A stretch of DNA of 64,000 nucleotides from Nonlabens xylanidelens (GTDB taxonomy: Bacteria; Bacteroidota; Bacteroidia; Flavobacteriales; Flavobacteriaceae): contig NZ_PTJE01000001.1 of NCBI RefSeq assembly GCF_002934445.1, positions 496,001 through 560,000 on the forward strand. The letters run 5' to 3'. A model generated the notes under the pieces. It was not told the DNA's origin. It saw only the letters and a program-made list of their open reading frames with translations, and did no database searches. Positions 1-64,000 of the stretch are shown here, piece by piece (position 1 is the stretch's first letter; each line of letters starts with the position of its first letter). The position numbers and the translations under genes are program-made.

Positions 1-592
1 GCTGTGTAATGTCATAAATCTCATATCGCTGTAGAATACCTAGTCCTACCAGAATAACTAGCATAGGATAAAAAACTTTATCCATATTATTCATGAAAAT
101 ATTTAAGAAATTGATACTTAAAGTGATAAAAACGGCAGCAAGATGCCAGCTTATAACACCTACTGGATTATAACCTTGTACCAACAATACTATACTGAAT
201 GGCACAAAAAAGAAAGCTGGTAGAAGGTTAAAAAATGATAGTAGAGTTTTACCTAATGCATACTTTACAATTTTACTTTTTGAAAATGGTAAATACAGTA
301 ATGGTCTTATGTTTGCGACTGGCATCTTTTGTAACATATAACGGTAACCTAAATCTGCAGCAAACCAGTAGATAAGAAATCTATTTACTACTTGAAAAGG
401 GTCTGTCCCTGTAATTGCACCATCTTCTATCCCGTCTTCGATTAAAAAGAAACTACCTGCCCCTACTGCTGCAAATTCTAGAATCAATAACAATGCAAAA
501 AATCCAAGAAAGATTTTAAAGGCTAGATTCTTTTTAAAAGCTGCACTTCTAAAAAAGCTTTTCCACTCAAGGTTGATAAATTGTTTGATCAT
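1..592 (-). CDS. DUF5687-type multi-pass membrane protein (partial, N-terminal part)
   Basis: Reading the minus strand from the ATG at 592 gives an open frame that runs off the left edge of the window, so about the first 197 residues are seen. It opens MIKQFINLEWKSFFRSAAFK, followed by hydrophobic stretches at about residues 27-50, 118-140 and 145-185. The opening and the spacing of helices resemble DUF5687 proteins of Bacteroidetes, which look like ABC-2 type permease subunits and usually sit next to an ATPase gene; that partner would lie to the left, outside the window. The family is recalled from the N-terminal pattern and not verified. No substrate can be inferred. It is divergent from the oxidoreductase at 684, with a 91-base gap holding that gene's promoter box. 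Confidence 0.7.
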   Translation of the reverse strand, partial: MIKQFINLEWKSFFRSAAFKKNLAFKIFLGFFALLLILEFAAVGAGSFFLIEDGIEDGAITGTDPFQVVNRFLIYWFAADLGYRYMLQKMPVANIRPLLYLPFSKSKIVKYALGKTLLSFFNLLPAFFFVPFSIVLLVQGYNPVGVISWHLAAVFITLSINFLNIFMNNMDKVFYPMLVILVGLGILQRYEIYDITQ

Positions 593-657
593 TTTGGTGT
601 GATTTTGATTTATAAGTAATCATTTTGTTAAAAATGTTACAGCTCGATTTCCTTTAT

Positions 658-665
658 TACTTTTG
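658..665 (+). promoter_or_regulatory. Bacteroidetes -7 box TACTTTTG
   Basis: TACTTTTG matches the TAnnTTTG -7 consensus of the Bacteroidetes housekeeping sigma factor and ends 18 bases before the ATG at 684. No good TTTG element is seen at the usual 19-base spacing. Confidence 0.5.
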
Positions 666-683
666 CAGCTTTAAATATACCAC

Positions 684-1727
684 ATGATTTTTCATCATCT
701 TACTATAAAACAAGTTACCAAAGTTACTTCTCAGGCAGTAGAGATTATATTTGATATACCTCAAGCCCTCACAGCAGATTTTAACTACATCTCTGGTCAG
801 TACTTAACGCTCAAAGCTACCATAAATGGAGAAGAAGTACGTCGTGCTTACTCTCTATCCAGCGCGCCGCATGAAAATGATTTAAAAGTGGTTATTAAAG
901 CAGTAGAAAAAGGTGTTTTTTCTAACTATGCCATGACATTGCGTGCAGGTGACCAGCTAGAAGTTGCTACACCAGACGGTCTTTTTATTCATGAAAAAAG
1001 TGAAACCGCTCAAAATTATTTGATGATAGCAGCAGGTAGTGGTATTACTCCTATTACTTCTATTATCAAGGAAGTACTTACGAATGAGCCAGAAAGCAAA
1101 GTGGCCTTGATTTATGGAAATCAGTCGGTAGCACAAACTATTTACTACGAGCAATTCAATGATCTTAAGGATCAATATGGAGGTCGTTTTTTCCTTAAAT
1201 ATTGTTTCTCTCGTGAGGAGCGCGATGAGGCATTATTCGGACGTGTGAGTAAATCTAACCTCAACTTTTTCTTGAAACAAGAGGTTGCTGATCTCACTTT
1301 TGCAAAAGCATATCTATGTGGACCAGAAGAGATGATTTCTATGGCGACAGATAATCTGGTAGAAAAAGAGGTTCTTACAAAGGAGAACATCAAGTTCGAA
1401 CTTTTTGCTGCCAAAGAGAATAAAATAGAAATATCAGAAGACAGTCATTTAACTGAGCTTACGGTAATACTCGATGATGAGAAGCACACACTTACTGTAA
1501 AAAGAGACGAGATTTTACTAGATGCCATGCTTAAAAATGACATCGATGCACCGTACAGTTGTCAGGGCGGTATTTGCAGCTCTTGTATATGCCAGATAGA
1601 AGAAGGTAGTGCACAAATGGCAAAAAATGCGATCTTAACCGATAAGGAAGTTGCAGCTGGACTCTCACTAGCATGTCAAGCTTATGCAACTAGTGCAAAG
1701 GTTGTGGTGAATTTTGATGAGGTGTAA
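684..1727 (+). CDS. PaaE-like FAD/2Fe-2S oxidoreductase (ferredoxin-NADP reductase family)
   Basis: A single-component electron transfer flavoprotein that moves electrons from NAD(P)H through FAD to a plant-type 2Fe-2S centre. In the 347 residues, an N-terminal FAD domain carries RRAYSLSS (residues 53-60, the RxYS flavin motif), the nucleotide-binding domain carries GSGITPI near 118-124, and the C-terminal ferredoxin domain has the C-X4-C-X2-C...C ligands at Cys293, Cys298, Cys301 and Cys331. This order (reductase then ferredoxin) is that of PaaE and HmpX-like reductases. None of the other phenylacetate degradation genes (paaABCD) is nearby, so a role in phenylacetyl-CoA epoxidation cannot be claimed; in Flavobacteria the protein often stands alone. 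A -7 box lies just upstream and the gene appears monocistronic. Confidence 0.85.
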   Translation: MIFHHLTIKQVTKVTSQAVEIIFDIPQALTADFNYISGQYLTLKATINGEEVRRAYSLSSAPHENDLKVVIKAVEKGVFSNYAMTLRAGDQLEVATPDGLFIHEKSETAQNYLMIAAGSGITPITSIIKEVLTNEPESKVALIYGNQSVAQTIYYEQFNDLKDQYGGRFFLKYCFSREERDEALFGRVSKSNLNFFLKQEVADLTFAKAYLCGPEEMISMATDNLVEKEVLTKENIKFELFAAKENKIEISEDSHLTELTVILDDEKHTLTVKRDEILLDAMLKNDIDAPYSCQGGICSSCICQIEEGSAQMAKNAILTDKEVAAGLSLACQAYATSAKVVVNFDEV

Positions 1728-1836
1728 TCATTTAACATAACTACCTGTTATTCAATATTTGGCATTAAATGTCACTGCTTTGTCAAGAAAGTGACAGGTG
1801 AAAATCACTTTATTTTTTAGTAAATTCAATAGGTTT

Positions 1837-2418
1837 ATGAAAAATAAAAAACGAATGGAATTTATTGGTAATCGAATTAGTTCTTTGAGGATAGAAAAAG
1901 GAATAACTCAAGAAGAATTAGCAGAGCTTTCTAAAGTAAATCTAAGAACGATTCAACGTATAGAGAAAAACGAAACAACACCTAGAAATTCTACTTTAGA
2001 ATTAATTTGTGAAGTTTTAAAGATCTCGACTTCTGACTTAATAAAAGAAAACTCAGACGATAATAATATTGTTACCATTATTACTCACTACTTCTTTTTA
2101 ATCGTTTTTAATATCGCATTAATGGGAATTATAGGATTTTTAACTCTTGATCAAAATACAAATATAAATAGTCGATTTGGCGGTGTGATTACTAGTTTTT
2201 TCTTGCCTATTTGTATCGTGTTTTTCACCTCTAAAATGTCAAACGGAGAAAGACTTCTAAAGTATGGAACAGGCTACATAGCTTATTTTATTATGTGTCT
2301 CATTTCAATGGGCTTTGGTAAGGCCTGGATTACTGGAATTTACTCCATGCTATTTCCTTGTTTAATAATCTCTATTTTGACTTTATTTTACGGAGATCGA
2401 TTGCTACCTAAAGATTGA
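1837..2418 (+). CDS. XRE-family HTH regulator with C-terminal membrane helices
   Basis: The N-terminal part is a classic HTH_3 domain (IGNRISSLRIEKGITQEELA... followed by LRTIQRIEKNETTP), and the C-terminal part holds about four hydrophobic segments, so this is a membrane-tethered DNA-binding protein. The frame is open upstream to a GTG at 1798, but that extension (KITLFFSKFNRF) has no HTH homology; I chose ATG 1837, and ATG 1855 (MEFIGNRI) is equally possible. The lipoprotein gene at 2432 starts 13 bases after the stop, so the two are likely co-transcribed. In this type of protein the membrane part is thought to sense or tether; no ligand is known. DNA target unknown. Confidence 0.8.
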   Translation: MKNKKRMEFIGNRISSLRIEKGITQEELAELSKVNLRTIQRIEKNETTPRNSTLELICEVLKISTSDLIKENSDDNNIVTIITHYFFLIVFNIALMGIIGFLTLDQNTNINSRFGGVITSFFLPICIVFFTSKMSNGERLLKYGTGYIAYFIMCLISMGFGKAWITGIYSMLFPCLIISILTLFYGDRLLPKD

Positions 2419-2431
2419 ATAAAAATTCAAC

Positions 2432-3163
2432 ATGAAAAACTTCTTTCTCATTACCTTTCTAATTCTTATATCAGTAAGCTGTAATAATTCTGAAAAACCA
2501 ATTATTACTAAAGATGATTTGATAGGGAAGACTTTTAATTATACTACTTCAAAAGTAAATCTTCTTTTTGATTTTCAAGATTCTACATTCTGTCGTTTTG
2601 ATAATCCACCAGATTGCTTTTTATGGGAAATTGTTCAAAAAGAAGGAAGTACTATTTTGTACTTACAAAGTATAACATCAGAAATGCACGGTTATTTTAT
2701 TACTAGTAAAACAAATGAAACGATAACCGGCTATTCTTTGAAAAATCCTACCTATACATTTGTAATGAATGAAAGGCCTGAAAAATGGAACCGTAAGTTA
2801 TTACAAGGGAAATGGATTAATGAAAACTTTCTAGATTATAATGATAATGTTCAAGATTTAGAAAAACACCCTATGTCTCTATTACCAGGTCCTAAAGGTT
2901 TAAAAGTAATATGGCCTCCATTACTAACATTTAAAAAAGACACAATATATTCTGATGTATATTTTGAAACGGTAAAATCACCTTTTAATATAAGTGGCTC
3001 AAATGAATATATAACACTAGAGTTATGGAATGAATATGGTTTTATCGACAAAGTGTGGGAAATAACAACATTAAATGATTCTGTACTCATTGTAAATCAA
3101 ACATCTGAAGAAGAAATGGGTTCTTCAACTAAGAATAATGTAAGATTTGTAAAACAGAAATAA
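2432..3163 (+). CDS. Hypothetical lipoprotein
   Basis: The 243-residue product begins MKNFFLITFLILISVSCNNS, a lipoprotein signal peptide with lipobox SVSC and Cys17 as the lipidated residue; the following NNSEKP lacks acidic residues at positions +2 to +4. The mature part contains two similar lobes (about 24-110 and 115-243) that both look like small beta-rich domains, each with a 'GK.w/GKtF' opening, reminiscent of lipocalin-like lipoproteins, but I do not recognise the family. It follows the XRE membrane regulator with a 13-base gap and probably shares its transcript. Confidence 0.75.
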   Translation: MKNFFLITFLILISVSCNNSEKPIITKDDLIGKTFNYTTSKVNLLFDFQDSTFCRFDNPPDCFLWEIVQKEGSTILYLQSITSEMHGYFITSKTNETITGYSLKNPTYTFVMNERPEKWNRKLLQGKWINENFLDYNDNVQDLEKHPMSLLPGPKGLKVIWPPLLTFKKDTIYSDVYFETVKSPFNISGSNEYITLELWNEYGFIDKVWEITTLNDSVLIVNQTSEEEMGSSTKNNVRFVKQK

Positions 3164-3261
3164 CAAAGCTTTAAAATTGACATGCCAACAATATGCGTTG
3201 GCTTAGTTTAAATTCTTTATCGATAATAGAATGAAGATCAATATCTTAATTTATCGCCTTT

Positions 3262-3300
3262 AACCAAACATGCCAAGACAAATACTTGGCATGTTGGTTT
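3262..3300. terminator. Bidirectional hairpin terminator between convergent genes
   Basis: AACCAAACATGCCAAG (3262-3277) pairs with CTTGGCATGTTGGTT (3285-3299) with one bulge; a T run follows on the plus strand and A-rich sequence precedes it. It separates the lipoprotein gene (plus) from the gene ending at 3324 (minus). A weaker hairpin GCCAAC/GTTGGC lies at 3184-3202. Confidence 0.7.
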
Positions 3301-3323
3301 CTAAAAAGCTGTTTTAAGCTTAG

Positions 3324-3704
3324 TTAAAAACCACTATTATTCAAAATCATAATGATGGTATTATTGCGATTTGCTATAAAGTCAAATTTCTCTTTAAGAA
3401 CTTCGATATCTTCTTTACCGTTATTCATAAACAGTTTTATTAAAGTGTATAGCCCACCTCTTTTATTAGTTGCAAGACCACGATCATGTTCTATATATTG
3501 TTTCACTTCAGTAGGTGAGATTTGTGGTATAGAAGTCAATAATTCTTTTACAAAATCATCATTATGCTCCACGACATAGTGATGTAACATTTTTAGGTTT
3601 CTTTCATGAACAATTAAAAACTCAGAAACCGTATTTATACTATGAGTATTTTGAGCAAAATCTGCCACCATTTGAAGTGACTTTTTTAGGATATTGTAAT
3701 CCAT
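3324..3704 (-). CDS. Hypothetical protein, 126 residues
   Basis: Soluble, mostly helical protein without signal peptide or membrane segment, opening MDYNILKKSLQMVADFAQNT. I do not recognise a family. It is downstream of the CoA-transferase subunit B gene on the same strand but cut off from it by a perfect 30-base palindrome (3720-3749), so it may be expressed independently or by read-through. Codon use looks ordinary for the window. Confidence 0.6.
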   Translation of the reverse strand: MDYNILKKSLQMVADFAQNTHSINTVSEFLIVHERNLKMLHHYVVEHNDDFVKELLTSIPQISPTEVKQYIEHDRGLATNKRGGLYTLIKLFMNNGKEDIEVLKEKFDFIANRNNTIIMILNNSGF

Positions 3705-3719
3705 ACTTATGATTTGATT

Positions 3720-3749
3720 CCCAAGGGTAGAATTAATTCTACCCTTGGG
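3720..3749. terminator. Perfect 30-base palindrome, probable terminator of the CoA-transferase operon
   Basis: CCCAAGGGTAGAATT followed directly by its exact reverse complement AATTCTACCCTTGGG, 12 bases downstream (minus strand) of the stop of the subunit B gene. There is no clear T run on the minus strand, so termination is an inference from position and strength. Confidence 0.55.
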
Positions 3750-3761
3750 AAGTAAAAAGTT

Positions 3762-4415
3762 TTAAATACTCATCTCAGGAATATCTCCATCGATAATCAG
3801 TGTTCCTTCGGTAGCGTTTTGAATATCTTCTACGCTTACACCAGGCGCACGTTCTAAGAGTTTAAAACCTTTATCAGTTACTTCTAGAACTGCAAGATTA
3901 GTCACTACTTTATTGATACAGTTTACCCCAGTAAGAGGTAAAGAACATTTTTTAAGCAGTTTTGATGCTCCAGCGCGGTTAGTGTGCATCATGGCAACGA
4001 TTATATTTTCTGCACTAGCTACAAGATCCATAGCGCCACCCATTCCTTTTACCATTTTCCCTGGTATTTTCCAGTTAGCAATGTCTCCATTTTCTGCTAC
4101 TTCCATAGCTCCTAAAATAGTAAGATCCACATGCTGTCCACGTATCATCCCAAAACTTGTTGCGCTATCAAAAAAGCTTGCTCCTGGCATGGTAGTAATA
4201 GTTTGTTTACCAGCGTTAATAACGTCTGCATCTTCTTCTCCTTCAAATGGAAAAGGTCCCATTCCTAAAACACCATTCTCTGACTGAAACTCTACTTCCA
4301 TTCCTTCAGGGACATAGTTTGCTACCAGTGTAGGAATTCCTATTCCTAGATTAACGTAGTAACCATTCTTTACTTCTTGTGCTATTCTCTTTGCTATTCC
4401 TATTTTATCTAACAT
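3762..4415 (-). CDS. scoB: 3-oxoacid CoA-transferase subunit B
   Basis: Beta subunit of succinyl-CoA:3-oxoacid CoA-transferase, which moves CoA from succinyl-CoA to acetoacetate or a related 3-oxoacid in ketone body and amino acid catabolism. The 217-residue length is typical. The SENG motif (residues 45-48) carries the catalytic glutamate Glu46, which forms the glutamyl-CoA thioester, and GMGP follows. It lies downstream of subunit A in the same direction; the 95-base gap between them is unusually long for this operon and holds a repeat with a hairpin. AtoA of the acetoacetate system is closely related, so substrate preference is inferred from usual annotation. Confidence 0.9.
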   Translation of the reverse strand: MLDKIGIAKRIAQEVKNGYYVNLGIGIPTLVANYVPEGMEVEFQSENGVLGMGPFPFEGEEDADVINAGKQTITTMPGASFFDSATSFGMIRGQHVDLTILGAMEVAENGDIANWKIPGKMVKGMGGAMDLVASAENIIVAMMHTNRAGASKLLKKCSLPLTGVNCINKVVTNLAVLEVTDKGFKLLERAPGVSVEDIQNATEGTLIIDGDIPEMSI

Positions 4416-4424
4416 GATTTTTTC

Positions 4425-4500
4425 TTTGGTAAACGTTCTCGACTATCGCTCGAACTGACATTGAATTTCCGCACTTGATGCGGAATCTGTTCTTACTTTC
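4425..4500. repeat. REP-like intergenic repeat between scoB and scoA
   Basis: The gap contains GTTCTCGACTATCGCTCGAAC (arms TTCTCGA and TCGAAC-like) followed by a clean hairpin, TTCCGCA (4467-4473) with TGCGGAA (4479-4485). Sequences of the type 'CTCGACTnCGCTCGAACTGACA' recur between genes in many Flavobacteriaceae; that link is from memory. Related fragments (GAGATTCTGC...GCGGAATGAC) are at about 15811-15840. Confidence 0.5.
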
Positions 4501-4510
4501 TCCAATTTAA

Positions 4511-5212
4511 CTATTCTCTCTTCCTAACAGTCCTTTGCTCAATACGTTTCTCATACTTCTCACCTTGAAAAATACGCTTCACAAAAATTCCCGGAATATG
4601 AATTTCATTTGGGTCTAATTCTCCTGCAGGGACTAGTTCTTCTACCTCAGCAACAGTAATGGTTGCAGCACCACACATAACTGGATTAAAATTACGTGCT
4701 GTACCTTTAAATATTAAATTTCCTGCGGCATCACCTTTCCATGCTTTCACAAAAGCAAAATCTGCATTAAAGGCATGTTCTAGAATATGTGGTTTTCCAT
4801 TAAAGTCTCGTACCTCTTTACCTTCGGCTACTTCAGTACCATAACCAGCTGGAGTAAAGAATGCAGGGATACCAGCTTGTGCAGCGCGACACCTTTCGGC
4901 TAGCGTACCTTGAGGGATAAGATCTACTTCCAGCTCTCCACTCAACATCTGTCGTTCAAACTCATCATTTTCTCCTACATAAGAAGAGATCATTTTCTTG
5001 ATTTGCTTTCCTTGAAGTAATAACCCAAGTCCAAAATCGTCCACACCAGCATTATTAGAAATACAAGTCAGATTCTTTACACCAGATTTTACTAGCTGCG
5101 CGATGCTATTTTCTGGAATACCAGACAGTCCAAAACCACCTACCATTAAAGTCATATCGCTTTTAACGCCTTCCAGTGCCTCTTCCACACCTTTTACCGT
5201 TCTATTGATCAT
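4511..5212 (-). CDS. scoA: 3-oxoacid CoA-transferase subunit A
   Basis: Alpha subunit of the CoA-transferase, partner of the product at 3762-4415. The frame is open to an ATG at 5272, but the family starts at [13 protein letters not shown], so I placed the start at 5212, giving 233 residues, the usual length. The glycine-rich [10 protein letters not shown] motif typical of the subunit lies about 25 residues in, and later blocks ([33 protein letters not shown]) are those of ScoA. The enzyme acts in the cytoplasm as an A2B2 tetramer. Gene order A then B is normal. Confidence 0.9.
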
Positions 5213-5327
5213 ATCAAAATTCTTTGGTTTAAAAATACGGCAATTAATTGAAGATTTAAAGCGACTATCCATAACACAAGCTTTCTTATTTTGTTAAATT
5301 GCTAGCTCTTAATCAACTATTCTGCTT

Positions 5328-5975
5328 ATGTCTTTTAAACATCTTATCGATCCTGCATACAGTAAAAGTGATTATTTCCCTATCGACCTATCGGTTAATA
5401 ATACTTTTTGGAATGAGAACGATGTGAGTGACATCTCTACATTTGAAAAATATCTAGAAGAAAAGCGTACCCTAACCGGTAAATACATCGCTCATGGTGG
5501 TTATCTAGAACAACGCGCCTTATATAGAAAATCGGCTAGATTCCAGGCTGGTGTGGTACGCGACATCCATATGGGAATAGACCTTTGGGCTCCAGCTGGC
5601 ACAAGCGTTCATGCTTTTATGGATGGCGTGGTACATAGTTATGCGCACAATGACGACGCAGGGAATTATGGACCTACCCTAATCTTAGAACATGATTTCA
5701 AGGGCAAGAAACTCTACACACTTTATGGACATCTCTCTATAAGTGATATGGATAAATGGGCTGTTGGATTCCGCTTTCGCGAAAGCGAGACCATAGCAAC
5801 TCTAGGAAAACCAGGAGAAAACGGCGGTTATTCACCACATCTTCATTTCCAGATCATGACAGATATGCAAGATTACAAAGGTGATTTTCCAGGTGTTGCA
5901 GCGCGAGAAGAACTCGATAGGTATGATGGTGTTATTTTAGATCCTAATGAGTTTATTTTTGAAAAAATATTATAA
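5328..5975 (+). CDS. M23-family (LytM) peptidase
   Basis: Zinc metallopeptidase of the LytM/M23 family, which cuts peptide cross-bridges in murein or acts as a regulator of such enzymes. The 215 residues hold all expected metal and catalytic residues: H81-xxx-D85 (HMGID), YGH135, and HLH (His171, His173). No signal peptide is visible, so an extracellular location is uncertain; the N-terminal 70 residues are family-specific. The palindrome copy at 5772-5787 is translated here as RFRESE (residues 149-154) between the YGH and HLH motifs. The next gene starts at the last base of the stop codon. Confidence 0.85.
   Translation: MSFKHLIDPAYSKSDYFPIDLSVNNTFWNENDVSDISTFEKYLEEKRTLTGKYIAHGGYLEQRALYRKSARFQAGVVRDIHMGIDLWAPAGTSVHAFMDGVVHSYAHNDDAGNYGPTLILEHDFKGKKLYTLYGHLSISDMDKWAVGFRFRESETIATLGKPGENGGYSPHLHFQIMTDMQDYKGDFPGVAAREELDRYDGVILDPNEFIFEKIL
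5772..5787. repeat. Iterated palindrome copy 1 (in M23 peptidase gene)
   Basis: CGCTTTCGCGAAAGCG, perfect 16 of 16; preceded by TTC, matching the extended half-site. Read in frame as FRES. Confidence 0.95.
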
Positions 5976-6539
5976 TGCTAAAGAAAGATCAGTTAAGAAA
6001 ATGGAATACTATAGCAAGTGAAATTCTATACTTTGACAATAAAAGTAATAACTATAATTCAGTCAATTTTGATTTCTTGAGAGAAATAGGAATGCCATCA
6101 GAATGTTGGGAATTTTCTTTTGAAAATTTAAAAGAAAAGAACCTTAAGACAGTCAATTATCTGTGGAAATTACAAGATATTAACTACGATAATTTCTTAT
6201 CAATAGGATCTAATGGATCAGGAGATCCTGTAGCTATAAATATAGCAACAGAAGAATTTATTTATTTTAATCACGATAATTTTTTTGAAGAAATATTAAT
6301 TAATTCTAACCTCTCATGCTTTGCACAGTGTGTCCTTAAAATCGATTCCTTCTTAAATAATTTAATTAGAACCTAATTCAATTTTTGAAAATGAATTTAC
6401 TGATCAAAGTTATGAATTACTTTTATCTGAACTTAAAGAAATAGACCCTAGGGTTTTCTCTCTTAAAACAAATCACTGGAATATTATGTTAGACAGTTTA
6501 AAATGGGAAAGAGATGAAGAACGTAAAGACAGAAAATGA
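5975..6539 (+). pseudogene. SUKH (SMI1/KNR4)-like gene interrupted by a frameshift
   Basis: The first frame runs 5975-6376 (133 residues) and contains SIGSNGSGDPVAINIATEEF near residue 76-95, the signature region of SMI1/KNR4 (SUKH) proteins, which serve as immunity or housekeeping binding proteins. It stops at 6374-6376. A second frame, shifted by one base, reads without a stop from 6369 to the TGA at 6537-6539 and gives EPNSIFENEFTDQSYELLLS and later NHWNIMLDSLKWERDEE, which looks like the natural C-terminus of such a protein. The fusion point lies around 6363-6371. Either a real one-base indel, an assembly error in the AT-rich stretch, or programmed frameshifting. The gene overlaps the peptidase stop by one base. 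Confidence 0.7.
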
Positions 6540-6646
6540 ATATGAATATTATTCATTAAAGCCATCGCTTTTATGATTCCAAAGAAAGCGGCATTACTAC
6601 CCTTTCAATTTTGCTATCTTTACGATCTTATTCAATTATCTATTAA

Positions 6647-7636
6647 ATGAAAAAAAGAGTTCTTATTACTGGTGCGGCTGGATTTTTAGGTTCACACCTT
6701 TGTGATCGTTTTATTAAAGAAGGTTACCGTGTGGTAGCAATGGATAACCTTATTACTGGTGATCTTAAAAATATAGAACATCTTTTCCCTCATGAAGATT
6801 TTGAATTCTATAATCACGATGTATCTAACTATGTGCATGTTGCTGGTGATGTGGATTATATCCTGCATTTTGCCAGTCCAGCAAGTCCTATTGATTATTT
6901 AAAAATACCTATCCAGACTTTAAAGGTAGGTTCTCTAGGAACGCATAATTTACTAGGTCTTGCCAAAGCTAAAAATGCACGTCTATTAATCGCTTCAACT
7001 AGTGAGATTTATGGAGATCCACTTGTGCACCCTCAAGATGAGAGTTATTATGGTAATGTAAATACTATAGGACCGCGTGGTGTTTATGATGAGGCAAAAC
7101 GTTTTCAAGAATCGATGACTATGGCTTATCATAGATTTCATGGTCTAGAAACTAGAATCGTACGTATTTTTAATACTTATGGTCCTAGAATGCGACTTAA
7201 CGATGGTCGTGTAATTCCTGCTTTTATGGGGCAAGCGTTGAGAGGTGAGGACATTACCGTTTTTGGTGATGGGTCACAAACCAGATCTTTTTGTTATGTA
7301 GATGACCAGGTAGAAGGAATTTATAGATTGCTACTTAGTGATTATTCTGACCCTGTAAACATAGGTAACCCTAATGAGATTACTATAGGTGATTTTGCTG
7401 AGGAAATTATATCCATGACTGGAACTGACCAGAAAGTAGTTTATAGAGATTTACCTCAAGACGATCCACTCAAAAGACGTCCAGATATTTCACTTGCAAA
7501 GAAAATTCTAGATTGGGAACCTAAGGTAGGTCGAGAAGAAGGAATGAAGTTAACTTATGATTATTTCAAATCGTTATCTACTGCAGAATTAAACAAACGT
7601 GACCACAAAGACTTTACAAAACATATCCGCAGATAG
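6647..7636 (+). CDS. UDP-glucuronate decarboxylase (UDP-xylose synthase), extended SDR
   Basis: NAD-dependent extended short-chain dehydrogenase that converts UDP-glucuronate to UDP-xylose, a sugar donor for surface polysaccharide. In 329 residues: Rossmann motif GAAGFLG (9-15), STSE with the catalytic Ser/Thr (117-120), the Tyr147-xxx-Lys151 pair (YDEAK), and FNTYGPRM and RSFCYVDD blocks typical of UXS. Other SDR sugar epimerases are possible, but the [11 protein letters not shown] block is that of UXS. It heads a polysaccharide cluster; the sugar transferase gene starts 38 bases before this stop. Confidence 0.88.
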
Positions 7637-8990
7637 TATAGCCTATCGTAATGGCCGGTTTTCTGGTTTTATAAGACCTCTTTCTTACGTTGTAGATTTA
7701 GGTTTGATCATTCTTGCTGCGTCTTATTTTTTTGTAGAAAATTTTGACCTACTCACTTATAGCATTTTTATAGGTATCTGCTGGATTATCGTATCTATGC
7801 AACTAGACTTTTACAAGATACGCAGGAATACAAAGTTGACCACTTTACTCATGCGCCTTGCAAAGCAATCTGTCTTTTTTGGTTTTGTGGTATTTGCCTT
7901 TTTTGGTTATTACTATGATTTAAATAGAGAGTCTACTCTTATCTTTAATTATATAGCTGCCACAGTAGCTAGCATCTCTATCATTAAAATAAGTCTGTTT
8001 TTCATTCTTAAGAATTATAGAAGTGTTCTAGGTGGTAATTATAGAAATGTTGCCATACTAGGTGTAAATGAAGAAACAGAGCGTTTAAATGAGTTCTTTG
8101 AGATACATACAGATTATGGTTATCGTTCTAAAAAAGTAGTCGATGTACATTCTCCTGCGTTCTCCATAAACAGTTTTCTAGAATGGGTCGTAGAACATCA
8201 AATAGACGAGATTTTTTGCTCTGTTAAAGAGTTGAATAATGATCAACTAGTAGAACTCACTGACTTTGCAGATAATAATTTGAGAACTCTCAAATTTATA
8301 CCAGACACCGAGGCTGTACTTTCTAAGCAGTTGCATTATGACTATTACGGCCTGACACCTGTGCTTTCTTTAAGAGAAATACCACTGGATGACGTCGCAA
8401 ATAAATTTGGTAAAAGAGCCTTTGATATTATCTTTTCCCTATTTGTTATTCTATTTGTTATGTCCTGGTTAACACCTATAGTTGCTATCATCATAAAGTT
8501 AGAATCTAAAGGCTCTGTCTTTTTTAAACAAGCACGTAATGGACTAGATTACAAAGAGTTTACTTGTTATAAATTTAGATCTATGGTCCCTAATAAGACC
8601 GCACATTTACATCAGGTAACACGTGGTGATCTTAGAATTACTAAAATTGGAAGATTTTTACGCAAGACCAGTATAGACGAGTTGCCACAGTTCTTTAACG
8701 TACTTCTAGGAGATATGAGTGTGGTAGGACCGCGACCACATATGGTAAGCCATACACACATGTATGCAGAGCGTATCGATAAGTTTATGGTGCGTCATTT
8801 TGTGAAACCAGGCATTACGGGACTAGCACAAGTAAGTGGATATCGAGGCGAGGTAGAAACTGAAGAAGACATAAAAGGACGCGTGCGCAATGATATCTAT
8901 TATATAGAAAACTGGAATATTGCTGTAGACATAAAAATCATCTTTAAAACCATTGCAAATGTTTTTAAAGGTGAAGAAAAAGCCTACTAG
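7599..8990 (+). CDS. Initiating sugar transferase (polyprenyl-phosphate glycosyl-1-phosphate transferase)
   Basis: Transfers a sugar-1-phosphate from a UDP-sugar to undecaprenyl phosphate, the first membrane step of exopolysaccharide or capsule synthesis. The 463 residues show the WcaJ/CpsE layout: four N-terminal helices, a CoA_binding_3-like middle domain (about 145-255) and the C-terminal catalytic bacterial sugar transferase domain starting near residue 272 with [10 protein letters not shown], then YKFRSM and DELPQ...[14 protein letters not shown]. The only reasonable start is GTG at 7599, because the first internal ATG (MQLDFYKI) is well inside the helices; this makes a 38-base overlap with the upstream gene. 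The GT2 gene follows directly at 8991. Confidence 0.9.
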
Positions 8991-9782
8991 ATGAGCCTCG
9001 TTTCTATCATAATGCCTACTTATAACAGCATGGCAACGGTTCAAGAATCTCTAGACAGCATTATATCCCAAACTCATAGACCGCTAGAAATTATTACTAT
9101 AGACGACTGTAGTGTTGATGGTAGTTATGCTTTCGCGAAAGCGTATGCAGCAAAAAACTCTTCTCAAGAAATAACTTTTATTACCTTAAAGAACACCACT
9201 AATTCTGGAGCTGGAATAACACGAAACAAAGGCATAGATGCTGCAACTGGCACCTACATCGCTTTCTTAGATGCAGACGATTTATGGAAACAACATAAGC
9301 TAGAAACTCAAATTAACGCTATGAAGTCTCAAGATGCGCTAGTCTGTTATGGTGCTTATGAAATTTTTAAAACCATACCAGAAAAGCCCATAGCTATCCA
9401 CAAGGTATTTGAAAAGCTAACGTATCAAAAACTACATAAAAGTAATTACCTAGGTAATCTAACCGGTATATATAACGCTGCTGTTTTAGGTAAAATAGCG
9501 GTTCCTAATTTACGTAAACGACAAGACTGGGCGATGTGGTTAGATATCGTTAAAAAAGCAGGTAGTGCCATAGGTATTCAAGAACCCATAGCTAGTTACC
9601 GTTTAGGAGATGGTTTATCCTCAAATAAACTGGACCTTATCAAGTATAACTATGCCGTGTATAGATCGCATTTGGGATATTCTACTATTAAAAGCTGCTG
9701 GATGATGTTGCGATTCTTTTATGAGCAGTTTATTGTGAAGAATAGGATGAAGGTAAAAGTCGATTTCTTAAAAAGCGAATAA
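8991..9782 (+). CDS. Family 2 glycosyltransferase (TuaG-like)
   Basis: Inverting GT-A glycosyltransferase that adds a sugar from a nucleotide donor to the growing polysaccharide on the cytoplasmic face. Of 263 residues, the N-terminal SIIMPTYN and the metal-binding FLDADD (near residue 86-91) are diagnostic, and the KRQDWAMWL block is shared with TuaG-like transferases. It starts immediately after the stop of the sugar transferase (8990), so both are in one operon. Palindrome copy 2 is translated as YAFAKAYA near residue 46-53, between the nucleotide-binding strands. Confidence 0.88.
   Translation: MSLVSIIMPTYNSMATVQESLDSIISQTHRPLEIITIDDCSVDGSYAFAKAYAAKNSSQEITFITLKNTTNSGAGITRNKGIDAATGTYIAFLDADDLWKQHKLETQINAMKSQDALVCYGAYEIFKTIPEKPIAIHKVFEKLTYQKLHKSNYLGNLTGIYNAAVLGKIAVPNLRKRQDWAMWLDIVKKAGSAIGIQEPIASYRLGDGLSSNKLDLIKYNYAVYRSHLGYSTIKSCWMMLRFFYEQFIVKNRMKVKVDFLKSE
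9129..9142. repeat. Iterated palindrome copy 2 (in GT2 gene)
   Basis: GCTTTCGCGAAAGC, perfect 14-base core; read in frame as AFAKA. Confidence 0.95.
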
Positions 9783-9783
9783 T

Positions 9784-10230
9784 TTATTGAAAAACAATAG
9801 GTAAGTTACTATTTTCAATTTTCACTATGTAAAACGGTTGTTGAACTATGTTAAATTCGTTTTCACCAAAGTTGATATTATTTACATCCACAATAATATT
9901 AGAGGTGTTTTGGAAGATATGAACTTCTAGATCGTATGCACTAGAAGGTCTCACCTCATCAAAAACAGCGATAACTGTATATGTGTTAAAATCTATAATA
10001 GTCTCTGTAAATTGATCTGATACCATATTTACAGAATCCATTGAGGCTATCAAGTTATTCCAAGTAACACTGTCAGTTATAACCCTATTTTGTTCAATAA
10101 TACCTTCTTGTCCATTACCGTGTAAACTGTTTTCTGAAATTAAAGTAATTGGCACTGAAGTAGAATCATCATCAGAATTACAACTCACAAATACTATTGA
10201 GACGAATAAAAATAGAATAATCTTTTTCAT
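9784..10230 (-). CDS. PrcB_C-like lipoprotein
   Basis: A 148-residue lipoprotein; signal peptide MKKIILFLFVSIVFVSC with Cys17 in the lipobox VSC, then an acidic NSDDDS. The second half (TVIAVFDEVRPSSAYDLEV and QPFYIVKI) resembles the PrcB C-terminal domain first described next to a spirochaete protease complex; that assignment rests on the two blocks only. It is convergent with the GT2 gene, whose stop lies one base away, so no terminator fits between them. Confidence 0.65.
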   Translation of the reverse strand: MKKIILFLFVSIVFVSCNSDDDSTSVPITLISENSLHGNGQEGIIEQNRVITDSVTWNNLIASMDSVNMVSDQFTETIIDFNTYTVIAVFDEVRPSSAYDLEVHIFQNTSNIIVDVNNINFGENEFNIVQQPFYIVKIENSNLPIVFQ

Positions 10231-10295
10231 TTGGTTTAGTTTACTAGTAAGATGCTGTTACATCTAATAGGTTGCGTTGAAAAAGTTTTAAAATC

Positions 10296-11591
10296 TTAAA
10301 CCTCACTCATAAACTGTTTCAACTTGCCACGTTTACTTCTATCAAGAACCTCAAGTCTTGTAAATTTTAAGGATAATCCTGGTTCTAGATATTCATCCAT
10401 GGCATTTTGAATACTCTCTTTTACAGATGTATTTATCTCACTTTTACTCACATACTGAATTTCAAAAGCATCTGGCTTTTTCTGAATGACCACAAACTCG
10501 AGAATATCTATATCTTCTTTTATGACCGTTTTAGTAACATAATAAAAAGTCAATCCTGGCACAACTTTACCGCTAGGTAGTATTGCTATATCACTAGTAC
10601 GACCTTGTAGGTCTTTTAATATTCTAGTTCCATTTTCTAAAGTTTCTAAACTACCCAAATCTCCTATTTCATAACGTGTCATAGGATGTGCTAGATTATA
10701 AAGATCTGTAACTAGAATTCTACCTATCGTTCCGTCAGGAACTGGCTGGTTGTCATTATCTACTATTTCAACATACAGATTTTGCTGATTGACCTCAAAG
10801 TTTCCTTGAGTATTTTGCATAGCTATTAATCCTACTTCGCTTGCTCCATATTCATTTATAACAGGAATTCCTAGCCATTTCTCTAACAATAATCTGTCAT
10901 CTGGAAAAAGCATTTCGCTTGTTACAATACAAATTTTAAGAGTTGGGCAAATATCTTTAAGAACCGTATTTTTCTGCTCGCAATACTTAGCTAGTAATAC
11001 AATACTGCTCGTATAACCATTTAAGTATTCAAATTTATTTTTCTTGAACTTGTTGAGAAAGCTTTCTAGAACCGCATCATTCATATTAAAAATAGGAAAG
11101 CGCTTGCGATAGCTCACAAAATCTTTAATAAGCTCAAGATATTTTCCTTTACCGCTTAAAGGAATACCATAAAAACGAGCTTGTAAAGAAGTGTTTAAAT
11201 TAATCCCATGCTGCTCATAAGCATGGTGAAATGCTGCCCAAGTCATAGCGTGTGCATACTTATTTTTACCATAAGTAAATGGGTGCCCACTAGAACCACT
11301 CGTTTTACCTTTAAAAATGTTCTTTACGGTATAACTTTTACTTAGTCGCTCGTGCAGCGGTTGTTGTAAATTACGTTTACTTAAAACAGGTAAATCTTTC
11401 CATAACACCTCTTTATTCACAACTAAACTATTGTAAAAATGATTGTTAGTAAGATGGTGTTTTACTATAGATTCTTTGCGATTTTGCAAACCTACATTAC
11501 CGTTAGAAACCAAGTTATCAAACTCTTTACGAGCTGTATTGATCTCAAAACCTTGTAGTTTTAATATGTTGTCAAAAAGTTTTAGTGGCAT
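10296..11591 (-). CDS. CapK-like adenylate-forming enzyme (phenylacetate-CoA ligase family)
   Basis: 431-residue member of the phenylacetate-CoA ligase/coenzyme F390 synthetase branch of the ANL superfamily, here of the CapK type found in capsule clusters. The P-loop-like KGKTSGSSGHPF (near residue 95-105), NEYGASEVG (near 245) and RYEIGDLG (near 312) correspond to ANL core motifs A3, A5 and A8 region. Substrate unknown; CapK proteins are thought to activate or attach an acyl or amino acid substituent of surface polysaccharide. It lies beside the polysaccharide genes but on the opposite strand, divergent from purD. Confidence 0.8.
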   Translation of the reverse strand: MPLKLFDNILKLQGFEINTARKEFDNLVSNGNVGLQNRKESIVKHHLTNNHFYNSLVVNKEVLWKDLPVLSKRNLQQPLHERLSKSYTVKNIFKGKTSGSSGHPFTYGKNKYAHAMTWAAFHHAYEQHGINLNTSLQARFYGIPLSGKGKYLELIKDFVSYRKRFPIFNMNDAVLESFLNKFKKNKFEYLNGYTSSIVLLAKYCEQKNTVLKDICPTLKICIVTSEMLFPDDRLLLEKWLGIPVINEYGASEVGLIAMQNTQGNFEVNQQNLYVEIVDNDNQPVPDGTIGRILVTDLYNLAHPMTRYEIGDLGSLETLENGTRILKDLQGRTSDIAILPSGKVVPGLTFYYVTKTVIKEDIDILEFVVIQKKPDAFEIQYVSKSEINTSVKESIQNAMDEYLEPGLSLKFTRLEVLDRSKRGKLKQFMSEV

Positions 11592-11628
11592 TTTGATAAA
11601 TCAAGCTATCATTGAGCAAGGTAAAACT

Positions 11629-11636
11629 TATTTTTG
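11629..11636 (+). promoter_or_regulatory. Bacteroidetes -7 box TATTTTTG upstream of purD
   Basis: TATTTTTG ends 19 bases before the purD ATG and is followed by GCA, in the 64-base divergent gap. A TTG at 11612-11614 is closer than the usual -33 spacing. Confidence 0.5.
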
Positions 11637-11655
11637 CATTCCATAAACACAACTC

Positions 11656-12924
11656 ATGAATGTTCTCATTTTAGGAAGCGGTGGCCGCGAGCACGCTTTT
11701 GCACAATCGATTATTAAAAGTTCACTTCTTAACAAGCTATACGTAGCACCAGGAAATGCAGGTACTCATGAAATAGCAACTAATGTAGACCTGGGCATCA
11801 CAGATTTTCCTGCAATAAAGAAATTTGTCCTTGATAATGATGTGACTATGATTATAGTAGGTCCAGAGGCACCACTAGTAGAAGGTGTTTATGACTATTT
11901 CCAGACAGAAGAGTTAAAACATGTAAACGTTATAGGACCTTCTAAACAAGGTGCTGTTCTAGAAGGTTCTAAAGAATTTGCCAAAGAATTCATGGAACGT
12001 AATAACGTCCCTACTGCAGCTTATAAAAGTTTTACTAAGGATAATCTTAAAGAAGGAATGTCTTTTATAGATAGTCTTAAACCTCCATATGTTCTTAAAG
12101 CAGATGGTCTTGCTGGCGGTAAAGGTGTTCTTATTATCGAGCATGCAGACGAGGCAAAAGAATCTCTAGAAGAAATGCTGGTAGGTGGCAAATTTGGTGA
12201 GGCATCTAATAAAGTCGTGATAGAAGAATTTCTAGACGGTATCGAGATGAGTGTTTTTGTAATGACAGACGGTACTTCTTATAAAGTAATGCCTACTGCA
12301 AAGGATTATAAACGTATAGGAGAAGGCGACACTGGTCTTAATACTGGTGGAATGGGCGCTGTATCTCCAGTTCCATTTGCAGACGATGTGTTGATGCAAA
12401 AAATAGAAGAACGCGTTATAAAACCTACTATTAACGGTTTTGTAAAAGAGAACATCGTTTATAAAGGATTTGTATTCATAGGTTTAATGATCGTAGATGG
12501 AGAACCAGAAGTAATTGAGTATAACGTGAGAATGGGAGACCCAGAGACAGAAGTAGTCTTACCTCGTATTTCTAGCGATTTATTGGCTCATTTACACGCT
12601 TTCGCGAAAGCGGAACTACACAAAGAAAACCTAATCCTAGATTCTAGAAGTGCGACAACAGTCATGTGTGTGGCAGGTGGATATCCAGAAGCCTATGAAA
12701 AGGGAATGGTAATATCTGGACTAGAAAATGTAGAAGACAGCATAGTCTTTCATGCCGGTACTGCTCTTAAAGATGGAAAAATAGTGACTAACGGTGGTCG
12801 CGTTATGGCGGTAACTAGTTTTGGACCTGATTTCAAACAGGCACTAAAAAAATCTTACCAAAACCTAGATAAACTAAGTTTTGATAAGATGTATTATAGA
12901 ACTGATATAGGTTTTGACCTATAA
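11656..12924 (+). CDS. purD: Phosphoribosylamine--glycine ligase
   Basis: GAR synthetase, second step of purine synthesis: 5-phosphoribosylamine + glycine + ATP. The 422-residue length is standard. Features: MNVLILGSGGREHAF at the N-terminus, ATP-grasp blocks KADGLAGGKGV and NTGGMGAVSP, and EYNVRMGDPE with metal-binding residues. Palindrome copy 3 is translated as LHAFAKAELH at about residue 313-322, right after the MGDPE...PRISSDL block, in a region where most PurD proteins have a variable linker. Single gene, divergent from the CapK-like gene. Confidence 0.95.
   Translation: MNVLILGSGGREHAFAQSIIKSSLLNKLYVAPGNAGTHEIATNVDLGITDFPAIKKFVLDNDVTMIIVGPEAPLVEGVYDYFQTEELKHVNVIGPSKQGAVLEGSKEFAKEFMERNNVPTAAYKSFTKDNLKEGMSFIDSLKPPYVLKADGLAGGKGVLIIEHADEAKESLEEMLVGGKFGEASNKVVIEEFLDGIEMSVFVMTDGTSYKVMPTAKDYKRIGEGDTGLNTGGMGAVSPVPFADDVLMQKIEERVIKPTINGFVKENIVYKGFVFIGLMIVDGEPEVIEYNVRMGDPETEVVLPRISSDLLAHLHAFAKAELHKENLILDSRSATTVMCVAGGYPEAYEKGMVISGLENVEDSIVFHAGTALKDGKIVTNGGRVMAVTSFGPDFKQALKKSYQNLDKLSFDKMYYRTDIGFDL
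12597..12612. repeat. Iterated palindrome copy 3 (in purD)
   Basis: CGCTTTCGCGAAAGCG, perfect, followed by GAAC (extended half-site GCGGAAC). Read in frame as AFAKA. Confidence 0.95.
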
Positions 12925-12935
12925 AAAGTGATTTC

Positions 12936-13157
12936 TTATCCTAAGAAAGAGTGACCAGTTTGAGTTTTATCCTCATCCTTATCGTACTCTTTAAGTTGCT
13001 TCATCCAGTACACAAAAGCAACCACTAGGATAGCTATTGCGATCCATGATACAGTGTTTGCAAGAAACCAACTAGAGTTTTCTAGCTCTCTCAAGGCATC
13101 AAAAGGAATTAAAATAAGTTCAAATAAGCTTACTATTGCGTCTAATAAAGTTTCCAT
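12936..13157 (-). CDS. Small membrane protein, DUF6341-like
   Basis: The frame is open to 13238, but the natural start is ATG 13157 (METLLDAIVSLFELILIPFD), giving 73 residues; upstream residues would run through the divergent promoter region and a -7 box. One amphipathic N-terminal segment, one clear membrane helix (about 35-55, SWIAIAILVVAFVYW) and a charged C-terminus. I recall a family named DUF6341 at this place, between purD and the DUF6427 gene in Flavobacteriaceae. Function unknown. Convergent with purD (11 bases between stops). Confidence 0.7.
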   Translation of the reverse strand: METLLDAIVSLFELILIPFDALRELENSSWFLANTVSWIAIAILVVAFVYWMKQLKEYDKDEDKTQTGHSFLG

Positions 13158-13182
13158 TGCTGTAAATTGCTTGTTACGACTG

Positions 13183-13190
13183 CAAAAATA
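13183..13190 (-). promoter_or_regulatory. Minus-strand -7 box TATTTTTG for the 73-residue membrane protein
   Basis: The minus strand reads TATTTTTG, followed by GCA, 25 bases upstream of the ATG at 13157. It supports that start against the longer frame. Confidence 0.5.
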
Positions 13191-13203
13191 GTTAAAAATC
13201 TCT

Positions 13204-14100
13204 ATGCTTTCCAGTTTTTTTAAAACTAGTAAACCCATTCATTACATCATCACATTTTTGATGGTGGCAATTATGGTAGGTTATTTTGTAATAGACCATC
13301 CTTTTCTAGGTTGGAAATACATTTGGATTTCTGTTCTAGCCATGGCATCCATAGCTATTTTTCAGTTTATAACACTTAAAAATGAGCTTACTCATAACAA
13401 CTCATTTTCCTTATGGATTTACAGCTGTTTACTCGTCATAGGATTAGTATACTTCTCTGATATGCAAATATTTATAGCATACACCTGTATCTTACTCGCA
13501 TTAAGGAGATTGCTTAGTATGCGTACTAGAAGAGGGCTGGTTAGAAAAATATTTGATGCTTCCTTATGGGTTTCTCTAGCTACCGTATTTCACTCTTGGA
13601 GTGCATTATTCTTTATCGTTATATTTTTAAGTATCGTCATTTATGCTTTTAAAAATATTAATTATTGGACCCTACCTTTTATCGCAATTGCTTGTGTATC
13701 TATACTTACATTTACTCTAGATCAATATATAGGCACAAATTTCTTCCTTAGAATATTTAATAAATTTGATCTAAGTTTTTACTACATAAACTTTGAGATA
13801 GATGTATTATTTGCTGTTTCTTCTATAGTAAGTAGTCTAGGTCTCATCATGTCTATCGCGCTTTTATTTGGGTTTCCTAAAATATCCATAAGTGCTAGAT
13901 CTCGATTTTCTGTACTAGGATTTTCTGGTATTTGCGGCTTTTTATTTTTTGTAATGAACGGTAGCGCCCTACTATTAATACCATTACTGTCTATATTTAT
14001 CGCAAGAATGGTACAAGAAACCGAAAATAAGATCGTTAAAGAAAGTCTATTATGGATTCCATTTATAACTATGGTAGTTCTATTTATTCTTAGATTCTAG
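13204..14100 (+). CDS. DUF6427-like multi-pass membrane protein
   Basis: 298 residues with about nine or ten hydrophobic segments and short loops. The family name is from memory of the conserved flavobacterial neighbourhood purD - DUF6341 - DUF6427 - DUF4254 - GT9; here the usual uracil phosphoribosyltransferase gene is absent from the block. The presence of a conserved glycosyltransferase downstream suggests a role in envelope glycan synthesis, an inference. It is divergent from the 73-residue protein with 46 bases between starts. Confidence 0.7.
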   Translation: MLSSFFKTSKPIHYIITFLMVAIMVGYFVIDHPFLGWKYIWISVLAMASIAIFQFITLKNELTHNNSFSLWIYSCLLVIGLVYFSDMQIFIAYTCILLALRRLLSMRTRRGLVRKIFDASLWVSLATVFHSWSALFFIVIFLSIVIYAFKNINYWTLPFIAIACVSILTFTLDQYIGTNFFLRIFNKFDLSFYYINFEIDVLFAVSSIVSSLGLIMSIALLFGFPKISISARSRFSVLGFSGICGFLFFVMNGSALLLIPLLSIFIARMVQETENKIVKESLLWIPFITMVVLFILRF

Positions 14101-14116
14101 AGCGTTCTTAAATCTT

Positions 14117-14124
14117 TATATTTG
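14117..14124 (+). promoter_or_regulatory. Bacteroidetes -7 box TATATTTG
   Basis: TATATTTG followed by GCA, ending 12 bases before the ATG at 14137. It may let the DUF4254-GT9 pair be transcribed separately from the membrane protein upstream. Confidence 0.5.
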
Positions 14125-14136
14125 CACTTTTAAAAA

Positions 14137-14751
14137 ATGAATATGTTTTCAGATAAAGCCAATAAAATTTTTCAAACTGTTATCGATACCTATCACGTAG
14201 TGAATACGGTAGATCAAGATTTTGAAAACCCATACGACCGTAATTCTAACCTTATAGAGCATTTATTATATCGCAAGTGCTGGATAGATACTGTACAATG
14301 GCATTATGAAGACATTATCAGAGATCCACAAATAGATCCAGTTGCTGCACTTACTCTTAAACGTAAGATAGATGCTAGTAATCAAGATCGTACCGACATG
14401 GTAGAGTATGTAGATGGTTATTTTTTAGACCTTTATAGCGATGTAACGGTTAAGGATAATGCGACTATCAATACAGAGAGTCCAGCATGGGCTGTAGACC
14501 GTATGTCTATTCTTGCATTAAAAATATACCACATGAATGAAGAAGCTACTCGTACCGATGCTTCTCAAGATCACCTAGATGCTTGTAGTAAAAAACTAGA
14601 CATTCTTCTAGAACAACGTGTAGATTTATCGACGGCACTAGACCAACTGTTAGAAGATATCTCTAATGGTGACAAGTATATGAAAGTCTACAAACAGATG
14701 AAAATGTATAATGATGACGAACTTAATCCAGTCCTCAGAGCTCTAAAATAA
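14137..14751 (+). CDS. DUF4254 family protein
   Basis: A 204-residue soluble helical protein; the block NSNLIEHLLYRKCWIDTVQW and the following HYEDIIRDPQIDP are the DUF4254 signature as I know it. No signal peptide. Biochemical role unknown. It is followed after 3 bases by the GT9 gene, a pairing that is common in Bacteroidetes and suggests it assists LPS core or other glycan assembly. Confidence 0.8.
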   Translation: MNMFSDKANKIFQTVIDTYHVVNTVDQDFENPYDRNSNLIEHLLYRKCWIDTVQWHYEDIIRDPQIDPVAALTLKRKIDASNQDRTDMVEYVDGYFLDLYSDVTVKDNATINTESPAWAVDRMSILALKIYHMNEEATRTDASQDHLDACSKKLDILLEQRVDLSTALDQLLEDISNGDKYMKVYKQMKMYNDDELNPVLRALK

Positions 14752-14754
14752 ATC

Positions 14755-15786
14755 ATGCCGCTACCTCAACGCATACTCGTCATTAGACTAAGCGCTATGG
14801 GCGATATTGCCATGTGCGTTCCTGTTTTATTAGCCTTAAAAAGAGATTATCCTAGTGTTGAGATAGTTGCGCTTTCGCGAAAGCGATTCCGTTCCATCCT
14901 AGAGCATATTCCAGACATCACGTTTATAGAAGCCGATGTAGATAATAGACACAAAGGTGTATCTGGACTCTACCGACTTTCTAAAGAAATTAAGGCTCTT
15001 AAAATAGATGCCGTAGCAGATTTTCATAATGTGCTGCGCAGTAAAATATTACGTACTTTTTTAAGAGGAATCCCTAAATCTAAAATTGATAAAGGACGCG
15101 CTGAAAAAAAGAAATTAATCAACGATCCTACTTTTTTTAAACCCTTAACACACAGTACAGAGCGCTATGCAAACGTGCTGCGTGAGTTAGGTTTTAAAGT
15201 CGAATTAAAAGGAAACGAGTTCTTACCCAAAAAAGCCGTTTTACCTCAAATTCATGATCAAATAGGTAGAAAAACATCAAAATGGGTAGGTTTTGCACCA
15301 TTTGCTGCACATGAAACCAAAGCGGTAACTATAAAAAAAGCAAAGAAACTCGTAAAGGCCATCTCTCAAGATGATCAAATAACGATACTTCTATTCGGTG
15401 GTGGGAAGAAAGAACAAGAACAACTGCAAATTATAGCTGGCACCACCTCAAATGTCATTAATATGGCAGGCATTACTTCATTTGAGAACGAATTAAGCGT
15501 TATGTCTCAACTAGACGCCATGATTGCTATGGATAGTGGTAACGGCCATCTAGCAGCTTTATATGGCGTTCCTGTTATTACATTATGGGGTAACACACAT
15601 CCTTATGCAGGTTTTGCTCCTTATGCACAACCAGAAGAAAATCAATTAACCGCAAATAGAGATAAATTCCCTCTAGTACCTACTTCTATTTTTGGGAATA
15701 AAGTGGTGAAAGGTTATAAAAAAGCGACTAGTTCTATTAAAGTAAAACAAGTTGTGGAACGGCTAAAGATCGTATTAGAGTCTTAA
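14755..15786 (+). CDS. Family 9 glycosyltransferase (heptosyltransferase-like)
   Basis: GT-B fold transferase of the LPS heptosyltransferase family, 343 residues, acting on lipid A-core at the inner face of the membrane. N-terminal RILVIRLSAMGDIAMCVPV is the family opening, and the C-terminal donor-site block is AMDSGNGHLAALYGVPVITLWG with NTHPYAGFAPY. Palindrome copy 4 (14870-14885) is translated as ALSRKRFR near residue 39-46, in the first Rossmann half. It is followed by a stretch with hairpins. Confidence 0.88.
   Translation: MPLPQRILVIRLSAMGDIAMCVPVLLALKRDYPSVEIVALSRKRFRSILEHIPDITFIEADVDNRHKGVSGLYRLSKEIKALKIDAVADFHNVLRSKILRTFLRGIPKSKIDKGRAEKKKLINDPTFFKPLTHSTERYANVLRELGFKVELKGNEFLPKKAVLPQIHDQIGRKTSKWVGFAPFAAHETKAVTIKKAKKLVKAISQDDQITILLFGGGKKEQEQLQIIAGTTSNVINMAGITSFENELSVMSQLDAMIAMDSGNGHLAALYGVPVITLWGNTHPYAGFAPYAQPEENQLTANRDKFPLVPTSIFGNKVVKGYKKATSSIKVKQVVERLKIVLES
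14870..14885. repeat. Iterated palindrome copy 4 (in GT9 gene)
   Basis: CGCTTTCGCGAAAGCG, perfect. Read in frame as LSRK. Confidence 0.95.
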
Positions 15787-15887
15787 TATTCAACAATCGC
15801 TGAGAATTTTCCAAGAGATTCTGCTATGCAGCGGAATGACGCAACAATCTGTATTTAATTATTTAAGTACGTTGACATATTCTAACA

Positions 15888-15950
15888 CCGCAAAACCCCT
15901 TATTTAATTCGTACACGAATTAAATTTTCCCCTTTTAAAAAAGGGGAAAG
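15888..15950. repeat. Intergenic element, divergent third copy, with two hairpins
   Basis: ACCGCAAAACCCCTTA is followed by a 9-bp inverted repeat (TTAATTCGT / ACGAATTAA, 15904-15923) and then TTTTCCCCTTTT / AAAAAAGGGGAAA (about 15925-15949). The order of blocks is the same as in the copies at 21691 and 22617. Between the convergent GT9 and alpha-2-macroglobulin genes it may also terminate transcription in both directions. Confidence 0.55.
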
Positions 15951-15974
15951 CTTAAAAATCGTAATTGAAAATAT

Positions 15975-18900
15975 CTATCTCACCACCTCAATCCATTGTC
16001 CTTTATTTCTCACGATATAATCTACATCATACATCGCTTCACATTGTAAACCTGGTAGATAGTATTTACCTAAGTAACTGGCGTTAATAGTAGTTTTAAA
16101 AGTAAGCGTTTCTTTACCTTTTAGGTCAAAATAATAGTTGACACGATCGTCTCTTATGTCTGTGTAATCTATACTGCTGTTAGTTTCTTGTGCTCCATAA
16201 TCTGTAAATCGAGTATTTACTATTTCCCAACCAGATGGTAAGATTTGAGTAAGTGCTACATCTTCTATTCTAGAACCAGTTGTGTTAGTAATAGTAGTTA
16301 CTGCAGTAATTTCTGTTCCTTGAGTCACCTTACTTACATCTACCGTATTTCCATCTTTATCGGTATAGGTAATGGTAGCTCTTAAATTACTTTGTGCTGT
16401 TTTTTCAGTCCCAACTGGTAATTTACCTGTCATAGCATTGGTGATAAAAATCGTGTTACTACCGTTGTTTTTTACAGTAACGGTTGTTTGATTTTCGTCT
16501 ATATCTAGATTGCGATTTGCGATGCTTTTTATACTCGATACTTTACTAGTTTTACCTTTAAAAGTATATTCTACGTTAACGCCTTTACCACCTATGTGGT
16601 TTGCATATTTACTGATAGCAATAAAACTATAAGCTAGTGCTTGCGTGTTATAATAACGGTCAGAATCTAAGTTTCTAGCCATTTCTTCCATAAGTTTTCT
16701 GGCACGCTCATCCTTTTTCATGATCGTATAGGTTTCTAACGCCATTGCACGATTACGTTGTGGAGATCCATAGGTTCTATAATCGTATTTCTTAGGTTGA
16801 AAATCTATATTACTCTTTGAAAGAAGCTCTTCAGCAGCCTTGTTCTGACCTACTAATGCATATGCTGCAGCTAGTCTCAACTTACTATCGTTAGAAAGGT
16901 TTGCGTTTTCGCGTAAGCGGTTCATAGAAGATAAATCTGGTGCTCCTGCTACTGCTAGTGTGTATAATCTATAGGCTTGGTACAAGTCATTGTGATTGTT
17001 ATAACGCCATTGTTTTGCCACTCTTTTTTGATAAGCAATCCAGTTAGATTTGAACGAAATAGGAACTGTATAACCAGCTTTTTCGGCCTCGATAATGAAG
17101 TGTCCTGCATAGGTTGTACCCCAGTCATTTACACTACCACTGCCTGGCCAGTAAGAGAAACCACCGTTTGCTTTTTGGTAGTAACCTAATTTATTTATCG
17201 CTGCCTTTATATTAGAACTGATTTCTTTTTGCTGATTGCTATTTAAATCAATCACGCTGGCAAGGTGCAGTTGTGGAAATGCTGCACTAGTGGTTTGCTC
17301 TACACAACCATGTGGATAACGTATTAAGTAATTTAATCGTTTACCTATGTTCATCGCTGGTAAACTAGAGAATGAAATAGTAGAAGCGTTGCTTCCTTTA
17401 GTTCCAAAAGGGTTTACAGCAATAGTAGCTGTTTCTCCTACTTTAAGGATTGCTTTTTCTGAAATCGTACTGTATGGATTTGGGTTGACCACATCTATTT
17501 CTGTCTCATAAGCAGCGGTCTCTCCATTTCCTCTTGCAGAAAGTTTTAACTTTGCTATTCCAGATGCATTCTTAACTTTTACATCAAAATAAGCGATTTG
17601 ATCTCCTGTTTCTGTAAATTTTAATTGCTGTGTATTGCCATTTAATAACTCAAAGAATGGTGAGTTTTCTAAGGTCACTTTTACATCTTTTACCTTATCA
17701 TCCATAGCAAAAATGGTAACCGGTAATTTTACTGTTTCTCCAGGTGACAGCTTTCGCGGAAGCGATGCCAGCATCATTAATGGTTTCTTTACTGGAGTTG
17801 CAACCTGGGCACTACCGTAGGCTTCACTGCGGTCATTACCAGCTACTACCATCGTGCGCACAGAACCTACATATTGAGGTATGTTAATAGTGTGCGTTTT
17901 TTTCTCGCCTGGTTGAAGTGTAAATGGTCCTAAGTGAATGACCATAGGTTTAAATCTATTTGCTTTCTTAGCCTTAGAAGCTGCTGCGCTACCATCACCA
18001 CCTATAGCAAATGCGGCATCTATACGACCTCCATAAGCACCGATAACATCGTCAAAGATGTCCCAAGTCTTTACTCCTAGCGCCTCACGTGCAAAGAACG
18101 TGTCCCATGCGTTAGGTGTTTTAAAGTTAGTTAAATCTAGTAATCCTTCATCTACAACGGCCAGTGTATAGGTCATTGCTTTGTTATTTTTCTCACTTAC
18201 AGTAACCTTAGCGCTAGTTTTAGGCGCTAGTTCTTTAGGCATCTTAATTTGTGGTTCTAGATGCGTTGCCGCATTTTCTACTAATAATGGTATGACACCA
18301 TACATTCTCAATGGAAGATCGTTTGCCGTTTGTGCATGAGGTTGCAAATAAGTGATATGCACATACACATTAGGCACATAAAGATTATTGAGCGGTATGC
18401 TTACCTCTGTTTGTTTGTCTTTAGTTTCTGCCCATTGTGCGTCTAGAACTTCGGTTCCATTCTCTACGGTGATTAACGCGCGTCCACCTGCGGTAGACGG
18501 GAATGTGATTTTTGCGTTCTCTCCTACTTTATAGGTTTTCTTATCTGCATTAAAAACAAGCATAGATGCCATTTCTGGATCTACTTTACGGCTTTTTCCT
18601 GCCCAACCTGGCCAGTCTACATAAATAATTTTACCGGTAGAATGTCCTGATTCTGGATCATAAACGCGCACTAAATATCTTCCCCATTCTGGATATTTAA
18701 GTGAGAATTTAAAGGTTCCTTTACCGCTAGAGTTGGTATTGATCGTGTTGTTATACACTTCTTCTCGGTATTCCTGAGCTTCATATCTAGAAAGGCTACC
18801 TGACTGAGATTGCCACCACCAGCGCCAGTTTACTTTATAAACTTTTACCTCAAGATTTTGAGTCGCCTTAGGGTTACCGCTTTGATCTACAGTTACTACA

Positions 18901-21500
18901 TCAAATTTATGATCTGTATCTGTAAGCAACATTCCTCTTTGCTTGTCTCCTGGTGGTACGTTCATACCTACATAGGTATCATAAGGAGAATAGGTTTTAG
19001 TAGTCACATTTGTACTGAAGTCTCCACCGTTTTCATACACCTTAGTAAGGAAACTCGCTTTTAACATTCCTGGAGCTTGAGAATCCATGTTAGGTTCAAA
19101 ATCAAAACTAGCGTTTCCACTTTGATCTAACTGACCATCAAAAATCTCTGATTCTTGAAGATCAAAATATCTTGATGGATCATCAAAAACATAGCTCTCA
19201 TACTTTTTAAAACTTGTAGTAGTTGCATAATACTTTGCCGTAATATTTGCTTTAAGACCTTTGGCAATTGCGCCGTGCAACCACATACCATTTAAAGAAC
19301 CGTATACATTATCTCCGGACTTAATTATTTCTTGATCAAAAAATAGTTTCACCTTTAAACGGTTGGGTTTAATGGTTTCTATTTTTAGTGTTTTATTAAA
19401 AGTAACACCACCTACCTCAACTTTTGCATTCCAGTTTCCTGTCGGCGCATTATCATCTGTTTTTAAGTCAAACTGGTAGAAGTTATTTAATCCATTTTTT
19501 TGCACATCACTATGCGTGATTTTACCATTAGGATCTCTTAATTCTAATTTAATAGGATGACCGTTAGGTAATTTATTATCGGCATCATTAAGCATAAAGG
19601 TGAGGTAAATATTATCACCAGGGCGCCACACGCCTCTTTCTCCATAGATGTAACCTTTAATTCCTTTACTTAATTTTTTACCAGAGGTATCAAATTTACT
19701 TACCGACAGTGCACGACCGTCGTCCAGTTTTACATAACCATATTGATTATTATAAGTAACCTGTGCAAAGTATGCTGGTTTATCTAGTCTTATGTCTAAT
19801 AACCCTTGATTATCTGTGCGAGAACTAGCTATCTCTTGTTGTTGAAAGTTATATAATTTTACTTGTGCACCACCTAAAGGTCTGGTAGTAATGATATCAT
19901 TTACTGCTATTAAATAACTGTTATCATCTCCTTTTTTAACGGTTATACCTAAATCACTTGCTAGGACATTTGTACTAACTGATTTATTTCTATAGAAAGA
20001 ATGAGAGCATGGATCTTCACGATCTCTCCAGTTATAATCATAATAACCGTACTCGTCATCATAATAATAGTTTTGTGCACTATCCCAACTGCTAGCCTCA
20101 AAGGAATCGTCGTAATCTATTTCTTCTACTTCTGGCTGATTCTCTGCCGTGTATTCACATTTATAAGCACTGTATGCCAGCTTATATTTAAACTCTACTC
20201 TATAAATAGCTCCAGGATCTGGAGCGATCACCTCACTAAGATCTACAGAATATGTATTCCATTTATTTACATCGTTACCTGTTGCTTTAATATCTATTAC
20301 TTTGCGAGCAACTGGTCTACCTACATTACGTAGATTACCTGTAGAACCTATATTATTGTTCTGTAAAAACTGAAGTACGTTATTATTAAATACTTTATAA
20401 ACCCAAACGTCTACTGCATTAAGATTAACCGCCTTAAAATTAATTTTTGAATTTTGAGAAGACGGTAAAATTGTTCCCGATCTCACTAGTTTTACTTCTG
20501 GATTTACTTGTTCAAAAGCAATGAAGCTAGAAAAGCCATTTTTAAGTTTATAACCAGCCACGCTAGAAATACCTGTAAAAACCTCAACCTTTTTAGAACC
20601 AGTCACCGTTTTTGAAGGATATACCTTCAATTCATTACCATTACTTTCAAATTTCATTTTATCAACACCTTCTATCTGGATCATTCCATCTAGATTTTGT
20701 CCCTTTTTTATAGGATCAGAAAAGTTGATTAAAATGTACTGTACATCTCCATTAACCAGTTCAATATCGGTTACAGAAAAACTGTTTTTACCAGGTAGTG
20801 TAATCGTGTTATTACCTTTATCGGCGACGCCTATACTATTTCCATTCCATGAAATTTCTACTTCACCATCTTCTACAGGTCGTTGTATGCTGTCTATTTT
20901 AAATTCAAAATATTTACCGAGTGCCGTTGAGTTAGGGAATTTTACCGCTAGATTTTTACCATTTAATGTTGCGGTAACTAACTTCTTTGCATTTTCTAAA
21001 TCCATGATATCACTAGAGCGTATGGTTCCATTGATATATTGATAATCGCTTTGATAACTTCCTACAGGATCTGTACCTACGATAAAGTCTTGAGCAATGG
21101 TTTTAAAATTAAAAGTAAATTCTTTTAAATCGTCACTTACCTCTCTTACTTTATCCAGCTTAAACTTCACCTCATATTCCGTATCTTCTTTTAAAGGTTT
21201 TTCTGGTAAAAAAGATACCGTTTGTGCATCTAGAACTGTCAATTTACCAGAAGCACTAGGATTTAATTTCACCCAACTAGCATCTAATTCTTTGCCTACA
21301 GTCCACCCTTCTACAGGTTCGGTTAATTTGATAACTATAGGTTCTCTAGTAGAAATTACATGATCAGAAACCTGACTGACGTATTCCCTAAATTTGAACA
21401 ATTCATTTTGTTGTTCTTGGAGTTTTTCTTCGTCAGTTTTTGTGTTACAAGAAGCTAGAATAAGCAACGAAAACAGGAATAGAAGTGCTTTTTTGATCAA
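15975..21500 (-). CDS. Alpha-2-macroglobulin family lipoprotein (thioester type)
   Basis: Very large (1841 residues) envelope-anchored protease trap. The signal peptide MIKKALLFLFSLLILASC has lipobox LASC with Cys18. Repeated beta-rich MG domains and inserted regions fill the first half; a bait-like stretch and the ANATO-free alpha-2-macroglobulin core follow. The thioester motif GCVEQ is present at Cys1399, after which an alpha/alpha-toroid domain (NGGFSYWPGSGSVNDWGTTY) is seen. Bacterial homologues (YfhM type) usually sit next to pbpC; here pbpC is absent. It carries a one-mismatch palindrome copy (17750-17763, LPRK) and a decayed one (16904-16919). Confidence 0.92.
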   Translation of the reverse strand: MIKKALLFLFSLLILASCNTKTDEEKLQEQQNELFKFREYVSQVSDHVISTREPIVIKLTEPVEGWTVGKELDASWVKLNPSASGKLTVLDAQTVSFLPEKPLKEDTEYEVKFKLDKVREVSDDLKEFTFNFKTIAQDFIVGTDPVGSYQSDYQYINGTIRSSDIMDLENAKKLVTATLNGKNLAVKFPNSTALGKYFEFKIDSIQRPVEDGEVEISWNGNSIGVADKGNNTITLPGKNSFSVTDIELVNGDVQYILINFSDPIKKGQNLDGMIQIEGVDKMKFESNGNELKVYPSKTVTGSKKVEVFTGISSVAGYKLKNGFSSFIAFEQVNPEVKLVRSGTILPSSQNSKINFKAVNLNAVDVWVYKVFNNNVLQFLQNNNIGSTGNLRNVGRPVARKVIDIKATGNDVNKWNTYSVDLSEVIAPDPGAIYRVEFKYKLAYSAYKCEYTAENQPEVEEIDYDDSFEASSWDSAQNYYYDDEYGYYDYNWRDREDPCSHSFYRNKSVSTNVLASDLGITVKKGDDNSYLIAVNDIITTRPLGGAQVKLYNFQQQEIASSRTDNQGLLDIRLDKPAYFAQVTYNNQYGYVKLDDGRALSVSKFDTSGKKLSKGIKGYIYGERGVWRPGDNIYLTFMLNDADNKLPNGHPIKLELRDPNGKITHSDVQKNGLNNFYQFDLKTDDNAPTGNWNAKVEVGGVTFNKTLKIETIKPNRLKVKLFFDQEIIKSGDNVYGSLNGMWLHGAIAKGLKANITAKYYATTTSFKKYESYVFDDPSRYFDLQESEIFDGQLDQSGNASFDFEPNMDSQAPGMLKASFLTKVYENGGDFSTNVTTKTYSPYDTYVGMNVPPGDKQRGMLLTDTDHKFDVVTVDQSGNPKATQNLEVKVYKVNWRWWWQSQSGSLSRYEAQEYREEVYNNTINTNSSGKGTFKFSLKYPEWGRYLVRVYDPESGHSTGKIIYVDWPGWAGKSRKVDPEMASMLVFNADKKTYKVGENAKITFPSTAGGRALITVENGTEVLDAQWAETKDKQTEVSIPLNNLYVPNVYVHITYLQPHAQTANDLPLRMYGVIPLLVENAATHLEPQIKMPKELAPKTSAKVTVSEKNNKAMTYTLAVVDEGLLDLTNFKTPNAWDTFFAREALGVKTWDIFDDVIGAYGGRIDAAFAIGGDGSAAASKAKKANRFKPMVIHLGPFTLQPGEKKTHTINIPQYVGSVRTMVVAGNDRSEAYGSAQVATPVKKPLMMLASLPRKLSPGETVKLPVTIFAMDDKVKDVKVTLENSPFFELLNGNTQQLKFTETGDQIAYFDVKVKNASGIAKLKLSARGNGETAAYETEIDVVNPNPYSTISEKAILKVGETATIAVNPFGTKGSNASTISFSSLPAMNIGKRLNYLIRYPHGCVEQTTSAAFPQLHLASVIDLNSNQQKEISSNIKAAINKLGYYQKANGGFSYWPGSGSVNDWGTTYAGHFIIEAEKAGYTVPISFKSNWIAYQKRVAKQWRYNNHNDLYQAYRLYTLAVAGAPDLSSMNRLRENANLSNDSKLRLAAAYALVGQNKAAEELLSKSNIDFQPKKYDYRTYGSPQRNRAMALETYTIMKKDERARKLMEEMARNLDSDRYYNTQALAYSFIAISKYANHIGGKGVNVEYTFKGKTSKVSSIKSIANRNLDIDENQTTVTVKNNGSNTIFITNAMTGKLPVGTEKTAQSNLRATITYTDKDGNTVDVSKVTQGTEITAVTTITNTTGSRIEDVALTQILPSGWEIVNTRFTDYGAQETNSSIDYTDIRDDRVNYYFDLKGKETLTFKTTINASYLGKYYLPGLQCEAMYDVDYIVRNKGQWIEVVR
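16904..16919. repeat. Decayed palindrome copy (two mismatches)
   Basis: CGTTTTCGCGTAAGCG differs from CGCTTTCGCGAAAGCG at two positions; minus-strand reading gives RLRENA in the alpha-2-macroglobulin, the same frame as FRES. It may be an eroded copy. Confidence 0.5.
17750..17763. repeat. Iterated palindrome copy 5, one mismatch (in alpha-2-macroglobulin gene)
   Basis: GCTTTCGCGGAAGC, one base from the core; the minus-strand frame reads LPRK where other copies read LSRK. Confidence 0.8.
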
Positions 21501-21632
21501 AATAGGTTGGTAATTAGTGGTTAGTTGAGAATTTCTATAAAATTATAGAAACTAATTGAGGTGCAACTAGATAACGCACAGTAATTTTAAAATATTTTGT
21601 TTTCTAACTAATAAATTGATTTAGTAGAGATT

Positions 21633-21648
21633 CGCTTTCGCGAAAGCG
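21633..21648. repeat. Iterated palindrome copy 6 (intergenic)
   Basis: CGCTTTCGCGAAAGCG, perfect, preceded by GATT and followed by GGAA, in the 382-base gap upstream of the alpha-2-macroglobulin gene and 42 bases before the composite intergenic element. Confidence 0.95.
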
Positions 21649-21690
21649 GGAATTGATTAGCGATATCTGATTTTTGATTTTTTTACTCAA

Positions 21691-21736
21691 CCGCAAACAC
21701 CCTTTGTCCTGCGGACATTTCCCTCGAGGGAAAGCC
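21691..21736. repeat. Composite intergenic element, copy A
   Basis: CCGCAAACACCCTTTG, then hairpin TGTCC-TGC-GGACA, then the perfect 16-base palindrome TTTCCCTCGAGGGAAA (21718-21733). A second copy is at 22617-22660 with a different but still paired hairpin. The rest of this 382-base gap (21501-21882) has the palindrome at 21633, a fragment TATCGCTGAGACTAACACTG near 21783 that resembles other flavobacterial repeats, and the terminator at 21827; no gene is seen. Confidence 0.75.
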
Positions 21737-21826
21737 TGAATATAGAGCTAAGGCGATAAGATCAAAAAGTACCGTCTCTGAATATCGCTGAGACTAACAC
21801 TGCCTCTGAAAACTATTTCAAAAGAA

Positions 21827-21854
21827 AAATGCCAAGAGGAACACTTGGCATTTT
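21827..21854 (-). terminator. Hairpin terminator of the small secreted protein gene
   Basis: AAAATGCCAAG (21827-21837) pairs with CTTGGCATTTT (21844-21854); on the minus strand a T run follows. It is 28 bases downstream of the stop at 21883. Confidence 0.8.
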
Positions 21855-21882
21855 AAAATAGATTCAATAAATTTTTAGGTAC

Positions 21883-22497
21883 TTACTCACATTCCTTTTT
21901 TGCATCTAGTGCACCGCTTTTACCCCAGCTAGGGTTAAAACCAGTTGGCTTTTCATTTTCAAATAATGTGATGGCTTTATCAATCTCACCGCAATAAGGA
22001 GTAATATCTTTACCGAAGAATTTTGCACTACCCATTAACCATCGCGCTCTATTACTTATTACTCTTGGGTTTTCTGGAGCTATTTGAATCGCTTTTTCAT
22101 AAATCGCATTAGTCTCACCAGACAGTTTCATACCATAAACACGGCTGTCGTATTGAATCCAACAGGTGTTTAACATACCTTGTAAGACCATTATTTCTGG
22201 GTTGTTTTCAGAGAGCAATTCTGCATTATCTATAAATTCTTGTGCCTTATTCATGGTTAATAAAGTTTGTTCTTTAGGATTATTACCCCAAGACCCATTG
22301 ATATTACATAGCGCTGCATAGTATGATGGCAACCAGTTTTCTTTTTCTGCTTTTGCGACACGTTCAAATTGTTGTGATGCTGCCTGTAAATCTGTTTGCA
22401 TTAATTCCAGTCCTTTTTTCATGGCTTTTTCATATCCAGATTGTGCGGTAAGAGTTAATGTGAAAAATAAAATTAAAGTAGTAGCTATAGTTCTCAT
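21883..22497 (-). CDS. Secreted TPR-like protein
   Basis: The frame is open to 22527, but MRTIATTLILFFTLTLTAQ at 22497 is a standard signal peptide with cleavage after TAQ, so I set the start there (204 residues). The mature protein is helical with helix pairs of TPR type (YEKAMKKGLELMQTDLQAAS, and ENPEIMVLQGMLNTCW), as in periplasmic tetratricopeptide proteins. No function known. The gene stands between two copies of a composite intergenic repeat (21691 and 22617) and of the iterated palindrome. Confidence 0.75.
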   Translation of the reverse strand: MRTIATTLILFFTLTLTAQSGYEKAMKKGLELMQTDLQAASQQFERVAKAEKENWLPSYYAALCNINGSWGNNPKEQTLLTMNKAQEFIDNAELLSENNPEIMVLQGMLNTCWIQYDSRVYGMKLSGETNAIYEKAIQIAPENPRVISNRARWLMGSAKFFGKDITPYCGEIDKAITLFENEKPTGFNPSWGKSGALDAKKECE

Positions 22498-22542
22498 AAT
22501 AAATAATTTACTTGATTTATGATACAATGATAATGGTGATCT

Positions 22543-22558
22543 CGCTTTCGCGAAAGCG
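22543..22558. repeat. Iterated palindrome copy 7 (intergenic)
   Basis: CGCTTTCGCGAAAGCG, perfect, followed by GAAC. It lies upstream of the start chosen at 22497 and would be partly in a 5' leader. Confidence 0.95.
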
Positions 22559-22616
22559 GAACAAACCCAACTGTAAAAACTAGTATCTGAATTGTTGTTT
22601 TGACATTTTTATTCCA

Positions 22617-22660
22617 CCGCAAACACCCTTTGCCTATCGGCATTTCCCTCGAGGGAAAAT
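22617..22660. repeat. Composite intergenic element, copy B
   Basis: CCGCAAACACCCTTTG (22617-22632), hairpin TGCC-TATC-GGCA, then TTTCCCTCGAGGGAAA. Like copy A it stands a short distance (58 bases) after a copy of the iterated palindrome, downstream of the TonB receptor's neighbour gene. Confidence 0.75.
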
Positions 22661-22705
22661 AAGAATTGGGTGTTTGTGATTTGTAAATACTGATTTCGTT
22701 AATTC

Positions 22706-24850
22706 TTACAGATTATCCAACTGATTATCGCTGCCGCCTATGGTCCAAAAGAAACCTACAAAGAAGAAACGGTCTGCTGCCTGGCCTATCGTACGACGGT
22801 TAAACTGTCCTTGAACATCTGGTGTGTCGCTGTATTGATAACCAAAAACGTTATCTCTACCCAACACATTTGAAACTGAGAAGTATAATATCTTTTGTTG
22901 ATCAATAAGGTAGGCCCAATTAAAATTAAGGCTTTGGAACGAGCTGGTTTTATCGTTTAAGAAACCTGTCTTATTTGCATTAGTAAATGGACGGCCGCTG
23001 GAATAATTAAAGGTGGCTCCTATTTGAGATTGTAGGTCTTCTATCCAGTATTTAGTCACCATACTGAAGTTATGATCTGTTGCAAAATTAGGTGTTGCCT
23101 CTATAGGGTAATTACGGAACTGTCGTTGCGTATCTAAATAAGAGTAACTTACCCAATAATCTAGATTTTTAATAGATTTCTCATCTCTCCAGAATAGATC
23201 TAATCCAGCGGCATAACCGTCACCATCGTTACTTAAATCGCTATCAAATTGTACACGAGTCGTGTTGTATGTTAATAACTGATCGTATTTTTTATAATAA
23301 GCCTCTGCTCTAAACATGCGATCGTTCTTTTTATAAAGGAAGTTTGCGATGTAATGTTGGGCATTTTCTGGTTGGAGTTCTTTGTCATACTGCTGCACAT
23401 TATTTTGAGCAGATTGATAAAAATTACCATAAGCTAGAGAGAATTGTGAAGATGGATTGATACTTACCGCAGCGCTTAATCTTGGTGACACTTTAAATTG
23501 ATCACTGGCTCCATAATAGTCGCCACGTAAACCTGCTTTAAAGGCGAGATCTTTAGAAACAAAAACCTCAGCCTCTGTAAAAGCACCGGTTATTCCATGA
23601 TTAATACCGGTTTCAAAAGTGTCGTTTTCCATTAACACATCTTCCTTATAATTAATAAGAAACTGTTCTACACCCATGTTGATTTTAAAGTAATTATTGT
23701 ATCGTTTTTGCAATTTAAATTTAGCATGCAGTGCATTTTCTACAGCATCTATTTTTGTGGTTTCTATGGTCATGTCATTATTATCATGTGCTAGACTTAA
23801 ACTTGTTTCTATATTCCAACTATCTGATAAATAACCGTTATAATTTAAATTACCATAATAATTTCTATTTCTTAATCCAAAATAGAAGCCTTCTTCTATA
23901 TCAATATCTTCTTGAATCAATGCTAGATCACTATAGGAATATGCACTGTATGCTTTAAAAAGTCCTTTATCAAATTGATGTCTAAAAACAGCTTCGGCAT
24001 TAAGAGACTGATAGGGTTTTTCAAATTGATTATTCTGGGGAACCAACTCATTATACGGAGCTAGGTTAATGTATTGGGCATTTAAACTAATGCTGTTTTT
24101 ACCCCAAATTTTTGTGTTGCCCAAATTAGCTCCTAAACTCATGATTCCTATTTCGGTTTTTTCTTCTTTGGGCACATCGTTTGTATTTAAGAGTAATACA
24201 CTAGAAAGTGCGTCCCCATACTCTGCGCTATAACCACCGGTAGAAAATGAAATACCGTCAAATAAGAACGGTGAAAAACGACCACGTGTAGGAATGTTAC
24301 CAGTAGTAGGTGTAAAGGGTCTGAAAACACGAGCACCATCGATAAAAATTTGGGTTTCTTCTGCACTACCACCACGTACAAAAAGGCGGCCGTCGTCTGC
24401 ATTATTAGATGTTCCCGGTAGGGTCTGTAACGCACCTACAAAATCGCCCACCGCACCAGCCGTAGTAACTATATCTAACGGTTTTAAAACACTGGCCTTA
24501 GAACTATCTCCTGCACTGAAACTTCCTGCGCTTAGGACTACGGTGTTTAATGCGTTTAAGCTTTCGCGAAAGCGTAATTTTAAACCCACCATATCTACTA
24601 TAAGAGCTTCTAATCTATAATCTTCATAACCTATATAGCTGGCAATTAATATTCCTGTTGAAGTTTCTTCTGTAGAAAATGAGAATTTTCCTTCGATGTC
24701 TGTAGTAGTACCGTCATAAGTACCTTCTAGGTAAACATTTACACCCATAACAGGTTGTTTTTCTTCATCTAGTACAATACCTGAAACAGTAGTTTGCGCA
24801 AAAGTAAAAGAGGCAATTAATAGACAAATAATCGAGAAAAGCGTTTTCAT
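22706..24850 (-). CDS. TonB-dependent receptor with CarboxypepD_reg domain
   Basis: 714-residue outer membrane beta-barrel importer. Signal peptide MKTLFSIICLLIASFTFAQ; then a carboxypeptidase regulatory-like domain (TVSGIVLDEEKQPVMGVNVY, about 21-95), a plug domain with LFVRGGSAEETQIFIDGARV, and the barrel to the C-terminal aromatic strand region. No SusD-like partner is adjacent, so it is not a polysaccharide utilisation SusCD pair; the substrate is unknown. The palindrome copy 8 is translated as LRFRESLNAL at the junction between the regulatory-like domain and the plug. Confidence 0.9.
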   Translation of the reverse strand: MKTLFSIICLLIASFTFAQTTVSGIVLDEEKQPVMGVNVYLEGTYDGTTTDIEGKFSFSTEETSTGILIASYIGYEDYRLEALIVDMVGLKLRFRESLNALNTVVLSAGSFSAGDSSKASVLKPLDIVTTAGAVGDFVGALQTLPGTSNNADDGRLFVRGGSAEETQIFIDGARVFRPFTPTTGNIPTRGRFSPFLFDGISFSTGGYSAEYGDALSSVLLLNTNDVPKEEKTEIGIMSLGANLGNTKIWGKNSISLNAQYINLAPYNELVPQNNQFEKPYQSLNAEAVFRHQFDKGLFKAYSAYSYSDLALIQEDIDIEEGFYFGLRNRNYYGNLNYNGYLSDSWNIETSLSLAHDNNDMTIETTKIDAVENALHAKFKLQKRYNNYFKINMGVEQFLINYKEDVLMENDTFETGINHGITGAFTEAEVFVSKDLAFKAGLRGDYYGASDQFKVSPRLSAAVSINPSSQFSLAYGNFYQSAQNNVQQYDKELQPENAQHYIANFLYKKNDRMFRAEAYYKKYDQLLTYNTTRVQFDSDLSNDGDGYAAGLDLFWRDEKSIKNLDYWVSYSYLDTQRQFRNYPIEATPNFATDHNFSMVTKYWIEDLQSQIGATFNYSSGRPFTNANKTGFLNDKTSSFQSLNFNWAYLIDQQKILYFSVSNVLGRDNVFGYQYSDTPDVQGQFNRRTIGQAADRFFFVGFFWTIGGSDNQLDNL
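24560..24573. repeat. Iterated palindrome copy 8 (in TonB receptor gene)
   Basis: GCTTTCGCGAAAGC, perfect core. Minus-strand frame reads FRES in an inter-domain linker. Confidence 0.95.
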
Positions 24851-25128
24851 ATCTTGTGGTTTGATAAAACAAACTTGCGACCGATCAAGGCTTTTTAAAA
24901 TTAAGGATGACTGAATTGTAGAATTTTGAGAATGGGTTGTAAAAAGGAAGTTGAAGTAAACAGGTCATTGTTCTAGATAGCAGCACTGCTTCAATCTATC
25001 ATGAAAATGAAACTATGTATTTTACAACAGAGCAATCAAATCAAAAATATGCTGTCGTTAATCATTTTTAAACTTCCAATTCGAGTTCAGTTACGTTATC
25101 CTTATCTTAGCAACATTAAAATTATCTC

Positions 25129-26991
25129 ATGAAAAAAATAGCTTTGATTCTTACAGCTGCTATTGCACTAGCAGGTTGTAGTTCTTCTAAAAATGTAGTC
25201 TCTAGTCAGGACGCTAGTTCTGGTACGTACTGGCAGCAACATGTTAATTATGACATGGATGTAAATATGGACGTGGACCGTTATCAATATACTGGTAAGC
25301 AAAAACTGGTTTATACTAACAATTCTCCAGAGACACTAGATCGTGTGTATTATCATTTATTTTTTAACGCTTTCCAGCCAGGTAGTGAGATGGATGTACG
25401 TTCTCGCACTATTGCAGACCCTGATAGAAGAGTAGGTTCTCGCATTGCGGCATTAGAACCTAATGAAATAGGTTATTTACATGTAAGCAACATGACACAA
25501 GATGGTCAGGCTGTACTTGCAGACGAAGAAGGAACTGTACTGGTTGTAAAACTAGCAAAGTCTCTTGCTCCAGGTGAGTCTACTACACTAGAATTAGATT
25601 TTAATGGTCAGGTTCCTGTACAAGTAAGAAGAAGTGGACGTAATAATAAAGAAGGTGTTGCGCTTTCTATGACACAGTGGTATCCTAAAATGGCCGAATT
25701 TGATAAATACGGTTGGAATACCAGTCCTTATATAGGTCGTGAATTTCACGGTGTTTGGGGAGATTTTGATGTAGAACTTACTATCGATAAAGATTATACC
25801 GTAGGTGGAACAGGTTACTTACAAAATCCTAAAGAAATAGGTCATGGTTATGACAAAGCAAATTCTGGTCCTGCAAAAAGTAAAGATGGAAAATTAAAAT
25901 GGCACTTTAAAGCACCTCAAGTACATGACTTTGCATGGGGAGCAGATAAAGATTTTATACACGATATCTATAAAGGAGCAAATGGAGTAGATCTTCATTT
26001 TTTCTACAAGGATAATGAAGCGATCAAAGAGAATTGGAAAAAATTACAACCTAAGACTAACGAGTTCTTAAAGTATTTTAATGAGCATGTAGGTGATTAT
26101 CCTTACAAGCAATATTCTGTTATACAAGGTGGTGATGGTGGTATGGAGTATGCTATGTGTACTTTAATTACAGGAGAGCGCAGTTTTGGTAGTCTTGCTG
26201 GTGTTACAGCTCATGAATTTGCACACTCATGGTTCAACCATATTCTTGCAACTAACGAGTCTAAAGACGAGTGGATGGACGAAGGTTTTACTACTTACAT
26301 TTCTAACTATGCAATGAATGCTGTTTTTAATGAAGGTAAAGAAAATCCTAACTCTGGTTCTTATAGAGGTTATATAGGTCTTGCAAATTCTGGTAAAGAG
26401 CAACCACAAACTACTCATGCAGATCGTTATGCATATAACGCAGCATACGGCACAACAGCTTATTCTAAAGGTGCTGTTTTTATGGCACAATTAGGTTATG
26501 TAGTAGGTGATGATGTACGTGATGATATTATCAAAGAATATTACAATACATGGAAATTTAAGCATCCAGATCCTAATGACTTTAAAAGAGTTGCAGAGCG
26601 TGTAAGTGGTTTTGACCTAGAATGGTACTTAAGAGACTGGACTATGACTACAAATACTATCGATTACTCTGTAGAAAACATGAGCACACTAGATGGTGTA
26701 GATGTCATTACTTTTAAAAGAAATGGATTAATGCCTATGCCACTAGATGTAGAGGTAACTATGAATGACGGTAGTAAAAAAATGTATTACATACCATTAT
26801 CTGAGATGCGTGGTGAGAAGAAAGTAGCTAGAAATGTAACTACTGTTGCAGACTGGGCTTGGGCATACCCAACCTATGATCTAGAATTAGACGGTGTTGA
26901 TATGAAAAACATAAGAAGTGTCACCATAGACCCTAAAGGAATGATGGCCGATGTGAATAAAGAAAATAATACTTGGCAACTAGAAGAATAG
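25129..26991 (+). CDS. M1 family metallopeptidase, lipoprotein
   Basis: 620-residue gluzincin aminopeptidase. The start MKKIALILTAAIALAGCSSS is a lipoprotein signal with Cys17. The zinc site is complete: HEFAH with the downstream Glu after 18 residues (MDEGF), and the exopeptidase motif appears as GGMEY in place of GAMEN. The C-terminal third is beta-rich. It likely trims peptides in the periplasm or at the outer membrane. The gene is preceded by a 278-base gap and followed by a clear terminator; it stands alone. Confidence 0.92.
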   Translation: MKKIALILTAAIALAGCSSSKNVVSSQDASSGTYWQQHVNYDMDVNMDVDRYQYTGKQKLVYTNNSPETLDRVYYHLFFNAFQPGSEMDVRSRTIADPDRRVGSRIAALEPNEIGYLHVSNMTQDGQAVLADEEGTVLVVKLAKSLAPGESTTLELDFNGQVPVQVRRSGRNNKEGVALSMTQWYPKMAEFDKYGWNTSPYIGREFHGVWGDFDVELTIDKDYTVGGTGYLQNPKEIGHGYDKANSGPAKSKDGKLKWHFKAPQVHDFAWGADKDFIHDIYKGANGVDLHFFYKDNEAIKENWKKLQPKTNEFLKYFNEHVGDYPYKQYSVIQGGDGGMEYAMCTLITGERSFGSLAGVTAHEFAHSWFNHILATNESKDEWMDEGFTTYISNYAMNAVFNEGKENPNSGSYRGYIGLANSGKEQPQTTHADRYAYNAAYGTTAYSKGAVFMAQLGYVVGDDVRDDIIKEYYNTWKFKHPDPNDFKRVAERVSGFDLEWYLRDWTMTTNTIDYSVENMSTLDGVDVITFKRNGLMPMPLDVEVTMNDGSKKMYYIPLSEMRGEKKVARNVTTVADWAWAYPTYDLELDGVDMKNIRSVTIDPKGMMADVNKENNTWQLEE

Positions 26992-27016
26992 ATTTCAGTT
27001 AACAGTCGCAGTTTTC

Positions 27017-27050
27017 AATAGGCAGTCTTTTTAAAGGCTGCCTATTTTGT
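27017..27050 (+). terminator. Intrinsic terminator after the M1 peptidase gene
   Basis: AATAGGCAG (27017-27025) pairs with CTGCCTATT (27038-27046), followed by TTGTTTT. Confidence 0.8.
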
Positions 27051-27144
27051 TTTCTATTATTCTAAACACTCGCGGTATGCGCATCTTTTATGGCTAGAGT
27101 AGGTAAACCATCTTATCCATTCACCCATTAACAAACTCAAAGAC

Positions 27145-27152
27145 TATATTTG
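27145..27152 (+). promoter_or_regulatory. Bacteroidetes -7 box TATATTTG upstream of rnpA
   Basis: TATATTTG followed by GCA, ending 7 bases before the ATG at 27160, so the transcript would have almost no leader. Confidence 0.5.
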
Positions 27153-27159
27153 CAGCGCT

Positions 27160-27531
27160 ATGAAATTAACCCTAGGCAGAAATAAAAAATTAAAAAGCAA
27201 AAAGGCTACAGACTTAATTTTCAGTGATGGAAAATCATTGAGAAAAGGGCCTTTGCGTGTCGTTTATTTCATAGAGCCTACCACTGCAACACAACATCAA
27301 GTAGGAGTGAGCGTAGGAAAACGTTTCTTTAAAAGTGCCGTAGACCGCAATCGTGTAAAACGATTAATGCGTGAATCTTATAGACTGCATCAAGAGTTAT
27401 TACCTGTAACAAATGGTGTCCATTTAAAGGCTATGTTTATATTTCAATCTGGTAAAATGCCTGATTATGAATATGTCGAGCAGCTTACTAAAAAGCTGTT
27501 GAAGGAGTTAAGCAAGAAAATTGCTGTGTAA
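27160..27531 (+). CDS. rnpA: Ribonuclease P protein component
   Basis: Protein subunit of RNase P, which helps the catalytic RNA bind and cleave the 5' leader of pre-tRNAs. The 123 residues have the RNR-type signature RNRVKRLMRESYR (near 66-78), preceded by GVSVGKRFFKSAV. The gene starts with no visible rpmH upstream, whereas rpmH-rnpA are adjacent in many bacteria. A short S41 protease gene block follows in the same direction after a 222-base gap. Confidence 0.93.
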   Translation: MKLTLGRNKKLKSKKATDLIFSDGKSLRKGPLRVVYFIEPTTATQHQVGVSVGKRFFKSAVDRNRVKRLMRESYRLHQELLPVTNGVHLKAMFIFQSGKMPDYEYVEQLTKKLLKELSKKIAV

Positions 27532-27753
27532 GATTATAGAGAGTAAAAAATAGAACACTAATAATAAAATTGTTAGGAGCTTAATCGAAAACGATAACTA
27601 TTCCCAATACCTTTTACCCAAAACCTCATCCCTTAAAACTGGCACTAACCTTGCGTACAATTGTTTAAAATAAGTGTCGTTAGTAACTATTATGGTGTTT
27701 CTTACTATTTATCCTATATTTAATGCACCTTACTTGAGCCACAAATAAAGAAG

Positions 27754-29397
27754 ATGAGTCAAAAGATTAATATAAAAAGACAGATCCTGCTACCTATCGC
27801 TGCAGCTGGATTATTATTTACTACAGCTAGTTTTCAAAACGATTTTTTTGAAATCGCAAAGCAGATTGAGATTTTTACAGAGATGTATAAACAACTCAAT
27901 ATGAACTATGTGGATGACACAAATCCAGCAGACCTTATGGATAATGCCATAGAAGGAATGCTAGAAGGACTAGATCCATATACCGTATACTGGACAGAGC
28001 AAGAGGTAGAAAAATCAAAAATAAACCGCCGTGGTTCTTACACCGGTATAGGTGCAAACGTGCGTACTAAAGAAGATAAAATTACCATCATTGAGCCTTG
28101 GAAAGACTATCCAGCAGATAAAGCTGGACTTAAAGCAGGCGATGACATCATAGAAATAGATGGTGTAAAGATTAAGGATTATAAAGAAAACGCTGGTGAT
28201 TTATTAAAAGGATCTGCCGGGACAGAGCTTAGTATTACCTACACACGCCAGGGAAAAAATAAAACCACAACACTTAAAAGAGAAGGTGTAGAGGTAAATG
28301 CCGTACCATTTTATGAAATGGCAACACCAGAAATAGGCTATGTGGTCTTATCTAAGTTTAATGAAAAAGCATCTAGAGAGACTAAGGCTGCTATAAAAGA
28401 ATTAAAAGAAAAAGGTGCTACTAAAGTTATACTTGATTTAAGAGGTAATCCAGGTGGGTTATTAAGTGAAGCTGTAAATGTTTCTAATCTTTTTATTCCT
28501 AAAGGGAAACTAATCACCAGCACACAATCTGTTGTTTCTAAATACAATAGAACATATCTTACTAAGCGCAGTGAAGAATTTGAAGGTATGAAAGTGGCCG
28601 TACTTATTAACGGTCGCAGTGCCAGTGCTAGTGAGATAGTAAGTGGTAGTATACAAGACTATGATCGTGGTGTGATAATAGGTGCAAGAAGTTTTGGTAA
28701 AGGACTTGTACAACGTCCTAAACCACTTTCTTATGGTACACAGGTTAAGATTACCATTTCTAGATATTACACACCTAGTGGTCGTTGCATACAGGCACTA
28801 GATTACTGGAATCGTGATGAAAATGGAGATGCTGTACGAACTAAAAAAGAAGATTATAAAGCCTTTAAGACCGTAAACAGTGGTCGTACGGTTTATGATG
28901 GTGGTGGTGTAGAACCAGATATCAATATAGAGTCTGCAGTGTATTCACCTATTACAACAGCACTTCTTAAAGAAAATTCCATATTTGATTATGCTACAGA
29001 GTATTATTATAAGCATCAATTTAATTCTATGGACGAGATTCAGTTCACAGATGCAGATTTTCAAGAGTTTGTATCATGGATAGAAAAACGTGGTTTTGAA
29101 TTTGAGACGGTTACAGAGTCCGCTTTCGCGAAAGCGTACCAAACAGCAGCAAATGAAGAACTAGATGATGATATTAAGAACTCTTATGAGATCATGCTAG
29201 AAAACATCAAGACAGCAAAAAAGAAAGAAGTAGTAGATAAAAAAGCCGAAATTAAAAGTCTACTTACCGACGAGATTGTGAAGAGATACTTCTACAAAGA
29301 AGGCCTTTACAATTACCAGATTAAATACAATCCAGAAATAAGAGCAGCCATAGAAGTCCTTAATGATGAGGGAAAATACAATCGCATACTCAAATAA
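27754..29397 (+). CDS. S41 family C-terminal processing peptidase
   Basis: 547-residue Ctp-type serine protease of the periplasm. A hydrophobic N-terminal segment (ILLPIAAAGLLFTTASF) is a signal or anchor, followed by an N-terminal cap domain, a PDZ domain (about 95-180, GIGANVRTKEDKITI and DKAGLKAGDDIIEIDG) and the catalytic domain with Ser in GRSASASE and Lys in FGKGLVQ. CtpA proteases degrade or trim envelope proteins from the C-terminus. The palindrome (copy 9) is translated as ESAFAKAYQTA near the C-terminal helical region. The stop overlaps the start of the OmpA gene by one base (TAATG). Confidence 0.92.
   Translation: MSQKINIKRQILLPIAAAGLLFTTASFQNDFFEIAKQIEIFTEMYKQLNMNYVDDTNPADLMDNAIEGMLEGLDPYTVYWTEQEVEKSKINRRGSYTGIGANVRTKEDKITIIEPWKDYPADKAGLKAGDDIIEIDGVKIKDYKENAGDLLKGSAGTELSITYTRQGKNKTTTLKREGVEVNAVPFYEMATPEIGYVVLSKFNEKASRETKAAIKELKEKGATKVILDLRGNPGGLLSEAVNVSNLFIPKGKLITSTQSVVSKYNRTYLTKRSEEFEGMKVAVLINGRSASASEIVSGSIQDYDRGVIIGARSFGKGLVQRPKPLSYGTQVKITISRYYTPSGRCIQALDYWNRDENGDAVRTKKEDYKAFKTVNSGRTVYDGGGVEPDINIESAVYSPITTALLKENSIFDYATEYYYKHQFNSMDEIQFTDADFQEFVSWIEKRGFEFETVTESAFAKAYQTAANEELDDDIKNSYEIMLENIKTAKKKEVVDKKAEIKSLLTDEIVKRYFYKEGLYNYQIKYNPEIRAAIEVLNDEGKYNRILK
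29121..29136. repeat. Iterated palindrome copy 9 (in S41 peptidase gene)
   Basis: CGCTTTCGCGAAAGCG, perfect, preceded by GTC and followed by TACC. Read in frame as AFAKA. Confidence 0.95.
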
Positions 29398-30485
29398 TGA
29401 ATTTTATAAAACTAGTAACTCCATTTTTTTTATTCCTTGCCCTAGTAAGTACAGCCCAACTTACAGAAACACATTCTGTATACTTTGATCTAGATAAAGA
29501 TCAGTTTCCATTTACCGAAGGAAAACAACTCAATTCCTTCTTTGATGACCTGTTATATAAACCGCTCCTAGATGTAAAAATATTAGGTTATTGTGATGAT
29601 CGTGGTTCTTATGAATATAACCTAGATCTATCTAATAGACGTGTAGAGACCGTTTCTAAATGGTTACAAGAACATTCTATTACTGTAGAACATATTTCTA
29701 AAATCATAGAAGGTCGTGGAGAGGTAGCTCTAGAAGAAGGCTCTGAAGAGTTATCCATAGAAGATGAGCGTGCTCAAAACCGCAGGGTAGATATTATATT
29801 CTCGCTTAAAGAAAGTATAACACAACGCCTAGAAATAAAGAAATTAAATAAAAGTGATCTTACTACTAGTGAGGCAGTAGAGATAAAGACCTATGAAAAG
29901 AAAGTGGTAAAGGCTGTCTTAAAAGATGAAAAAAGCACCGTTGCCATTCCTGTATCAAAGAATTCTAAAACAACACCTCAAGAAAAAGTAAAAGAAACTG
30001 CACCGGTAGAACCTACAGAAAGTATAGATGATGAGTATCTAGATATACCTACAAATCTAGATCCGCCGGTGGATAATACACAAGAACCTTTTAAATCCCT
30101 ACTAAGTAAAAACCTTAAAAAAGGTCAAGTTATTAGGTTAGAAAACATCTTATTTTACAAAGGTAGATCTACTGTCCTAGAAGAATCACAACCGCTTCTA
30201 GATCGTGTTGCAGAAATTCTTGTTGCACGTAAAGACATACATTTTGAAATACACGGTCATGTATGTTGTATCAACCCTGTATATAAAGATGCCTATAATC
30301 GAGACACAAAAAAGTCTAATCTATCTCATGATAGAGCAAAGGCTATCTTTTTTATTCTTAAGAAAAGTGGTGTCTCTTATGATAGAATGAAGTACAAGGG
30401 ATTCGGTCGTACTAAGCCATTGGGCGGTATCGATAAGTTGGACCGTAGGGTAGAATTATATATTACTAAGATAGACGAACAGTAA
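29397..30485 (+). CDS. Outer membrane/periplasmic protein with two OmpA-like domains
   Basis: 362 residues with a signal peptide (NFIKLVTPFFLFLALVSTAQ) and two OmpA_C-like peptidoglycan-binding domains: the first about 28-135 (SVYFDLDKDQFPFTEG, NLDLSNRRVETVSKWL, QNRRVDI), the second about 245-360 (ENILFYKGRSTVLEES, LSHDRAKAIFFIL, KLDRRVELYI). The linker is rich in Lys, Glu and Pro. Duplication of the domain in one chain is uncommon. It is translationally coupled to the S41 protease, so a joint role in envelope maintenance is plausible. Confidence 0.85.
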   Translation: MNFIKLVTPFFLFLALVSTAQLTETHSVYFDLDKDQFPFTEGKQLNSFFDDLLYKPLLDVKILGYCDDRGSYEYNLDLSNRRVETVSKWLQEHSITVEHISKIIEGRGEVALEEGSEELSIEDERAQNRRVDIIFSLKESITQRLEIKKLNKSDLTTSEAVEIKTYEKKVVKAVLKDEKSTVAIPVSKNSKTTPQEKVKETAPVEPTESIDDEYLDIPTNLDPPVDNTQEPFKSLLSKNLKKGQVIRLENILFYKGRSTVLEESQPLLDRVAEILVARKDIHFEIHGHVCCINPVYKDAYNRDTKKSNLSHDRAKAIFFILKKSGVSYDRMKYKGFGRTKPLGGIDKLDRRVELYITKIDEQ

Positions 30486-30520
30486 ATTTTTAATATAAAT
30501 TATATCTAATTAGTTTTTAT

Positions 30521-30536
30521 ATCGTAATTTTACGAT
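30521..30536. promoter_or_regulatory. ArsR-type operator O1
   Basis: ATCGTAATTTTACGAT: arms ATCGTAA and TTACGAT exact with a 2-base spacer, eight bases before the arsR ATG and overlapping the likely promoter (TAATTTTA). A nearly identical site lies before the next gene. Confidence 0.7.
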
Positions 30537-30543
30537 TAATATT

Positions 30544-30876
30544 ATGGGAGTTACTAAAACCGAAAAATTTACCGAGCATCAAAATCAAGTGGCGCGCATG
30601 GCCAAAGCTCTTGCGCACCCTGCTAGAATAGCTATTTTAGAATATCTATTCTCTATAGATTCTTGTGTGTGTGGTGATATAGTAAATGAAATAGGTCTTG
30701 CACAACCCACAATATCACAACATTTAAAAGAATTAAAAACAGTAGGTTTAATAAAAGGTAATGTAGAAGGTACCAGTGTGTGTTATTGTATCCATCACGA
30801 TAACTGGCTATTAATGAAAAACATGCTTTCTACTATTCTAGATTTAGATACTAAATCTATAGATAGTTGTTGCTAA
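30544..30876 (+). CDS. arsR: ArsR/SmtB family metalloregulator
   Basis: 110-residue winged-helix repressor of the ars operon. The HTH is in LAQPTISQHLKELKTVGLIK; the segment SCVCGDIV (near residue 40) sits at the place of the ELCVCDL metal-site motif of ArsR proteins, and the C-terminus ends in a second Cys pair (SCC). It should release DNA when As(III)/Sb(III) binds. A matching palindrome lies eight bases upstream. It is first of four co-oriented genes. Confidence 0.9.
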   Translation: MGVTKTEKFTEHQNQVARMAKALAHPARIAILEYLFSIDSCVCGDIVNEIGLAQPTISQHLKELKTVGLIKGNVEGTSVCYCIHHDNWLLMKNMLSTILDLDTKSIDSCC

Positions 30877-30894
30877 AAAAATTTACTATTCTTA

Positions 30895-30910
30895 ATCGTA
30901 ATATTACAAT
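30895..30910. promoter_or_regulatory. ArsR-type operator O2 before the second gene
   Basis: ATCGTAATATTACAAT differs from a perfect palindrome by one base and shares ATCGTAAT with O1; located 18 bases before ATG 30928. It suggests a second internal control point. Confidence 0.65.
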
Positions 30911-30927
30911 AGATAAAAATTAAGAAC

Positions 30928-31401
30928 ATGAAAATATCAGAATTTAAAACAGTACTCGCAGCCCAAGAAACTATTAGTTTTCAACTACCAGATGGTAGCC
31001 TAGTTCCATCACATTTTCATGTGACAGAGGTAGGTAAAGTAATTAAGCATTTTATAGACTGCGGTGGTACAGAGCGATTAGAAACTGTAATTAACTTTCA
31101 GTTATGGGAAGCAAATGATTATGACCACAGACTTCACCCAGAAAAACTAGTTTCTATTATCGAGCTTTCTCAAAACAAACTGGGGTTACCAGATGCAGAA
31201 ATAGAGGTAGAGTACCAGGCTGGTACCATAGGTAAATATGGTATAGATTTTAATGGTACATCATTTTTACTAACTAATAAGCTAACTGACTGCCTTGCAA
31301 AAGACGCCTGCGGTATACCACAAGAAAAACCAAAATTAAAACTAATAGATGTACAGACAGACGCTCAAAATTCTTGCGCACCTGGTTCTGGATGTTGCTA
31401 A
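30928..31401 (+). CDS. DUF6428 family protein, arsenic operon
   Basis: 157-residue soluble protein of the family recalled as DUF6428, found in arsenic operons of Bacteroidetes. It opens MKISEFKTVLAAQETISFQL and ends with PGSGCC, a Cys pair. Cysteines in DCGGTE and KDACGIP could take part in arsenic or thiol chemistry; function is not known. It lies between arsR and the reductase, with its own operator-like site upstream. Confidence 0.75.
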   Translation: MKISEFKTVLAAQETISFQLPDGSLVPSHFHVTEVGKVIKHFIDCGGTERLETVINFQLWEANDYDHRLHPEKLVSIIELSQNKLGLPDAEIEVEYQAGTIGKYGIDFNGTSFLLTNKLTDCLAKDACGIPQEKPKLKLIDVQTDAQNSCAPGSGCC

Positions 31402-31418
31402 ATTCATAAAAAATAGTC

Positions 31419-32030
31419 ATGACATTTACTACCATAGAAAATACTATCGATACGTTAGATACGGCAAGTATTGCAGAAGAACGCAAGCAAATTCTTGATA
31501 AATTAACCGGATATATACAGCAGAAAGTAGATCAAAAAGAGTCTATTAACCTCAACTTTATCTGTACTCATAATTCTCGTAGAAGTCACCTAGGCCAGAT
31601 ATGGGCACAAACGCTAGCTAACTTTTATAAAATAGAAAACTTGAAAGCCTACTCTGGTGGGACAGAAGCTACTGCAGTTTTCCCTAAAATTGTGGAAACC
31701 ATGAAAAATCAAGGTTTTCAAATAGAGGTTATTGAAGAAGGAAAAAATCCTTTGTATGCAGTATACTTTGATGAGGATTGCGATCCTGTAATTTGTTTTT
31801 CTAAAGTATATGATGATGTCGATAATCCAGAAAGTGATTTTGCAGCGATTATGACTTGCGATAGTGCAAATGAAGGATGTCCTTTTATACCTGGCGCAAA
31901 TCAACGAGTAGCAGTTACTTATGAAGATCCTAAAAACTCTGACGGTACACCACAACAGGATGAAGTCTATAGATTAAAAAGTCTAGAGATTGCTACAGAA
32001 TTAAAATATGTATTCTCTCAAATAAAGTAA
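31419..32030 (+). CDS. Arsenate reductase-like protein (LMW-PTP fold)
   Basis: 203 residues. The phosphate-binding loop C-X5-R-S is present as CTHNSRRS (Cys49 to Arg55 and Ser56), typical of low-molecular-weight phosphatases and thioredoxin-linked arsenate reductases. In Flavobacteria this gene sits in ars operons and is annotated as a protein tyrosine phosphatase or ArsC; arsenate reduction is inferred from context. Additional cysteines ([12 protein letters not shown]) could shuttle the disulfide. It is followed five bases later by the efflux gene. Confidence 0.82.
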
Positions 32031-32034
32031 AGTT

Positions 32035-33066
32035 ATGAGTGCTAAAAAATTAAGCTTTCTTAATCAGTATTTAACGCTTTGGATTTTTCTAGCCATGGCC
32101 ATAGGAGTAGGTTTAGGATATGCCATTCCTGATATTGCGAGCTCTATAGACTCTATGAGTTCTGGAACAACTAATATTCCTATAGCGATAGGGTTGATAT
32201 TAATGATGTATCCACCACTCGCAAAGGCAGACTATAAATTGTTACCTAAAGTTTTTAAGAATACTAAAGTTCTAAGCATCTCTTTATTACTCAACTGGAT
32301 TATAGGACCAGTTTTAATGTTTGTACTCGCATTAGTCTTCTTACATGACTATCCAGAATATATGGTAGGTCTTATTTTAATAGGTTTAGCGCGATGTATA
32401 GCGATGGTACTGGTATGGAATGATCTTGCAGACGGTTCTCCAGAATATGGTGCAGGATTAGTAGCTTTAAACAGCGTTTTTCAAGTATTTGCCTATTCCT
32501 TTTATGCCTGGTTGTTTATAACCGTGTTGCCACCTTATTTTGGTTTTGATGGTGCGATAGTAGATATTTCAATACCTACCATTGCAGAGAGTGTTGCTAT
32601 TTACCTAGGTATTCCATTTCTTATGGGTGTACTAAGCCGTTATTTTTTAGTAAAAGCCAAAGGAAAAGACTGGTATGAAAATGTATATATACCAGCTATT
32701 TCACCTATTACCTTAATCGCATTATTGCTTACCATCATTTTAATGTTCTCATTAAAAGGCGAGTTGATTGTTCAAATACCATTTGACGTACTATTAATAG
32801 CTGTTCCATTAATGATCTATTTTATAGTCATGTTCTTGATAGGTTTCTTTATTAGTAAATACCGCGGTGCTAGTTATAGTGAAAATGCAGCTATCGCATT
32901 TACCGCAGCAGGTAATAACTTTGAACTTGCTATCGCAGTTTCTATTGCTGTTTTTGGACTTAATTCTGGTCAGGCATTTACTGGTGTCATCGGGCCGCTA
33001 GTAGAAGTTCCTGCATTGATACTGCTGGTTAGAGTAGCTTTCTGGTTAAAGAAGAAGTATTATTAA
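32035..33066 (+). CDS. arsB: ACR3-family arsenite efflux transporter
   Basis: 343-residue, ten-helix arsenite exporter of the ACR3 type. The diagnostic [11 protein letters not shown] block is present in helix 4 ([18 protein letters not shown]) with the essential Cys, and [15 protein letters not shown] in the second-half helix. It pumps As(OH)3 out by proton antiport. It ends the ars operon. Confidence 0.92.
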
Positions 33067-33185
33067 AAGCTTTTTAAAATTTAGATAACATATTTTACGG
33101 TGAACAGATTTGAAATCTTGTACTTTGATAAACTACGACGATATTTGTAAAACAGATTGATTTGCTCACTAACTAAACTAATACA

Positions 33186-33986
33186 ATGATAAATAGATAT
33201 GTTATAGTACTAATTGGAGCTTTCTTTTGCAATACACTTCTTTCTCAAAGCATTCCAAAAGATTATATTTTTACCAACAACGACACTATTTATGGCTTTG
33301 TAATTGGTGATCAATTAAAGGTATATGATAATATCACTAAGCAGTTTGATTATTACAATTTAAGAAAAGTCGATTCCTTTGTGAGAAATAAACAGAAATT
33401 TAAAAAATTTGAAAAAGAATATTACGATGGTATTTATGAAGATAAAGAAACGGATTCTTTATTTATAGAGGAATATTTTATCAACCATATAAAGAAAGAA
33501 AAACGATTACCAGATTATATAGTCAAGGAAAGTAATGACACTATCTACAGTATTATTTATAAAAATATTTTTGGCAAACCGTACTATATAGAAGATTCTA
33601 AACTAACTAAAATTAGTCCTAAACAAATTAAGAGTTACCGATTCAAAAATAAGATTTTCCAACGTTTGAACCAGCTAAAGAAAAAGGGTGCTTTTTATGA
33701 AGAAATCATTGTTGGATCATTAAGTTTGTATGGTATTACCAAAAAAGGACATCACGTTCTACCTATTGGGGTAGTAGGTATGATGCCTATAATACCCTAT
33801 AAAGAAGTTGATTATTATGTTTTTGAAAACGGTAAATTAAATAGAATTCATAAACTTACAAGAGGCGTTTGCAATCGCCTTTTCAGAGAAAATCCAATGA
33901 TCTGGAATGAAATGAAAAGAAATAAATTAAATAAAAATAATCTTCCTTTGATAGTTGAATATTACAATCTTTTACAAACTCAATGA
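33186..33986 (+). CDS. Secreted hypothetical protein
   Basis: 266 residues with a signal peptide ending at LLSQ (IVLIGAFFCNTLLSQ). The mature protein has two related halves, each opening with DYI...NDTIYgf/sII and a following beta stretch, typical of a poorly described flavobacterial family. No catalytic motif. Upstream (33087-33104) and downstream (33985-34002) stand nearly identical 17-base segments ACATATTTTrCGGTGAA, perhaps a duplicated promoter. Confidence 0.65.
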   Translation: MINRYVIVLIGAFFCNTLLSQSIPKDYIFTNNDTIYGFVIGDQLKVYDNITKQFDYYNLRKVDSFVRNKQKFKKFEKEYYDGIYEDKETDSLFIEEYFINHIKKEKRLPDYIVKESNDTIYSIIYKNIFGKPYYIEDSKLTKISPKQIKSYRFKNKIFQRLNQLKKKGAFYEEIIVGSLSLYGITKKGHHVLPIGVVGMMPIIPYKEVDYYVFENGKLNRIHKLTRGVCNRLFRENPMIWNEMKRNKLNKNNLPLIVEYYNLLQTQ

Positions 33987-34052
33987 CATATTTTGCGGTG
34001 AATAAAAACCTTATTTGCCGCATATTTGCGTTGAATAAATTACTATTTAAAA

Positions 34053-34427
34053 CTGAAAATTTACTTCAAAATAATAGCCTTAGCATCTTACTGCTGCATC
34101 TTTTTAATGGGTAGTATGATTCCTGTACCGTTTATTTTATGGTTAATTTTTAAACCATTTAATCCAGATTCAAGCCTAGATTTCACGTTTGCAGTTCTCG
34201 GTTCAGTTGGATTTATTAGTTGTTTATTGACTTTTATAAAACTAGGCTCCATAACAAAAGTCCTACTGGAAATAATAGCATTTTTACTGCTTTTAAGTCC
34301 ACTAATTTATAAGTTAGATGCTTATCCAGAGATAAAAGGTCATTACTTTTTTGTTATTCCAAGTCTTAGTTTTATAATATTCTATCTGCTCCACTTTATA
34401 AGTTTAGGGACAAAGAAGTTTCAGTAA
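34053..34427 (+). CDS. Small multi-pass membrane protein, start uncertain
   Basis: Membrane protein with about four helices (PVPFILWLIF, FAVLGSVGFISCLLTFI, VLLEIIAFLLLLSPLIY, YFFVIPSLSFIIFYLL). The only ATG in frame is at 34107, but the frame stays open upstream, where CTG AAA ATT TAC (34053) would give (M)KIYFKIIALASYCCIFLMG, a good first helix. I therefore suggest a CTG start or a damaged ATG. No family recognised. Confidence 0.5.
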   Translation: MKIYFKIIALASYCCIFLMGSMIPVPFILWLIFKPFNPDSSLDFTFAVLGSVGFISCLLTFIKLGSITKVLLEIIAFLLLLSPLIYKLDAYPEIKGHYFFVIPSLSFIIFYLLHFISLGTKKFQ

Positions 34428-34454
34428 TCAAATGACCATCCTTATCTTTACCGC

Positions 34455-34787
34455 GTGAAATTCATACTATTCCTTTTTTCGTTTTACTTCCTGGGACTCA
34501 ACATCATGCCATGTAATGATGTAGAAGGCCAGTCTCATGATGAGGTAGAACAAGTTGTAGATACTGGAGGTTTTGATAATCAACAAGATCATGATCATGA
34601 AGATAAAGATGATTGCTCACCATTCTGTCAGTGCAATTGCTGCTCTGTACACGTAATAACTTACCTTTTTGAAACGCAGGAATTGACCGATATTCCTGAA
34701 ATCAATTCACAAATTTCTTCTTATATCAATCCATTTTATGATGGATATGATGGCTCTATTTTACAGCCACCACAATTAAATAGCTAG
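34455..34787 (+). CDS. Cys/His-rich small secreted protein (DUF6660-like)
   Basis: 110 residues with a GTG start; signal-like MKFILFLFSFYFLGLNIMPC, then an acidic/His stretch (DHDHEDKDDC) and a cysteine cluster CSPFCQCNCC. The pattern of a small metal-binding protein before a TonB receptor suggests capture of a metal such as Cu, Zn or Ni. I recall a DUF6660 family of this shape; unverified. It precedes the TonB receptor gene by 51 bases in the same direction. Confidence 0.65.
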   Translation: MKFILFLFSFYFLGLNIMPCNDVEGQSHDEVEQVVDTGGFDNQQDHDHEDKDDCSPFCQCNCCSVHVITYLFETQELTDIPEINSQISSYINPFYDGYDGSILQPPQLNS

Positions 34788-34838
34788 AATTTATTGGGAG
34801 TATTATGCTCCATTTTTTAGACTATTTAAACTTATTAC

Positions 34839-37049
34839 ATGAAAAAACTTATTTTATGCAGTGTGTTGTTGCTGTGTTACGCTTTCGCGAAAGCGCAATC
34901 TAAAACAACCTATGATATCAACATTACCGTTGTATCAGAAGAAGATAACGAACCCTTGTTAGGGGCAAATGCTATTATCACAACCCTTAAAAAAGGGGCA
35001 ATGTCTGACATTAATGGTAAAGGAATTATAAAAGATGTACCGGCAGGTACTTATGAACTTACCGTTTCTTATGTAGGACATGAAAGTAAAACGATAACAG
35101 CAGTTATACCAGATCAATTAAACTATAATTTTAATCTTCATGAAGTAGAAGGTGAACTAGACGAGATAGTCATACAGTCCACTCGTTCTTCTCGTACTTT
35201 TAAACGTACACCTACACGTATAGAATTAATAGGAGGAGAGGAGCTGGTAGAAAAGACCGCTATGAACAGTACAAATATCGCTATGATGTTGCGAGAAAGT
35301 ACTGGGATACAAATGCAACAGACCTCACAAAGTAGTGCTAACCAGTCTATACGTATTCAAGGTCTAGATGGACGTTATACACAGCTTTTAAAGGATGGTT
35401 TCCCGCTTTATGGAGGTTTTGCTGGCGGATTAAGTATTATGCAAATACCGCCGCTAGATATTGCTCAATTTGAAATTATAAAAGGTAGTTCTTCTACTCT
35501 TTATGGTGGTGGTGCTATCGCAGGACTAGTTAACATGCAATCCAAGAGACCAGAAGAAGAAAAAGAACTGGATTTAATGCTGGTAGGAACTCAGGCACTA
35601 GGTATTACAGGAAATATATTTTATAGCGCTCGTAAAGAAAAATGGGGAGTAACTCTATATGGTAGTGCAAACTCTCAAAAGGAATACGATCCTGATGGAG
35701 ATAATTTTTCTAATTTACCACAAGCACGTACCGTATCTCTTAATCCCAAAGTTTTTTATTACCCTAGTGATAAAACTACGGTATGGCTAGGTCTTAATGG
35801 TACTTATGACCAGCGTAAAGGTGGTAATCTAGATGCTATCAATGATGAAAGTAATGCATATACCGAAGAGAATATTTCTAGAAGATTCAGTACACAAGCA
35901 GTTTGGGAAACTAATCTAACAGACCATTCTAGTTTTCAATTTAAAAATAGTATTGCTTATTTTAATAGAGAACTATTGATACCTAGTATGGACTTTAAAG
36001 GAAGTCAGGTGAATACGTTTACAGAGGCTAATTATAAAACTAATACGGATAAAACGGACTGGATTTTTGGTGGTAATTTATACACGTCGGACTTTGATGA
36101 AGATGCGGTAATCAATCAAAGAGATCAAAAAGATCTTACTGCCGGATTATTTGTTAATAACGTGACCGATTTAAGTGATAACTGGATACTAGAAACAGGT
36201 TTACGCACAGATTTTACTACAGATTGGGGTTCTTTTATTTTACCTAGAGCTTCTATTTTATTTAAATCTGATGGTAGATTTACCAGTCGTCTAGGTGGTG
36301 GTCTAGGTTATAAAATTCCAGATATTTTTACGGAAGATGCTGAGAGATTAAATTTTCAAAACGTACTAGCGATCGATAAAAATGAACTAGTAGCTGAGAC
36401 TTCTTATGGGATGAATCTAGATTTTGACTATGGATTTGCTATTACAGATCAGATTAATTTTTCAATAAATCAACTCTTTTATTTAACAGCTATTGATAAC
36501 GGTCTACTACTTAATTCTAGCACAACTAGTCCAGGTAGTTTTGAGTATAGTAATGCTAGTGATCTAACTTTAAGTCGCGGTGCAGAAACTAATATAAAGT
36601 TTACCTACAAAGACTTTAAATGGTTCTTAAACTATGCCTTAATCGATACACAACTTAATTACTTAGATGGAAATCCTGAAAAACCATTAACTGCAAAACA
36701 TAATGCTGGTAGTGTTATTATGTATGAAAATGAAAAATGGCGCATAGGTTATGAAACCTATTATACAGGAAAGCAACTACTATTTGATGGGACAGAATCT
36801 AGAGATTATTTATTAATGGGGCTACTGGTTATGAAAAACTTTGACTGGGGAAATCTATACATGAATTTTGAAAACCTGACAGATAGAAGACAAAGTCGTT
36901 ATTCACCTACGGTAACTATAGATGCTGGTGGTGCACCTACTTTTAATGAAATCTATGCTCCAACAGATGGATTTATATTTAGTGCTGGTGTGATATGGAA
37001 ACCATTCGGTAATAAAAGTCACCACGGTCATGGACATCATGATGATTAA
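34839..37049 (+). CDS. TonB-dependent receptor with His-rich C-terminus
   Basis: 736-residue outer membrane importer. Signal peptide MKKLILCSVLLLCYAFAKA, in which AFAKA is palindrome copy 10 and supplies the AKA signal-peptidase I site. A carboxypeptidase regulatory-like domain follows (INITVVSEEDNEPLLGANAI, about 27-105), then the plug (IRIQGLDGRYTQLLKDGFPL, about 160-180) and barrel. The tail HHGHGHHDD could bind metal. With the Cys/His protein upstream it suggests uptake of a transition metal or its chelate. No SusD partner. Confidence 0.88.
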   Translation: MKKLILCSVLLLCYAFAKAQSKTTYDINITVVSEEDNEPLLGANAIITTLKKGAMSDINGKGIIKDVPAGTYELTVSYVGHESKTITAVIPDQLNYNFNLHEVEGELDEIVIQSTRSSRTFKRTPTRIELIGGEELVEKTAMNSTNIAMMLRESTGIQMQQTSQSSANQSIRIQGLDGRYTQLLKDGFPLYGGFAGGLSIMQIPPLDIAQFEIIKGSSSTLYGGGAIAGLVNMQSKRPEEEKELDLMLVGTQALGITGNIFYSARKEKWGVTLYGSANSQKEYDPDGDNFSNLPQARTVSLNPKVFYYPSDKTTVWLGLNGTYDQRKGGNLDAINDESNAYTEENISRRFSTQAVWETNLTDHSSFQFKNSIAYFNRELLIPSMDFKGSQVNTFTEANYKTNTDKTDWIFGGNLYTSDFDEDAVINQRDQKDLTAGLFVNNVTDLSDNWILETGLRTDFTTDWGSFILPRASILFKSDGRFTSRLGGGLGYKIPDIFTEDAERLNFQNVLAIDKNELVAETSYGMNLDFDYGFAITDQINFSINQLFYLTAIDNGLLLNSSTTSPGSFEYSNASDLTLSRGAETNIKFTYKDFKWFLNYALIDTQLNYLDGNPEKPLTAKHNAGSVIMYENEKWRIGYETYYTGKQLLFDGTESRDYLLMGLLVMKNFDWGNLYMNFENLTDRRQSRYSPTVTIDAGGAPTFNEIYAPTDGFIFSAGVIWKPFGNKSHHGHGHHDD
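34880..34895. repeat. Iterated palindrome copy 10 (in TonB receptor signal peptide)
   Basis: CGCTTTCGCGAAAGCG, perfect; codes AFAKA at the signal-peptidase cleavage site. Confidence 0.95.
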
Positions 37050-37065
37050 GTGATTTCTAAAAATA

Positions 37066-37107
37066 AAAAGCTCGTTTTGATAAAATTATCAAAACGAGCT
37101 TTTTTTA
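37066..37107. terminator. Bidirectional terminator between TonB receptor and DUF2892 genes
   Basis: AAAAGCTCGTTTTGATAA pairs with TTATCAAAACGAGCTTTT (18-bp arms) in a perfect inverted repeat flanked by A and T runs, between convergent genes. Confidence 0.9.
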
Positions 37108-37119
37108 TATGTAATAAGA

Positions 37120-37326
37120 TTACTTTTTAATAGGACAGCTATTAATGCCTAAAACAGCGTATAATGGACAAAAGTTCATAAAACTAGTGGCTAATAAAAC
37201 TCCACCTACTATTAATAAAATAACGCCTAATGTACCTGTAACAACATTAGTAAAGAATAAAATAGATACTACTACTGCAAATAATATTCTAATTATTCTA
37301 TCGATGGTTCCTAGATTTTTTTTCAT
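37120..37326 (-). CDS. DUF2892 (YgaP-like) membrane protein
   Basis: 68 residues. N-terminal KNLGTIDRIIRILFAVVVSIL, two membrane helices separated by a short loop, and the C-terminal NFCPLYAVLGINSC block characteristic of DUF2892. In other bacteria the domain is found with rhodanese in sulfur metabolism. It lies 72 bases downstream of the Crp/Fnr gene, probably in the same unit. Confidence 0.8.
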   Translation of the reverse strand: MKKNLGTIDRIIRILFAVVVSILFFTNVVTGTLGVILLIVGGVLLATSFMNFCPLYAVLGINSCPIKK

Positions 37327-37398
37327 GACTTATACCTTTTTAAATTGAGGTACAATAGTAGTCTAGTAGCTCGTTATAAAAAGTGACTAAAGTCACAA

Positions 37399-38007
37399 CT
37401 ATAAAATTTTAATAGATTGATGTGATAGAACAAGCTTATTCTCGTTCTCTAACTTCTTTAAAATACGGCTTATTACTTCTCTAGAAGTTGCTAGATCGTC
37501 GGCTAGTGCTTGATGAGATATCTTTATAATCTTTGTATTAGATAGAGTTGCTTTATCATGCAGTAGACTTAAAACACGCTGATCCATTTTATGAAATACC
37601 ATGTTTTCTATGGTATGCAATAAGTCTGCATAGCGCATTTCATATTGTAAGTTAAAAAGGACATTCAACTCTGGATATTGCTCTAGCCATTTTTTAAGTC
37701 TTTGCGCTGGTAATAGAAGAATTTCAGTCTTTTCTAGAGTCTGTGCATAAATCTCGCTAGTACCATTCTTAATACCTGCAGCAAATGACATTACACAACT
37801 CTCACTAGATTTAATGTGATAGAGTAACAGTTCTTTATCTTCATGCGTTGTATACACACGCAATAGACCTTTTAAAACAACTGGAATTACTTTTACATAC
37901 TGACCCTTGCGCAGTATTTCTTGTTGTGTAGGTACAGTAATAATTTCACATTCTCTCGTTAATAATATAATTAACTCGCTTTTAAAAAATGGGAAAATGT
38001 TTTTCAA
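37399..38007 (-). CDS. Crp/Fnr family transcriptional regulator
   Basis: 202 residues: cyclic-nucleotide-binding beta-roll (about 10-120) and a C-terminal winged helix (about 140-200) with DDLATSREVISRILKKLE as recognition helix. The Cys-rich FNR iron-sulfur site is not seen and the cAMP-binding phosphate cassette is not conserved, so the ligand is unclear. It follows the arylsulfotransferase-like gene by 33 bases on the same strand and may be its operon's regulator, possibly with the DUF2892 gene. Confidence 0.85.
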   Translation of the reverse strand: MKNIFPFFKSELIILLTRECEIITVPTQQEILRKGQYVKVIPVVLKGLLRVYTTHEDKELLLYHIKSSESCVMSFAAGIKNGTSEIYAQTLEKTEILLLPAQRLKKWLEQYPELNVLFNLQYEMRYADLLHTIENMVFHKMDQRVLSLLHDKATLSNTKIIKISHQALADDLATSREVISRILKKLENENKLVLSHQSIKIL

Positions 38008-38040
38008 ACTATATATTTTTAATAACTAAAATTAGTTGTT

Positions 38041-39669
38041 TTATTTAACAACTAATTTTAATATCTGAGAATCATTGCTTTCTCCTACCTTAAGTAAGTA
38101 TATACCACTGTTTAGAGAAGATACATCTAGTCGCGTGAAAGAATCTCCCTGTATTAAATTTACATTTTTAATCAATTGTCCTAATGTATTATAAATCAAT
38201 ATAGTTTCATTATCATTAGCAACTACATAATTTATAAAAACAAAATCACTCGCAGGATTAGGATATAACTCTATTTTATTAATCGTAGTTTCTTCTATTC
38301 CTAAACTCGTTGTACAATTTGCTGTAACAGTATTAGAGCTCTCTATGGTGCCAGCAGGTGTTAATATTCTTCCATTAAAGGCAGAATAGCTATCGGGATA
38401 AAAAGTAGCTCTAAACACTGCATTTTGAGTAGGAGTAATACCTTGATTAATCACACCAGAACCATTTATAGGGTTAATATATCTCCATACTTCTGAACCG
38501 TTAGTATCTACTTCTATAAATTCACCAGTAGGACCGCTACAAATCAACACATTTCCATTAGATAGTAATTGAGAGCCTGATATGTTTTGAGCATATAGGT
38601 TTTCTGTATTTCCAGCATTATATTCATAAGAGGCGCTTGCAGGTAAATATGGCAAGGTTGAATTATATGTAAATCCTGTTTGTGGTGTATCGATAATCTC
38701 TACACTAGAAAAATTTCTTCCTAGACCGTTATTAAAAATCATCAACTGTCCAGCATATGGAAAACCAGTTTCTATCCAGTACACATTGTGCTGTCCATAG
38801 AGTTTTTGATCACTTGCTGTTCCCATACCATAAGCCGCAGGGTTACCCCAACGGTATAATAAATCACCACCTTTTAAAGAATTACCACCAGCATGACTAG
38901 CCGCTTGTGTAGTAGTTGTACTATGATCTATAATCCATACCTCATCAAAATTATGTACACTTATAACTATTTGATCTAGTGCTGCATTATAATCTACCGA
39001 ATTGAAGTGAATCCAGTCTTCTTGATTTGCAGTTGCTTTATAATTTAAATCCACAAGTTCTTCTTCTATAACGGCACTATAATTAGGCTTATTTGTATCA
39101 AAATCTTGAGTAAGATGATCCCAAAGATGCCATTCCCAAACTATATTACCTCCATTTGTACCTACTGGTTGTACTTCTATTATTTTTTCTGACCATAAAT
39201 CATTAGGTACTTGTGCAGGATTTCTACCTTGTGCAATAGCCATTGCAGCCGTTTTTAATTCCCATGAAATAATCAAAATATTACCGTTAGGCATCATTTT
39301 CACATCATGATGTTGCAACTCTGTAGTGCTGGCAACTGTATAACTCCACACTACATTTCCATTCCAGTCTATACGTTCTATAAGACCGCCTTTACCGCCA
39401 GCATTAAACGATTGATTATTTACATTTCCTGTACGTAATAAATCTCCATCTGGTAGTAAGTAAACAGACTGTCCCGGTCTATTATTACTGCTCCATCTAT
39501 GCACTTCATTGCCACATTTATCTATTAAAAAAGTGTCTTGACTAGAAATAGGAGCAAAAAGCACATAACCATTATCTAGATTTCCTGCAGTATTATTTTG
39601 TAAACCTACGGTTTGAGCATTTGTAAAAAGACTCAAAATAAATGCAATTGACAATAAGTAATATTTCAT
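38041..39669 (-). CDS. Arylsulfotransferase-like T9SS cargo protein
   Basis: The frame is open to 39732, but the upstream residues (MFRFRES...) come from palindrome copy 11; the natural start is MKYYLLSIAFILSLFTNAQ at 39669 (542 residues). The signal peptide is followed by a beta-propeller-like arylsulfotransferase (ASST) domain with NGNVVWSY, HHDVKMMPNGN, HNVYWI and GEFIEVDTNGSEVWRY blocks. The C-terminus (residues about 460-542: IELYPNPASDFVFIN to ILKLVVK) is a type A T9SS sorting domain, so the protein is exported and probably surface-bound. Sulfotransferase activity is not shown. Confidence 0.82.
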   Translation of the reverse strand: MKYYLLSIAFILSLFTNAQTVGLQNNTAGNLDNGYVLFAPISSQDTFLIDKCGNEVHRWSSNNRPGQSVYLLPDGDLLRTGNVNNQSFNAGGKGGLIERIDWNGNVVWSYTVASTTELQHHDVKMMPNGNILIISWELKTAAMAIAQGRNPAQVPNDLWSEKIIEVQPVGTNGGNIVWEWHLWDHLTQDFDTNKPNYSAVIEEELVDLNYKATANQEDWIHFNSVDYNAALDQIVISVHNFDEVWIIDHSTTTTQAASHAGGNSLKGGDLLYRWGNPAAYGMGTASDQKLYGQHNVYWIETGFPYAGQLMIFNNGLGRNFSSVEIIDTPQTGFTYNSTLPYLPASASYEYNAGNTENLYAQNISGSQLLSNGNVLICSGPTGEFIEVDTNGSEVWRYINPINGSGVINQGITPTQNAVFRATFYPDSYSAFNGRILTPAGTIESSNTVTANCTTSLGIEETTINKIELYPNPASDFVFINYVVANDNETILIYNTLGQLIKNVNLIQGDSFTRLDVSSLNSGIYLLKVGESNDSQILKLVVK

Positions 39670-39711
39670 AATCTTCTTCTTTAAAGAATTTACTATGTGT
39701 GATATAAGTAT

Positions 39712-39725
39712 GCTTTCGCGAAAGC
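39712..39725. repeat. Iterated palindrome copy 11 (intergenic)
   Basis: GCTTTCGCGAAAGC, perfect core, then GGAAC. It lies in the 86-base gap between the arylsulfotransferase-like gene and the upstream YHYH gene and creates a false N-terminal extension. Confidence 0.95.
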
Positions 39726-39755
39726 GGAACACTTATAAATAATACTAGAAAGGTT

Positions 39756-41084
39756 CTATCTCTTTATAATAATCTTATGTGTAACCATGTTTGCATCGTT
39801 ACTTATTTTCACAAAATATATCCCATCATAAAATGCCGAAGTATCTAAAATACTCAACGTACTACCTTGGAGAATTTTTTGCTCCTGTATTATCTGACCT
39901 ATACTATTGTAAATAGCTACATTCAAATCTGATTGAGATAAAGTAGATTGTATAGCGATAAAATCTTGTGATGGGTTAGGGTAAACTTTTAAAGCATCTA
40001 GGATATCTACACTCTCATTACTTAATACAAATGCAGTAGTCGTTTCTGTAATACTCGTTACATTACTCGCAGTTACATTACCGTAAAAAGTAGGCCCTAC
40101 AGCATAGGGGTAAGCACTGTTATGATTTGCATCTACAGTAGCAAAATAGGCATAAGTACCGTTAGGGTATTCTGGTGTTATGGAAAACCTACCGTTGTGC
40201 TCATCTAGATAATCTGGTGCTGCGTTTGCTGTAAAAATGTAATCTTCTCTAAAATATCCATTAAAGTAAGTAGCATCTACTGCTGGTCCATTTGTTCTAG
40301 TGGTTGCTGTATTGAGATTATAACCAGATTTCATCCTGGTGATTGCTCCTGTACCGTCTGTATTAGTATAAGCATATGCACCATAAATAGGGTAACCGTC
40401 GTAGGCAAAACCTATAAGTGGAGAATGTGTATTTTGATCAATAACGTATAGTCCATCTGCTGGATAAGTAGCACAAACGTTAGAAAGTACGATAAGATCT
40501 AGATCAAAAGCACTCGGATTTTGATGATGGTGATAATTACCATTTGCAGGATGTGCTTTATTACAATCAAAGCCGCCCATTTCGGCAGGAATTGCATCTC
40601 TATTCCATTCTTGATTAGCCATAGGTCCACCTGGGCAATTTGCGTTGCCTGGTCCACCACAAAGCGCATTTGTATTGTTATTCCATGATACTCCATCTCT
40701 AAAATCAAATAAAGAAACGCCATTTATAAAAACACCTATGTTACCACCAGAAGTAGCTGTAAGCGTACCAGTATTTTGAGTAGGGTTTAATGGAAATCTA
40801 TAAATGGCATTTTGATCTGTCGCTAGTGATGGATTTCTATCTAAAAATGGTCCTGTTATATAAGCTGGAATACCAGTCGCAGAAACATAAACCCAGTTTG
40901 TAGAATATTCTACCTGCTGGACATTTGCATCTACGTTATCTGTAATAGGTGTAGGATTACCATCTATGTAATGCCTTCCTTGTATACCTGTAGTATTTTG
41001 AAGCCATTCTGTTATTATAGGATTAGTTTGTGCTTGTCCTATAGAAGTTGTAATAACAAATAATAGTAGTAGTATTTTTTTCAT
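39756..41084 (-). CDS. YHYH-domain T9SS cargo protein
   Basis: 442 residues with a signal peptide (MKKILLLLFVITTSIGQAQ). The YHYH-type signature is seen in NGNYHHHQNPSAFDL; GFAYDGYPIYGAY and the DYLDEHNGRFSITPEYPNGT block follow, as in the YHYH family, whose role is unknown. The C-terminus (VYPNPSQDFIAI to HKIIIKR) is a T9SS type A sorting domain. It follows the di-heme gene by eight bases and so shares its operon. Confidence 0.85.
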   Translation of the reverse strand: MKKILLLLFVITTSIGQAQTNPIITEWLQNTTGIQGRHYIDGNPTPITDNVDANVQQVEYSTNWVYVSATGIPAYITGPFLDRNPSLATDQNAIYRFPLNPTQNTGTLTATSGGNIGVFINGVSLFDFRDGVSWNNNTNALCGGPGNANCPGGPMANQEWNRDAIPAEMGGFDCNKAHPANGNYHHHQNPSAFDLDLIVLSNVCATYPADGLYVIDQNTHSPLIGFAYDGYPIYGAYAYTNTDGTGAITRMKSGYNLNTATTRTNGPAVDATYFNGYFREDYIFTANAAPDYLDEHNGRFSITPEYPNGTYAYFATVDANHNSAYPYAVGPTFYGNVTASNVTSITETTTAFVLSNESVDILDALKVYPNPSQDFIAIQSTLSQSDLNVAIYNSIGQIIQEQKILQGSTLSILDTSAFYDGIYFVKISNDANMVTHKIIIKR

Positions 41085-41092
41085 AAGTTAGA

Positions 41093-42127
41093 TTAATTAA
41101 AAGTTCTAGGAAAGGAATATTTTTTATTGTATAAAAATTCAAAATCTGAAAGTGTTTTTAAAAACACAAGAAGATCTGTTTTTTGATTAGAAGTTAATTC
41201 TATTTTATTATTAAGTTCTGGAGCTAGAGTTTTTGAATACTCCATCCCAGTTGTGTAATGATCTAGTACTTCTCTCAAAGATTCAAAACGGCCATCGTGC
41301 ATATAAGGTGCTGTAAACTGGATATTTCTAAGTGTAGGAACTCTAAATTTTAAAGAGTCTAAAGGATCACGAGTCACTCTATACCTACCATAATCATTTA
41401 AAGTAGGGTCTATAGATAAACCGTTATTCTTAAATTCTGTAGAAGTAAAAAGTGGTTCTTTATGACAGCTAGAACAATTAATTTTAAAGAGTTCTAGACC
41501 GCTGAGTTCTTGTTGTGAAAAGGTAACATGATCTTCTTTTCTTATATATTTATCGTACTTTGAATTATAAGAATTAAGCGAAATAGTAAATTGAGATAAC
41601 GCTTTTAATGTATGTTGTCCTGTAATAATACTATCATTAAAAACTTGATAGAATAAGGTTCTATATTCTGGGATGTCGTTAAGTTTATCTACTACTTCTA
41701 GTAGTGAAGAATCCATTTCATCTGGATTAGTAATAGGTTGTAACGCTTGCATGTCTATATGGTTAACACCACCATCCCACATGAAAGATTCATTCCATGC
41801 AAGATTTATTAATGCTAAGGAATTGCGTGTACCTATTCTACCTTCTATTCCATGACTAAGATCATGATCTACATGTGTAAATCCAGTAGCTTGTAAATGA
41901 CAACTCGCGCAAGAAATACTGCTATCTCTAGAAAGTATAGGGTCATAAAATAATTTTCTACCCAATTGAAAACCATCTTTAGTTACCGGATTTTTCTTAA
42001 AATCATATACTGGAACTGGCCAGTAATCAGGATAATCAAAGTAGTTCTCTTTAATTTTTATAACTGTAAAAGCAGTTGTAAATAACAATAAGCCAGTGAG
42101 TAATATGTAGATCCACTTTTTACTCAT
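41093..42127 (-). CDS. Di-heme cytochrome c peroxidase/MauG family protein
   Basis: 344 residues; a single hydrophobic N-terminal segment (KWIYILLTGLLLFTTAFTV) exports or anchors it. Two heme c motifs are present, CASCH (near 72) and CSSCH (near 221), with the CCP signature APYMHDGRFESL. The next upstream gene codes for an MbnP-like protein, and in methanobactin systems MbnH, a MauG relative, oxidises a Trp of MbnP; that makes MbnH-like function plausible here, but a peroxidase is the default. Start codon overlaps the upstream gene's stop by eight bases. Confidence 0.85.
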   Translation of the reverse strand: MSKKWIYILLTGLLLFTTAFTVIKIKENYFDYPDYWPVPVYDFKKNPVTKDGFQLGRKLFYDPILSRDSSISCASCHLQATGFTHVDHDLSHGIEGRIGTRNSLALINLAWNESFMWDGGVNHIDMQALQPITNPDEMDSSLLEVVDKLNDIPEYRTLFYQVFNDSIITGQHTLKALSQFTISLNSYNSKYDKYIRKEDHVTFSQQELSGLELFKINCSSCHKEPLFTSTEFKNNGLSIDPTLNDYGRYRVTRDPLDSLKFRVPTLRNIQFTAPYMHDGRFESLREVLDHYTTGMEYSKTLAPELNNKIELTSNQKTDLLVFLKTLSDFEFLYNKKYSFPRTFN

Positions 42128-42833
42128 TTGTAATAGAAAATAACTGTGGTAATTGTAAAGAACATTGATATGCCTCTTCTCCAGGAGTCATCACTTGATT
42201 TATATCTGTAAGAGATAAGTCATTAAAAAAAGATGAAATATCCATTTTTATAATAATATATTTTTCCTTATTATATAGATCTAATCTTACATCTCTAGTG
42301 GTGGAATAAGGCATTTTATAACCGCCTAAATGGAAAGTGAATTTATTTTTACGAGTATTGCAACTAGGGCTTTTTCCTTCTAATTTAAAGTTAATAAAAC
42401 CACTTTGCCATGCCCAGTACATACCGTTTATAGGATCTAATGCGCCACTTTGTGCTCCAGCATCGTGTAATTTTTCATCTACGCCTATTTTATATAAAAT
42501 ATGCTTAAAATTAGTTTTCTTAATAGTTTTTAAATCAAATTGAAGTGTTTCTTGATCAAAAGCATCTATTAAATAATTGCTCTCTGGTATTTTTATACTA
42601 TTATTTTGAGCATCGATAAATTCAAAATTGGTGAGATAAAATCTTAGTTTACTAATTTGAATAGAATCATTTTGAGATGTAATAAGCCAAGTGTTTTTAG
42701 TAAAAGAATGACCATTAAAAGTAGGTTTAATCTTTACTACCAGTACTTCTTCTCTATTTAAAACATGTTCTTTTATTCCTCCTATATACATAAGGAAGAA
42801 AATTGAAAAGATAAAAGGTAAAATAAGTTTCAA
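42120..42833 (-). CDS. MbnP-like copper-binding protein
   Basis: 237 residues, signal or anchor segment at the N-terminus (MKLILPFIFSIFFLMYIGG). Family blocks of MbnP: RFYLTNFEFI, YLIDAFDQETL, ILYKIGVDEKLHDAGAQSGALDPINGMYWAWQSGFINFKLEG and SCNTRKNKFTFHLGGY. Trp in MYWAWQ is a candidate for the Trp that MbnH converts to kynurenine. It heads the minus-strand cluster, eight-base overlap with the di-heme gene. Copper binding here is inferred from family. Confidence 0.8.
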   Translation of the reverse strand: MKLILPFIFSIFFLMYIGGIKEHVLNREEVLVVKIKPTFNGHSFTKNTWLITSQNDSIQISKLRFYLTNFEFIDAQNNSIKIPESNYLIDAFDQETLQFDLKTIKKTNFKHILYKIGVDEKLHDAGAQSGALDPINGMYWAWQSGFINFKLEGKSPSCNTRKNKFTFHLGGYKMPYSTTRDVRLDLYNKEKYIIIKMDISSFFNDLSLTDINQVMTPGEEAYQCSLQLPQLFSITNE

Positions 42834-42893
42834 AGGAAAGGTTAATTATTCCTTTAAGACTTTGTTAACAACAAATAGTTTAAAACGAGCTTA

Positions 42894-43334
42894 CTAAAAT
42901 GTGTAAACCATCTCTTGATGAGGTATACCGTCTTCTAAGTATTTTTCTCCTTGAGATACAAAACCTAAATCGGTATAAAACTTATGTAAATAACATTGTG
43001 CAGATATTTGAATAGAAGGATAACCTTGATCTTTACAGTAATCTATACTGGCAGTCATGATTTTCTGACCATAAGCCAGACCACGCATTTTAGGACTTAC
43101 TACCACACGACCTATACTCGCCTTTTCAAAATAATCACCTGGTTTAAAGATGCGTGTATATGCAGCAAGTTCTTGATCTTTATAACCTAAAATATGTATG
43201 GCTTCTTTATCCTTACCGTCTAGATCTTGATAGACACAATCTTGTTCTACCACAAACACTTCAGAGCGTAATTGCATGACGTTATATAGTTCTAGGGTAG
43301 AATAATCATTAAATGATTTTATAAAAACCTCCAT
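42894..43334 (-). CDS. GNAT N-acetyltransferase, ElaA-like
   Basis: 146 residues, ElaA type: LYNVMQLRSEVFVVEQDCVYQDLDGKD at the N-terminus and acetyl-CoA site IGRVVVSPKMRGLAYGQKIM. Substrate unknown. It follows the gene at 43337 by two bases and belongs to a small minus-strand group. Confidence 0.88.
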   Translation of the reverse strand: MEVFIKSFNDYSTLELYNVMQLRSEVFVVEQDCVYQDLDGKDKEAIHILGYKDQELAAYTRIFKPGDYFEKASIGRVVVSPKMRGLAYGQKIMTASIDYCKDQGYPSIQISAQCYLHKFYTDLGFVSQGEKYLEDGIPHQEMVYTF

Positions 43335-43336
43335 AT

Positions 43337-43621
43337 TTAAAATTGTTTAGGAACATTTTTAGGTTGTGGTGGTTTAATACCTATTCTTATATCTGTGATA
43401 ATTTTTTCTAGCATATTACCGAATTCTTCATCACCGGTAGCCATTAATTCCTGGCGTCTTGTATCTAGGTCTTCTAGAGTTTCTTCTTTTTCATCTTCTT
43501 CATATAACTCTAGCTCGCGCCATATTTCCATGAGTTTTTTCTCTGGATGCACCGCAGTTCTTAACTGGTGGATAATAATACTTGCTTCTTTTTTCATGAA
43601 TTCCACACAGGTGAGAATCAT
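43337..43621 (-). CDS. Hypothetical protein, 94 residues
   Basis: Soluble, charged protein with a coiled-coil-like Glu/Lys-rich segment (REL...EDLDTRRQEL). The start may be M1 or Met9 (MKKEASIIIHQL). No family recognised. Two bases upstream of the ElaA-like gene, so the two are likely co-expressed. Confidence 0.6.
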   Translation of the reverse strand: MILTCVEFMKKEASIIIHQLRTAVHPEKKLMEIWRELELYEEDEKEETLEDLDTRRQELMATGDEEFGNMLEKIITDIRIGIKPPQPKNVPKQF

Positions 43622-43702
43622 TAAGAAACCTGCACCTAATTTAAATTTATTGTCTATTTACTACCGCAGTAGAAAAATATTGATCTTTTTACTACATCAA
43701 AT

Positions 43703-43984
43703 TTACAATGATTTCTTCTCTCGATATGCTAATGAAATCCTATTATGTTCCATTAATAATTGCTCATCTTTTAAATAGCTTTTTAATAAATGAATGACAT
43801 AATCCAGTTGGTCTTCTGTTATATTTCTATAGGCAGGAGCTGGTACCACATCTTTCCATCTTGCAAACAAAGTATTATCTAACGCAATGCGCCAGTAACA
43901 ATGATTATCAAAATCTAGGTGTAAATGTTTATTAGGTAATTGATTACCTAAATCCAGATACTGTTGTCTTTTATTAAGATTCAT
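43703..43984 (-). CDS. Hypothetical protein, 93 residues
   Basis: Small soluble protein (NKHLHLDFDNHCYWRIALDN, ARWKDVVPAPAYRNI) with several His and Trp. I do not recognise the family. Its ATG overlaps the stop of the membrane protein upstream by one base, implying translational coupling. Confidence 0.6.
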   Translation of the reverse strand: MNLNKRQQYLDLGNQLPNKHLHLDFDNHCYWRIALDNTLFARWKDVVPAPAYRNITEDQLDYVIHLLKSYLKDEQLLMEHNRISLAYREKKSL

Positions 43985-44202
43985 TAAAAGTATTGAAATA
44001 AGTTAAAAAATAAGATCACAAATAAAATAGATATTATGAATATAAAAACACTTGCCAAAAACTTATATAATCTCGTTTCTATTCTTTTAAAAAGTTTTAT
44101 AAATAGAACATACCTTAAAACTAAAAATAATATGATACTAGGTAAGAATATTATTATTAAAGCGAGCATCAAATAAGCATTTGTATCACCATGTAAAATC
44201 AT
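43984..44202 (-). CDS. Small two-helix membrane protein
   Basis: 72 residues; two strongly hydrophobic segments (LALIIIFLPSIILFLVLRYVL and FLASVFIFIISILFVILFF) around a basic loop. No family recognised. Coupled with the next gene by a one-base overlap. Confidence 0.6.
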   Translation of the reverse strand: MILHGDTNAYLMLALIIIFLPSIILFLVLRYVLFIKLFKRIETRLYKFLASVFIFIISILFVILFFNLFQYF

Positions 44203-44225
44203 TATATAGAACCTTTTATATGTTC

Positions 44226-44241
44226 CGCTTTCGCGAAAGCG
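44226..44241. repeat. Iterated palindrome copy 12 (intergenic)
   Basis: CGCTTTCGCGAAAGCG, perfect, preceded by GTTC (extended half-site GTTCCGC), four bases before the rpiB stop. Confidence 0.95.
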
Positions 44242-44244
44242 TAC

Positions 44245-44676
44245 TTATGAACAAGCTATCTTGTTAACACGAGTAGCATGACGTCCACCAGCAAATTCTG
44301 TATCTAGAAAAGTCTCTACCATAGCAATTACTTGTGGTATAGAAGTGAAACGTGCTGGAATACAAATAACATTTGCATTATTATGCTCACGTGCTAGTCC
44401 AGCTATTTCTTTAGTCCAGCATACTGCACCACGTACATTCTGGTACTTATTAACAGTCATAGAGACACCTTGTGCACTACCGCAAATAACTATTCCTATT
44501 TCTGTAACGGCCTTATCAACATCCTGACCTACTTTGTGAGCAAAATCTGGATAATCTACGCTATCAAAGGTATCAGTACCGTGATTATTAATTTCATGAC
44601 CTCTTTCTTTAAGCATTTTTACTATTGCTTGTTTATAATCTGGTCCTGCGTGATCGTTTCCTATTGAGATTTTCAT
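44245..44676 (-). CDS. rpiB: Ribose-5-phosphate isomerase B
   Basis: 143 residues. RpiB interconverts ribose 5-phosphate and ribulose 5-phosphate in the pentose phosphate pathway. N-terminal MKISIGNDHAGPDYK; catalytic Cys in VICGSAQGVSM; then the HNNANVICIPAR and AGGRHATRV blocks. It is the last gene before the AT-rich gap proposed as oriC and points away from it. Confidence 0.92.
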   Translation of the reverse strand: MKISIGNDHAGPDYKQAIVKMLKERGHEINNHGTDTFDSVDYPDFAHKVGQDVDKAVTEIGIVICGSAQGVSMTVNKYQNVRGAVCWTKEIAGLAREHNNANVICIPARFTSIPQVIAMVETFLDTEFAGGRHATRVNKIACS

Positions 44677-44695
44677 GTGTTGTGTGTTTGTTATA

Positions 44696-44703
44696 CAAAT
44701 TTA
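44696..44703 (-). promoter_or_regulatory. Minus-strand -7 box TAAATTTG for rpiB
   Basis: The minus strand reads TAAATTTG, 19 bases upstream of the ATG at 44676. Confidence 0.55.
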
Positions 44704-45348
44704 CACTTACTCAACCATATTTTAAGGTTATTAACATCGATGGTTTTACACTATTCATAAACAAAGGATAACCTGTTAATAGAATTGCAAAAGTTATATT
44801 AGGAATATTGATATGAATAGTCCATACCCACTTTTAATTGAGAAAACCAAAATATAACTCATCAATTTTCTAATGACTTTTCAGACCCATATGGTGAGAA
44901 ATAAACAATGAAAAAGAGGTCATTTTCTCTACATTTATATGTGGATAACGGTTGTCAACAAATGTGAATAACCATAACTATTAATGAGTATCAATTTACT
45001 TTACAATGAGTTAACGCTAGGATAACATGTGTATAACTATAGATAAGTTACCATTTCTACCTAATCCTAATTTTTATTTAAAAAGTTATACCGCTATTAA
45101 CACTATATAATAAGCAACATATTTTATTTAAATTTTAAAAAAGAAAAATGATATTGTTTATATGTGTTGATAACAGTAAATATTAAAAAACAAAGAAGGA
45201 GTTATACAAGCTCATGGTATTCTCAATTAAAATAAAATAGGGCATCGTTTAAAAAACGAAAACAGAGTAATTGTTCTCTATTAAAAATAGAAAAGTGTAA
45301 TTTTTAAAAAGGAATAAGGTAAAACGAGTGGTTTATTACAGTAGGTAG
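44704..45348. other. Candidate chromosomal replication origin (oriC)
   Basis: AT-rich gap without a gene between rpiB and a 54-residue protein gene. It contains a perfect DnaA box TGTGGATAA at 44940-44948 and three one-mismatch boxes in the same orientation: TGTGAATAA (44963-44971), TGTGTATAA (45028-45036) and TGTTGATAA (45165-45173), plus two-mismatch sites at 44952 (inverted, TTGTCAACA) and 45038. A very AT-rich stretch, 45060-45180, could be the unwinding element. Genes on both sides run away from it. The evidence is positional and motif-based only. Confidence 0.65.
44940..44948 (+). promoter_or_regulatory. Perfect DnaA box
   Basis: TGTGGATAA, the complement of the consensus TTATCCACA; first of four boxes in 234 bases. 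Confidence 0.7.
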
Positions 45349-45513
45349 TTAAACGGTAGCCTCTACTTTAATAGTCTTAGTAAGGTTACCATCATTAGTA
45401 ACATCTGTAGTAGTGTCTAGCGCTTTAGAAACTAAAATGTATAGTACCACTATCCCGACAAGAAGAATTCCTGCAAAAATCAATGTAGATAAGAGTGGTT
45501 TTTTTACACGCAT
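45349..45513 (-). CDS. Small single-pass membrane protein, 54 residues
   Basis: Found by reading the minus strand from ATG 45513 to TAA 45349. The protein opens with a basic MRVKKPLLS, then one membrane helix (TLIFAGILLVGIVVLYILVS) and an outside tail with Thr and Asp (DTTTDVTNDGNLTKTIKVEATV). Codon choice fits the neighbours, and the charge-helix-tail pattern supports a real gene. No family recognised. It lies between the DnaA-box cluster and rnr. Confidence 0.65.
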   Translation of the reverse strand: MRVKKPLLSTLIFAGILLVGIVVLYILVSKALDTTTDVTNDGNLTKTIKVEATV

Positions 45514-45652
45514 ATGACAGCTTTAACGATTTCTATGAAGAAATAGTTGTACAAAGATAACTTTATTTCTTAATTTAATGTTAATGAATGTTATCTAGAG
45601 GGTTATATTACTGGTTTTCACACGTATTTAATATACAGCAACTTTAAAAGTT

Positions 45653-45660
45653 TAACTTTG
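45653..45660 (+). promoter_or_regulatory. Bacteroidetes -7 box TAACTTTG upstream of rnr
   Basis: TAACTTTG ends 8 bases before the rnr ATG, so the messenger would have a very short leader. Confidence 0.5.
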
Positions 45661-45668
45661 TAAGTAAT

Positions 45669-47867
45669 ATGAATAAAAAGAAAAAAAGAAGCTCAAAGAC
45701 TAAGTTTCAGAATTTGAGTCAGTCGGTACTCAGTGCTATTAAGCAAGATCCGAATAAAAGTTACAACTACAAGCAAATTTGTGCACACCTAGGAATATCA
45801 GATTCTAGTGGCCGCAATCAGGTTATAAAAAAATTACATCAACTCAAATCTAAAGGAAAGATAGAAGAGATAGACCGTGGTAAATTTAAAATTATTAAGG
45901 CTATCGACTATTACACTGGTAGAATAGATGTAAGTACACGTGGTACCGGTTATGTAATTACCGAAGAACTAGAAGAAGATATCATGATACCTAAAAGATC
46001 ACTAGGCCAGGCGCTTAATGGTGATGAGGTAGAAGTATATGTTTATAATAGAAAACGAGGCTCACAACCAGAAGGTGAGATAACTAAGGTTATTAAACGT
46101 AAGAAAACTGAATTTGTAGGTGAGATACAGGTGCATGAAAAATTTGCTTTTGTAAACGTTACAGATCCTAAGATTCAAACAGATTTCTTTATACCAGGTC
46201 GAGAGATCAATGGGGCAAAAGATGGACAGGTAGTTCTAGTAGAATTTGTAGAATGGAATGATAAACAAGATTCTCCTAACGGTCGTGTTAAAGATATTCT
46301 AGGAGAACCTGGAGAACATGATACAGAAATACATGCTATTCTAGCACAATACGGTCTTCCTTATGAATTCCCTGCAGAGGTGGAGGAATACACAGAAAAA
46401 CTGGATAAATCTATATCTTCTCAAGAAATAGAAAAGCGTCGTGACATGCGTGACACGCTTACTTATACCATAGATCCTGCAGACGCAAAGGATTTTGATG
46501 ATGCATTATCATTTAAGGTTCTAGAAAATGGTAATTATGAAGTAGGTATTCACATTGCAGACGTTTCTCATTATGTAAAAGAAGGAACTGTTCTTGATGA
46601 CGAGGCTTATGAACGTGCGACGTCTGTATATCTTGTAGATAGAGTAGTGCCTATGTTACCTGAAGTACTTTCTAATGGTGTGTGTTCTTTAAATCCACAT
46701 GAAGATAAATTGTGTTTTTCTGCCGTTTTTGAAATGGATAATTCTAGTAAGATTCATAACGAGTGGTTCGGTCGTACAGTAATACACTCTGACCAGCGAT
46801 TTGCTTATGAAGAAGCACAACATATCATAGAAACTAGAAAAGGAGAGATTCCTGGTGATATTTCGCTTTCGCGAAAGCAAACAACCATACAGCCTGCAAT
46901 AGTAGAAGCTACTTTAAAGTTAGATGAACTAGCTAAGATCATGCGTGGACAGCGTATGGAAGATGGAGCTTTAAGTTTTGATAAAACAGAGGTGAAATTT
47001 AATCTTAATGATAAGTCAGAACCTGTAGGAGTTTATTTTAAAACATCTAAGGATGCTAATAAACTTATAGAAGAATTCATGTTACTGGCTAATAGAAAGG
47101 TGGCTGGTTTTATAGGTAAACAACAACCTAAAAAGACATTTATTTATCGTATTCATGATGAGCCTAATGATGAGAAATTAGGAGCACTTAAGAATATAGT
47201 TGTAAAATTTGGCCATACTCTAGATTTAAGAGATCGTAAAACGGTTACTAAGTCGCTTAATAAGTTATTAAGTGATGTAAAAGGAAATAAAGAGCAAAAT
47301 ATGGTAGACACGCTTGCGATAAGAACCATGTCTAAGGCTGTTTATTCTACTAATAACATAGGTCATTATGGTCTATCGTTTGATTATTATTCTCATTTTA
47401 CTAGTCCTATACGTCGTTATCCTGATGTTATGGTGCATAGATTATTACAGCATTACCTAGATGGTGGTAAAACAGTAAGTGAAGAATTATATGAAGAAAA
47501 GTCAGAACACTCTTCAGAAATGGAAATTCTAGCCTCTAAGGCAGAGCGTGATTCTATTAAATACATGCAAGTTAAATTTATGAAAGATCACTCTGACGAA
47601 GAGTTCTTAGGTGTGATTTCTGGGGTTACTGATTGGGGTATTTATGTAGAAATCATTTCTAACAAGTGTGAAGGAATGATAAGACTAGGCGACCTAGATG
47701 ACGATAGTTATGAATATGTAGAAGAAGAGTTTGCTGTTGTAGGTCGCAAGACTAAGAACACTTACACGCTAGGTGACGAGGTTTATGTAAAAGTAAAAAA
47801 TGCAGACCTTGTTAAGAAACATCTAGATTTCTGGATGATAGGTAGTAGAGAAGCAGTAGAAAAATAA
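45669..47867 (+). CDS. rnr: Ribonuclease R
   Basis: 732-residue 3'-5' exoribonuclease of the RNB family that degrades structured RNA. N-terminal winged-helix region (KQICAHLGISDSSGRNQVIK), cold-shock-type OB domains, the RNB catalytic block DPADAKDFDDALS (near 272) with its Asp residues, SPIRRYPDVMVHRLL, and an S1 domain at the C-terminus (about 640-725). Palindrome copy 13 is translated as ISLSRKQTT near residue 400. It begins the plus-strand side of the presumed origin. Confidence 0.95.
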   Translation: MNKKKKRSSKTKFQNLSQSVLSAIKQDPNKSYNYKQICAHLGISDSSGRNQVIKKLHQLKSKGKIEEIDRGKFKIIKAIDYYTGRIDVSTRGTGYVITEELEEDIMIPKRSLGQALNGDEVEVYVYNRKRGSQPEGEITKVIKRKKTEFVGEIQVHEKFAFVNVTDPKIQTDFFIPGREINGAKDGQVVLVEFVEWNDKQDSPNGRVKDILGEPGEHDTEIHAILAQYGLPYEFPAEVEEYTEKLDKSISSQEIEKRRDMRDTLTYTIDPADAKDFDDALSFKVLENGNYEVGIHIADVSHYVKEGTVLDDEAYERATSVYLVDRVVPMLPEVLSNGVCSLNPHEDKLCFSAVFEMDNSSKIHNEWFGRTVIHSDQRFAYEEAQHIIETRKGEIPGDISLSRKQTTIQPAIVEATLKLDELAKIMRGQRMEDGALSFDKTEVKFNLNDKSEPVGVYFKTSKDANKLIEEFMLLANRKVAGFIGKQQPKKTFIYRIHDEPNDEKLGALKNIVVKFGHTLDLRDRKTVTKSLNKLLSDVKGNKEQNMVDTLAIRTMSKAVYSTNNIGHYGLSFDYYSHFTSPIRRYPDVMVHRLLQHYLDGGKTVSEELYEEKSEHSSEMEILASKAERDSIKYMQVKFMKDHSDEEFLGVISGVTDWGIYVEIISNKCEGMIRLGDLDDDSYEYVEEEFAVVGRKTKNTYTLGDEVYVKVKNADLVKKHLDFWMIGSREAVEK
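46864..46879. repeat. Iterated palindrome copy 13 (in rnr)
   Basis: CGCTTTCGCGAAAGCA: perfect 14-base core, last outer base changed. Read in frame as LSRK. Confidence 0.92.
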
Positions 47868-47887
47868 ACTATTCTATTTTAAATTAT

Positions 47888-47926
47888 AAACGATCCATTT
47901 TTTATAAAATGGATCGTTTTTTTACA
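47888..47926 (+). terminator. Intrinsic terminator of rnr
   Basis: AAACGATCCATTTT pairs with AAAATGGATCGTTT around TTTAT, followed by a run of T. Confidence 0.9.
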
Positions 47927-47957
47927 CCTTAAATTCAAATTATAAATAGGTCCGATC

Positions 47958-48422
47958 ATGAAAAGTATTTTATTAATAGTTGTAGCATTATTATTTCTGT
48001 CTTGTAAAAATGAGACTGGGGATACCACAAATTTTTCATGGTTATCAGGATCATGGAGTAGAGTAGAAGAAGCAGGAGAGAATAAAACATATGAAAAATG
48101 GATACCTACTATTAATGGTAATTACAACGGACATGGTTTTACTCTTCATAAAAAAGATACGGTATTTGAAGAATTTTTATCCATAAAACCTTTAAGTAAA
48201 TTATCTAAAGGAAAAGAATCTTCATGGGTTCTAAAAGTTACTGGAGTTAATGAAGAACCTACTATTTTTAATATTGAAGACACTACTGTAAATAGCTTTA
48301 CAGCGGTTAACTTAGAGAATGAATTTCCTACACATATTAGGTATTCTTATAAAAATGATACACTTAAAGCGCTAGTTTCTAATGATAGTTTACAGATTGA
48401 TTTCAAATTTATAAAGCAATAA
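47958..48422 (+). CDS. DUF6265-like lipoprotein
   Basis: 154 residues; signal MKSILLIVVALLFLSC with lipobox LLFLSC. FSWLSGSWSRVEE and KTYEKWIPTINGNYNGHGF form the pattern I recall for DUF6265 (lipocalin-like beta barrel). Ligand unknown. No operon partner. Confidence 0.7.
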   Translation: MKSILLIVVALLFLSCKNETGDTTNFSWLSGSWSRVEEAGENKTYEKWIPTINGNYNGHGFTLHKKDTVFEEFLSIKPLSKLSKGKESSWVLKVTGVNEEPTIFNIEDTTVNSFTAVNLENEFPTHIRYSYKNDTLKALVSNDSLQIDFKFIKQ

Positions 48423-48635
48423 AATGCTCTTTTTGCGTAATACAACGTATTTATTGTACATATTATCTATAATTAGAATTATAAAATATTCATTTTTAAT
48501 TTATTAATGGTATAGCTAGATATTTGTACTGTAATTAGAGCGTGAGAAACTTTAATTCAATTTTTCATAATAGTTTCATTTTTATAAAGCTTCTCAATTG
48601 TAAGGTTTTTGAGAAGTAAATTGAAACATTAGTAT

Positions 48636-48691
48636 AGTTTTTTGGTTGGTTAGTAGGGAATCCTAAGTTGTCGTCTTTGATACTTAGGATT
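48636..48691 (+). ncRNA. Candidate small RNA or leader, unit 1
   Basis: AGTTTTTTGGTTGGTTAGTA (48636-48655) is followed by a hairpin with 10-bp stem AATCCTAAGT / ACTTAGGATT (48659-48668 and 48682-48691) and then TCTTCGTTT. The same 20 bases recur in unit 2. Structure and repetition support a transcribed element; function unknown. Confidence 0.45.
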
Positions 48692-48798
48692 TCTTCGTTT
48701 AAGATGTTTTCTTAACGTATCATTATATGCTGTTATCCTACTTTGGCACACGATTTGATTAATATATAGAGAAGGTTATTAGTAGTAATTTTCATAAA

Positions 48799-48850
48799 GT
48801 TTTTTGGTTGGTTAGTAAAAGACGATGTTTAGCAATAAGCATCGTTTTTT
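48799..48850 (+). ncRNA. Candidate small RNA or leader, unit 2
   Basis: The identical 20-base repeat (48799-48818) is followed by ACGATGTTTA-GCAA-TAAGCATCGT (48822-48845, 10-bp stem with one G-U pair and a GNRA loop) and a T run, a textbook intrinsic terminator. Confidence 0.5.
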
Positions 48851-48917
48851 CATGTTTAACCTATCGTGGACTGTAACATCACCTAATAAATAAAGTCTTT
48901 ATAAAAATACTCTTATC

Positions 48918-49598
48918 ATGAATCGATTATTATCTATAGTAACTATACTTTTTTGTGCCTTTTCTATAGCACAAAACCCAATTGAAATGACCATCTCAGA
49001 TTTTGATACCATTAAAGTTTTTGATCTAGTCACAGTTAATCTGGTAAAATCATCAGAAAATAAGATCATCATTTCTGGAAAAGATGCAGATGACGTCGAG
49101 TACGTTCAAAAAAATGGATTATTAAAAGTCCGTATGCGCTCAGAGAAGACTTTTGACGGTACAAAAACGTTTGTACATGTATACTACAAAGAATTAGATA
49201 TAATCGACGCAAATGAAGGCGCTAGAGTTTTATCTAATGAATTAATTGAACAGGACAGATTAGAAATAAAAGTACAAGAAGGTGCTATGGTAACAGCAGG
49301 ATTAACTGTTAAGAATCTTGATGTAAGAGCGGTTACTGGCGGTATTGTAAGATTAAGCGGTCAGGTAGAAGATCAAATTCTAGTTGTTAACACCGGTGGA
49401 AAAGTAGAAAACGAAAAACTTAAATCTGATTATTCTAAAGTAAAAGTACAGGCCGGTGGTGAAGTAGAGATCTTTGCAACACAATCTGTGGATATAAATG
49501 TTAGAGCTGGTGGTGATGTTGTGGTTTATGGTAACCCTAAAGATGTGAAGAAAAAAACTCTATTCGGTGGTAGAATTAAGATCGTTGATAATGATTAA
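48918..49598 (+). CDS. DUF2807 (GIN domain) secreted protein
   Basis: 226 residues with signal peptide MNRLLSIVTILFCAFSIAQ. The mature part is a beta-helix-like repeat of short strands (DLVTVNLVKSSENKIIISGKD, LEIKVQEGAMVTAGLTV, VRLSGQVEDQILVVNTGGKVEN) with the DUF2807 or auto-transporter adhesin head GIN pattern. Cell-envelope location inferred. No clear operon partner. Confidence 0.85.
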   Translation: MNRLLSIVTILFCAFSIAQNPIEMTISDFDTIKVFDLVTVNLVKSSENKIIISGKDADDVEYVQKNGLLKVRMRSEKTFDGTKTFVHVYYKELDIIDANEGARVLSNELIEQDRLEIKVQEGAMVTAGLTVKNLDVRAVTGGIVRLSGQVEDQILVVNTGGKVENEKLKSDYSKVKVQAGGEVEIFATQSVDINVRAGGDVVVYGNPKDVKKKTLFGGRIKIVDND

Positions 49599-49671
49599 TT
49601 AAAATTATTAAAAGCGTTCTAAGGCTTCAATATGTTTCCTAAACCATATAAATAACATTTCTAGTTCTGTA

Positions 49672-49702
49672 TTTGAAATCCCTATGTGTTTTCCTACCTT
49701 TG
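49672..49702 (+). promoter_or_regulatory. Complete Bacteroidetes promoter TTTG-N19-TACCTTTG
   Basis: TTTG at 49672-49675, 19-base spacer, TACCTTTG at 49695-49702; the LysE gene ATG is at 49722. Both elements fit the Bacteroidetes consensus. Confidence 0.7.
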
Positions 49703-49721
49703 AGGTTCAACACAATTCTGA

Positions 49722-50495
49722 ATGCTTGACGATATATTAAAGGCCATTCCATTAGGCCTTGTTATGGCTTTTCTTATAGGACCTGTTTTCTTTGCTCTAC
49801 TTGAAACTAGTGCTATAAAAGGATTTAGGGCGGCTATTGCATTAGATGCAGGTGTTCTCATTGCAGATATTATTTTTCTACTAGCGGCATATTTTATGAC
49901 TTCTAGTATTCTTGAAAAATTAAAAGATGACCCAGGACTATTCATATTTGGCGGTAGTATACTCTGTATTTATGGTATTGTATCCTTTGTTAAGACCGAT
50001 AAATCCTATTTAAAAGAAGTTGATACTAAGGTTCTCATAGTTCAAAAGAAAAATTACATCGCTTTATTTATAAAGGGTTTTCTACTCAATTTTATAAACA
50101 TAGGTGTACTAGGTTTTTGGTTAGGATTGATCGTAGTTTTTAGTCCGCAATTAGAAAATGATGGAGAGCGTATAACTATATTTTTCTCTACCGTTTTACT
50201 TACTTATTTTATTGTTGATATAGGTAAAATCATACTTGCTAAGAGTTTAAACCGTTATTTAACTCCTTCTAGAATATTCTGGTTAAAGCGTTTAATCGCC
50301 GTAATTATGTTTATAAGTGGAGCGGTTTTAATTTTTAAAGGTGTTTTTCCTAGTGCCACAGAAAATATTGAGAATCAATTTCACATCTTACCAGAACAAG
50401 TAGAGCCTATAGATCCAGATCTAGAAGGTATGGAAGAGTTCAATGAAAAGGTAATGCCTGTAATAGACGCAGACAAAGATTATCCACAGCCTTAA
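49722..50495 (+). CDS. LysE-family exporter
   Basis: 257 residues with six helices, of the LysE/RhtB superfamily of amino-acid exporters. GLVMAFLIGPVFFALLETSAIKG at the N-terminus contains the GP.ff.l family motif. The C-terminal tail of about 35 residues is acidic and proline-rich. The transported compound cannot be told. It is monocistronic, with its own consensus promoter and an intrinsic terminator before the tRNA gene. Confidence 0.85.
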   Translation: MLDDILKAIPLGLVMAFLIGPVFFALLETSAIKGFRAAIALDAGVLIADIIFLLAAYFMTSSILEKLKDDPGLFIFGGSILCIYGIVSFVKTDKSYLKEVDTKVLIVQKKNYIALFIKGFLLNFINIGVLGFWLGLIVVFSPQLENDGERITIFFSTVLLTYFIVDIGKIILAKSLNRYLTPSRIFWLKRLIAVIMFISGAVLIFKGVFPSATENIENQFHILPEQVEPIDPDLEGMEEFNEKVMPVIDADKDYPQP

Positions 50496-50503
50496 AAACT
50501 TAA

Positions 50504-50533
50504 AAATCCCCAATCAGTGAAGATTGAGGATTT
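50504..50533. terminator. Hairpin between the LysE gene and tRNA-Cys
   Basis: AAATCCCCAATC (50504-50515) pairs with GATTGAGGATTT (50522-50533) with one mismatch; no long T run. Confidence 0.5.
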
Positions 50534-50536
50534 AAG

Positions 50537-50607
50537 AGGTACCAAGCGGATTCGAACCGCTGTACTAGGTTTTGCAGACCCATGCCTAGCCGCTCGGCCA
50601 TGGTACC
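50537..50607 (-). tRNA. tRNA-Cys (anticodon GCA)
   Basis: Cloverleaf on the minus strand: acceptor GGTACCA (5' end at 50607) with TGGTACC and a U discriminator at 50537, D arm GCCGAGCGGCTAGGC, anticodon stem TGGGT/ACCTA with GCA in the loop (TCTGCAAA), T arm AGCGGTTCGAATCCGCT. U73 is the key CysRS identity base. The 3' CCA is not encoded. 71 nucleotides. Confidence 0.95.
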
Positions 50608-50682
50608 ATAATGGATGGCAAAAATAACAATAATTTGCTCTATTCCTACTTTATTAAATCTAAAATTGATAAAATTGAAAAG

Positions 50683-51042
50683 TTATTTTCTCTCTTCACT
50701 CATTATAATTACTACACTTTGCACATCACCACCTATAGGTGGATTTATCTTAGCTACTTTAACTTCAGCATTTTGAACTAGAGATTCTTCTTTAAAAATG
50801 CGAGTAAGAATGCGCTGTGCAACATGCTCTAAAAGTTCTGACCTTATAGCCATTTCTTCTACTATTATTTTATTCAGTGATACATAATCTACTGTATCTG
50901 CCAGTAAATCTGACTGTGCACTCTTAGAAAGGTTTGCTGTTATTTCTAAATCTACACGATATTCACTACCTATTAAGTCCTCTTCATGTAGGCAACCATG
51001 GTTGGTATATACCCTTACGTTTTCTAGTTGTATTTTATGCAT
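50683..51042 (-). CDS. folB: Dihydroneopterin aldolase
   Basis: 119 residues. FolB splits 7,8-dihydroneopterin to 6-hydroxymethyl-dihydropterin in folate synthesis. N-terminal MHKIQLENVRVYTNHGCLHEE (the tyrosine/Asn/His-containing pterin pocket), DTVDYVSLNKII and LEHVAQRIL are family blocks. Divergent from glnS with 71 bases between starts. Confidence 0.92.
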   Translation of the reverse strand: MHKIQLENVRVYTNHGCLHEEDLIGSEYRVDLEITANLSKSAQSDLLADTVDYVSLNKIIVEEMAIRSELLEHVAQRILTRIFKEESLVQNAEVKVAKINPPIGGDVQSVVIIMSEERK

Positions 51043-51046
51043 AGAA

Positions 51047-51054
51047 CAAAGATA
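51047..51054 (-). promoter_or_regulatory. Minus-strand -7 box TATCTTTG for folB
   Basis: The minus strand reads TATCTTTG four bases upstream of the ATG at 51042, implying a nearly leaderless messenger. Confidence 0.5.
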
Positions 51055-51085
51055 GGCCGTACAGTGTTAGGAGTAAAATAAACTG

Positions 51086-51093
51086 TAAATTTG
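51086..51093 (+). promoter_or_regulatory. Bacteroidetes -7 box TAAATTTG upstream of glnS
   Basis: TAAATTTG ends at 51093, which is the first base of the longer open frame; this makes ATG 51114, 20 bases downstream, the believable start. Confidence 0.6.
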
Positions 51094-51113
51094 TGTTAGT
51101 AAAAGAGAATATC

Positions 51114-52793
51114 ATGAGCGAAGAGAAAAAGCCTAATAATTTTATAGAAGATATCATAGAAGACGATTTAAACAATGGTCTCTCTAATGATAAATTACGT
51201 TTCCGTTTTCCACCAGAACCTAATGGTTACCTGCACATAGGTCACGCCAGTGCTATATGTTTAAACTTTGGTTTAGGAGAAAAGTTTAATAAACCAGTAA
51301 ATCTACGTTTTGATGATACTAATCCTGCAAAGGAAGAAGCAAAATACGTAGATGCTATAAAGAAAGATGTAGAATGGCTGGGTTATAAATGGGATAACCT
51401 TTGCTTTGCATCAGATTATTTTCAAGAACTTTATGACTGGGCCATTCAACTTATTAAAGAAGGAAAAGCCTATGTAGATTCACAATCTAGTGAAGAAATG
51501 GCTGCTCAAAAAGGAACTCCTACAGAACCTGGAGTAGATGGACCTTACCGCAATAGATCGGTAGAAGAGAATTTGACTCTTTTTGAAGGAATGAAAAATG
51601 GAGATTTCGGTGAAGGTGAACATATCCTACGTGCCAAAATCGATATGAAGTCCAACAACATGCTCATGCGTGATCCTATCATGTATCGTGTCGTAAATCG
51701 CGATCATCATAGAACCGGTGATACATGGAAAATCTATCCTATGTACGACTGGACTCATGGAGAAAGTGATTACATGGAACAAATTTCTCACTCTTTTTGT
51801 ACACTAGAATTTAAACCTCATAGAGAGCTTTATAACTGGTTCTTAGATCAAATAGTAGATACTGACAAAGTACGCCCTAAACAACGTGAATTTGCACGTA
51901 GAAACATTTCTCATACTGTTACTAGTAAACGTAAATTGCAAAAACTAGTAGAACAAAATATTGTTACAGGCTGGGATGACCCACGCATGACTACTATTTC
52001 TGGTTTAAGACGTCGTGGTTATACCGCTGCATCTATTAAGAATTTTGCTGAGTCTATAGGAATAGGTAAACGTGATAATCTGGTAGACATGAATCACCTA
52101 GAATTTCACTTGCGAGATGATCTTAATAAAGTCGCAGACCGTGTGATGTGTGTTCTAGATCCTATTAAAGTTGTTATTACTAACTATCCAGAAGATCAAG
52201 TAGAAATGCTTCAGGCAGAAAATAGTCAGGAAGATGAGTCTAGAGGTTTTAGAGAAGTTCCTTTTTCTAGAGAGATCTACATAGAACGTGAAGATTACAG
52301 AGAAGAAGCTAACAAGAAATTTTTCCGTTTAAAGAATGGTAAAGAAGTACGTCTTAAAAATGCATACATCATAAAAGGTGAAGGTTGTATCAAAGATGAA
52401 GACGGTAATATTACAGAGATTCATGCTACTTACGATCCAGATTCTAGGAGTGGAAGCGGTACAGAAGCAAGTATGCGCAAGATAAAAGGAACATTACACT
52501 GGGTAAGTGCTGCACAAGCCCTACCAGTAGAGGTGAGACTGTATGACCGCCTATTTACCGTACCATCTCCAGACACAGATAAAGAAAAGGACTTCATGGA
52601 ATTTGTAAATCCAGATTCTCTAGAGGTGATCACTGCTATGGCAGAGCCTGCAATGAAAAACCTTTCTATAGGAGAAACAGTGCAGTTTCAGCGTATGGGG
52701 TACTTTTGCGTAGATCCTGACACGACAGATGATAAAATGGTCTTTAACCGTACCGTTACATTGCGTGATACATGGGCTAAGTTAGATGCTTAG
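51114..52793 (+). CDS. glnS: Glutamine--tRNA ligase
   Basis: Class I synthetase that charges tRNA-Gln with glutamine. The longer frame from 51093 uses a GTG inside the promoter box; ATG 51114 (MSEEKKPNNFIEDIIEDDL) gives 559 residues, normal for the family. HIGH signature PNGYLHIGHAS (near 33-43), DDTNP, and KMSKS as VTSKRK near 265; the C-terminal half is the beta-barrel anticodon domain. With this gene and gltX present, the organism charges tRNA-Gln directly. Divergent from folB. Confidence 0.95.
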   Translation: MSEEKKPNNFIEDIIEDDLNNGLSNDKLRFRFPPEPNGYLHIGHASAICLNFGLGEKFNKPVNLRFDDTNPAKEEAKYVDAIKKDVEWLGYKWDNLCFASDYFQELYDWAIQLIKEGKAYVDSQSSEEMAAQKGTPTEPGVDGPYRNRSVEENLTLFEGMKNGDFGEGEHILRAKIDMKSNNMLMRDPIMYRVVNRDHHRTGDTWKIYPMYDWTHGESDYMEQISHSFCTLEFKPHRELYNWFLDQIVDTDKVRPKQREFARRNISHTVTSKRKLQKLVEQNIVTGWDDPRMTTISGLRRRGYTAASIKNFAESIGIGKRDNLVDMNHLEFHLRDDLNKVADRVMCVLDPIKVVITNYPEDQVEMLQAENSQEDESRGFREVPFSREIYIEREDYREEANKKFFRLKNGKEVRLKNAYIIKGEGCIKDEDGNITEIHATYDPDSRSGSGTEASMRKIKGTLHWVSAAQALPVEVRLYDRLFTVPSPDTDKEKDFMEFVNPDSLEVITAMAEPAMKNLSIGETVQFQRMGYFCVDPDTTDDKMVFNRTVTLRDTWAKLDA

Positions 52794-52813
52794 ATAGAGT
52801 AGGATAGAGGTTC

Positions 52814-52829
52814 CGCTTTCGCGAAAGCG
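52814..52829. repeat. Iterated palindrome copy 14 (intergenic)
   Basis: CGCTTTCGCGAAAGCG, perfect, preceded by GGTTC (extended GTTCCGC half). Lies 20 bases after the glnS stop and before its terminator. Confidence 0.95.
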
Positions 52830-52872
52830 AGATCACTTTAAACCTATTTACATTACATATATAGAATAATTT

Positions 52873-52899
52873 AAAGCCCACTTAATCGTGGGCTTTTTT
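52873..52899 (+). terminator. Intrinsic terminator of glnS
   Basis: AAAGCCCAC pairs with GTGGGCTTT, 6-base loop TTAATC, followed by TTTT. Confidence 0.9.
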
Positions 52900-53026
52900 G
52901 ATAAATGATAATAAGTATCTACTATTTTAACTAATTTTAATATTAAATATAAGTTTTTAGCATGTTTTTAATAGTAATTCATGTAAGCTTAACTCACTAT
53001 TAACTACACTAAAATGTGTTTAGATT

Positions 53027-53034
53027 TACCTTTG
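53027..53034 (+). promoter_or_regulatory. Bacteroidetes -7 box TACCTTTG upstream of the YtxH gene
   Basis: TACCTTTG ends 24 bases before ATG 53059 and lies inside the longer open frame from 53014, which argues against that frame's start. Confidence 0.6.
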
Positions 53035-53058
53035 TTAGTGAACAAAAAAAGAAAAAAA

Positions 53059-53469
53059 ATGTCTAAATCAACTAATACCTTAATCGCTTTAATAGCAGGT
53101 GCTGCAATAGGTGCTGCTGCAGGAATGTTATATGCTCCAGATAGTGGAGAGAAAACTAGAAAAAAATTAAAGAAACAAGCAAAAAAAGCTCAAAAAGATA
53201 TTGATGCGCAGGCTCGTAAAACGTACGCTCAAGTATCAGAAAAAGCATCTCAAATCTCTTCTACAGTAAACTCTAGAGCTACTGAATTGAGAGGTACTGT
53301 AGGTGATAGAATTGAAACAGCTCTTTCTAGTGCAAGCTATAAAGCAGACGATGCTATCGTTGCTCTAGAAGAAAAACTAGAACAATTACGTATGAAAAAT
53401 TCTCAATTACAGAAACCTAATTCTGTAAAAGAAGGTATCAAAACAGCATCAGCTAAAGTTAATATATAA
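53059..53469 (+). CDS. YtxH-like protein
   Basis: 136 residues from MSKSTNTLIALIAGAAIGAAAGMLYAPDSGEKTRKKL; the glycine/alanine-rich N-terminal helix followed by YAPDSGEKTRKKL is the YtxH signature. The rest is a Lys/Ala/Gln-rich helix of coiled-coil type. Frequently next to a holin-like gene in Bacteroidetes, often stress-induced; role unknown. Start chosen after the -7 box. Confidence 0.85.
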   Translation: MSKSTNTLIALIAGAAIGAAAGMLYAPDSGEKTRKKLKKQAKKAQKDIDAQARKTYAQVSEKASQISSTVNSRATELRGTVGDRIETALSSASYKADDAIVALEEKLEQLRMKNSQLQKPNSVKEGIKTASAKVNI

Positions 53470-53478
53470 ACTTAGGAT

Positions 53479-53865
53479 TTGGGAAAACAACTAACCGACA
53501 ATTTTAGAGAATTTACTACGGCGACTCAAGATTACATCGAGTCGTCGATAAGTTATCACAAACTAGACCTTTTTAAGAAGGTTATGAAGGGTGTGGTATC
53601 TAGTAGTTACCAGATTATTTTAGGTTTTTTCTTCCTTATAGCGCTTATTTTTTTAAGTGTAGCCATGGCTATTTATCTAGGAAATGTTTTAGAAAACATT
53701 GCATTAGGATATCTTATAATGGGTGTATTTTATATACTTTTAATGATTGTATTATCCTTATTTCTTAAAAAAACTCTTGAAAAAATATTGGTTAAAAAAG
53801 CTAGTGCTCAATTTTTCAACGATAATGAGGATATTAAAATAGAACAACATGAGGGTTTACAATAA
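53479..53865 (+). CDS. Holin-like (phage holin superfamily 6-type) membrane protein
   Basis: 128 residues; two central helices (IILGFFFLIALIFLSVAMAIYLG and IALGYLIMGVFYILLMIVLSLFL) flanked by charged segments. TTG start with AGGA upstream. It belongs to the family sometimes called phage holin, but it is located between YtxH and DUF6327 genes with no phage genes nearby, so a chromosomal envelope role is likely. Overlaps the next gene by 17 bases. Confidence 0.75.
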   Translation: MGKQLTDNFREFTTATQDYIESSISYHKLDLFKKVMKGVVSSSYQIILGFFFLIALIFLSVAMAIYLGNVLENIALGYLIMGVFYILLMIVLSLFLKKTLEKILVKKASAQFFNDNEDIKIEQHEGLQ

Positions 53866-54067
53866 TTTTGATGAAATAGATCGTGATTTAAGGTACCTTA
53901 AATTACAGCAACAAATACATCAAGAGACGATGAAGTTAGAGTTAAATGAAGTAAAAGAGAGTTTCTCTGCCGTTTCTATTTTAACAAGTGTAGTCAGTTC
54001 CATCGCAAAGAAAGCTGTGGTCCTGAAGGTTGTAAATAAACTAGTAGGTCTTAAAGGGAAAAAATAA
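53849..54067 (+). CDS. DUF6327-like protein
   Basis: 72 residues; FDEIDRDLRYLKLQQQIHQET is the block I recall for DUF6327. Basic C-terminus. Third gene of the YtxH/holin-like trio, overlapping the previous gene by 17 bases; likely translationally coupled. Function unknown. Confidence 0.75.
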   Translation: MRVYNNFDEIDRDLRYLKLQQQIHQETMKLELNEVKESFSAVSILTSVVSSIAKKAVVLKVVNKLVGLKGKK

Positions 54068-54109
54068 TATTTTGTGGTAAAGTGAATTGTTTAAAAAAGC
54101 AATGATATA

Positions 54110-54142
54110 AAAAAAACGCTATCAGTAATGATAGCGTTTTTG
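54110..54142. terminator. Bidirectional terminator after the YtxH trio
   Basis: AAAAAACGCTATCA pairs with TGATAGCGTTTTT around GTAA; T and A runs on both sides. The SPFH gene converges from the other side. Confidence 0.85.
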
Positions 54143-54164
54143 TGTTTATAAAAATGGACGTAAA

Positions 54165-55172
54165 TTATTCTATCCATCCATCTTCTAGGCCATCATCATC
54201 ATAGCCACTTTCTTTATCTCTTTGCGATCTAGAAGACTGTTTTACCTTTTCTTCTTTATTAGCATTAGTCTTCTTCATTTGCTCACCTATTTGTGCACTT
54301 GCTGTAAAACTAGCGATCATGTTATTTAACATATCACTACCAGCTTGTGGTGAATTAGGTAGTAAGATCAGGTTAGACTGTGTTGCCTCACCTATAGACT
54401 GTAATGTATCATAATGTTGTGTAACAACTATAAGAGCACTTGCCTCTTGAGAATTGATACCTACATTATTAAGTACATCTACACTTTCTTCTAATCCACG
54501 AGCTATTTCACGTCTCTGGTCTGCGATACCTTGACCTTGTAAACGCTTAGATTCAGCCTCTGCACGTGCTTTTGCAACAATCTTGATACGGTCAGCCTCT
54601 GCTTCATACTCAGCAGCTGTTTTCTCACGCTCTGCAGCGTTAATTCTGTTCATGGCTGCCTTTACCTGTATATCTGGATCTATGTCCGTTACAAGCGTTT
54701 TAATGATGTCATATCCATAATCCATCATTGCTTCGTTCAATTCACGTTTTACCGCGATTGCGATATCATCCTTCTTTTCAAAAACGTAGTCCAGTTTCAT
54801 TTTAGGAACTTCGGCACGTACTACATCAAATACATAAGCGGTAATCTGATCATGAGGATTTTGAAGTCTGTAGTAGGCATCATATACTTTTTCTCTTCTT
54901 ACTTGAAACTGTACAGATATTTTGAGACGTACAAATACATCATCTTTTGTTTTAGTCTCTACGATTACATCTAGCTGTTGAATCTTTAAATTGATTCTTC
55001 CAGCTATCTTATCAATGATAGGTACTTTAAGCTGTAATCCTGACTGTCGCATACTGGTAAATTTACCAAAACGCTCTACTACTGCAGCAGTTTGTTGTTT
55101 TACAGTAAAAAAGGTACCTAATAGAACTACCAATGCTAGTAGGCCTAGTATGGCATAAATAATTAAATCCAT
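54165..55172 (-). CDS. SPFH/stomatin-like (band 7) protein
   Basis: 335 residues: one N-terminal membrane helix (DLIIYAILGLLALVVLLGTFF), SPFH core about 28-200 (VVERFGKFTSMRQSGLQL, DVFVRLKISVQFQV), then a coiled-coil segment with AAEYEAEADRIKIVAKARAEAE. Ends with a short acidic segment (DDDGLEDGWIE). Member of the HflK/stomatin superfamily, which scaffolds membrane microdomains or controls proteases; no NfeD gene adjacent. Confidence 0.85.
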   Translation of the reverse strand: MDLIIYAILGLLALVVLLGTFFTVKQQTAAVVERFGKFTSMRQSGLQLKVPIIDKIAGRINLKIQQLDVIVETKTKDDVFVRLKISVQFQVRREKVYDAYYRLQNPHDQITAYVFDVVRAEVPKMKLDYVFEKKDDIAIAVKRELNEAMMDYGYDIIKTLVTDIDPDIQVKAAMNRINAAEREKTAAEYEAEADRIKIVAKARAEAESKRLQGQGIADQRREIARGLEESVDVLNNVGINSQEASALIVVTQHYDTLQSIGEATQSNLILLPNSPQAGSDMLNNMIASFTASAQIGEQMKKTNANKEEKVKQSSRSQRDKESGYDDDGLEDGWIE

Positions 55173-55293
55173 GATTTTTGTTTTTTAATGGTTAGTGTTG
55201 ATTAGATGTTTATAAAAGTAAACTAGTTTATCGTTAAAGTGGCAGTAAGGCTACATTTTAATAGCAATCTTCTAGCTTACTATAGATTAGTAG

Positions 55294-55301
55294 TATGTTT
55301 G
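55294..55301 (+). promoter_or_regulatory. Bacteroidetes -7 box TATGTTTG
   Basis: TATGTTTG includes the ATG at 55295 that would begin a longer frame, so this ATG is promoter rather than start; true start is 55322. Confidence 0.55.
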
Positions 55302-55321
55302 TGTACTTTGTTACAACCTCT

Positions 55322-56074
55322 ATGAAAAATTCCTTTTTAGTATTTCTCGTTGTTTTGGCTATGAATAAAGCTTTAGCTCAAGATCAATTTGATAATTTAT
55401 CCACGTTAGATCACTCTATTTTTGAGGTAAATGAGTCTGTAAATGACGATGTGTTTATAGTAGAAGAATTAACTATCAATGCACCTGCAACTCGTAAATA
55501 TTCCTATAATAATCGCATAGGATTAGGTGGTGATGCCACTTTTTTCAATATCGATAGTGATAATGTCGAAGTTACCCAGGGAACTGGATGGTCTGCCTCT
55601 CTAGAGACTCGTGGAGATTTTAGAGATGATTTTGATATGATTTATTCTATCGGAATCTTTAATCACAATTTTTCTGTAAATGAAAATATCACTAATGATC
55701 AGATAGACATGAGCGTGATAGGAGCAGAGGTTAAGTTTTTACTGGCTTGGAAAATTGCACAAAGTGATTTCTTTTCTATAGAAGCTGGGCCTGCGTTACA
55801 GCTCAATGGAGAACTAAAAATAGATGATGAAGATCGTTATGAAAACTCTTTTACTGGTGGTGTAGTAAATCCTGTAATTTTAAAAGATTTTCAAGAAACA
55901 TCTCCTATAAATGTTAATGGAATTATAGGTTTTTCAGGTGGTGCGAGAAATTTTAGGGTAACTGCTCATTATCACTATTCATTTATTGATGCACTAGCTG
56001 GTACTACTGTTGCTGGTGATAATATAGATGGTAACTTCAGTTTTATAAGTGTAGGAGCTAGGCTATATTTCTAG
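55322..56074 (+). CDS. Secreted beta-rich protein, probable outer membrane barrel
   Basis: From ATG 55322 the protein begins MKNSFLVFLVVLAMNKALAQ, a normal signal peptide, giving 250 residues. The mature part has alternating hydrophobic/polar strands ending in ISVGARLYF, the aromatic C-terminus of outer membrane beta-barrels. No specific family recognised. Monocistronic with a hairpin terminator. Confidence 0.7.
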   Translation: MKNSFLVFLVVLAMNKALAQDQFDNLSTLDHSIFEVNESVNDDVFIVEELTINAPATRKYSYNNRIGLGGDATFFNIDSDNVEVTQGTGWSASLETRGDFRDDFDMIYSIGIFNHNFSVNENITNDQIDMSVIGAEVKFLLAWKIAQSDFFSIEAGPALQLNGELKIDDEDRYENSFTGGVVNPVILKDFQETSPINVNGIIGFSGGARNFRVTAHYHYSFIDALAGTTVAGDNIDGNFSFISVGARLYF

Positions 56075-56093
56075 TCTATAAATATCATAAAGT

Positions 56094-56129
56094 AAAAGCC
56101 TGCTAAAATATTTTTAGCAGGCTTTTTTT
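56094..56129 (+). terminator. Intrinsic terminator after the barrel protein
   Basis: AAAAGCCTGCTAAAA pairs with TTTAGCAGGCTTTT, followed by T run; also acts for the convergent gltX. Confidence 0.9.
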
Positions 56130-56149
56130 AGTATTACAAAGAGATTTTA

Positions 56150-57667
56150 TTATCCCAATTTCTCCATTGCAGTTTCTATGCGATTTACTGTTTCTGTTTT
56201 ACCTATCATAGAGGCTATTTCAAAAACATCTGGTCCCATAAGACTTCCTACTAGAGCTAGTCTTAATGGCATCATTACTTTACCAAATCCCATTTCTTGA
56301 GCAGCAATCCAGCCTTTAATAGCGGTGCTTAATCCTGCGGCGCTATCATCTTCTGTATCATTTATAATTTGAACTACTTGAGACATGATCTCGTTAGTAT
56401 CTTCCTTCCATGCTTTCTTTGCATTTTTCTCGTCATAGCTAGAAGGTGCTGTAAAGAAGAAGCCTGCTAGTTCAAAAAGATCTTCTGTAAAAACAGCGCG
56501 TTCTTTGACCATGCCTGCTACCATGCTTACATAATCTTCAGAACCGTAAGAGATATTTTGTTCTTGTAACGCTTTCGCGAAAGCGGAACCTATAACAGCA
56601 TCATCCTGTTGCACATACCACTGTTGTTGAAACCATTTTGCTTTTTCTGGATCATACTTTGCACCAGAGCTATTTACTTTGTCAAGGCTAAATGCAGCGA
56701 TCAGTTCTTCTAAATTAAAGATTTCTTGCTCCGTACCTGGATTCCATCCTAAGAAAGCAAGTATATTAACCATAGCTTCTGGTAAGAAACCATCTTCTCT
56801 AAAACCGGTAGAAAGCTCTCCAGATTTAGGATCTTTCCATTCTAGTGGGAATACCGAAAAGCCCATTTTATCTCCATCACGCTTGCTTAATTTTCCTTTA
56901 CCAGTAGGTTTAAGAATAAGAGGTAAGTGTGCAAATTTAGGACGTTCCCAACCAAAGCTTTCATACAACAACACGTGTAACGCCATACTAGGTAACCATT
57001 CTTCACCACGTATAACATGAGAGATTTCCATAGTATGGTCATCTACCACATTTGCCAGGTGATAGGTAGGCATACCATCGCTTTTGAAAAGTACTTTATC
57101 ATCTAATAGACTCGTATCGATTTCTATTCCTTTACGGATTTCGTCGTACATGTTTAAAGTCTTCAATTCTGGTTTAAAACGCACGGTGTAAGCGTCTCCA
57201 CGGTCTAGTCTTTCCTTTACTTCGTCTGCACTTAGAGTAAGTGAATTGGTAAAGTTTAATCTATTGTTGTGGTTGTATATAAATGTCTTTTTATCAGCCT
57301 CGGCAGTTGTTCTTGCCTGGGTTAATTCTTCAGTTGTGTCAAATGCATAATATGCAGCCCGTTTTTCTATCAATTCTTCAGCATAGGCGCGGTACATTTC
57401 TTTGCGCTCGCTTTGACGATATGGGCCACAATTTCCTTCTTTTTCTGGTCCTTCATCATAAGGAATCTTGCACCAGTTTAATGCTTCTATTATATAATCT
57501 TCTGCACCTTCCACATATCTGTTCTGGTCAGTATCTTCTATACGTAGTATAAAAGTTCCATTATGTTTCTTTGCAAATAGATAATTGAAAAGCGCTGTTC
57601 TCACACCACCTATATGAAGTGGCCCTGTAGGACTAGGAGCAAATCTTACACGTACATCTGTACTCAT
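56150..57667 (-). CDS. gltX: Glutamate--tRNA ligase
   Basis: 505-residue class I synthetase for tRNA-Glu. FAPSPTGPLHIGGVRTALFN (HIGH-like), and KMSKS as KLSKRDGDKMG near residue 258; C-terminal anticodon-binding helical domain. Palindrome copy 15 is translated as GSAFAKALQEQ near residue 362, in the region between the stem-contact fold and the anticodon domain. Confidence 0.95.
   Translation of the reverse strand: MSTDVRVRFAPSPTGPLHIGGVRTALFNYLFAKKHNGTFILRIEDTDQNRYVEGAEDYIIEALNWCKIPYDEGPEKEGNCGPYRQSERKEMYRAYAEELIEKRAAYYAFDTTEELTQARTTAEADKKTFIYNHNNRLNFTNSLTLSADEVKERLDRGDAYTVRFKPELKTLNMYDEIRKGIEIDTSLLDDKVLFKSDGMPTYHLANVVDDHTMEISHVIRGEEWLPSMALHVLLYESFGWERPKFAHLPLILKPTGKGKLSKRDGDKMGFSVFPLEWKDPKSGELSTGFREDGFLPEAMVNILAFLGWNPGTEQEIFNLEELIAAFSLDKVNSSGAKYDPEKAKWFQQQWYVQQDDAVIGSAFAKALQEQNISYGSEDYVSMVAGMVKERAVFTEDLFELAGFFFTAPSSYDEKNAKKAWKEDTNEIMSQVVQIINDTEDDSAAGLSTAIKGWIAAQEMGFGKVMMPLRLALVGSLMGPDVFEIASMIGKTETVNRIETAMEKLG
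56570..56585. repeat. Iterated palindrome copy 15 (in gltX)
   Basis: CGCTTTCGCGAAAGCG, perfect, followed by GAAC. The minus-strand frame reads AFAKA. Confidence 0.95.
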
Positions 57668-58031
57668 TTCTTAGCATTTTTAAATGTGGCGGCAAAGATA
57701 GTAAGATGATTTCACTTCTATCCCTATGATTTCTTAACAGTATTAGATTTGGATTTCTTTTTTAAACCAATATTTTTAAAAAGTTTTTTTGCGTTTTTTA
57801 AGAAATATTATCACCTGTAGATTACCTAGGTTTATTAACAAAATTCGTAGTATTGTTAATAATAAGATTATCTTATAGTTTTTAAGATTTTAATCAAATA
57901 ACTCTAAAAAATCGGTTGATTTTAATAGCTATTTACAGGCCTTTCTAGATTTTTTAAGGCTAGGATATATTGATAATTTAAACGTCGCTGTAATCCGTTA
58001 TATTTACGGTAAGCACATGATACTATACAAA
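57668..58031. other. Divergent AT-rich intergenic region with two promoter boxes
   Basis: No gene seen in 364 bases. A minus-strand -7 box TATCTTTG (57693-57700) serves gltX, and TATATTTA (57999-58006) lies before the DUF4175 gene. The middle is AT-rich with TTGTTAATAATAAG-type runs; nothing else can be assigned. Confidence 0.6.
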
Positions 58032-61000
58032 ATGACAAATTTTGAGATAATAGAGCTCAAGCTCAAGCGGTTTATAAGTAAATATTACCGCAATGAATTG
58101 ATAAGAGGTATACTTTTATTTTTGGCCTTAGGATTACTGTATTTTTTGTTTACCGTAGTGATTGAATTTTTTTTGTGGTTAAGTCCAGTAGGTAGAACCG
58201 TATTATTCGGTCTGTTTATAATGATGGAATTGTTTCTATTAGTTCGTTTTGTTCTTTTACCACTTGCAAGATTATTTAAGTTATCTCGAGGTATAGATTT
58301 TAGAGATGCGAGCTCTATGATAGGTACTCATTTTCCTGAAGTGTCAGATAAATTAATTAATGTTTTACAGCTTCATAAAAATGGAGGAGATGATGAGCTC
58401 ACATGGGCTAGTATTAATCAAAAAAGTGAGAGTCTTAAACCCATACCATTTACACTTGCGATAGATTATAAGAAAAACAAAAAATACCTACCTTATCTTG
58501 CTATTCCGTTGGTAATTATAGCTGGTTTATTTTTTACTGGTAATAATGAAGTTTTAACAGATAGTGCAAAACGTGTCGCAGATTTTAATAATGAATACAT
58601 TCCACCTGCGCCATTTACTTTTACCATTCTCAATGAAGATCTCAACACTTTACAACGTCGGGACTTTAAACTCAATGTAGAGGTAAGTGGTCGTAAACTG
58701 CCAGAAAATGCGAGTATTCATTATAACGATCAGACCTATTTTTTAACTCAAGATTCTCCAGGTAAGTTTAGTTTTATTTTTTCTAAACCTACTCAAGCTA
58801 CTCAATTTTATCTATCGGCTAATGAAGTTAACAGTCTTAATTATACACTTCAGGTAGATGACGTTCCGGTTTTAAACGGTTTTGATTTATTCTTGGATTA
58901 TCCATCGCATACTGGTAAAAAGGATGATGTCCTTGCTAGTACAGGTAATACTGTTGTACCGCAAGGCACTAAGATTACTTGGAAATTAAAAACTTCTAAG
59001 ACGAGCCACGTAGATTTTATAACCCCAGAAGAAAGATTTCCGTTTAAAAAGAATGATAATAGTTTCGCTTTCGCGAAAGTGGTATCACAACCTTTTAAAT
59101 ATTCGATTGCTACCTCTAACGATAACATCAAAGATTTTGAAGTTCTTAATTTTAAAATTGATGTTGTAAAAGATGAATATCCAGAACTAGATTTAGAGAT
59201 GAAAAAGGATTCTGTGGATTCTGATTTGATGTATTTTAAAGGTCAAGCTTCCGACGATTATGGTATACGTAAAATGCAGTTGGTCTATTATCCAGTAGAC
59301 GATGTTTCTAAAATTAAAAATTATGATCTGGGTTCTAATCGTGGCACTTTTGATCAATTTTTACTAACCTTTCCTGGTAATGTCAAATTAGAAGGAGGTA
59401 AGAGTTATCAATTTTATTTTGAAGTTATCGATAATGACGCTGTGAATAGTTTTAAATCTACAAAGTCAGAAGTGTTTTCTTATCGCAAATTGTCTATTGA
59501 TGAGTTTCAAGAAAAGCAACTCTCTCAACAAAAAGAATCTTTATCAAATTTAGAAGAAGCTGTTAAGGAGCAACAGAAACAACAAGAAAAGCTAGATCAA
59601 TTATCTCAAGAACAATTCCAGAAGAAGAATCGTAGTTTTAATGATAAACGCAAGTTAGAACAAGCTTTAAAAAACCAACAAAAGCAGGAGCAAAAAATGC
59701 GACAGCAGTTGGATAAAATGAAACAAAATCTTCAAAAATCAAATCTACAAGAATATGAAATGAAAGATGTTCTTGAAGATCGTATAGAAAAAAGTGCCGA
59801 GGAACTTAAAAAGAATGAAGAATTATTAAAGGAATTACAGGAGTATCAAGAAAAACTTTCCGCTGAAGAATTAAAGGAAAAAGTGGAGAAAGCTAAGAAG
59901 AATTCTAAAAAGCAGCAACGTAATCTTGAGCAATTATTGGAATTAACAAAGCGCTATTATGTAGAGCAAAAGTTTGAACAATTAGGTAAGGAGCTTCAAA
60001 AAATTGCACAGAAACAAAAGGAACAATCAGAGAAGGAAGGTGAAGATAATAAGAAGGAAGATCAGGATAAGTTGAATGAAGAATACAAAGAATGGGAGAA
60101 GCAACTTAAAGAGTTAGAAGAAGAGAATGATGGTCTTAAAGATCCTATGAGTTTAGAATTTGAACCTGAAAATTCTGAAGAAATTCAAGAAGAACAAGAG
60201 CAATCTAGTCAAGATCTTGAAAACTCAAAATCATCTGCTGCGCAAAAGAAACAGAAAAGTGCTGCTCAAAAAATGCAGCAACAAGCTCAGAAAATGTCTT
60301 CTCAAATGGCTCAAATGTCAGCTGATCAAATTAAGGAAGATGCTGATAGTTTGAGACAAATTCTAGATAATTTAATTGTTTTCTCTCAAGAGGAAGAGGG
60401 TTTAATGGAATCTATGCGCGACATGAATAGATTAAGTCCTAATCTGGGAAGTAAATTAAAGTTTCAAAAGGATTTAGAAAGCGCCTTTAAGCATGTGGAT
60501 GATAGTTTATTTGCTCTAGCAACTCGCAACCCTAAAGTAGGTCAGGATATTAATGAAGAGGTTACGGATATTTATTATTACCTAGATAAATCTCTAGATC
60601 AAATTGCAGAATTTGAAATGAATAAGGGTCAGGTGTCTCAGCAATTTGTTTTTAAAGGTGCTAACACTTTGGCAAATATGTTGAGTGCGTCTTTAGACGC
60701 TATGAATAATAGTATACCCATGCCAGGTATGGGGCAATCTGGTGATTCTGGTCAGGGCTTTCAATTACCTAATATTATTAAAAAACAAGAAAGTTTATCT
60801 AAGTCTGGGGCAGGAGAAGAAGGTAAGGATGGAGAATCTGGTAAGTCTGGAGAAAGTGGTAAAGATGGAGAAAGCGGTCAAGGCGGAGAGAGTGGAGAAG
60901 GTGGTGAGTCTGGACAATCTGGTAAGGATGGTCAGTCAGGTCAAGGAGGTGAGTCTGGTAAATCAGGACAAAGTGGAGAAGGTGGTGAGTCAGGTGAAGG

Positions 61001-61568
61001 TGGTGAAGGTGGACAAGGCGGTGAATCTGGAAATGGTGGCCAAGGTGGACAAGGCGGCCAAGGTGGTGATTCTGGAAAAGGCGGCAATAATGGTTCTGGT
61101 AATGGAGGAAGATCTGGTGGTGAAGATGGGGAACAACAAGGTTATAGAGAAAGTGAACAGGAGGCTGCTCGTATTTATGATATTTATAAACAACAACAGG
61201 AGTTACGTAATCAGCTAGAAGATATGATACGTCGTGAAGGTTTGGAAGGTAAAGTTGGTGATATAACAGATAAAATGAAAGCTGTTGAGCGCAAACTATT
61301 GGATCAAGGTTTCAATAGAGAAGTGCAACAACGCATGATGGATATACAACACGATTTATTAAAATTAAAAGATGCCGGTTTAGAACAAGGCGAGGAGAAT
61401 CAACGAGAAGCCACAACCAATGTTAGAGATTTTAATAACAATACAAAAGCCGAAATTCCTGATGCTTCTAAGTACTTTAATAACAAAGAGATTTTAAATA
61501 GACAAGTATTACCTTTGCAGCCCCAATACCGCAATAAGGTAAAGGAGTATTTTAAAGCTAATGATTGA
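58032..61568 (+). CDS. DUF4175-like large membrane protein with Gly/Ser/Glu-rich tract
   Basis: 1178 residues from MTNFEIIELKLKRFISKYYRN; an ATG at 58017 is also in frame, but the DUF4175 start pattern and the -7 box at 57999 favour 58032. Three membrane helices within the first 170 residues, a large beta-rich extracytoplasmic part, then a long Lys/Gln/Glu coiled coil (about 490-730) and a very regular tract of GESGKSGESGKDGESG-type repeats (about 925-1035, coded at 60820-61130). The C-terminal 150 residues are again helical. Role unknown. Overlaps ybeY by eight bases. Confidence 0.85.
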   Translation: MTNFEIIELKLKRFISKYYRNELIRGILLFLALGLLYFLFTVVIEFFLWLSPVGRTVLFGLFIMMELFLLVRFVLLPLARLFKLSRGIDFRDASSMIGTHFPEVSDKLINVLQLHKNGGDDELTWASINQKSESLKPIPFTLAIDYKKNKKYLPYLAIPLVIIAGLFFTGNNEVLTDSAKRVADFNNEYIPPAPFTFTILNEDLNTLQRRDFKLNVEVSGRKLPENASIHYNDQTYFLTQDSPGKFSFIFSKPTQATQFYLSANEVNSLNYTLQVDDVPVLNGFDLFLDYPSHTGKKDDVLASTGNTVVPQGTKITWKLKTSKTSHVDFITPEERFPFKKNDNSFAFAKVVSQPFKYSIATSNDNIKDFEVLNFKIDVVKDEYPELDLEMKKDSVDSDLMYFKGQASDDYGIRKMQLVYYPVDDVSKIKNYDLGSNRGTFDQFLLTFPGNVKLEGGKSYQFYFEVIDNDAVNSFKSTKSEVFSYRKLSIDEFQEKQLSQQKESLSNLEEAVKEQQKQQEKLDQLSQEQFQKKNRSFNDKRKLEQALKNQQKQEQKMRQQLDKMKQNLQKSNLQEYEMKDVLEDRIEKSAEELKKNEELLKELQEYQEKLSAEELKEKVEKAKKNSKKQQRNLEQLLELTKRYYVEQKFEQLGKELQKIAQKQKEQSEKEGEDNKKEDQDKLNEEYKEWEKQLKELEEENDGLKDPMSLEFEPENSEEIQEEQEQSSQDLENSKSSAAQKKQKSAAQKMQQQAQKMSSQMAQMSADQIKEDADSLRQILDNLIVFSQEEEGLMESMRDMNRLSPNLGSKLKFQKDLESAFKHVDDSLFALATRNPKVGQDINEEVTDIYYYLDKSLDQIAEFEMNKGQVSQQFVFKGANTLANMLSASLDAMNNSIPMPGMGQSGDSGQGFQLPNIIKKQESLSKSGAGEEGKDGESGKSGESGKDGESGQGGESGEGGESGQSGKDGQSGQGGESGKSGQSGEGGESGEGGEGGQGGESGNGGQGGQGGQGGDSGKGGNNGSGNGGRSGGEDGEQQGYRESEQEAARIYDIYKQQQELRNQLEDMIRREGLEGKVGDITDKMKAVERKLLDQGFNREVQQRMMDIQHDLLKLKDAGLEQGEENQREATTNVRDFNNNTKAEIPDASKYFNNKEILNRQVLPLQPQYRNKVKEYFKAND
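59066..59081. repeat. Iterated palindrome copy 16, one mismatch (in DUF4175 gene)
   Basis: CGCTTTCGCGAAAGTG, one base from the consensus; read in frame as AFAKV. Confidence 0.85.
60820..61130 (+). repeat. In-frame codon repeat (Gly/Ser/Glu/Gln tract)
   Basis: Short imperfect units of the type GGTGAGTCTGGT/GGACAAAGTGGA repeat in the DUF4175 gene, giving a glycine every third residue in many stretches (collagen-like spacing G-x-x). Length probably varies between strains. Confidence 0.8.
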
Positions 61569-61980
61569 ATTAAATTACCAGAATAATTTTGAGCAACTCG
61601 ATGAGGTTGTTTACTCAAAATGGTTAGAATCCATAGTCATTTCTGAGGGTAAAACTATAGGAGAATTGTCCTTTGTTTTTTGTTCAGACGAGTATCTTTT
61701 GAAAATTAATCAAGATCATTTAGATCATGATACCTATACAGATATTATAACTTTTGATTACTGTCTAGACGGTTTAATAAATGGTGAGGTTTATATAAGT
61801 ACGGATAGGGTTAAGGAAAATGCTGTTAGCTTTCGCGAAAGCGAGATAAATGAATTGCATCGCGTCATGGCACATGGTGTATTGCATTTATGTGGTTATG
61901 GAGATAAGAGTGATGAAGAAGCACGTATTATGCGTGAAAAAGAGAATGAAAAAATCGTGATGTTTCACGTGAAACAATAA
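61561..61980 (+). CDS. ybeY: Endoribonuclease YbeY (rRNA maturation)
   Basis: 139 residues. YbeY trims 16S rRNA and takes part in ribosome quality control. The zinc motif appears as HGVLHLCGYGDK: two His of H-xxx-H are present, while the third His of the usual GYDH is replaced by an Asp-containing GYGDK, as in other Bacteroidetes. Palindrome copy 17 is translated as SFRESEIN. Its last codons (MFHVKQ-stop) are the perfect parS site. The DUF4175 stop overlaps its start by eight bases. Confidence 0.9.
   Translation: MIELNYQNNFEQLDEVVYSKWLESIVISEGKTIGELSFVFCSDEYLLKINQDHLDHDTYTDIITFDYCLDGLINGEVYISTDRVKENAVSFRESEINELHRVMAHGVLHLCGYGDKSDEEARIMREKENEKIVMFHVKQ
61829..61842. repeat. Iterated palindrome copy 17 (in ybeY)
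   Basis: GCTTTCGCGAAAGC, perfect core; read in frame as FRES. Confidence 0.95.
61961..61976. promoter_or_regulatory. parS-type site 1, perfect
   Basis: TGTTTCACGTGAAACA is identical to the 16-base ParB-binding consensus (TGTTnCACGTGAAACA) as known from Bacillus and others. It is embedded in the last codons of ybeY, eight bases before the mnmG start. Confidence 0.85.
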
Positions 61981-61983
61981 GCA

Positions 61984-63855
61984 ATGTTTGATAAAGAATA
62001 CGATGTTATAGTAGTAGGAGCTGGCCACGCTGGTGGAGAAGCTGCTGCTGTTTCTGCAAATATGGGAGCTAGTACGTTACTTGTAACCATGAATCTAGAA
62101 ACGATAGGACAGATGTCTTGTAATCCTGCCATGGGTGGTATTGCAAAAGGACAGATTGTTCGTGAGATAGATGCTTTAGGTGGATTAAGCGGTATTGTGT
62201 CTGATAAGAGTGCAATACAGTTTAAGATGCTTAATAAGTCTAAAGGACCTGCTATGTGGTCTCCTAGAACACAGAATGACCGCATGCGTTTTTCTGAAGA
62301 ATGGAGATTGCAGTTAGAGGCAATCCCTCTATTAGATTTTTATCAGGAAATGGTTTCTGGTTTAATCGTTGAGAATGGTAAGGCAGTAGGTGTCCGTACT
62401 TCTTTAGGCATTGAAATTAGATCTAAATCTGTTGTACTTACAAATGGTACGTTTTTAAATGGACTTATTCATATAGGAGATAAACAGTTCGGTGGTGGTA
62501 GAGCTGGTGAAAGAGCCTCTACAGGAATCACTGGTCAGTTAGTGGAATTAGGTTTTGAGTCTGGTAGAATGAAAACGGGAACGCCACCTCGTGTAGATGG
62601 TCGTTCTTTAGATTATTCAAAGATGGAGCCGCAACCTGGAGATGTAGATACTTCTAAGTTTAGCTATAGTAATCTTACATCTTCTTTAAAGCAACAAAGA
62701 GATTGTCACATGACTTATACGAGTCCTGAGGTGCATAATTTATTACGTGAAGGCTTTGATCGTTCTCCTATGTTTAATGGTAGAATACAGTCTTTAGGGC
62801 CACGTTATTGTCCTAGTATAGAAGATAAAATCGATCGTTTTGCAGACAAAGATCGTCATCAATTGTTTGTTGAACCAGAAGGATGGAACACTTGCGAGGT
62901 TTATGTAAACGGATTTAGCACTTCATTGCCAGAAGATGTACAATTTAAAGCATTACGTAGTGTAGTTGGTTTTGAAAAAGTCAAATTTTTCAGACCTGGT
63001 TATGCTATAGAATATGACTATTTTCCACCTACACAATTAAAGCATACGTTAGAAACAAAATTAGTAGATGGTCTTTATTTTGCAGGTCAAATTAACGGTA
63101 CTACAGGTTATGAAGAGGCAGCATCTCAGGGTTTAATGGCTGGTATTAATGCGGTGCGTAAAATTAGAGAAGAGGAACCTTTCATATTAAAAAGAGACGA
63201 AGCATATATAGGAGTTCTTGTAGATGATCTTATTACTAAAGGTACAGAAGAGCCTTATAGAATGTTTACTTCTCGTGCAGAATATAGAACCTTGTTAAGG
63301 CAAGATAATGCTGATTTAAGATTAACACCACGAGCGGTTGATTTAGGTATTATTACCGATGAGGCTCTTAAAAGAGTTGATCGTAAAGCAACAGAATCTG
63401 AAAAAATGGTTCAGTTCTTACGTGATACTAGTTATGATTTTAAAGAGATGAATAATTTACTTGTCGCAAAGGGAAGTAAAGAGGTTACTCAAAATGATAA
63501 ATTATTTAAAGTGTTTTCTAGACCTCAAATTGATTTAGAAGATATTAAAACCATTTCTCAGGTTAAAACTTATTTAGAAGATAACGACCTTGATAATGAT
63601 ATTTTGGAACAGGTAGAAGTACATGTAAAATATGCAGGTTATATAGCAAAGGAAAAAGATAATGCAGATAAGCTACATCGATTAGAGAATGTAAAGATTC
63701 CACCTAACTATGATTTTAAAAGTATCAAATCGCTTTCTTTTGAGGCTAGAGAGAAACTAACAAAAATTCAACCGGTTACTGTTTCTCAGGCTAGTCGTAT
63801 TTCTGGTGTTTCACCTAGTGATATTTCTGTATTATTAGTCCATATGGGTCGATAG
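61984..63855 (+). CDS. mnmG: tRNA uridine-5-carboxymethylaminomethyl modification enzyme, FAD subunit
   Basis: 623 residues (GidA). With MnmE it makes cmnm5U at the wobble position of several tRNAs. N-terminal FAD-binding VIVVGAGHAGGEAA; GGGRAGERAS, KTGTPPRVDGRS and GTTGYEEAASQGLMAG are family blocks; C-terminal helical MnmE-binding part. It starts four bases after ybeY and lies between two parS-type sites, as gidA often does near the origin in many bacteria. Confidence 0.95.
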   Translation: MFDKEYDVIVVGAGHAGGEAAAVSANMGASTLLVTMNLETIGQMSCNPAMGGIAKGQIVREIDALGGLSGIVSDKSAIQFKMLNKSKGPAMWSPRTQNDRMRFSEEWRLQLEAIPLLDFYQEMVSGLIVENGKAVGVRTSLGIEIRSKSVVLTNGTFLNGLIHIGDKQFGGGRAGERASTGITGQLVELGFESGRMKTGTPPRVDGRSLDYSKMEPQPGDVDTSKFSYSNLTSSLKQQRDCHMTYTSPEVHNLLREGFDRSPMFNGRIQSLGPRYCPSIEDKIDRFADKDRHQLFVEPEGWNTCEVYVNGFSTSLPEDVQFKALRSVVGFEKVKFFRPGYAIEYDYFPPTQLKHTLETKLVDGLYFAGQINGTTGYEEAASQGLMAGINAVRKIREEEPFILKRDEAYIGVLVDDLITKGTEEPYRMFTSRAEYRTLLRQDNADLRLTPRAVDLGIITDEALKRVDRKATESEKMVQFLRDTSYDFKEMNNLLVAKGSKEVTQNDKLFKVFSRPQIDLEDIKTISQVKTYLEDNDLDNDILEQVEVHVKYAGYIAKEKDNADKLHRLENVKIPPNYDFKSIKSLSFEAREKLTKIQPVTVSQASRISGVSPSDISVLLVHMGR

Positions 63856-63869
63856 TTTCACGTGAAACA
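63854..63869. promoter_or_regulatory. parS-type site 2, 15 of 16
   Basis: AGTTTCACGTGAAACA: 14-base core GTTTCACGTGAAAC perfect (63855-63868), first outer base A instead of T. It overlaps the mnmG stop codon and fills the gap to the next ATG at 63875. Confidence 0.8.
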
Positions 63870-63874
63870 ATTAT

Positions 63875-64000
63875 ATGAATTTTAAATTTTCAAAACCTTT
63901 TTTAGAACTTAAGGATTACTTTCTAACTCAAGAAAAGTTTGAATTATATCTAGATCCAGAAACAGAATTGATAAAGACTATTCCTCAACCAGAGCAATTA
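63875..64000 (+). CDS. Start of a methyltransferase-like gene (partial)
   Basis: From ATG 63875 the frame is open to the window edge: first residues MNFKFSKPFLELKDYFLTQE, then EKFELYLDPETELIKTIPQP. The pattern resembles the N-terminus of the class I SAM-dependent methyltransferase that follows mnmG in other Flavobacteriaceae; 42 residues are too few for certainty. Confidence 0.55.
   Translation, partial: MNFKFSKPFLELKDYFLTQEKFELYLDPETELIKTIPQPEQL

What the first reader, a model, noticed from the sequence alone, without database searches (positions are those of the whole stretch)
5772..61842. A 14-16 base palindrome, (C)GCTTTCGCGAAAGC(G), iterated 17 times in 64 kb, in genes and gaps alike
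Fifteen perfect cores lie at 5773, 9129, 12598, 14871, 21634, 22544, 24560, 29122, 34881, 39712, 44227, 46865, 52815, 56571 and 61829, two more differ by one base (17750, 59067) and one is decayed (16904). In a low-G+C sequence (about 35% assumed) less than 0.001 copy would be expected by chance. Twelve of the 17 are inside coding regions, including purD, rnr, gltX and ybeY. Neighbouring copies are 0.9-5.9 kb apart, mostly 2-5 kb, and never clustered, unlike IS debris or REP arrays. Cyanobacterial HIP1 is the closest analogy I know. It may be a protein or methylation target, a chromosome-organising site or an uptake-like signal; none is shown.
Basis: partly seen in the sequence, partly recalled or inferred. 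Interest (0 to 1): 0.9.

Follow-up and report, generated by a model that had tools for sequence, protein, structure and literature searches.

The report
Evenly spaced chromosome-wide palindrome in Nonlabens
All 23 genomes checked of one bacterial genus carry the same 14-letter palindrome hundreds of times, evenly spread and seldom misspelt, which points to an unknown protein that reads it about every 4,000 to 5,000 letters.

Summary
The genome belongs to Nonlabens (Flavobacteriaceae), named from GltX identity. GCTTTCGCGAAAGC occurs 664 times in its 3.28 Mb (I calculate about 0.003 expected), 288-857 times in all 22 other held genomes of the genus, and at most 6 times in any other genome searched. 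Copies are near-perfect: 371 exact against 37 one-mismatch in 1.56 Mb from four species. They are evenly spread, with exclusion below about 2 kb. They are conserved: 43 of 46 alignable sites are exact in a second species, against 6.3% of random 14-mers. They arise by substitution, not insertion. A weaker symmetric flank logo reaches about 16 bp each side without left-right pairing. HIP1-type methylation is disfavoured: a single-contig genome with 563 copies lacks all four methyltransferase families tested. A genus-wide pilus motor, RecC, a genus-wide second ParB and mobile-repeat behaviour were not found. Best reading: the binding site of an unidentified symmetric DNA-binding protein, probably chromosome-organising. 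That protein was not found; its existence and function are inferred.

The parts
5773..5786 (.). exact palindrome in a peptidase M23 gene (peptide RFRES)
9129..9142 (.). exact palindrome in ORF 8991-9782 (AFAKA); the translation looks like a glycosyltransferase (by eye, no family search)
12598..12611 (.). exact palindrome in purD (AFAKA)
14871..14884 (.). exact palindrome in a glycosyltransferase family 9 gene (LSRKR)
16905..16918 (.). decayed copy, 2 mismatches, in an alpha-2-macroglobulin-like gene
17750..17763 (.). one-mismatch copy, same alpha-2-macroglobulin-like gene
21634..21647 (.). exact palindrome, intergenic
22544..22557 (.). exact palindrome, intergenic, just upstream of ORF 21883-22527(-)
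24560..24573 (.). exact palindrome in a TonB-dependent receptor gene (RFRES)
29122..29135 (.). exact palindrome in an S41 peptidase gene (AFAKA)
34881..34894 (.). exact palindrome in a TonB-receptor-plug gene, near the N-terminus (AFAKA)
39712..39725 (.). exact palindrome at the 5' end of an arylsulfotransferase-like gene (RFRES; start codon uncertain)
44227..44240 (.). exact palindrome, intergenic, just 3' of a ribose-5-phosphate isomerase B gene
46865..46878 (.). exact palindrome in rnr (LSRK)
52815..52828 (.). exact palindrome about 20 bp after the stop codon of glnS
56571..56584 (.). exact palindrome in gltX (AFAKA); exact in 15 of 20 relatives compared, one or two mismatches in the other 5
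59067..59080 (.). one-mismatch copy in a DUF4175/collagen-like gene; the exact form stands at this place in 17 of 20 relatives (2 with one mismatch, 1 not aligned), so the change here is probably recent
61829..61842 (.). exact palindrome in ybeY (SFRES); exact in G013 and G002, one mismatch in G010, unrelated sequence in the other 17 relatives

Best explanation
GCTTTCGCGAAAGC is the nearly invariant core of a two-fold symmetric recognition site (core plus weaker contacts to about 16 bp on each side, roughly 46 bp in all) for a sequence-specific DNA-binding protein acting as a dimer or a higher even multimer. The genus keeps about one site per 4-5 kb round the chromosome. A second site within about 2 kb is rare, and stretches longer than about 10 kb without one are rare, so one site seems to serve its neighbourhood. 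The most likely job is chromosome organisation (a nucleoid protein anchoring, bridging or bounding loops of a few kb). Shown: the array, near-perfect copies, even spacing, conservation far above random 14-mers, symmetric flanks without left-right pairing, origin by substitution, restriction to the genus among the genomes searched. Inferred: that a protein reads it, and that its job is organisation rather than repair or recombination. The reader protein is not identified.
For: 664 copies in G000 with 0 of the reversed control; 22 of 22 other genus genomes with 288-857. 371 exact versus 37 one-mismatch in 1.564 Mb from four species. Gap CV 0.39, 0.515 and 0.533 in three species against about 0.98 (sd 0.11-0.12) for random placement; 2 pairs versus 35.9 expected below 1 kb, 9 versus 35.9 at 1-2 kb, near chance beyond. 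3-6 per 20 kb in 21 stretches of the single-contig genome G022, so no regional bias. Exact in a second species at 43 of 46, 33 of 46 and 37 of 51 alignable places versus 5.5-6.6% of 1500 random 14-mers each. Outside the core, identity is at background (0.788 at 26-40 bp, control 0.781), higher at 1-4 (0.843) and 10-13 (0.817), lower at 5-9 (0.749) and 14-18 (0.742), over 107 conserved site pairs. Left-right flank matches are at chance (z = -0.29), so the halves are read independently. 56 of 137 sites are not wholly inside a called ORF versus 16.4 expected. A paper on uptake sequences says that compaction sequences would be expected to be evenly spaced (passage, PMC1939737).
Against: No binding protein was found; the one architectural family tested, ParB, shows no genus-wide second copy. 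Even spacing and uniformity also fit repair, recombination or uptake. The test for relocation of lost sites was not significant in three species pairs (p = 0.081, 0.369, 0.225). Close pairs do exist (109 bp apart in G002, 270 bp in G004; listing) and a gap of 11.4 kb in G009. Phage contigs also carry sites, which an organisation role allows but does not predict.
Confidence: 0.4

Rival explanations
1. A self-DNA uptake or recombination signal, working like DUS/USS but palindromic and read by a non-pilus machine; sites accumulate because taken-up fragments that carry them recombine into the genome.
For: Same general picture as DUES in Haemophilus and Neisseria: strong core plus weaker T-rich flank segments, many copies inside genes; that paper cites Karlin et al. 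for significant even spacing (passages of PMC1939737). In G237, four copies in 15.7 kb with Nonlabens-like flanks (by eye) suggest that Nonlabens-type DNA moves. The own genome does have a type II/IV secretion ATPase.
Against: That ATPase is above the cut-off in only 3 of 23 genus genomes. One-mismatch forms are scarce (37 versus 371). No drop in divergence around conserved sites, though the species compared may be too far apart to show one. Mu-like phage contigs carry the sites. [quoted passage not shown]
Confidence: 0.2
2. A Chi-like or repair/replication site: an AddAB-type nuclease-helicase or a repair protein needs one site every few kb, and a palindrome serves both directions of travel.
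For: One per 4.9 kb is like the roughly one per 4.6 kb of E. coli Chi (recalled). The 5' flanks of both strands are G/T-rich and C-poor, as might suit RecA loading (recalled). Nonlabens phage P12024S has 0 sites in 35.0 kb.
Against: No RecC in 59 genomes searched; AddAB was not searched. Known Chi sites are 5-8 nt and not palindromic (recalled).
Confidence: 0.15
3. A HIP1-type site: an orphan methyltransferase modifies the inner sequence and a methylation-directed process creates or preserves copies.
For: Palindromic, highly iterated, in genes and gaps, clade-wide; Elhai 2015 ties HIPs to methyltransferases (abstract and sections 2.2, 2.3 and part 1 of 3.4 read).
Against: Own genome: 0 hits for PF00145, PF01555 and PF02086; two strong PF02384 hits. 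G009 (one contig, 99% complete, 563 copies): 0 hits in all four. 14 bp is longer than methyltransferase targets (recalled). HIP1 runs at 300-2700 per Mb in most cyanobacteria, here about 203.
Confidence: 0.05
4. A transcription signal: operator sites of an abundant regulator, or hairpin terminators.
For: 56 sites not wholly in called ORFs versus 16.4 expected; of 31 sites between tandem genes, 18 lie 11-36 bp after the upstream stop codon (no control run for this).
Against: 81 of 137 sites lie inside genes, in all three frames (43, 25, 13). Intergenic context follows base content (31/9/8 sites against 31.5/10.9/11.4 kb for tandem/divergent/convergent). Flank halves do not pair.
Confidence: 0.05
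5. A dispersed mobile or REP/RPE-like palindromic element.
For: Hundreds of copies, palindromic.
Against: Flanks differ between copies. Alignment gaps inside the core in 14 of 275 site comparisons, like random 14-mers (76-95 of 1500); in 8 of 11 printed turnover pairs the relative has unrelated sequence without a gap. Exclusion below 2 kb.
Confidence: 0.02

Closest known systems
HIP1 and alternate HIPs of cyanobacteria (Elhai 2015, PMC4390886; parts read)
   Same: Short G+C-containing palindrome, hundreds of copies, inside and outside genes, clade-wide.
   Different: 14 bp rather than the 5-8 bp of the HIPs named there; about 203 per Mb rather than 300-2700; no methyltransferase of four families that tracks it; Bacteroidota.
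DNA uptake sequences DUS/USS of Neisseriaceae and Pasteurellaceae (PMC1939737; passages read)
   Same: Strong core with weaker flank segments, in genes and gaps, evenly spread.
   Different: Perfectly palindromic, few one-mismatch forms, lower density (1471 copies in H. influenzae by that paper), no genus-wide secretion/pilus ATPase, present in phage contigs.
Chi sites (recalled)
   Same: Density near one per 5 kb, as in E. coli.
   Different: Palindromic and 14 bp; no RecC in the genomes searched; AddAB not tested.
Noc/ParB, MatP and SlmA chromosome sites (recalled)
   Same: Palindromic sites of 12-16 bp read by dimers with a chromosome-wide job.
   Different: Tens of sites confined to regions of the chromosome there; here 288-857 spread evenly; one ParB_N protein in 20 of 23 genus genomes.

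Membership tests
HIP (highly iterated palindrome) | short palindrome iterated hundreds of times in genes and gaps | tested here: met
HIP (highly iterated palindrome) | methyltransferase for the site present where the site is frequent | tested here: not met
   G009 with 563 copies has no PF00145, PF01555, PF02086 or PF02384 hit; own genome only PF02384. Other methyltransferase families not searched.
DUS/USS uptake signal | enriched core with weaker conserved flanks, evenly dispersed | tested here: met
DUS/USS uptake signal | competence pilus machinery | tested here: not met
   PF00437 above cut-off in 3 of 23 genus genomes, the own genome among them; other competence genes not searched
DUS/USS uptake signal | preferential uptake of DNA with the motif | not testable with these tools
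   needs a wet-lab assay
Chi site | RecBCD that recognises it | tested here: not met
   TIGR01450 recC in 0 of 59 genomes; the control rang in E. coli
Chi site | AddAB that recognises it | not tested
   no AddAB search was made
parS/NBS (ParB/Noc) | cognate ParB-family reader beyond the chromosomal ParB | tested here: not met
   PF02195: one hit in the own genome and in 19 of 22 other genus genomes; extra copies only in G014, G018, G019
parS/NBS (ParB/Noc) | sites concentrated in one part of the chromosome | tested here: not met
   3-6 per 20 kb in all 21 stretches sampled in G022
REP/RPE/MITE | copies share sequence beyond the core and insert as units | tested here: not met

The most novel reading that the evidence does not exclude
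A genus-private chromosome-organising system: a dedicated symmetric DNA-binding protein, unlike Noc, MatP or known nucleoid proteins, reads a 14-bp core at hundreds of sites of about 4-5 kb spacing and sets chromosome domains at the scale of a few genes. Its rise may have gone along with the switch of the parS sequence that the same genus shows.
Probability: 0.3. Interest if true: 0.95.

Novelty: new variant of a known kind. Interest (0 to 1): 0.85.

Why it matters
Genome-wide iterated motifs (HIP1, DUS, Chi, KOPS) have each pointed to a process. This one is longer than those, highly exact and regular, private to one genus among the genomes searched, and at ybeY it goes with a changed protein. 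It has no known reader. Each named family held against it failed at least one defining test here, save that an AddAB-type Chi was not tested. It gives a tractable system: a defined site, a ready pull-down bait and many related genomes. The flank logo may also help to mark DNA that moved from Nonlabens into other Flavobacteriaceae.

Tried and rejected
Methyltransferase partner: four families searched, none tracks the site. Second ParB/Noc-like protein: none genus-wide. Pilus/secretion ATPase: 3 of 23 genus genomes, own included. RecC: 0 of 59. Hairpin/cruciform: no left-right covariation. Insertion element: core gaps no commoner than in random 14-mers. Codon artefact: synonymous shuffle 0.65 versus 81. 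Comparable iterated motif in 78 outgroup gltX loci: only parS, plus local repeats in two loci; power is limited, since one of the two Nonlabens loci in the same set fell below the threshold for 10- and 12-base palindromes.

Relocation test of lost sites: not significant. In genus g63, 15 of 21 sites fall in five repeated protein stretches (one of them in six genomes), so they look like chance in conserved peptides; two of these 15 have positive flank scores on both sides all the same. No lead to a reader. Not read: sites in G042, G178, G191, G439, the sixth in G470 and four of six in G033. Reader gene in the window: besides the genes, 30 further ORFs were scanned against Pfam; the DNA-binding ones are Cro/C1-, ArsR- and Crp-type regulators, and none was tested as reader.

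Literature: the 14-mer and its 12-base core are in 0 of 5.39 million held papers. Nonlabens + palindrom gave 7 papers, seen as a listing with the start of abstracts, none relevant by these. Searches on uptake in Flavobacteria and on palindromes in Flavobacteriaceae gave 0. Searches were seen as listings; from them I read parts of PMC4390886, passages of PMC1939737 and one passage of PMC8776804. Not searched: bioRxiv, most subscription papers.

Rows dropped: cells or sites without a long enough alignment were set aside (743 of 1540 cells; 17-21 of 57-70 sites per pair).

Full report
Observation. All coordinates were confirmed: 15 exact copies, two with one mismatch, one with two. Dinucleotide shuffles give 0.10 matches even when two mismatches are allowed. 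The whole genome (G000, 3,276,842 bases, 21 contigs) holds 664 exact copies and none of the reversed control; from base composition (about 35% G+C) I calculate about 0.003 expected. Shuffling synonymous codons within genes gives 0.65 copies per replicate (20 replicates) against 81 observed in 515 kb of called coding sequence.

Organism and range. GltX of the window is 85% identical to two Nonlabens loci and at most 66% to the other 78 kept, so I name the genus Nonlabens, Flavobacteriaceae, Bacteroidota (lineage). In a search of 99 genomes, all 23 of the genus have 288-857 copies; of 37 genomes of other genera in the family, 31 have none and six have 1-6; of 39 in the order, none. In 395 genomes across the phylum, own included, 21 of the 394 others have a match, at most 6. 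Other phyla were not searched, apart from the viral collection. Some outside copies are clustered and may be DNA received from Nonlabens: G237 has four in 15.7 kb, all with Nonlabens-like flanks by eye; G033 has six on one contig, of which two were read, one with high and one with low flank scores, near a 616-aa ParB-domain protein of a length also seen in three Nonlabens genomes. In genus g63, 15 of 21 copies fall in five repeated protein stretches and look like chance.

How exact. In 1.564 Mb from four species (G000 584 kb, G002 280 kb, G009 280 kb, G022 420 kb) there are 371 exact copies and 37 with one mismatch. With the two halves folded together, 29 of the 37 mismatches are at the second, fifth or sixth base, one at the third and none at the fourth. 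The symmetrised logo of the 371 sites adds C at -1 (0.84), T at -3 and -4 (0.67, 0.78), T at -10, -12 and -13 (0.53-0.68) and G at -15 and -16 (0.38, 0.37), with C depleted from -4 outward; left-right matches do not exceed chance (z = -0.29). So each half is read on its own, as by a symmetric protein, which speaks against a paired RNA or DNA hairpin beyond the core.

Spacing. In contiguous stretches the coefficient of variation of gaps is 0.39 (67 sites), 0.515 (70) and 0.533 (57), against about 0.98 with sd 0.11-0.12 for random placement. Over 654 kb of contig 1 (154 sites) there are 2 pairs closer than 1 kb (35.9 expected), 9 at 1-2 kb (35.9 expected), and counts near chance beyond; adjacent gaps are uncorrelated; the largest gap is 10.4 kb, and in G009 11.4 kb. 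So this is short-range exclusion plus few long gaps, not a lattice. Close pairs are not impossible: one search lists one 109 bp apart in G002 and one 270 bp apart in G004. In G022 (one contig) 21 stretches of 20 kb hold 3-6 copies each, so there is no regional trend.

Selection. Of the own-genome sites alignable in G002, 43 of 46 are exact; in G009, 33 of 46; G002 to G009, 37 of 51. Random 14-mers are exact in 5.5-6.6%. Outside the core, identity is near the control of 0.781, raised at 1-4 and 10-13 bp (0.843, 0.817) and lowered at 5-9 and 14-18 (0.749, 0.742). Across 21 genus genomes around gltX, 797 aligned cells divide into 590 exact, 102 one-mismatch, 2 two-mismatch and 103 with four or more; 743 further cells were not aligned. 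These cells are not independent, since related genomes share history. The gltX site is exact in 15 of 20 relatives. Alignment gaps inside the core are no commoner than in random 14-mers (14 of 275 versus 76-95 of 1500), and in 8 of 11 printed turnover pairs the relative has ungapped, different sequence; in ybeY the codons read SFRES here and SFGVS in G009 (codons read by eye). So sites arise and vanish by substitution.

Where. 81 of 137 own-genome sites lie wholly inside called ORFs, in all three frames (AFAKA 43, RFRES-type 25, LSRK-type 13); 56 do not, against 16.4 expected. ORFs were called mechanically (90 aa or more, whole within a stretch), so short and cut genes are missed and this excess is an upper bound. 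The 48 sites placed between two ORFs follow the base content of tandem, divergent and convergent gaps.

Phages. Eleven records, picked by me from those of low G+C with good flanks or several matches, hold 40 sites in 299 kb; two seem to overlap, some share homologous sites, and all were chosen for having at least one. Of ten proteins from six of these stretches, eight match PHROGs: Mu-type transposases in two stretches and a transposition protein, a head maturation protease, a helicase, an HNH nuclease and two of unknown function. Phage P12024S, isolated on a Nonlabens (Persicivirga) strain and without an integrase or transposase among the 57 of 59 annotations seen, has no copy within two mismatches in 35.0 of its 35.7 kb; I calculate about 7 expected at host density.

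Partner. PF00145 has no hit in the own genome nor in eight of the other 22; PF01555 none in the own genome; PF02086 in 4 of 23, not in the own; PF02384 in 21 of 23, two hits in the own genome, none in G009 and G012. G009 (one contig, 99% complete) lacks all four and has 563 sites. ParB_N: one hit in the own genome, extra copies in three others. Secretion/pilus ATPase above cut-off: 3 of 23, the own genome among them. RecC: none. No reader was found in the window.

Mechanism. I take the array to be binding sites for a symmetric protein that needs one site per few kb. Organisation of the chromosome is my first choice because of uniformity, exclusion at about 2 kb, and the failure of the genus-wide pilus, RecC and methyltransferase tests. 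The choice between organisation, recombination and repair rests on inference, and my confidence is 0.4.

Known kinds. HIP1 is the nearest in form, but the methyltransferase link reported by Elhai 2015 (abstract, sections 2.2, 2.3 and the first part of 3.4 read) is not met for the four families searched. DUS/USS are the nearest in logo and dispersion (passages of PMC1939737, which cite Karlin et al. for significant even spacing and also say they are less even than compaction sequences should be). I file it as a new variant of the kind 'genome-wide iterated motif', not as a member of any named family.

Noticed in passing
window 61962-61975 and 63855-63868: parS-like palindrome GTTTCACGTGAAAC; all 23 Nonlabens loci checked (21 genomes, two seemingly read twice) have this form and none the other, while 58 of 78 outgroup loci have GTTCCACGTGGAAC and 2 the Nonlabens form. 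The genus seems to have switched its parS sequence.
   Followed up: partly
window 21719-21732 and 22644-22657: A second 14-16 bp palindrome, TTCCCTCGAGGGAA, occurs twice, on either side of ORF 21883-22527, which has no Pfam match; each copy is within 100 bases of an iterated site.
   Followed up: no
window, whole: TCTAGA occurs 75 times in 64 kb, the third commonest palindromic hexamer after two A/T-only ones.
   Followed up: no
L348 (G033 contig C18) and G014, G018, G019: A ParB-domain protein with a 616-aa open frame occurs in three Nonlabens genomes and, in another genus, on the contig that holds six palindromes; perhaps a shared mobile element.
   Followed up: partly
L307-L308 (G237 C1:305-345 kb): Four palindromes with Nonlabens-like flanks within 15.7 kb in a non-Nonlabens Flavobacteriaceae genome, perhaps acquired DNA.
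   Followed up: partly
window 58017-61568: ORF with a DUF4175 match and collagen-like repeats.
   Followed up: no
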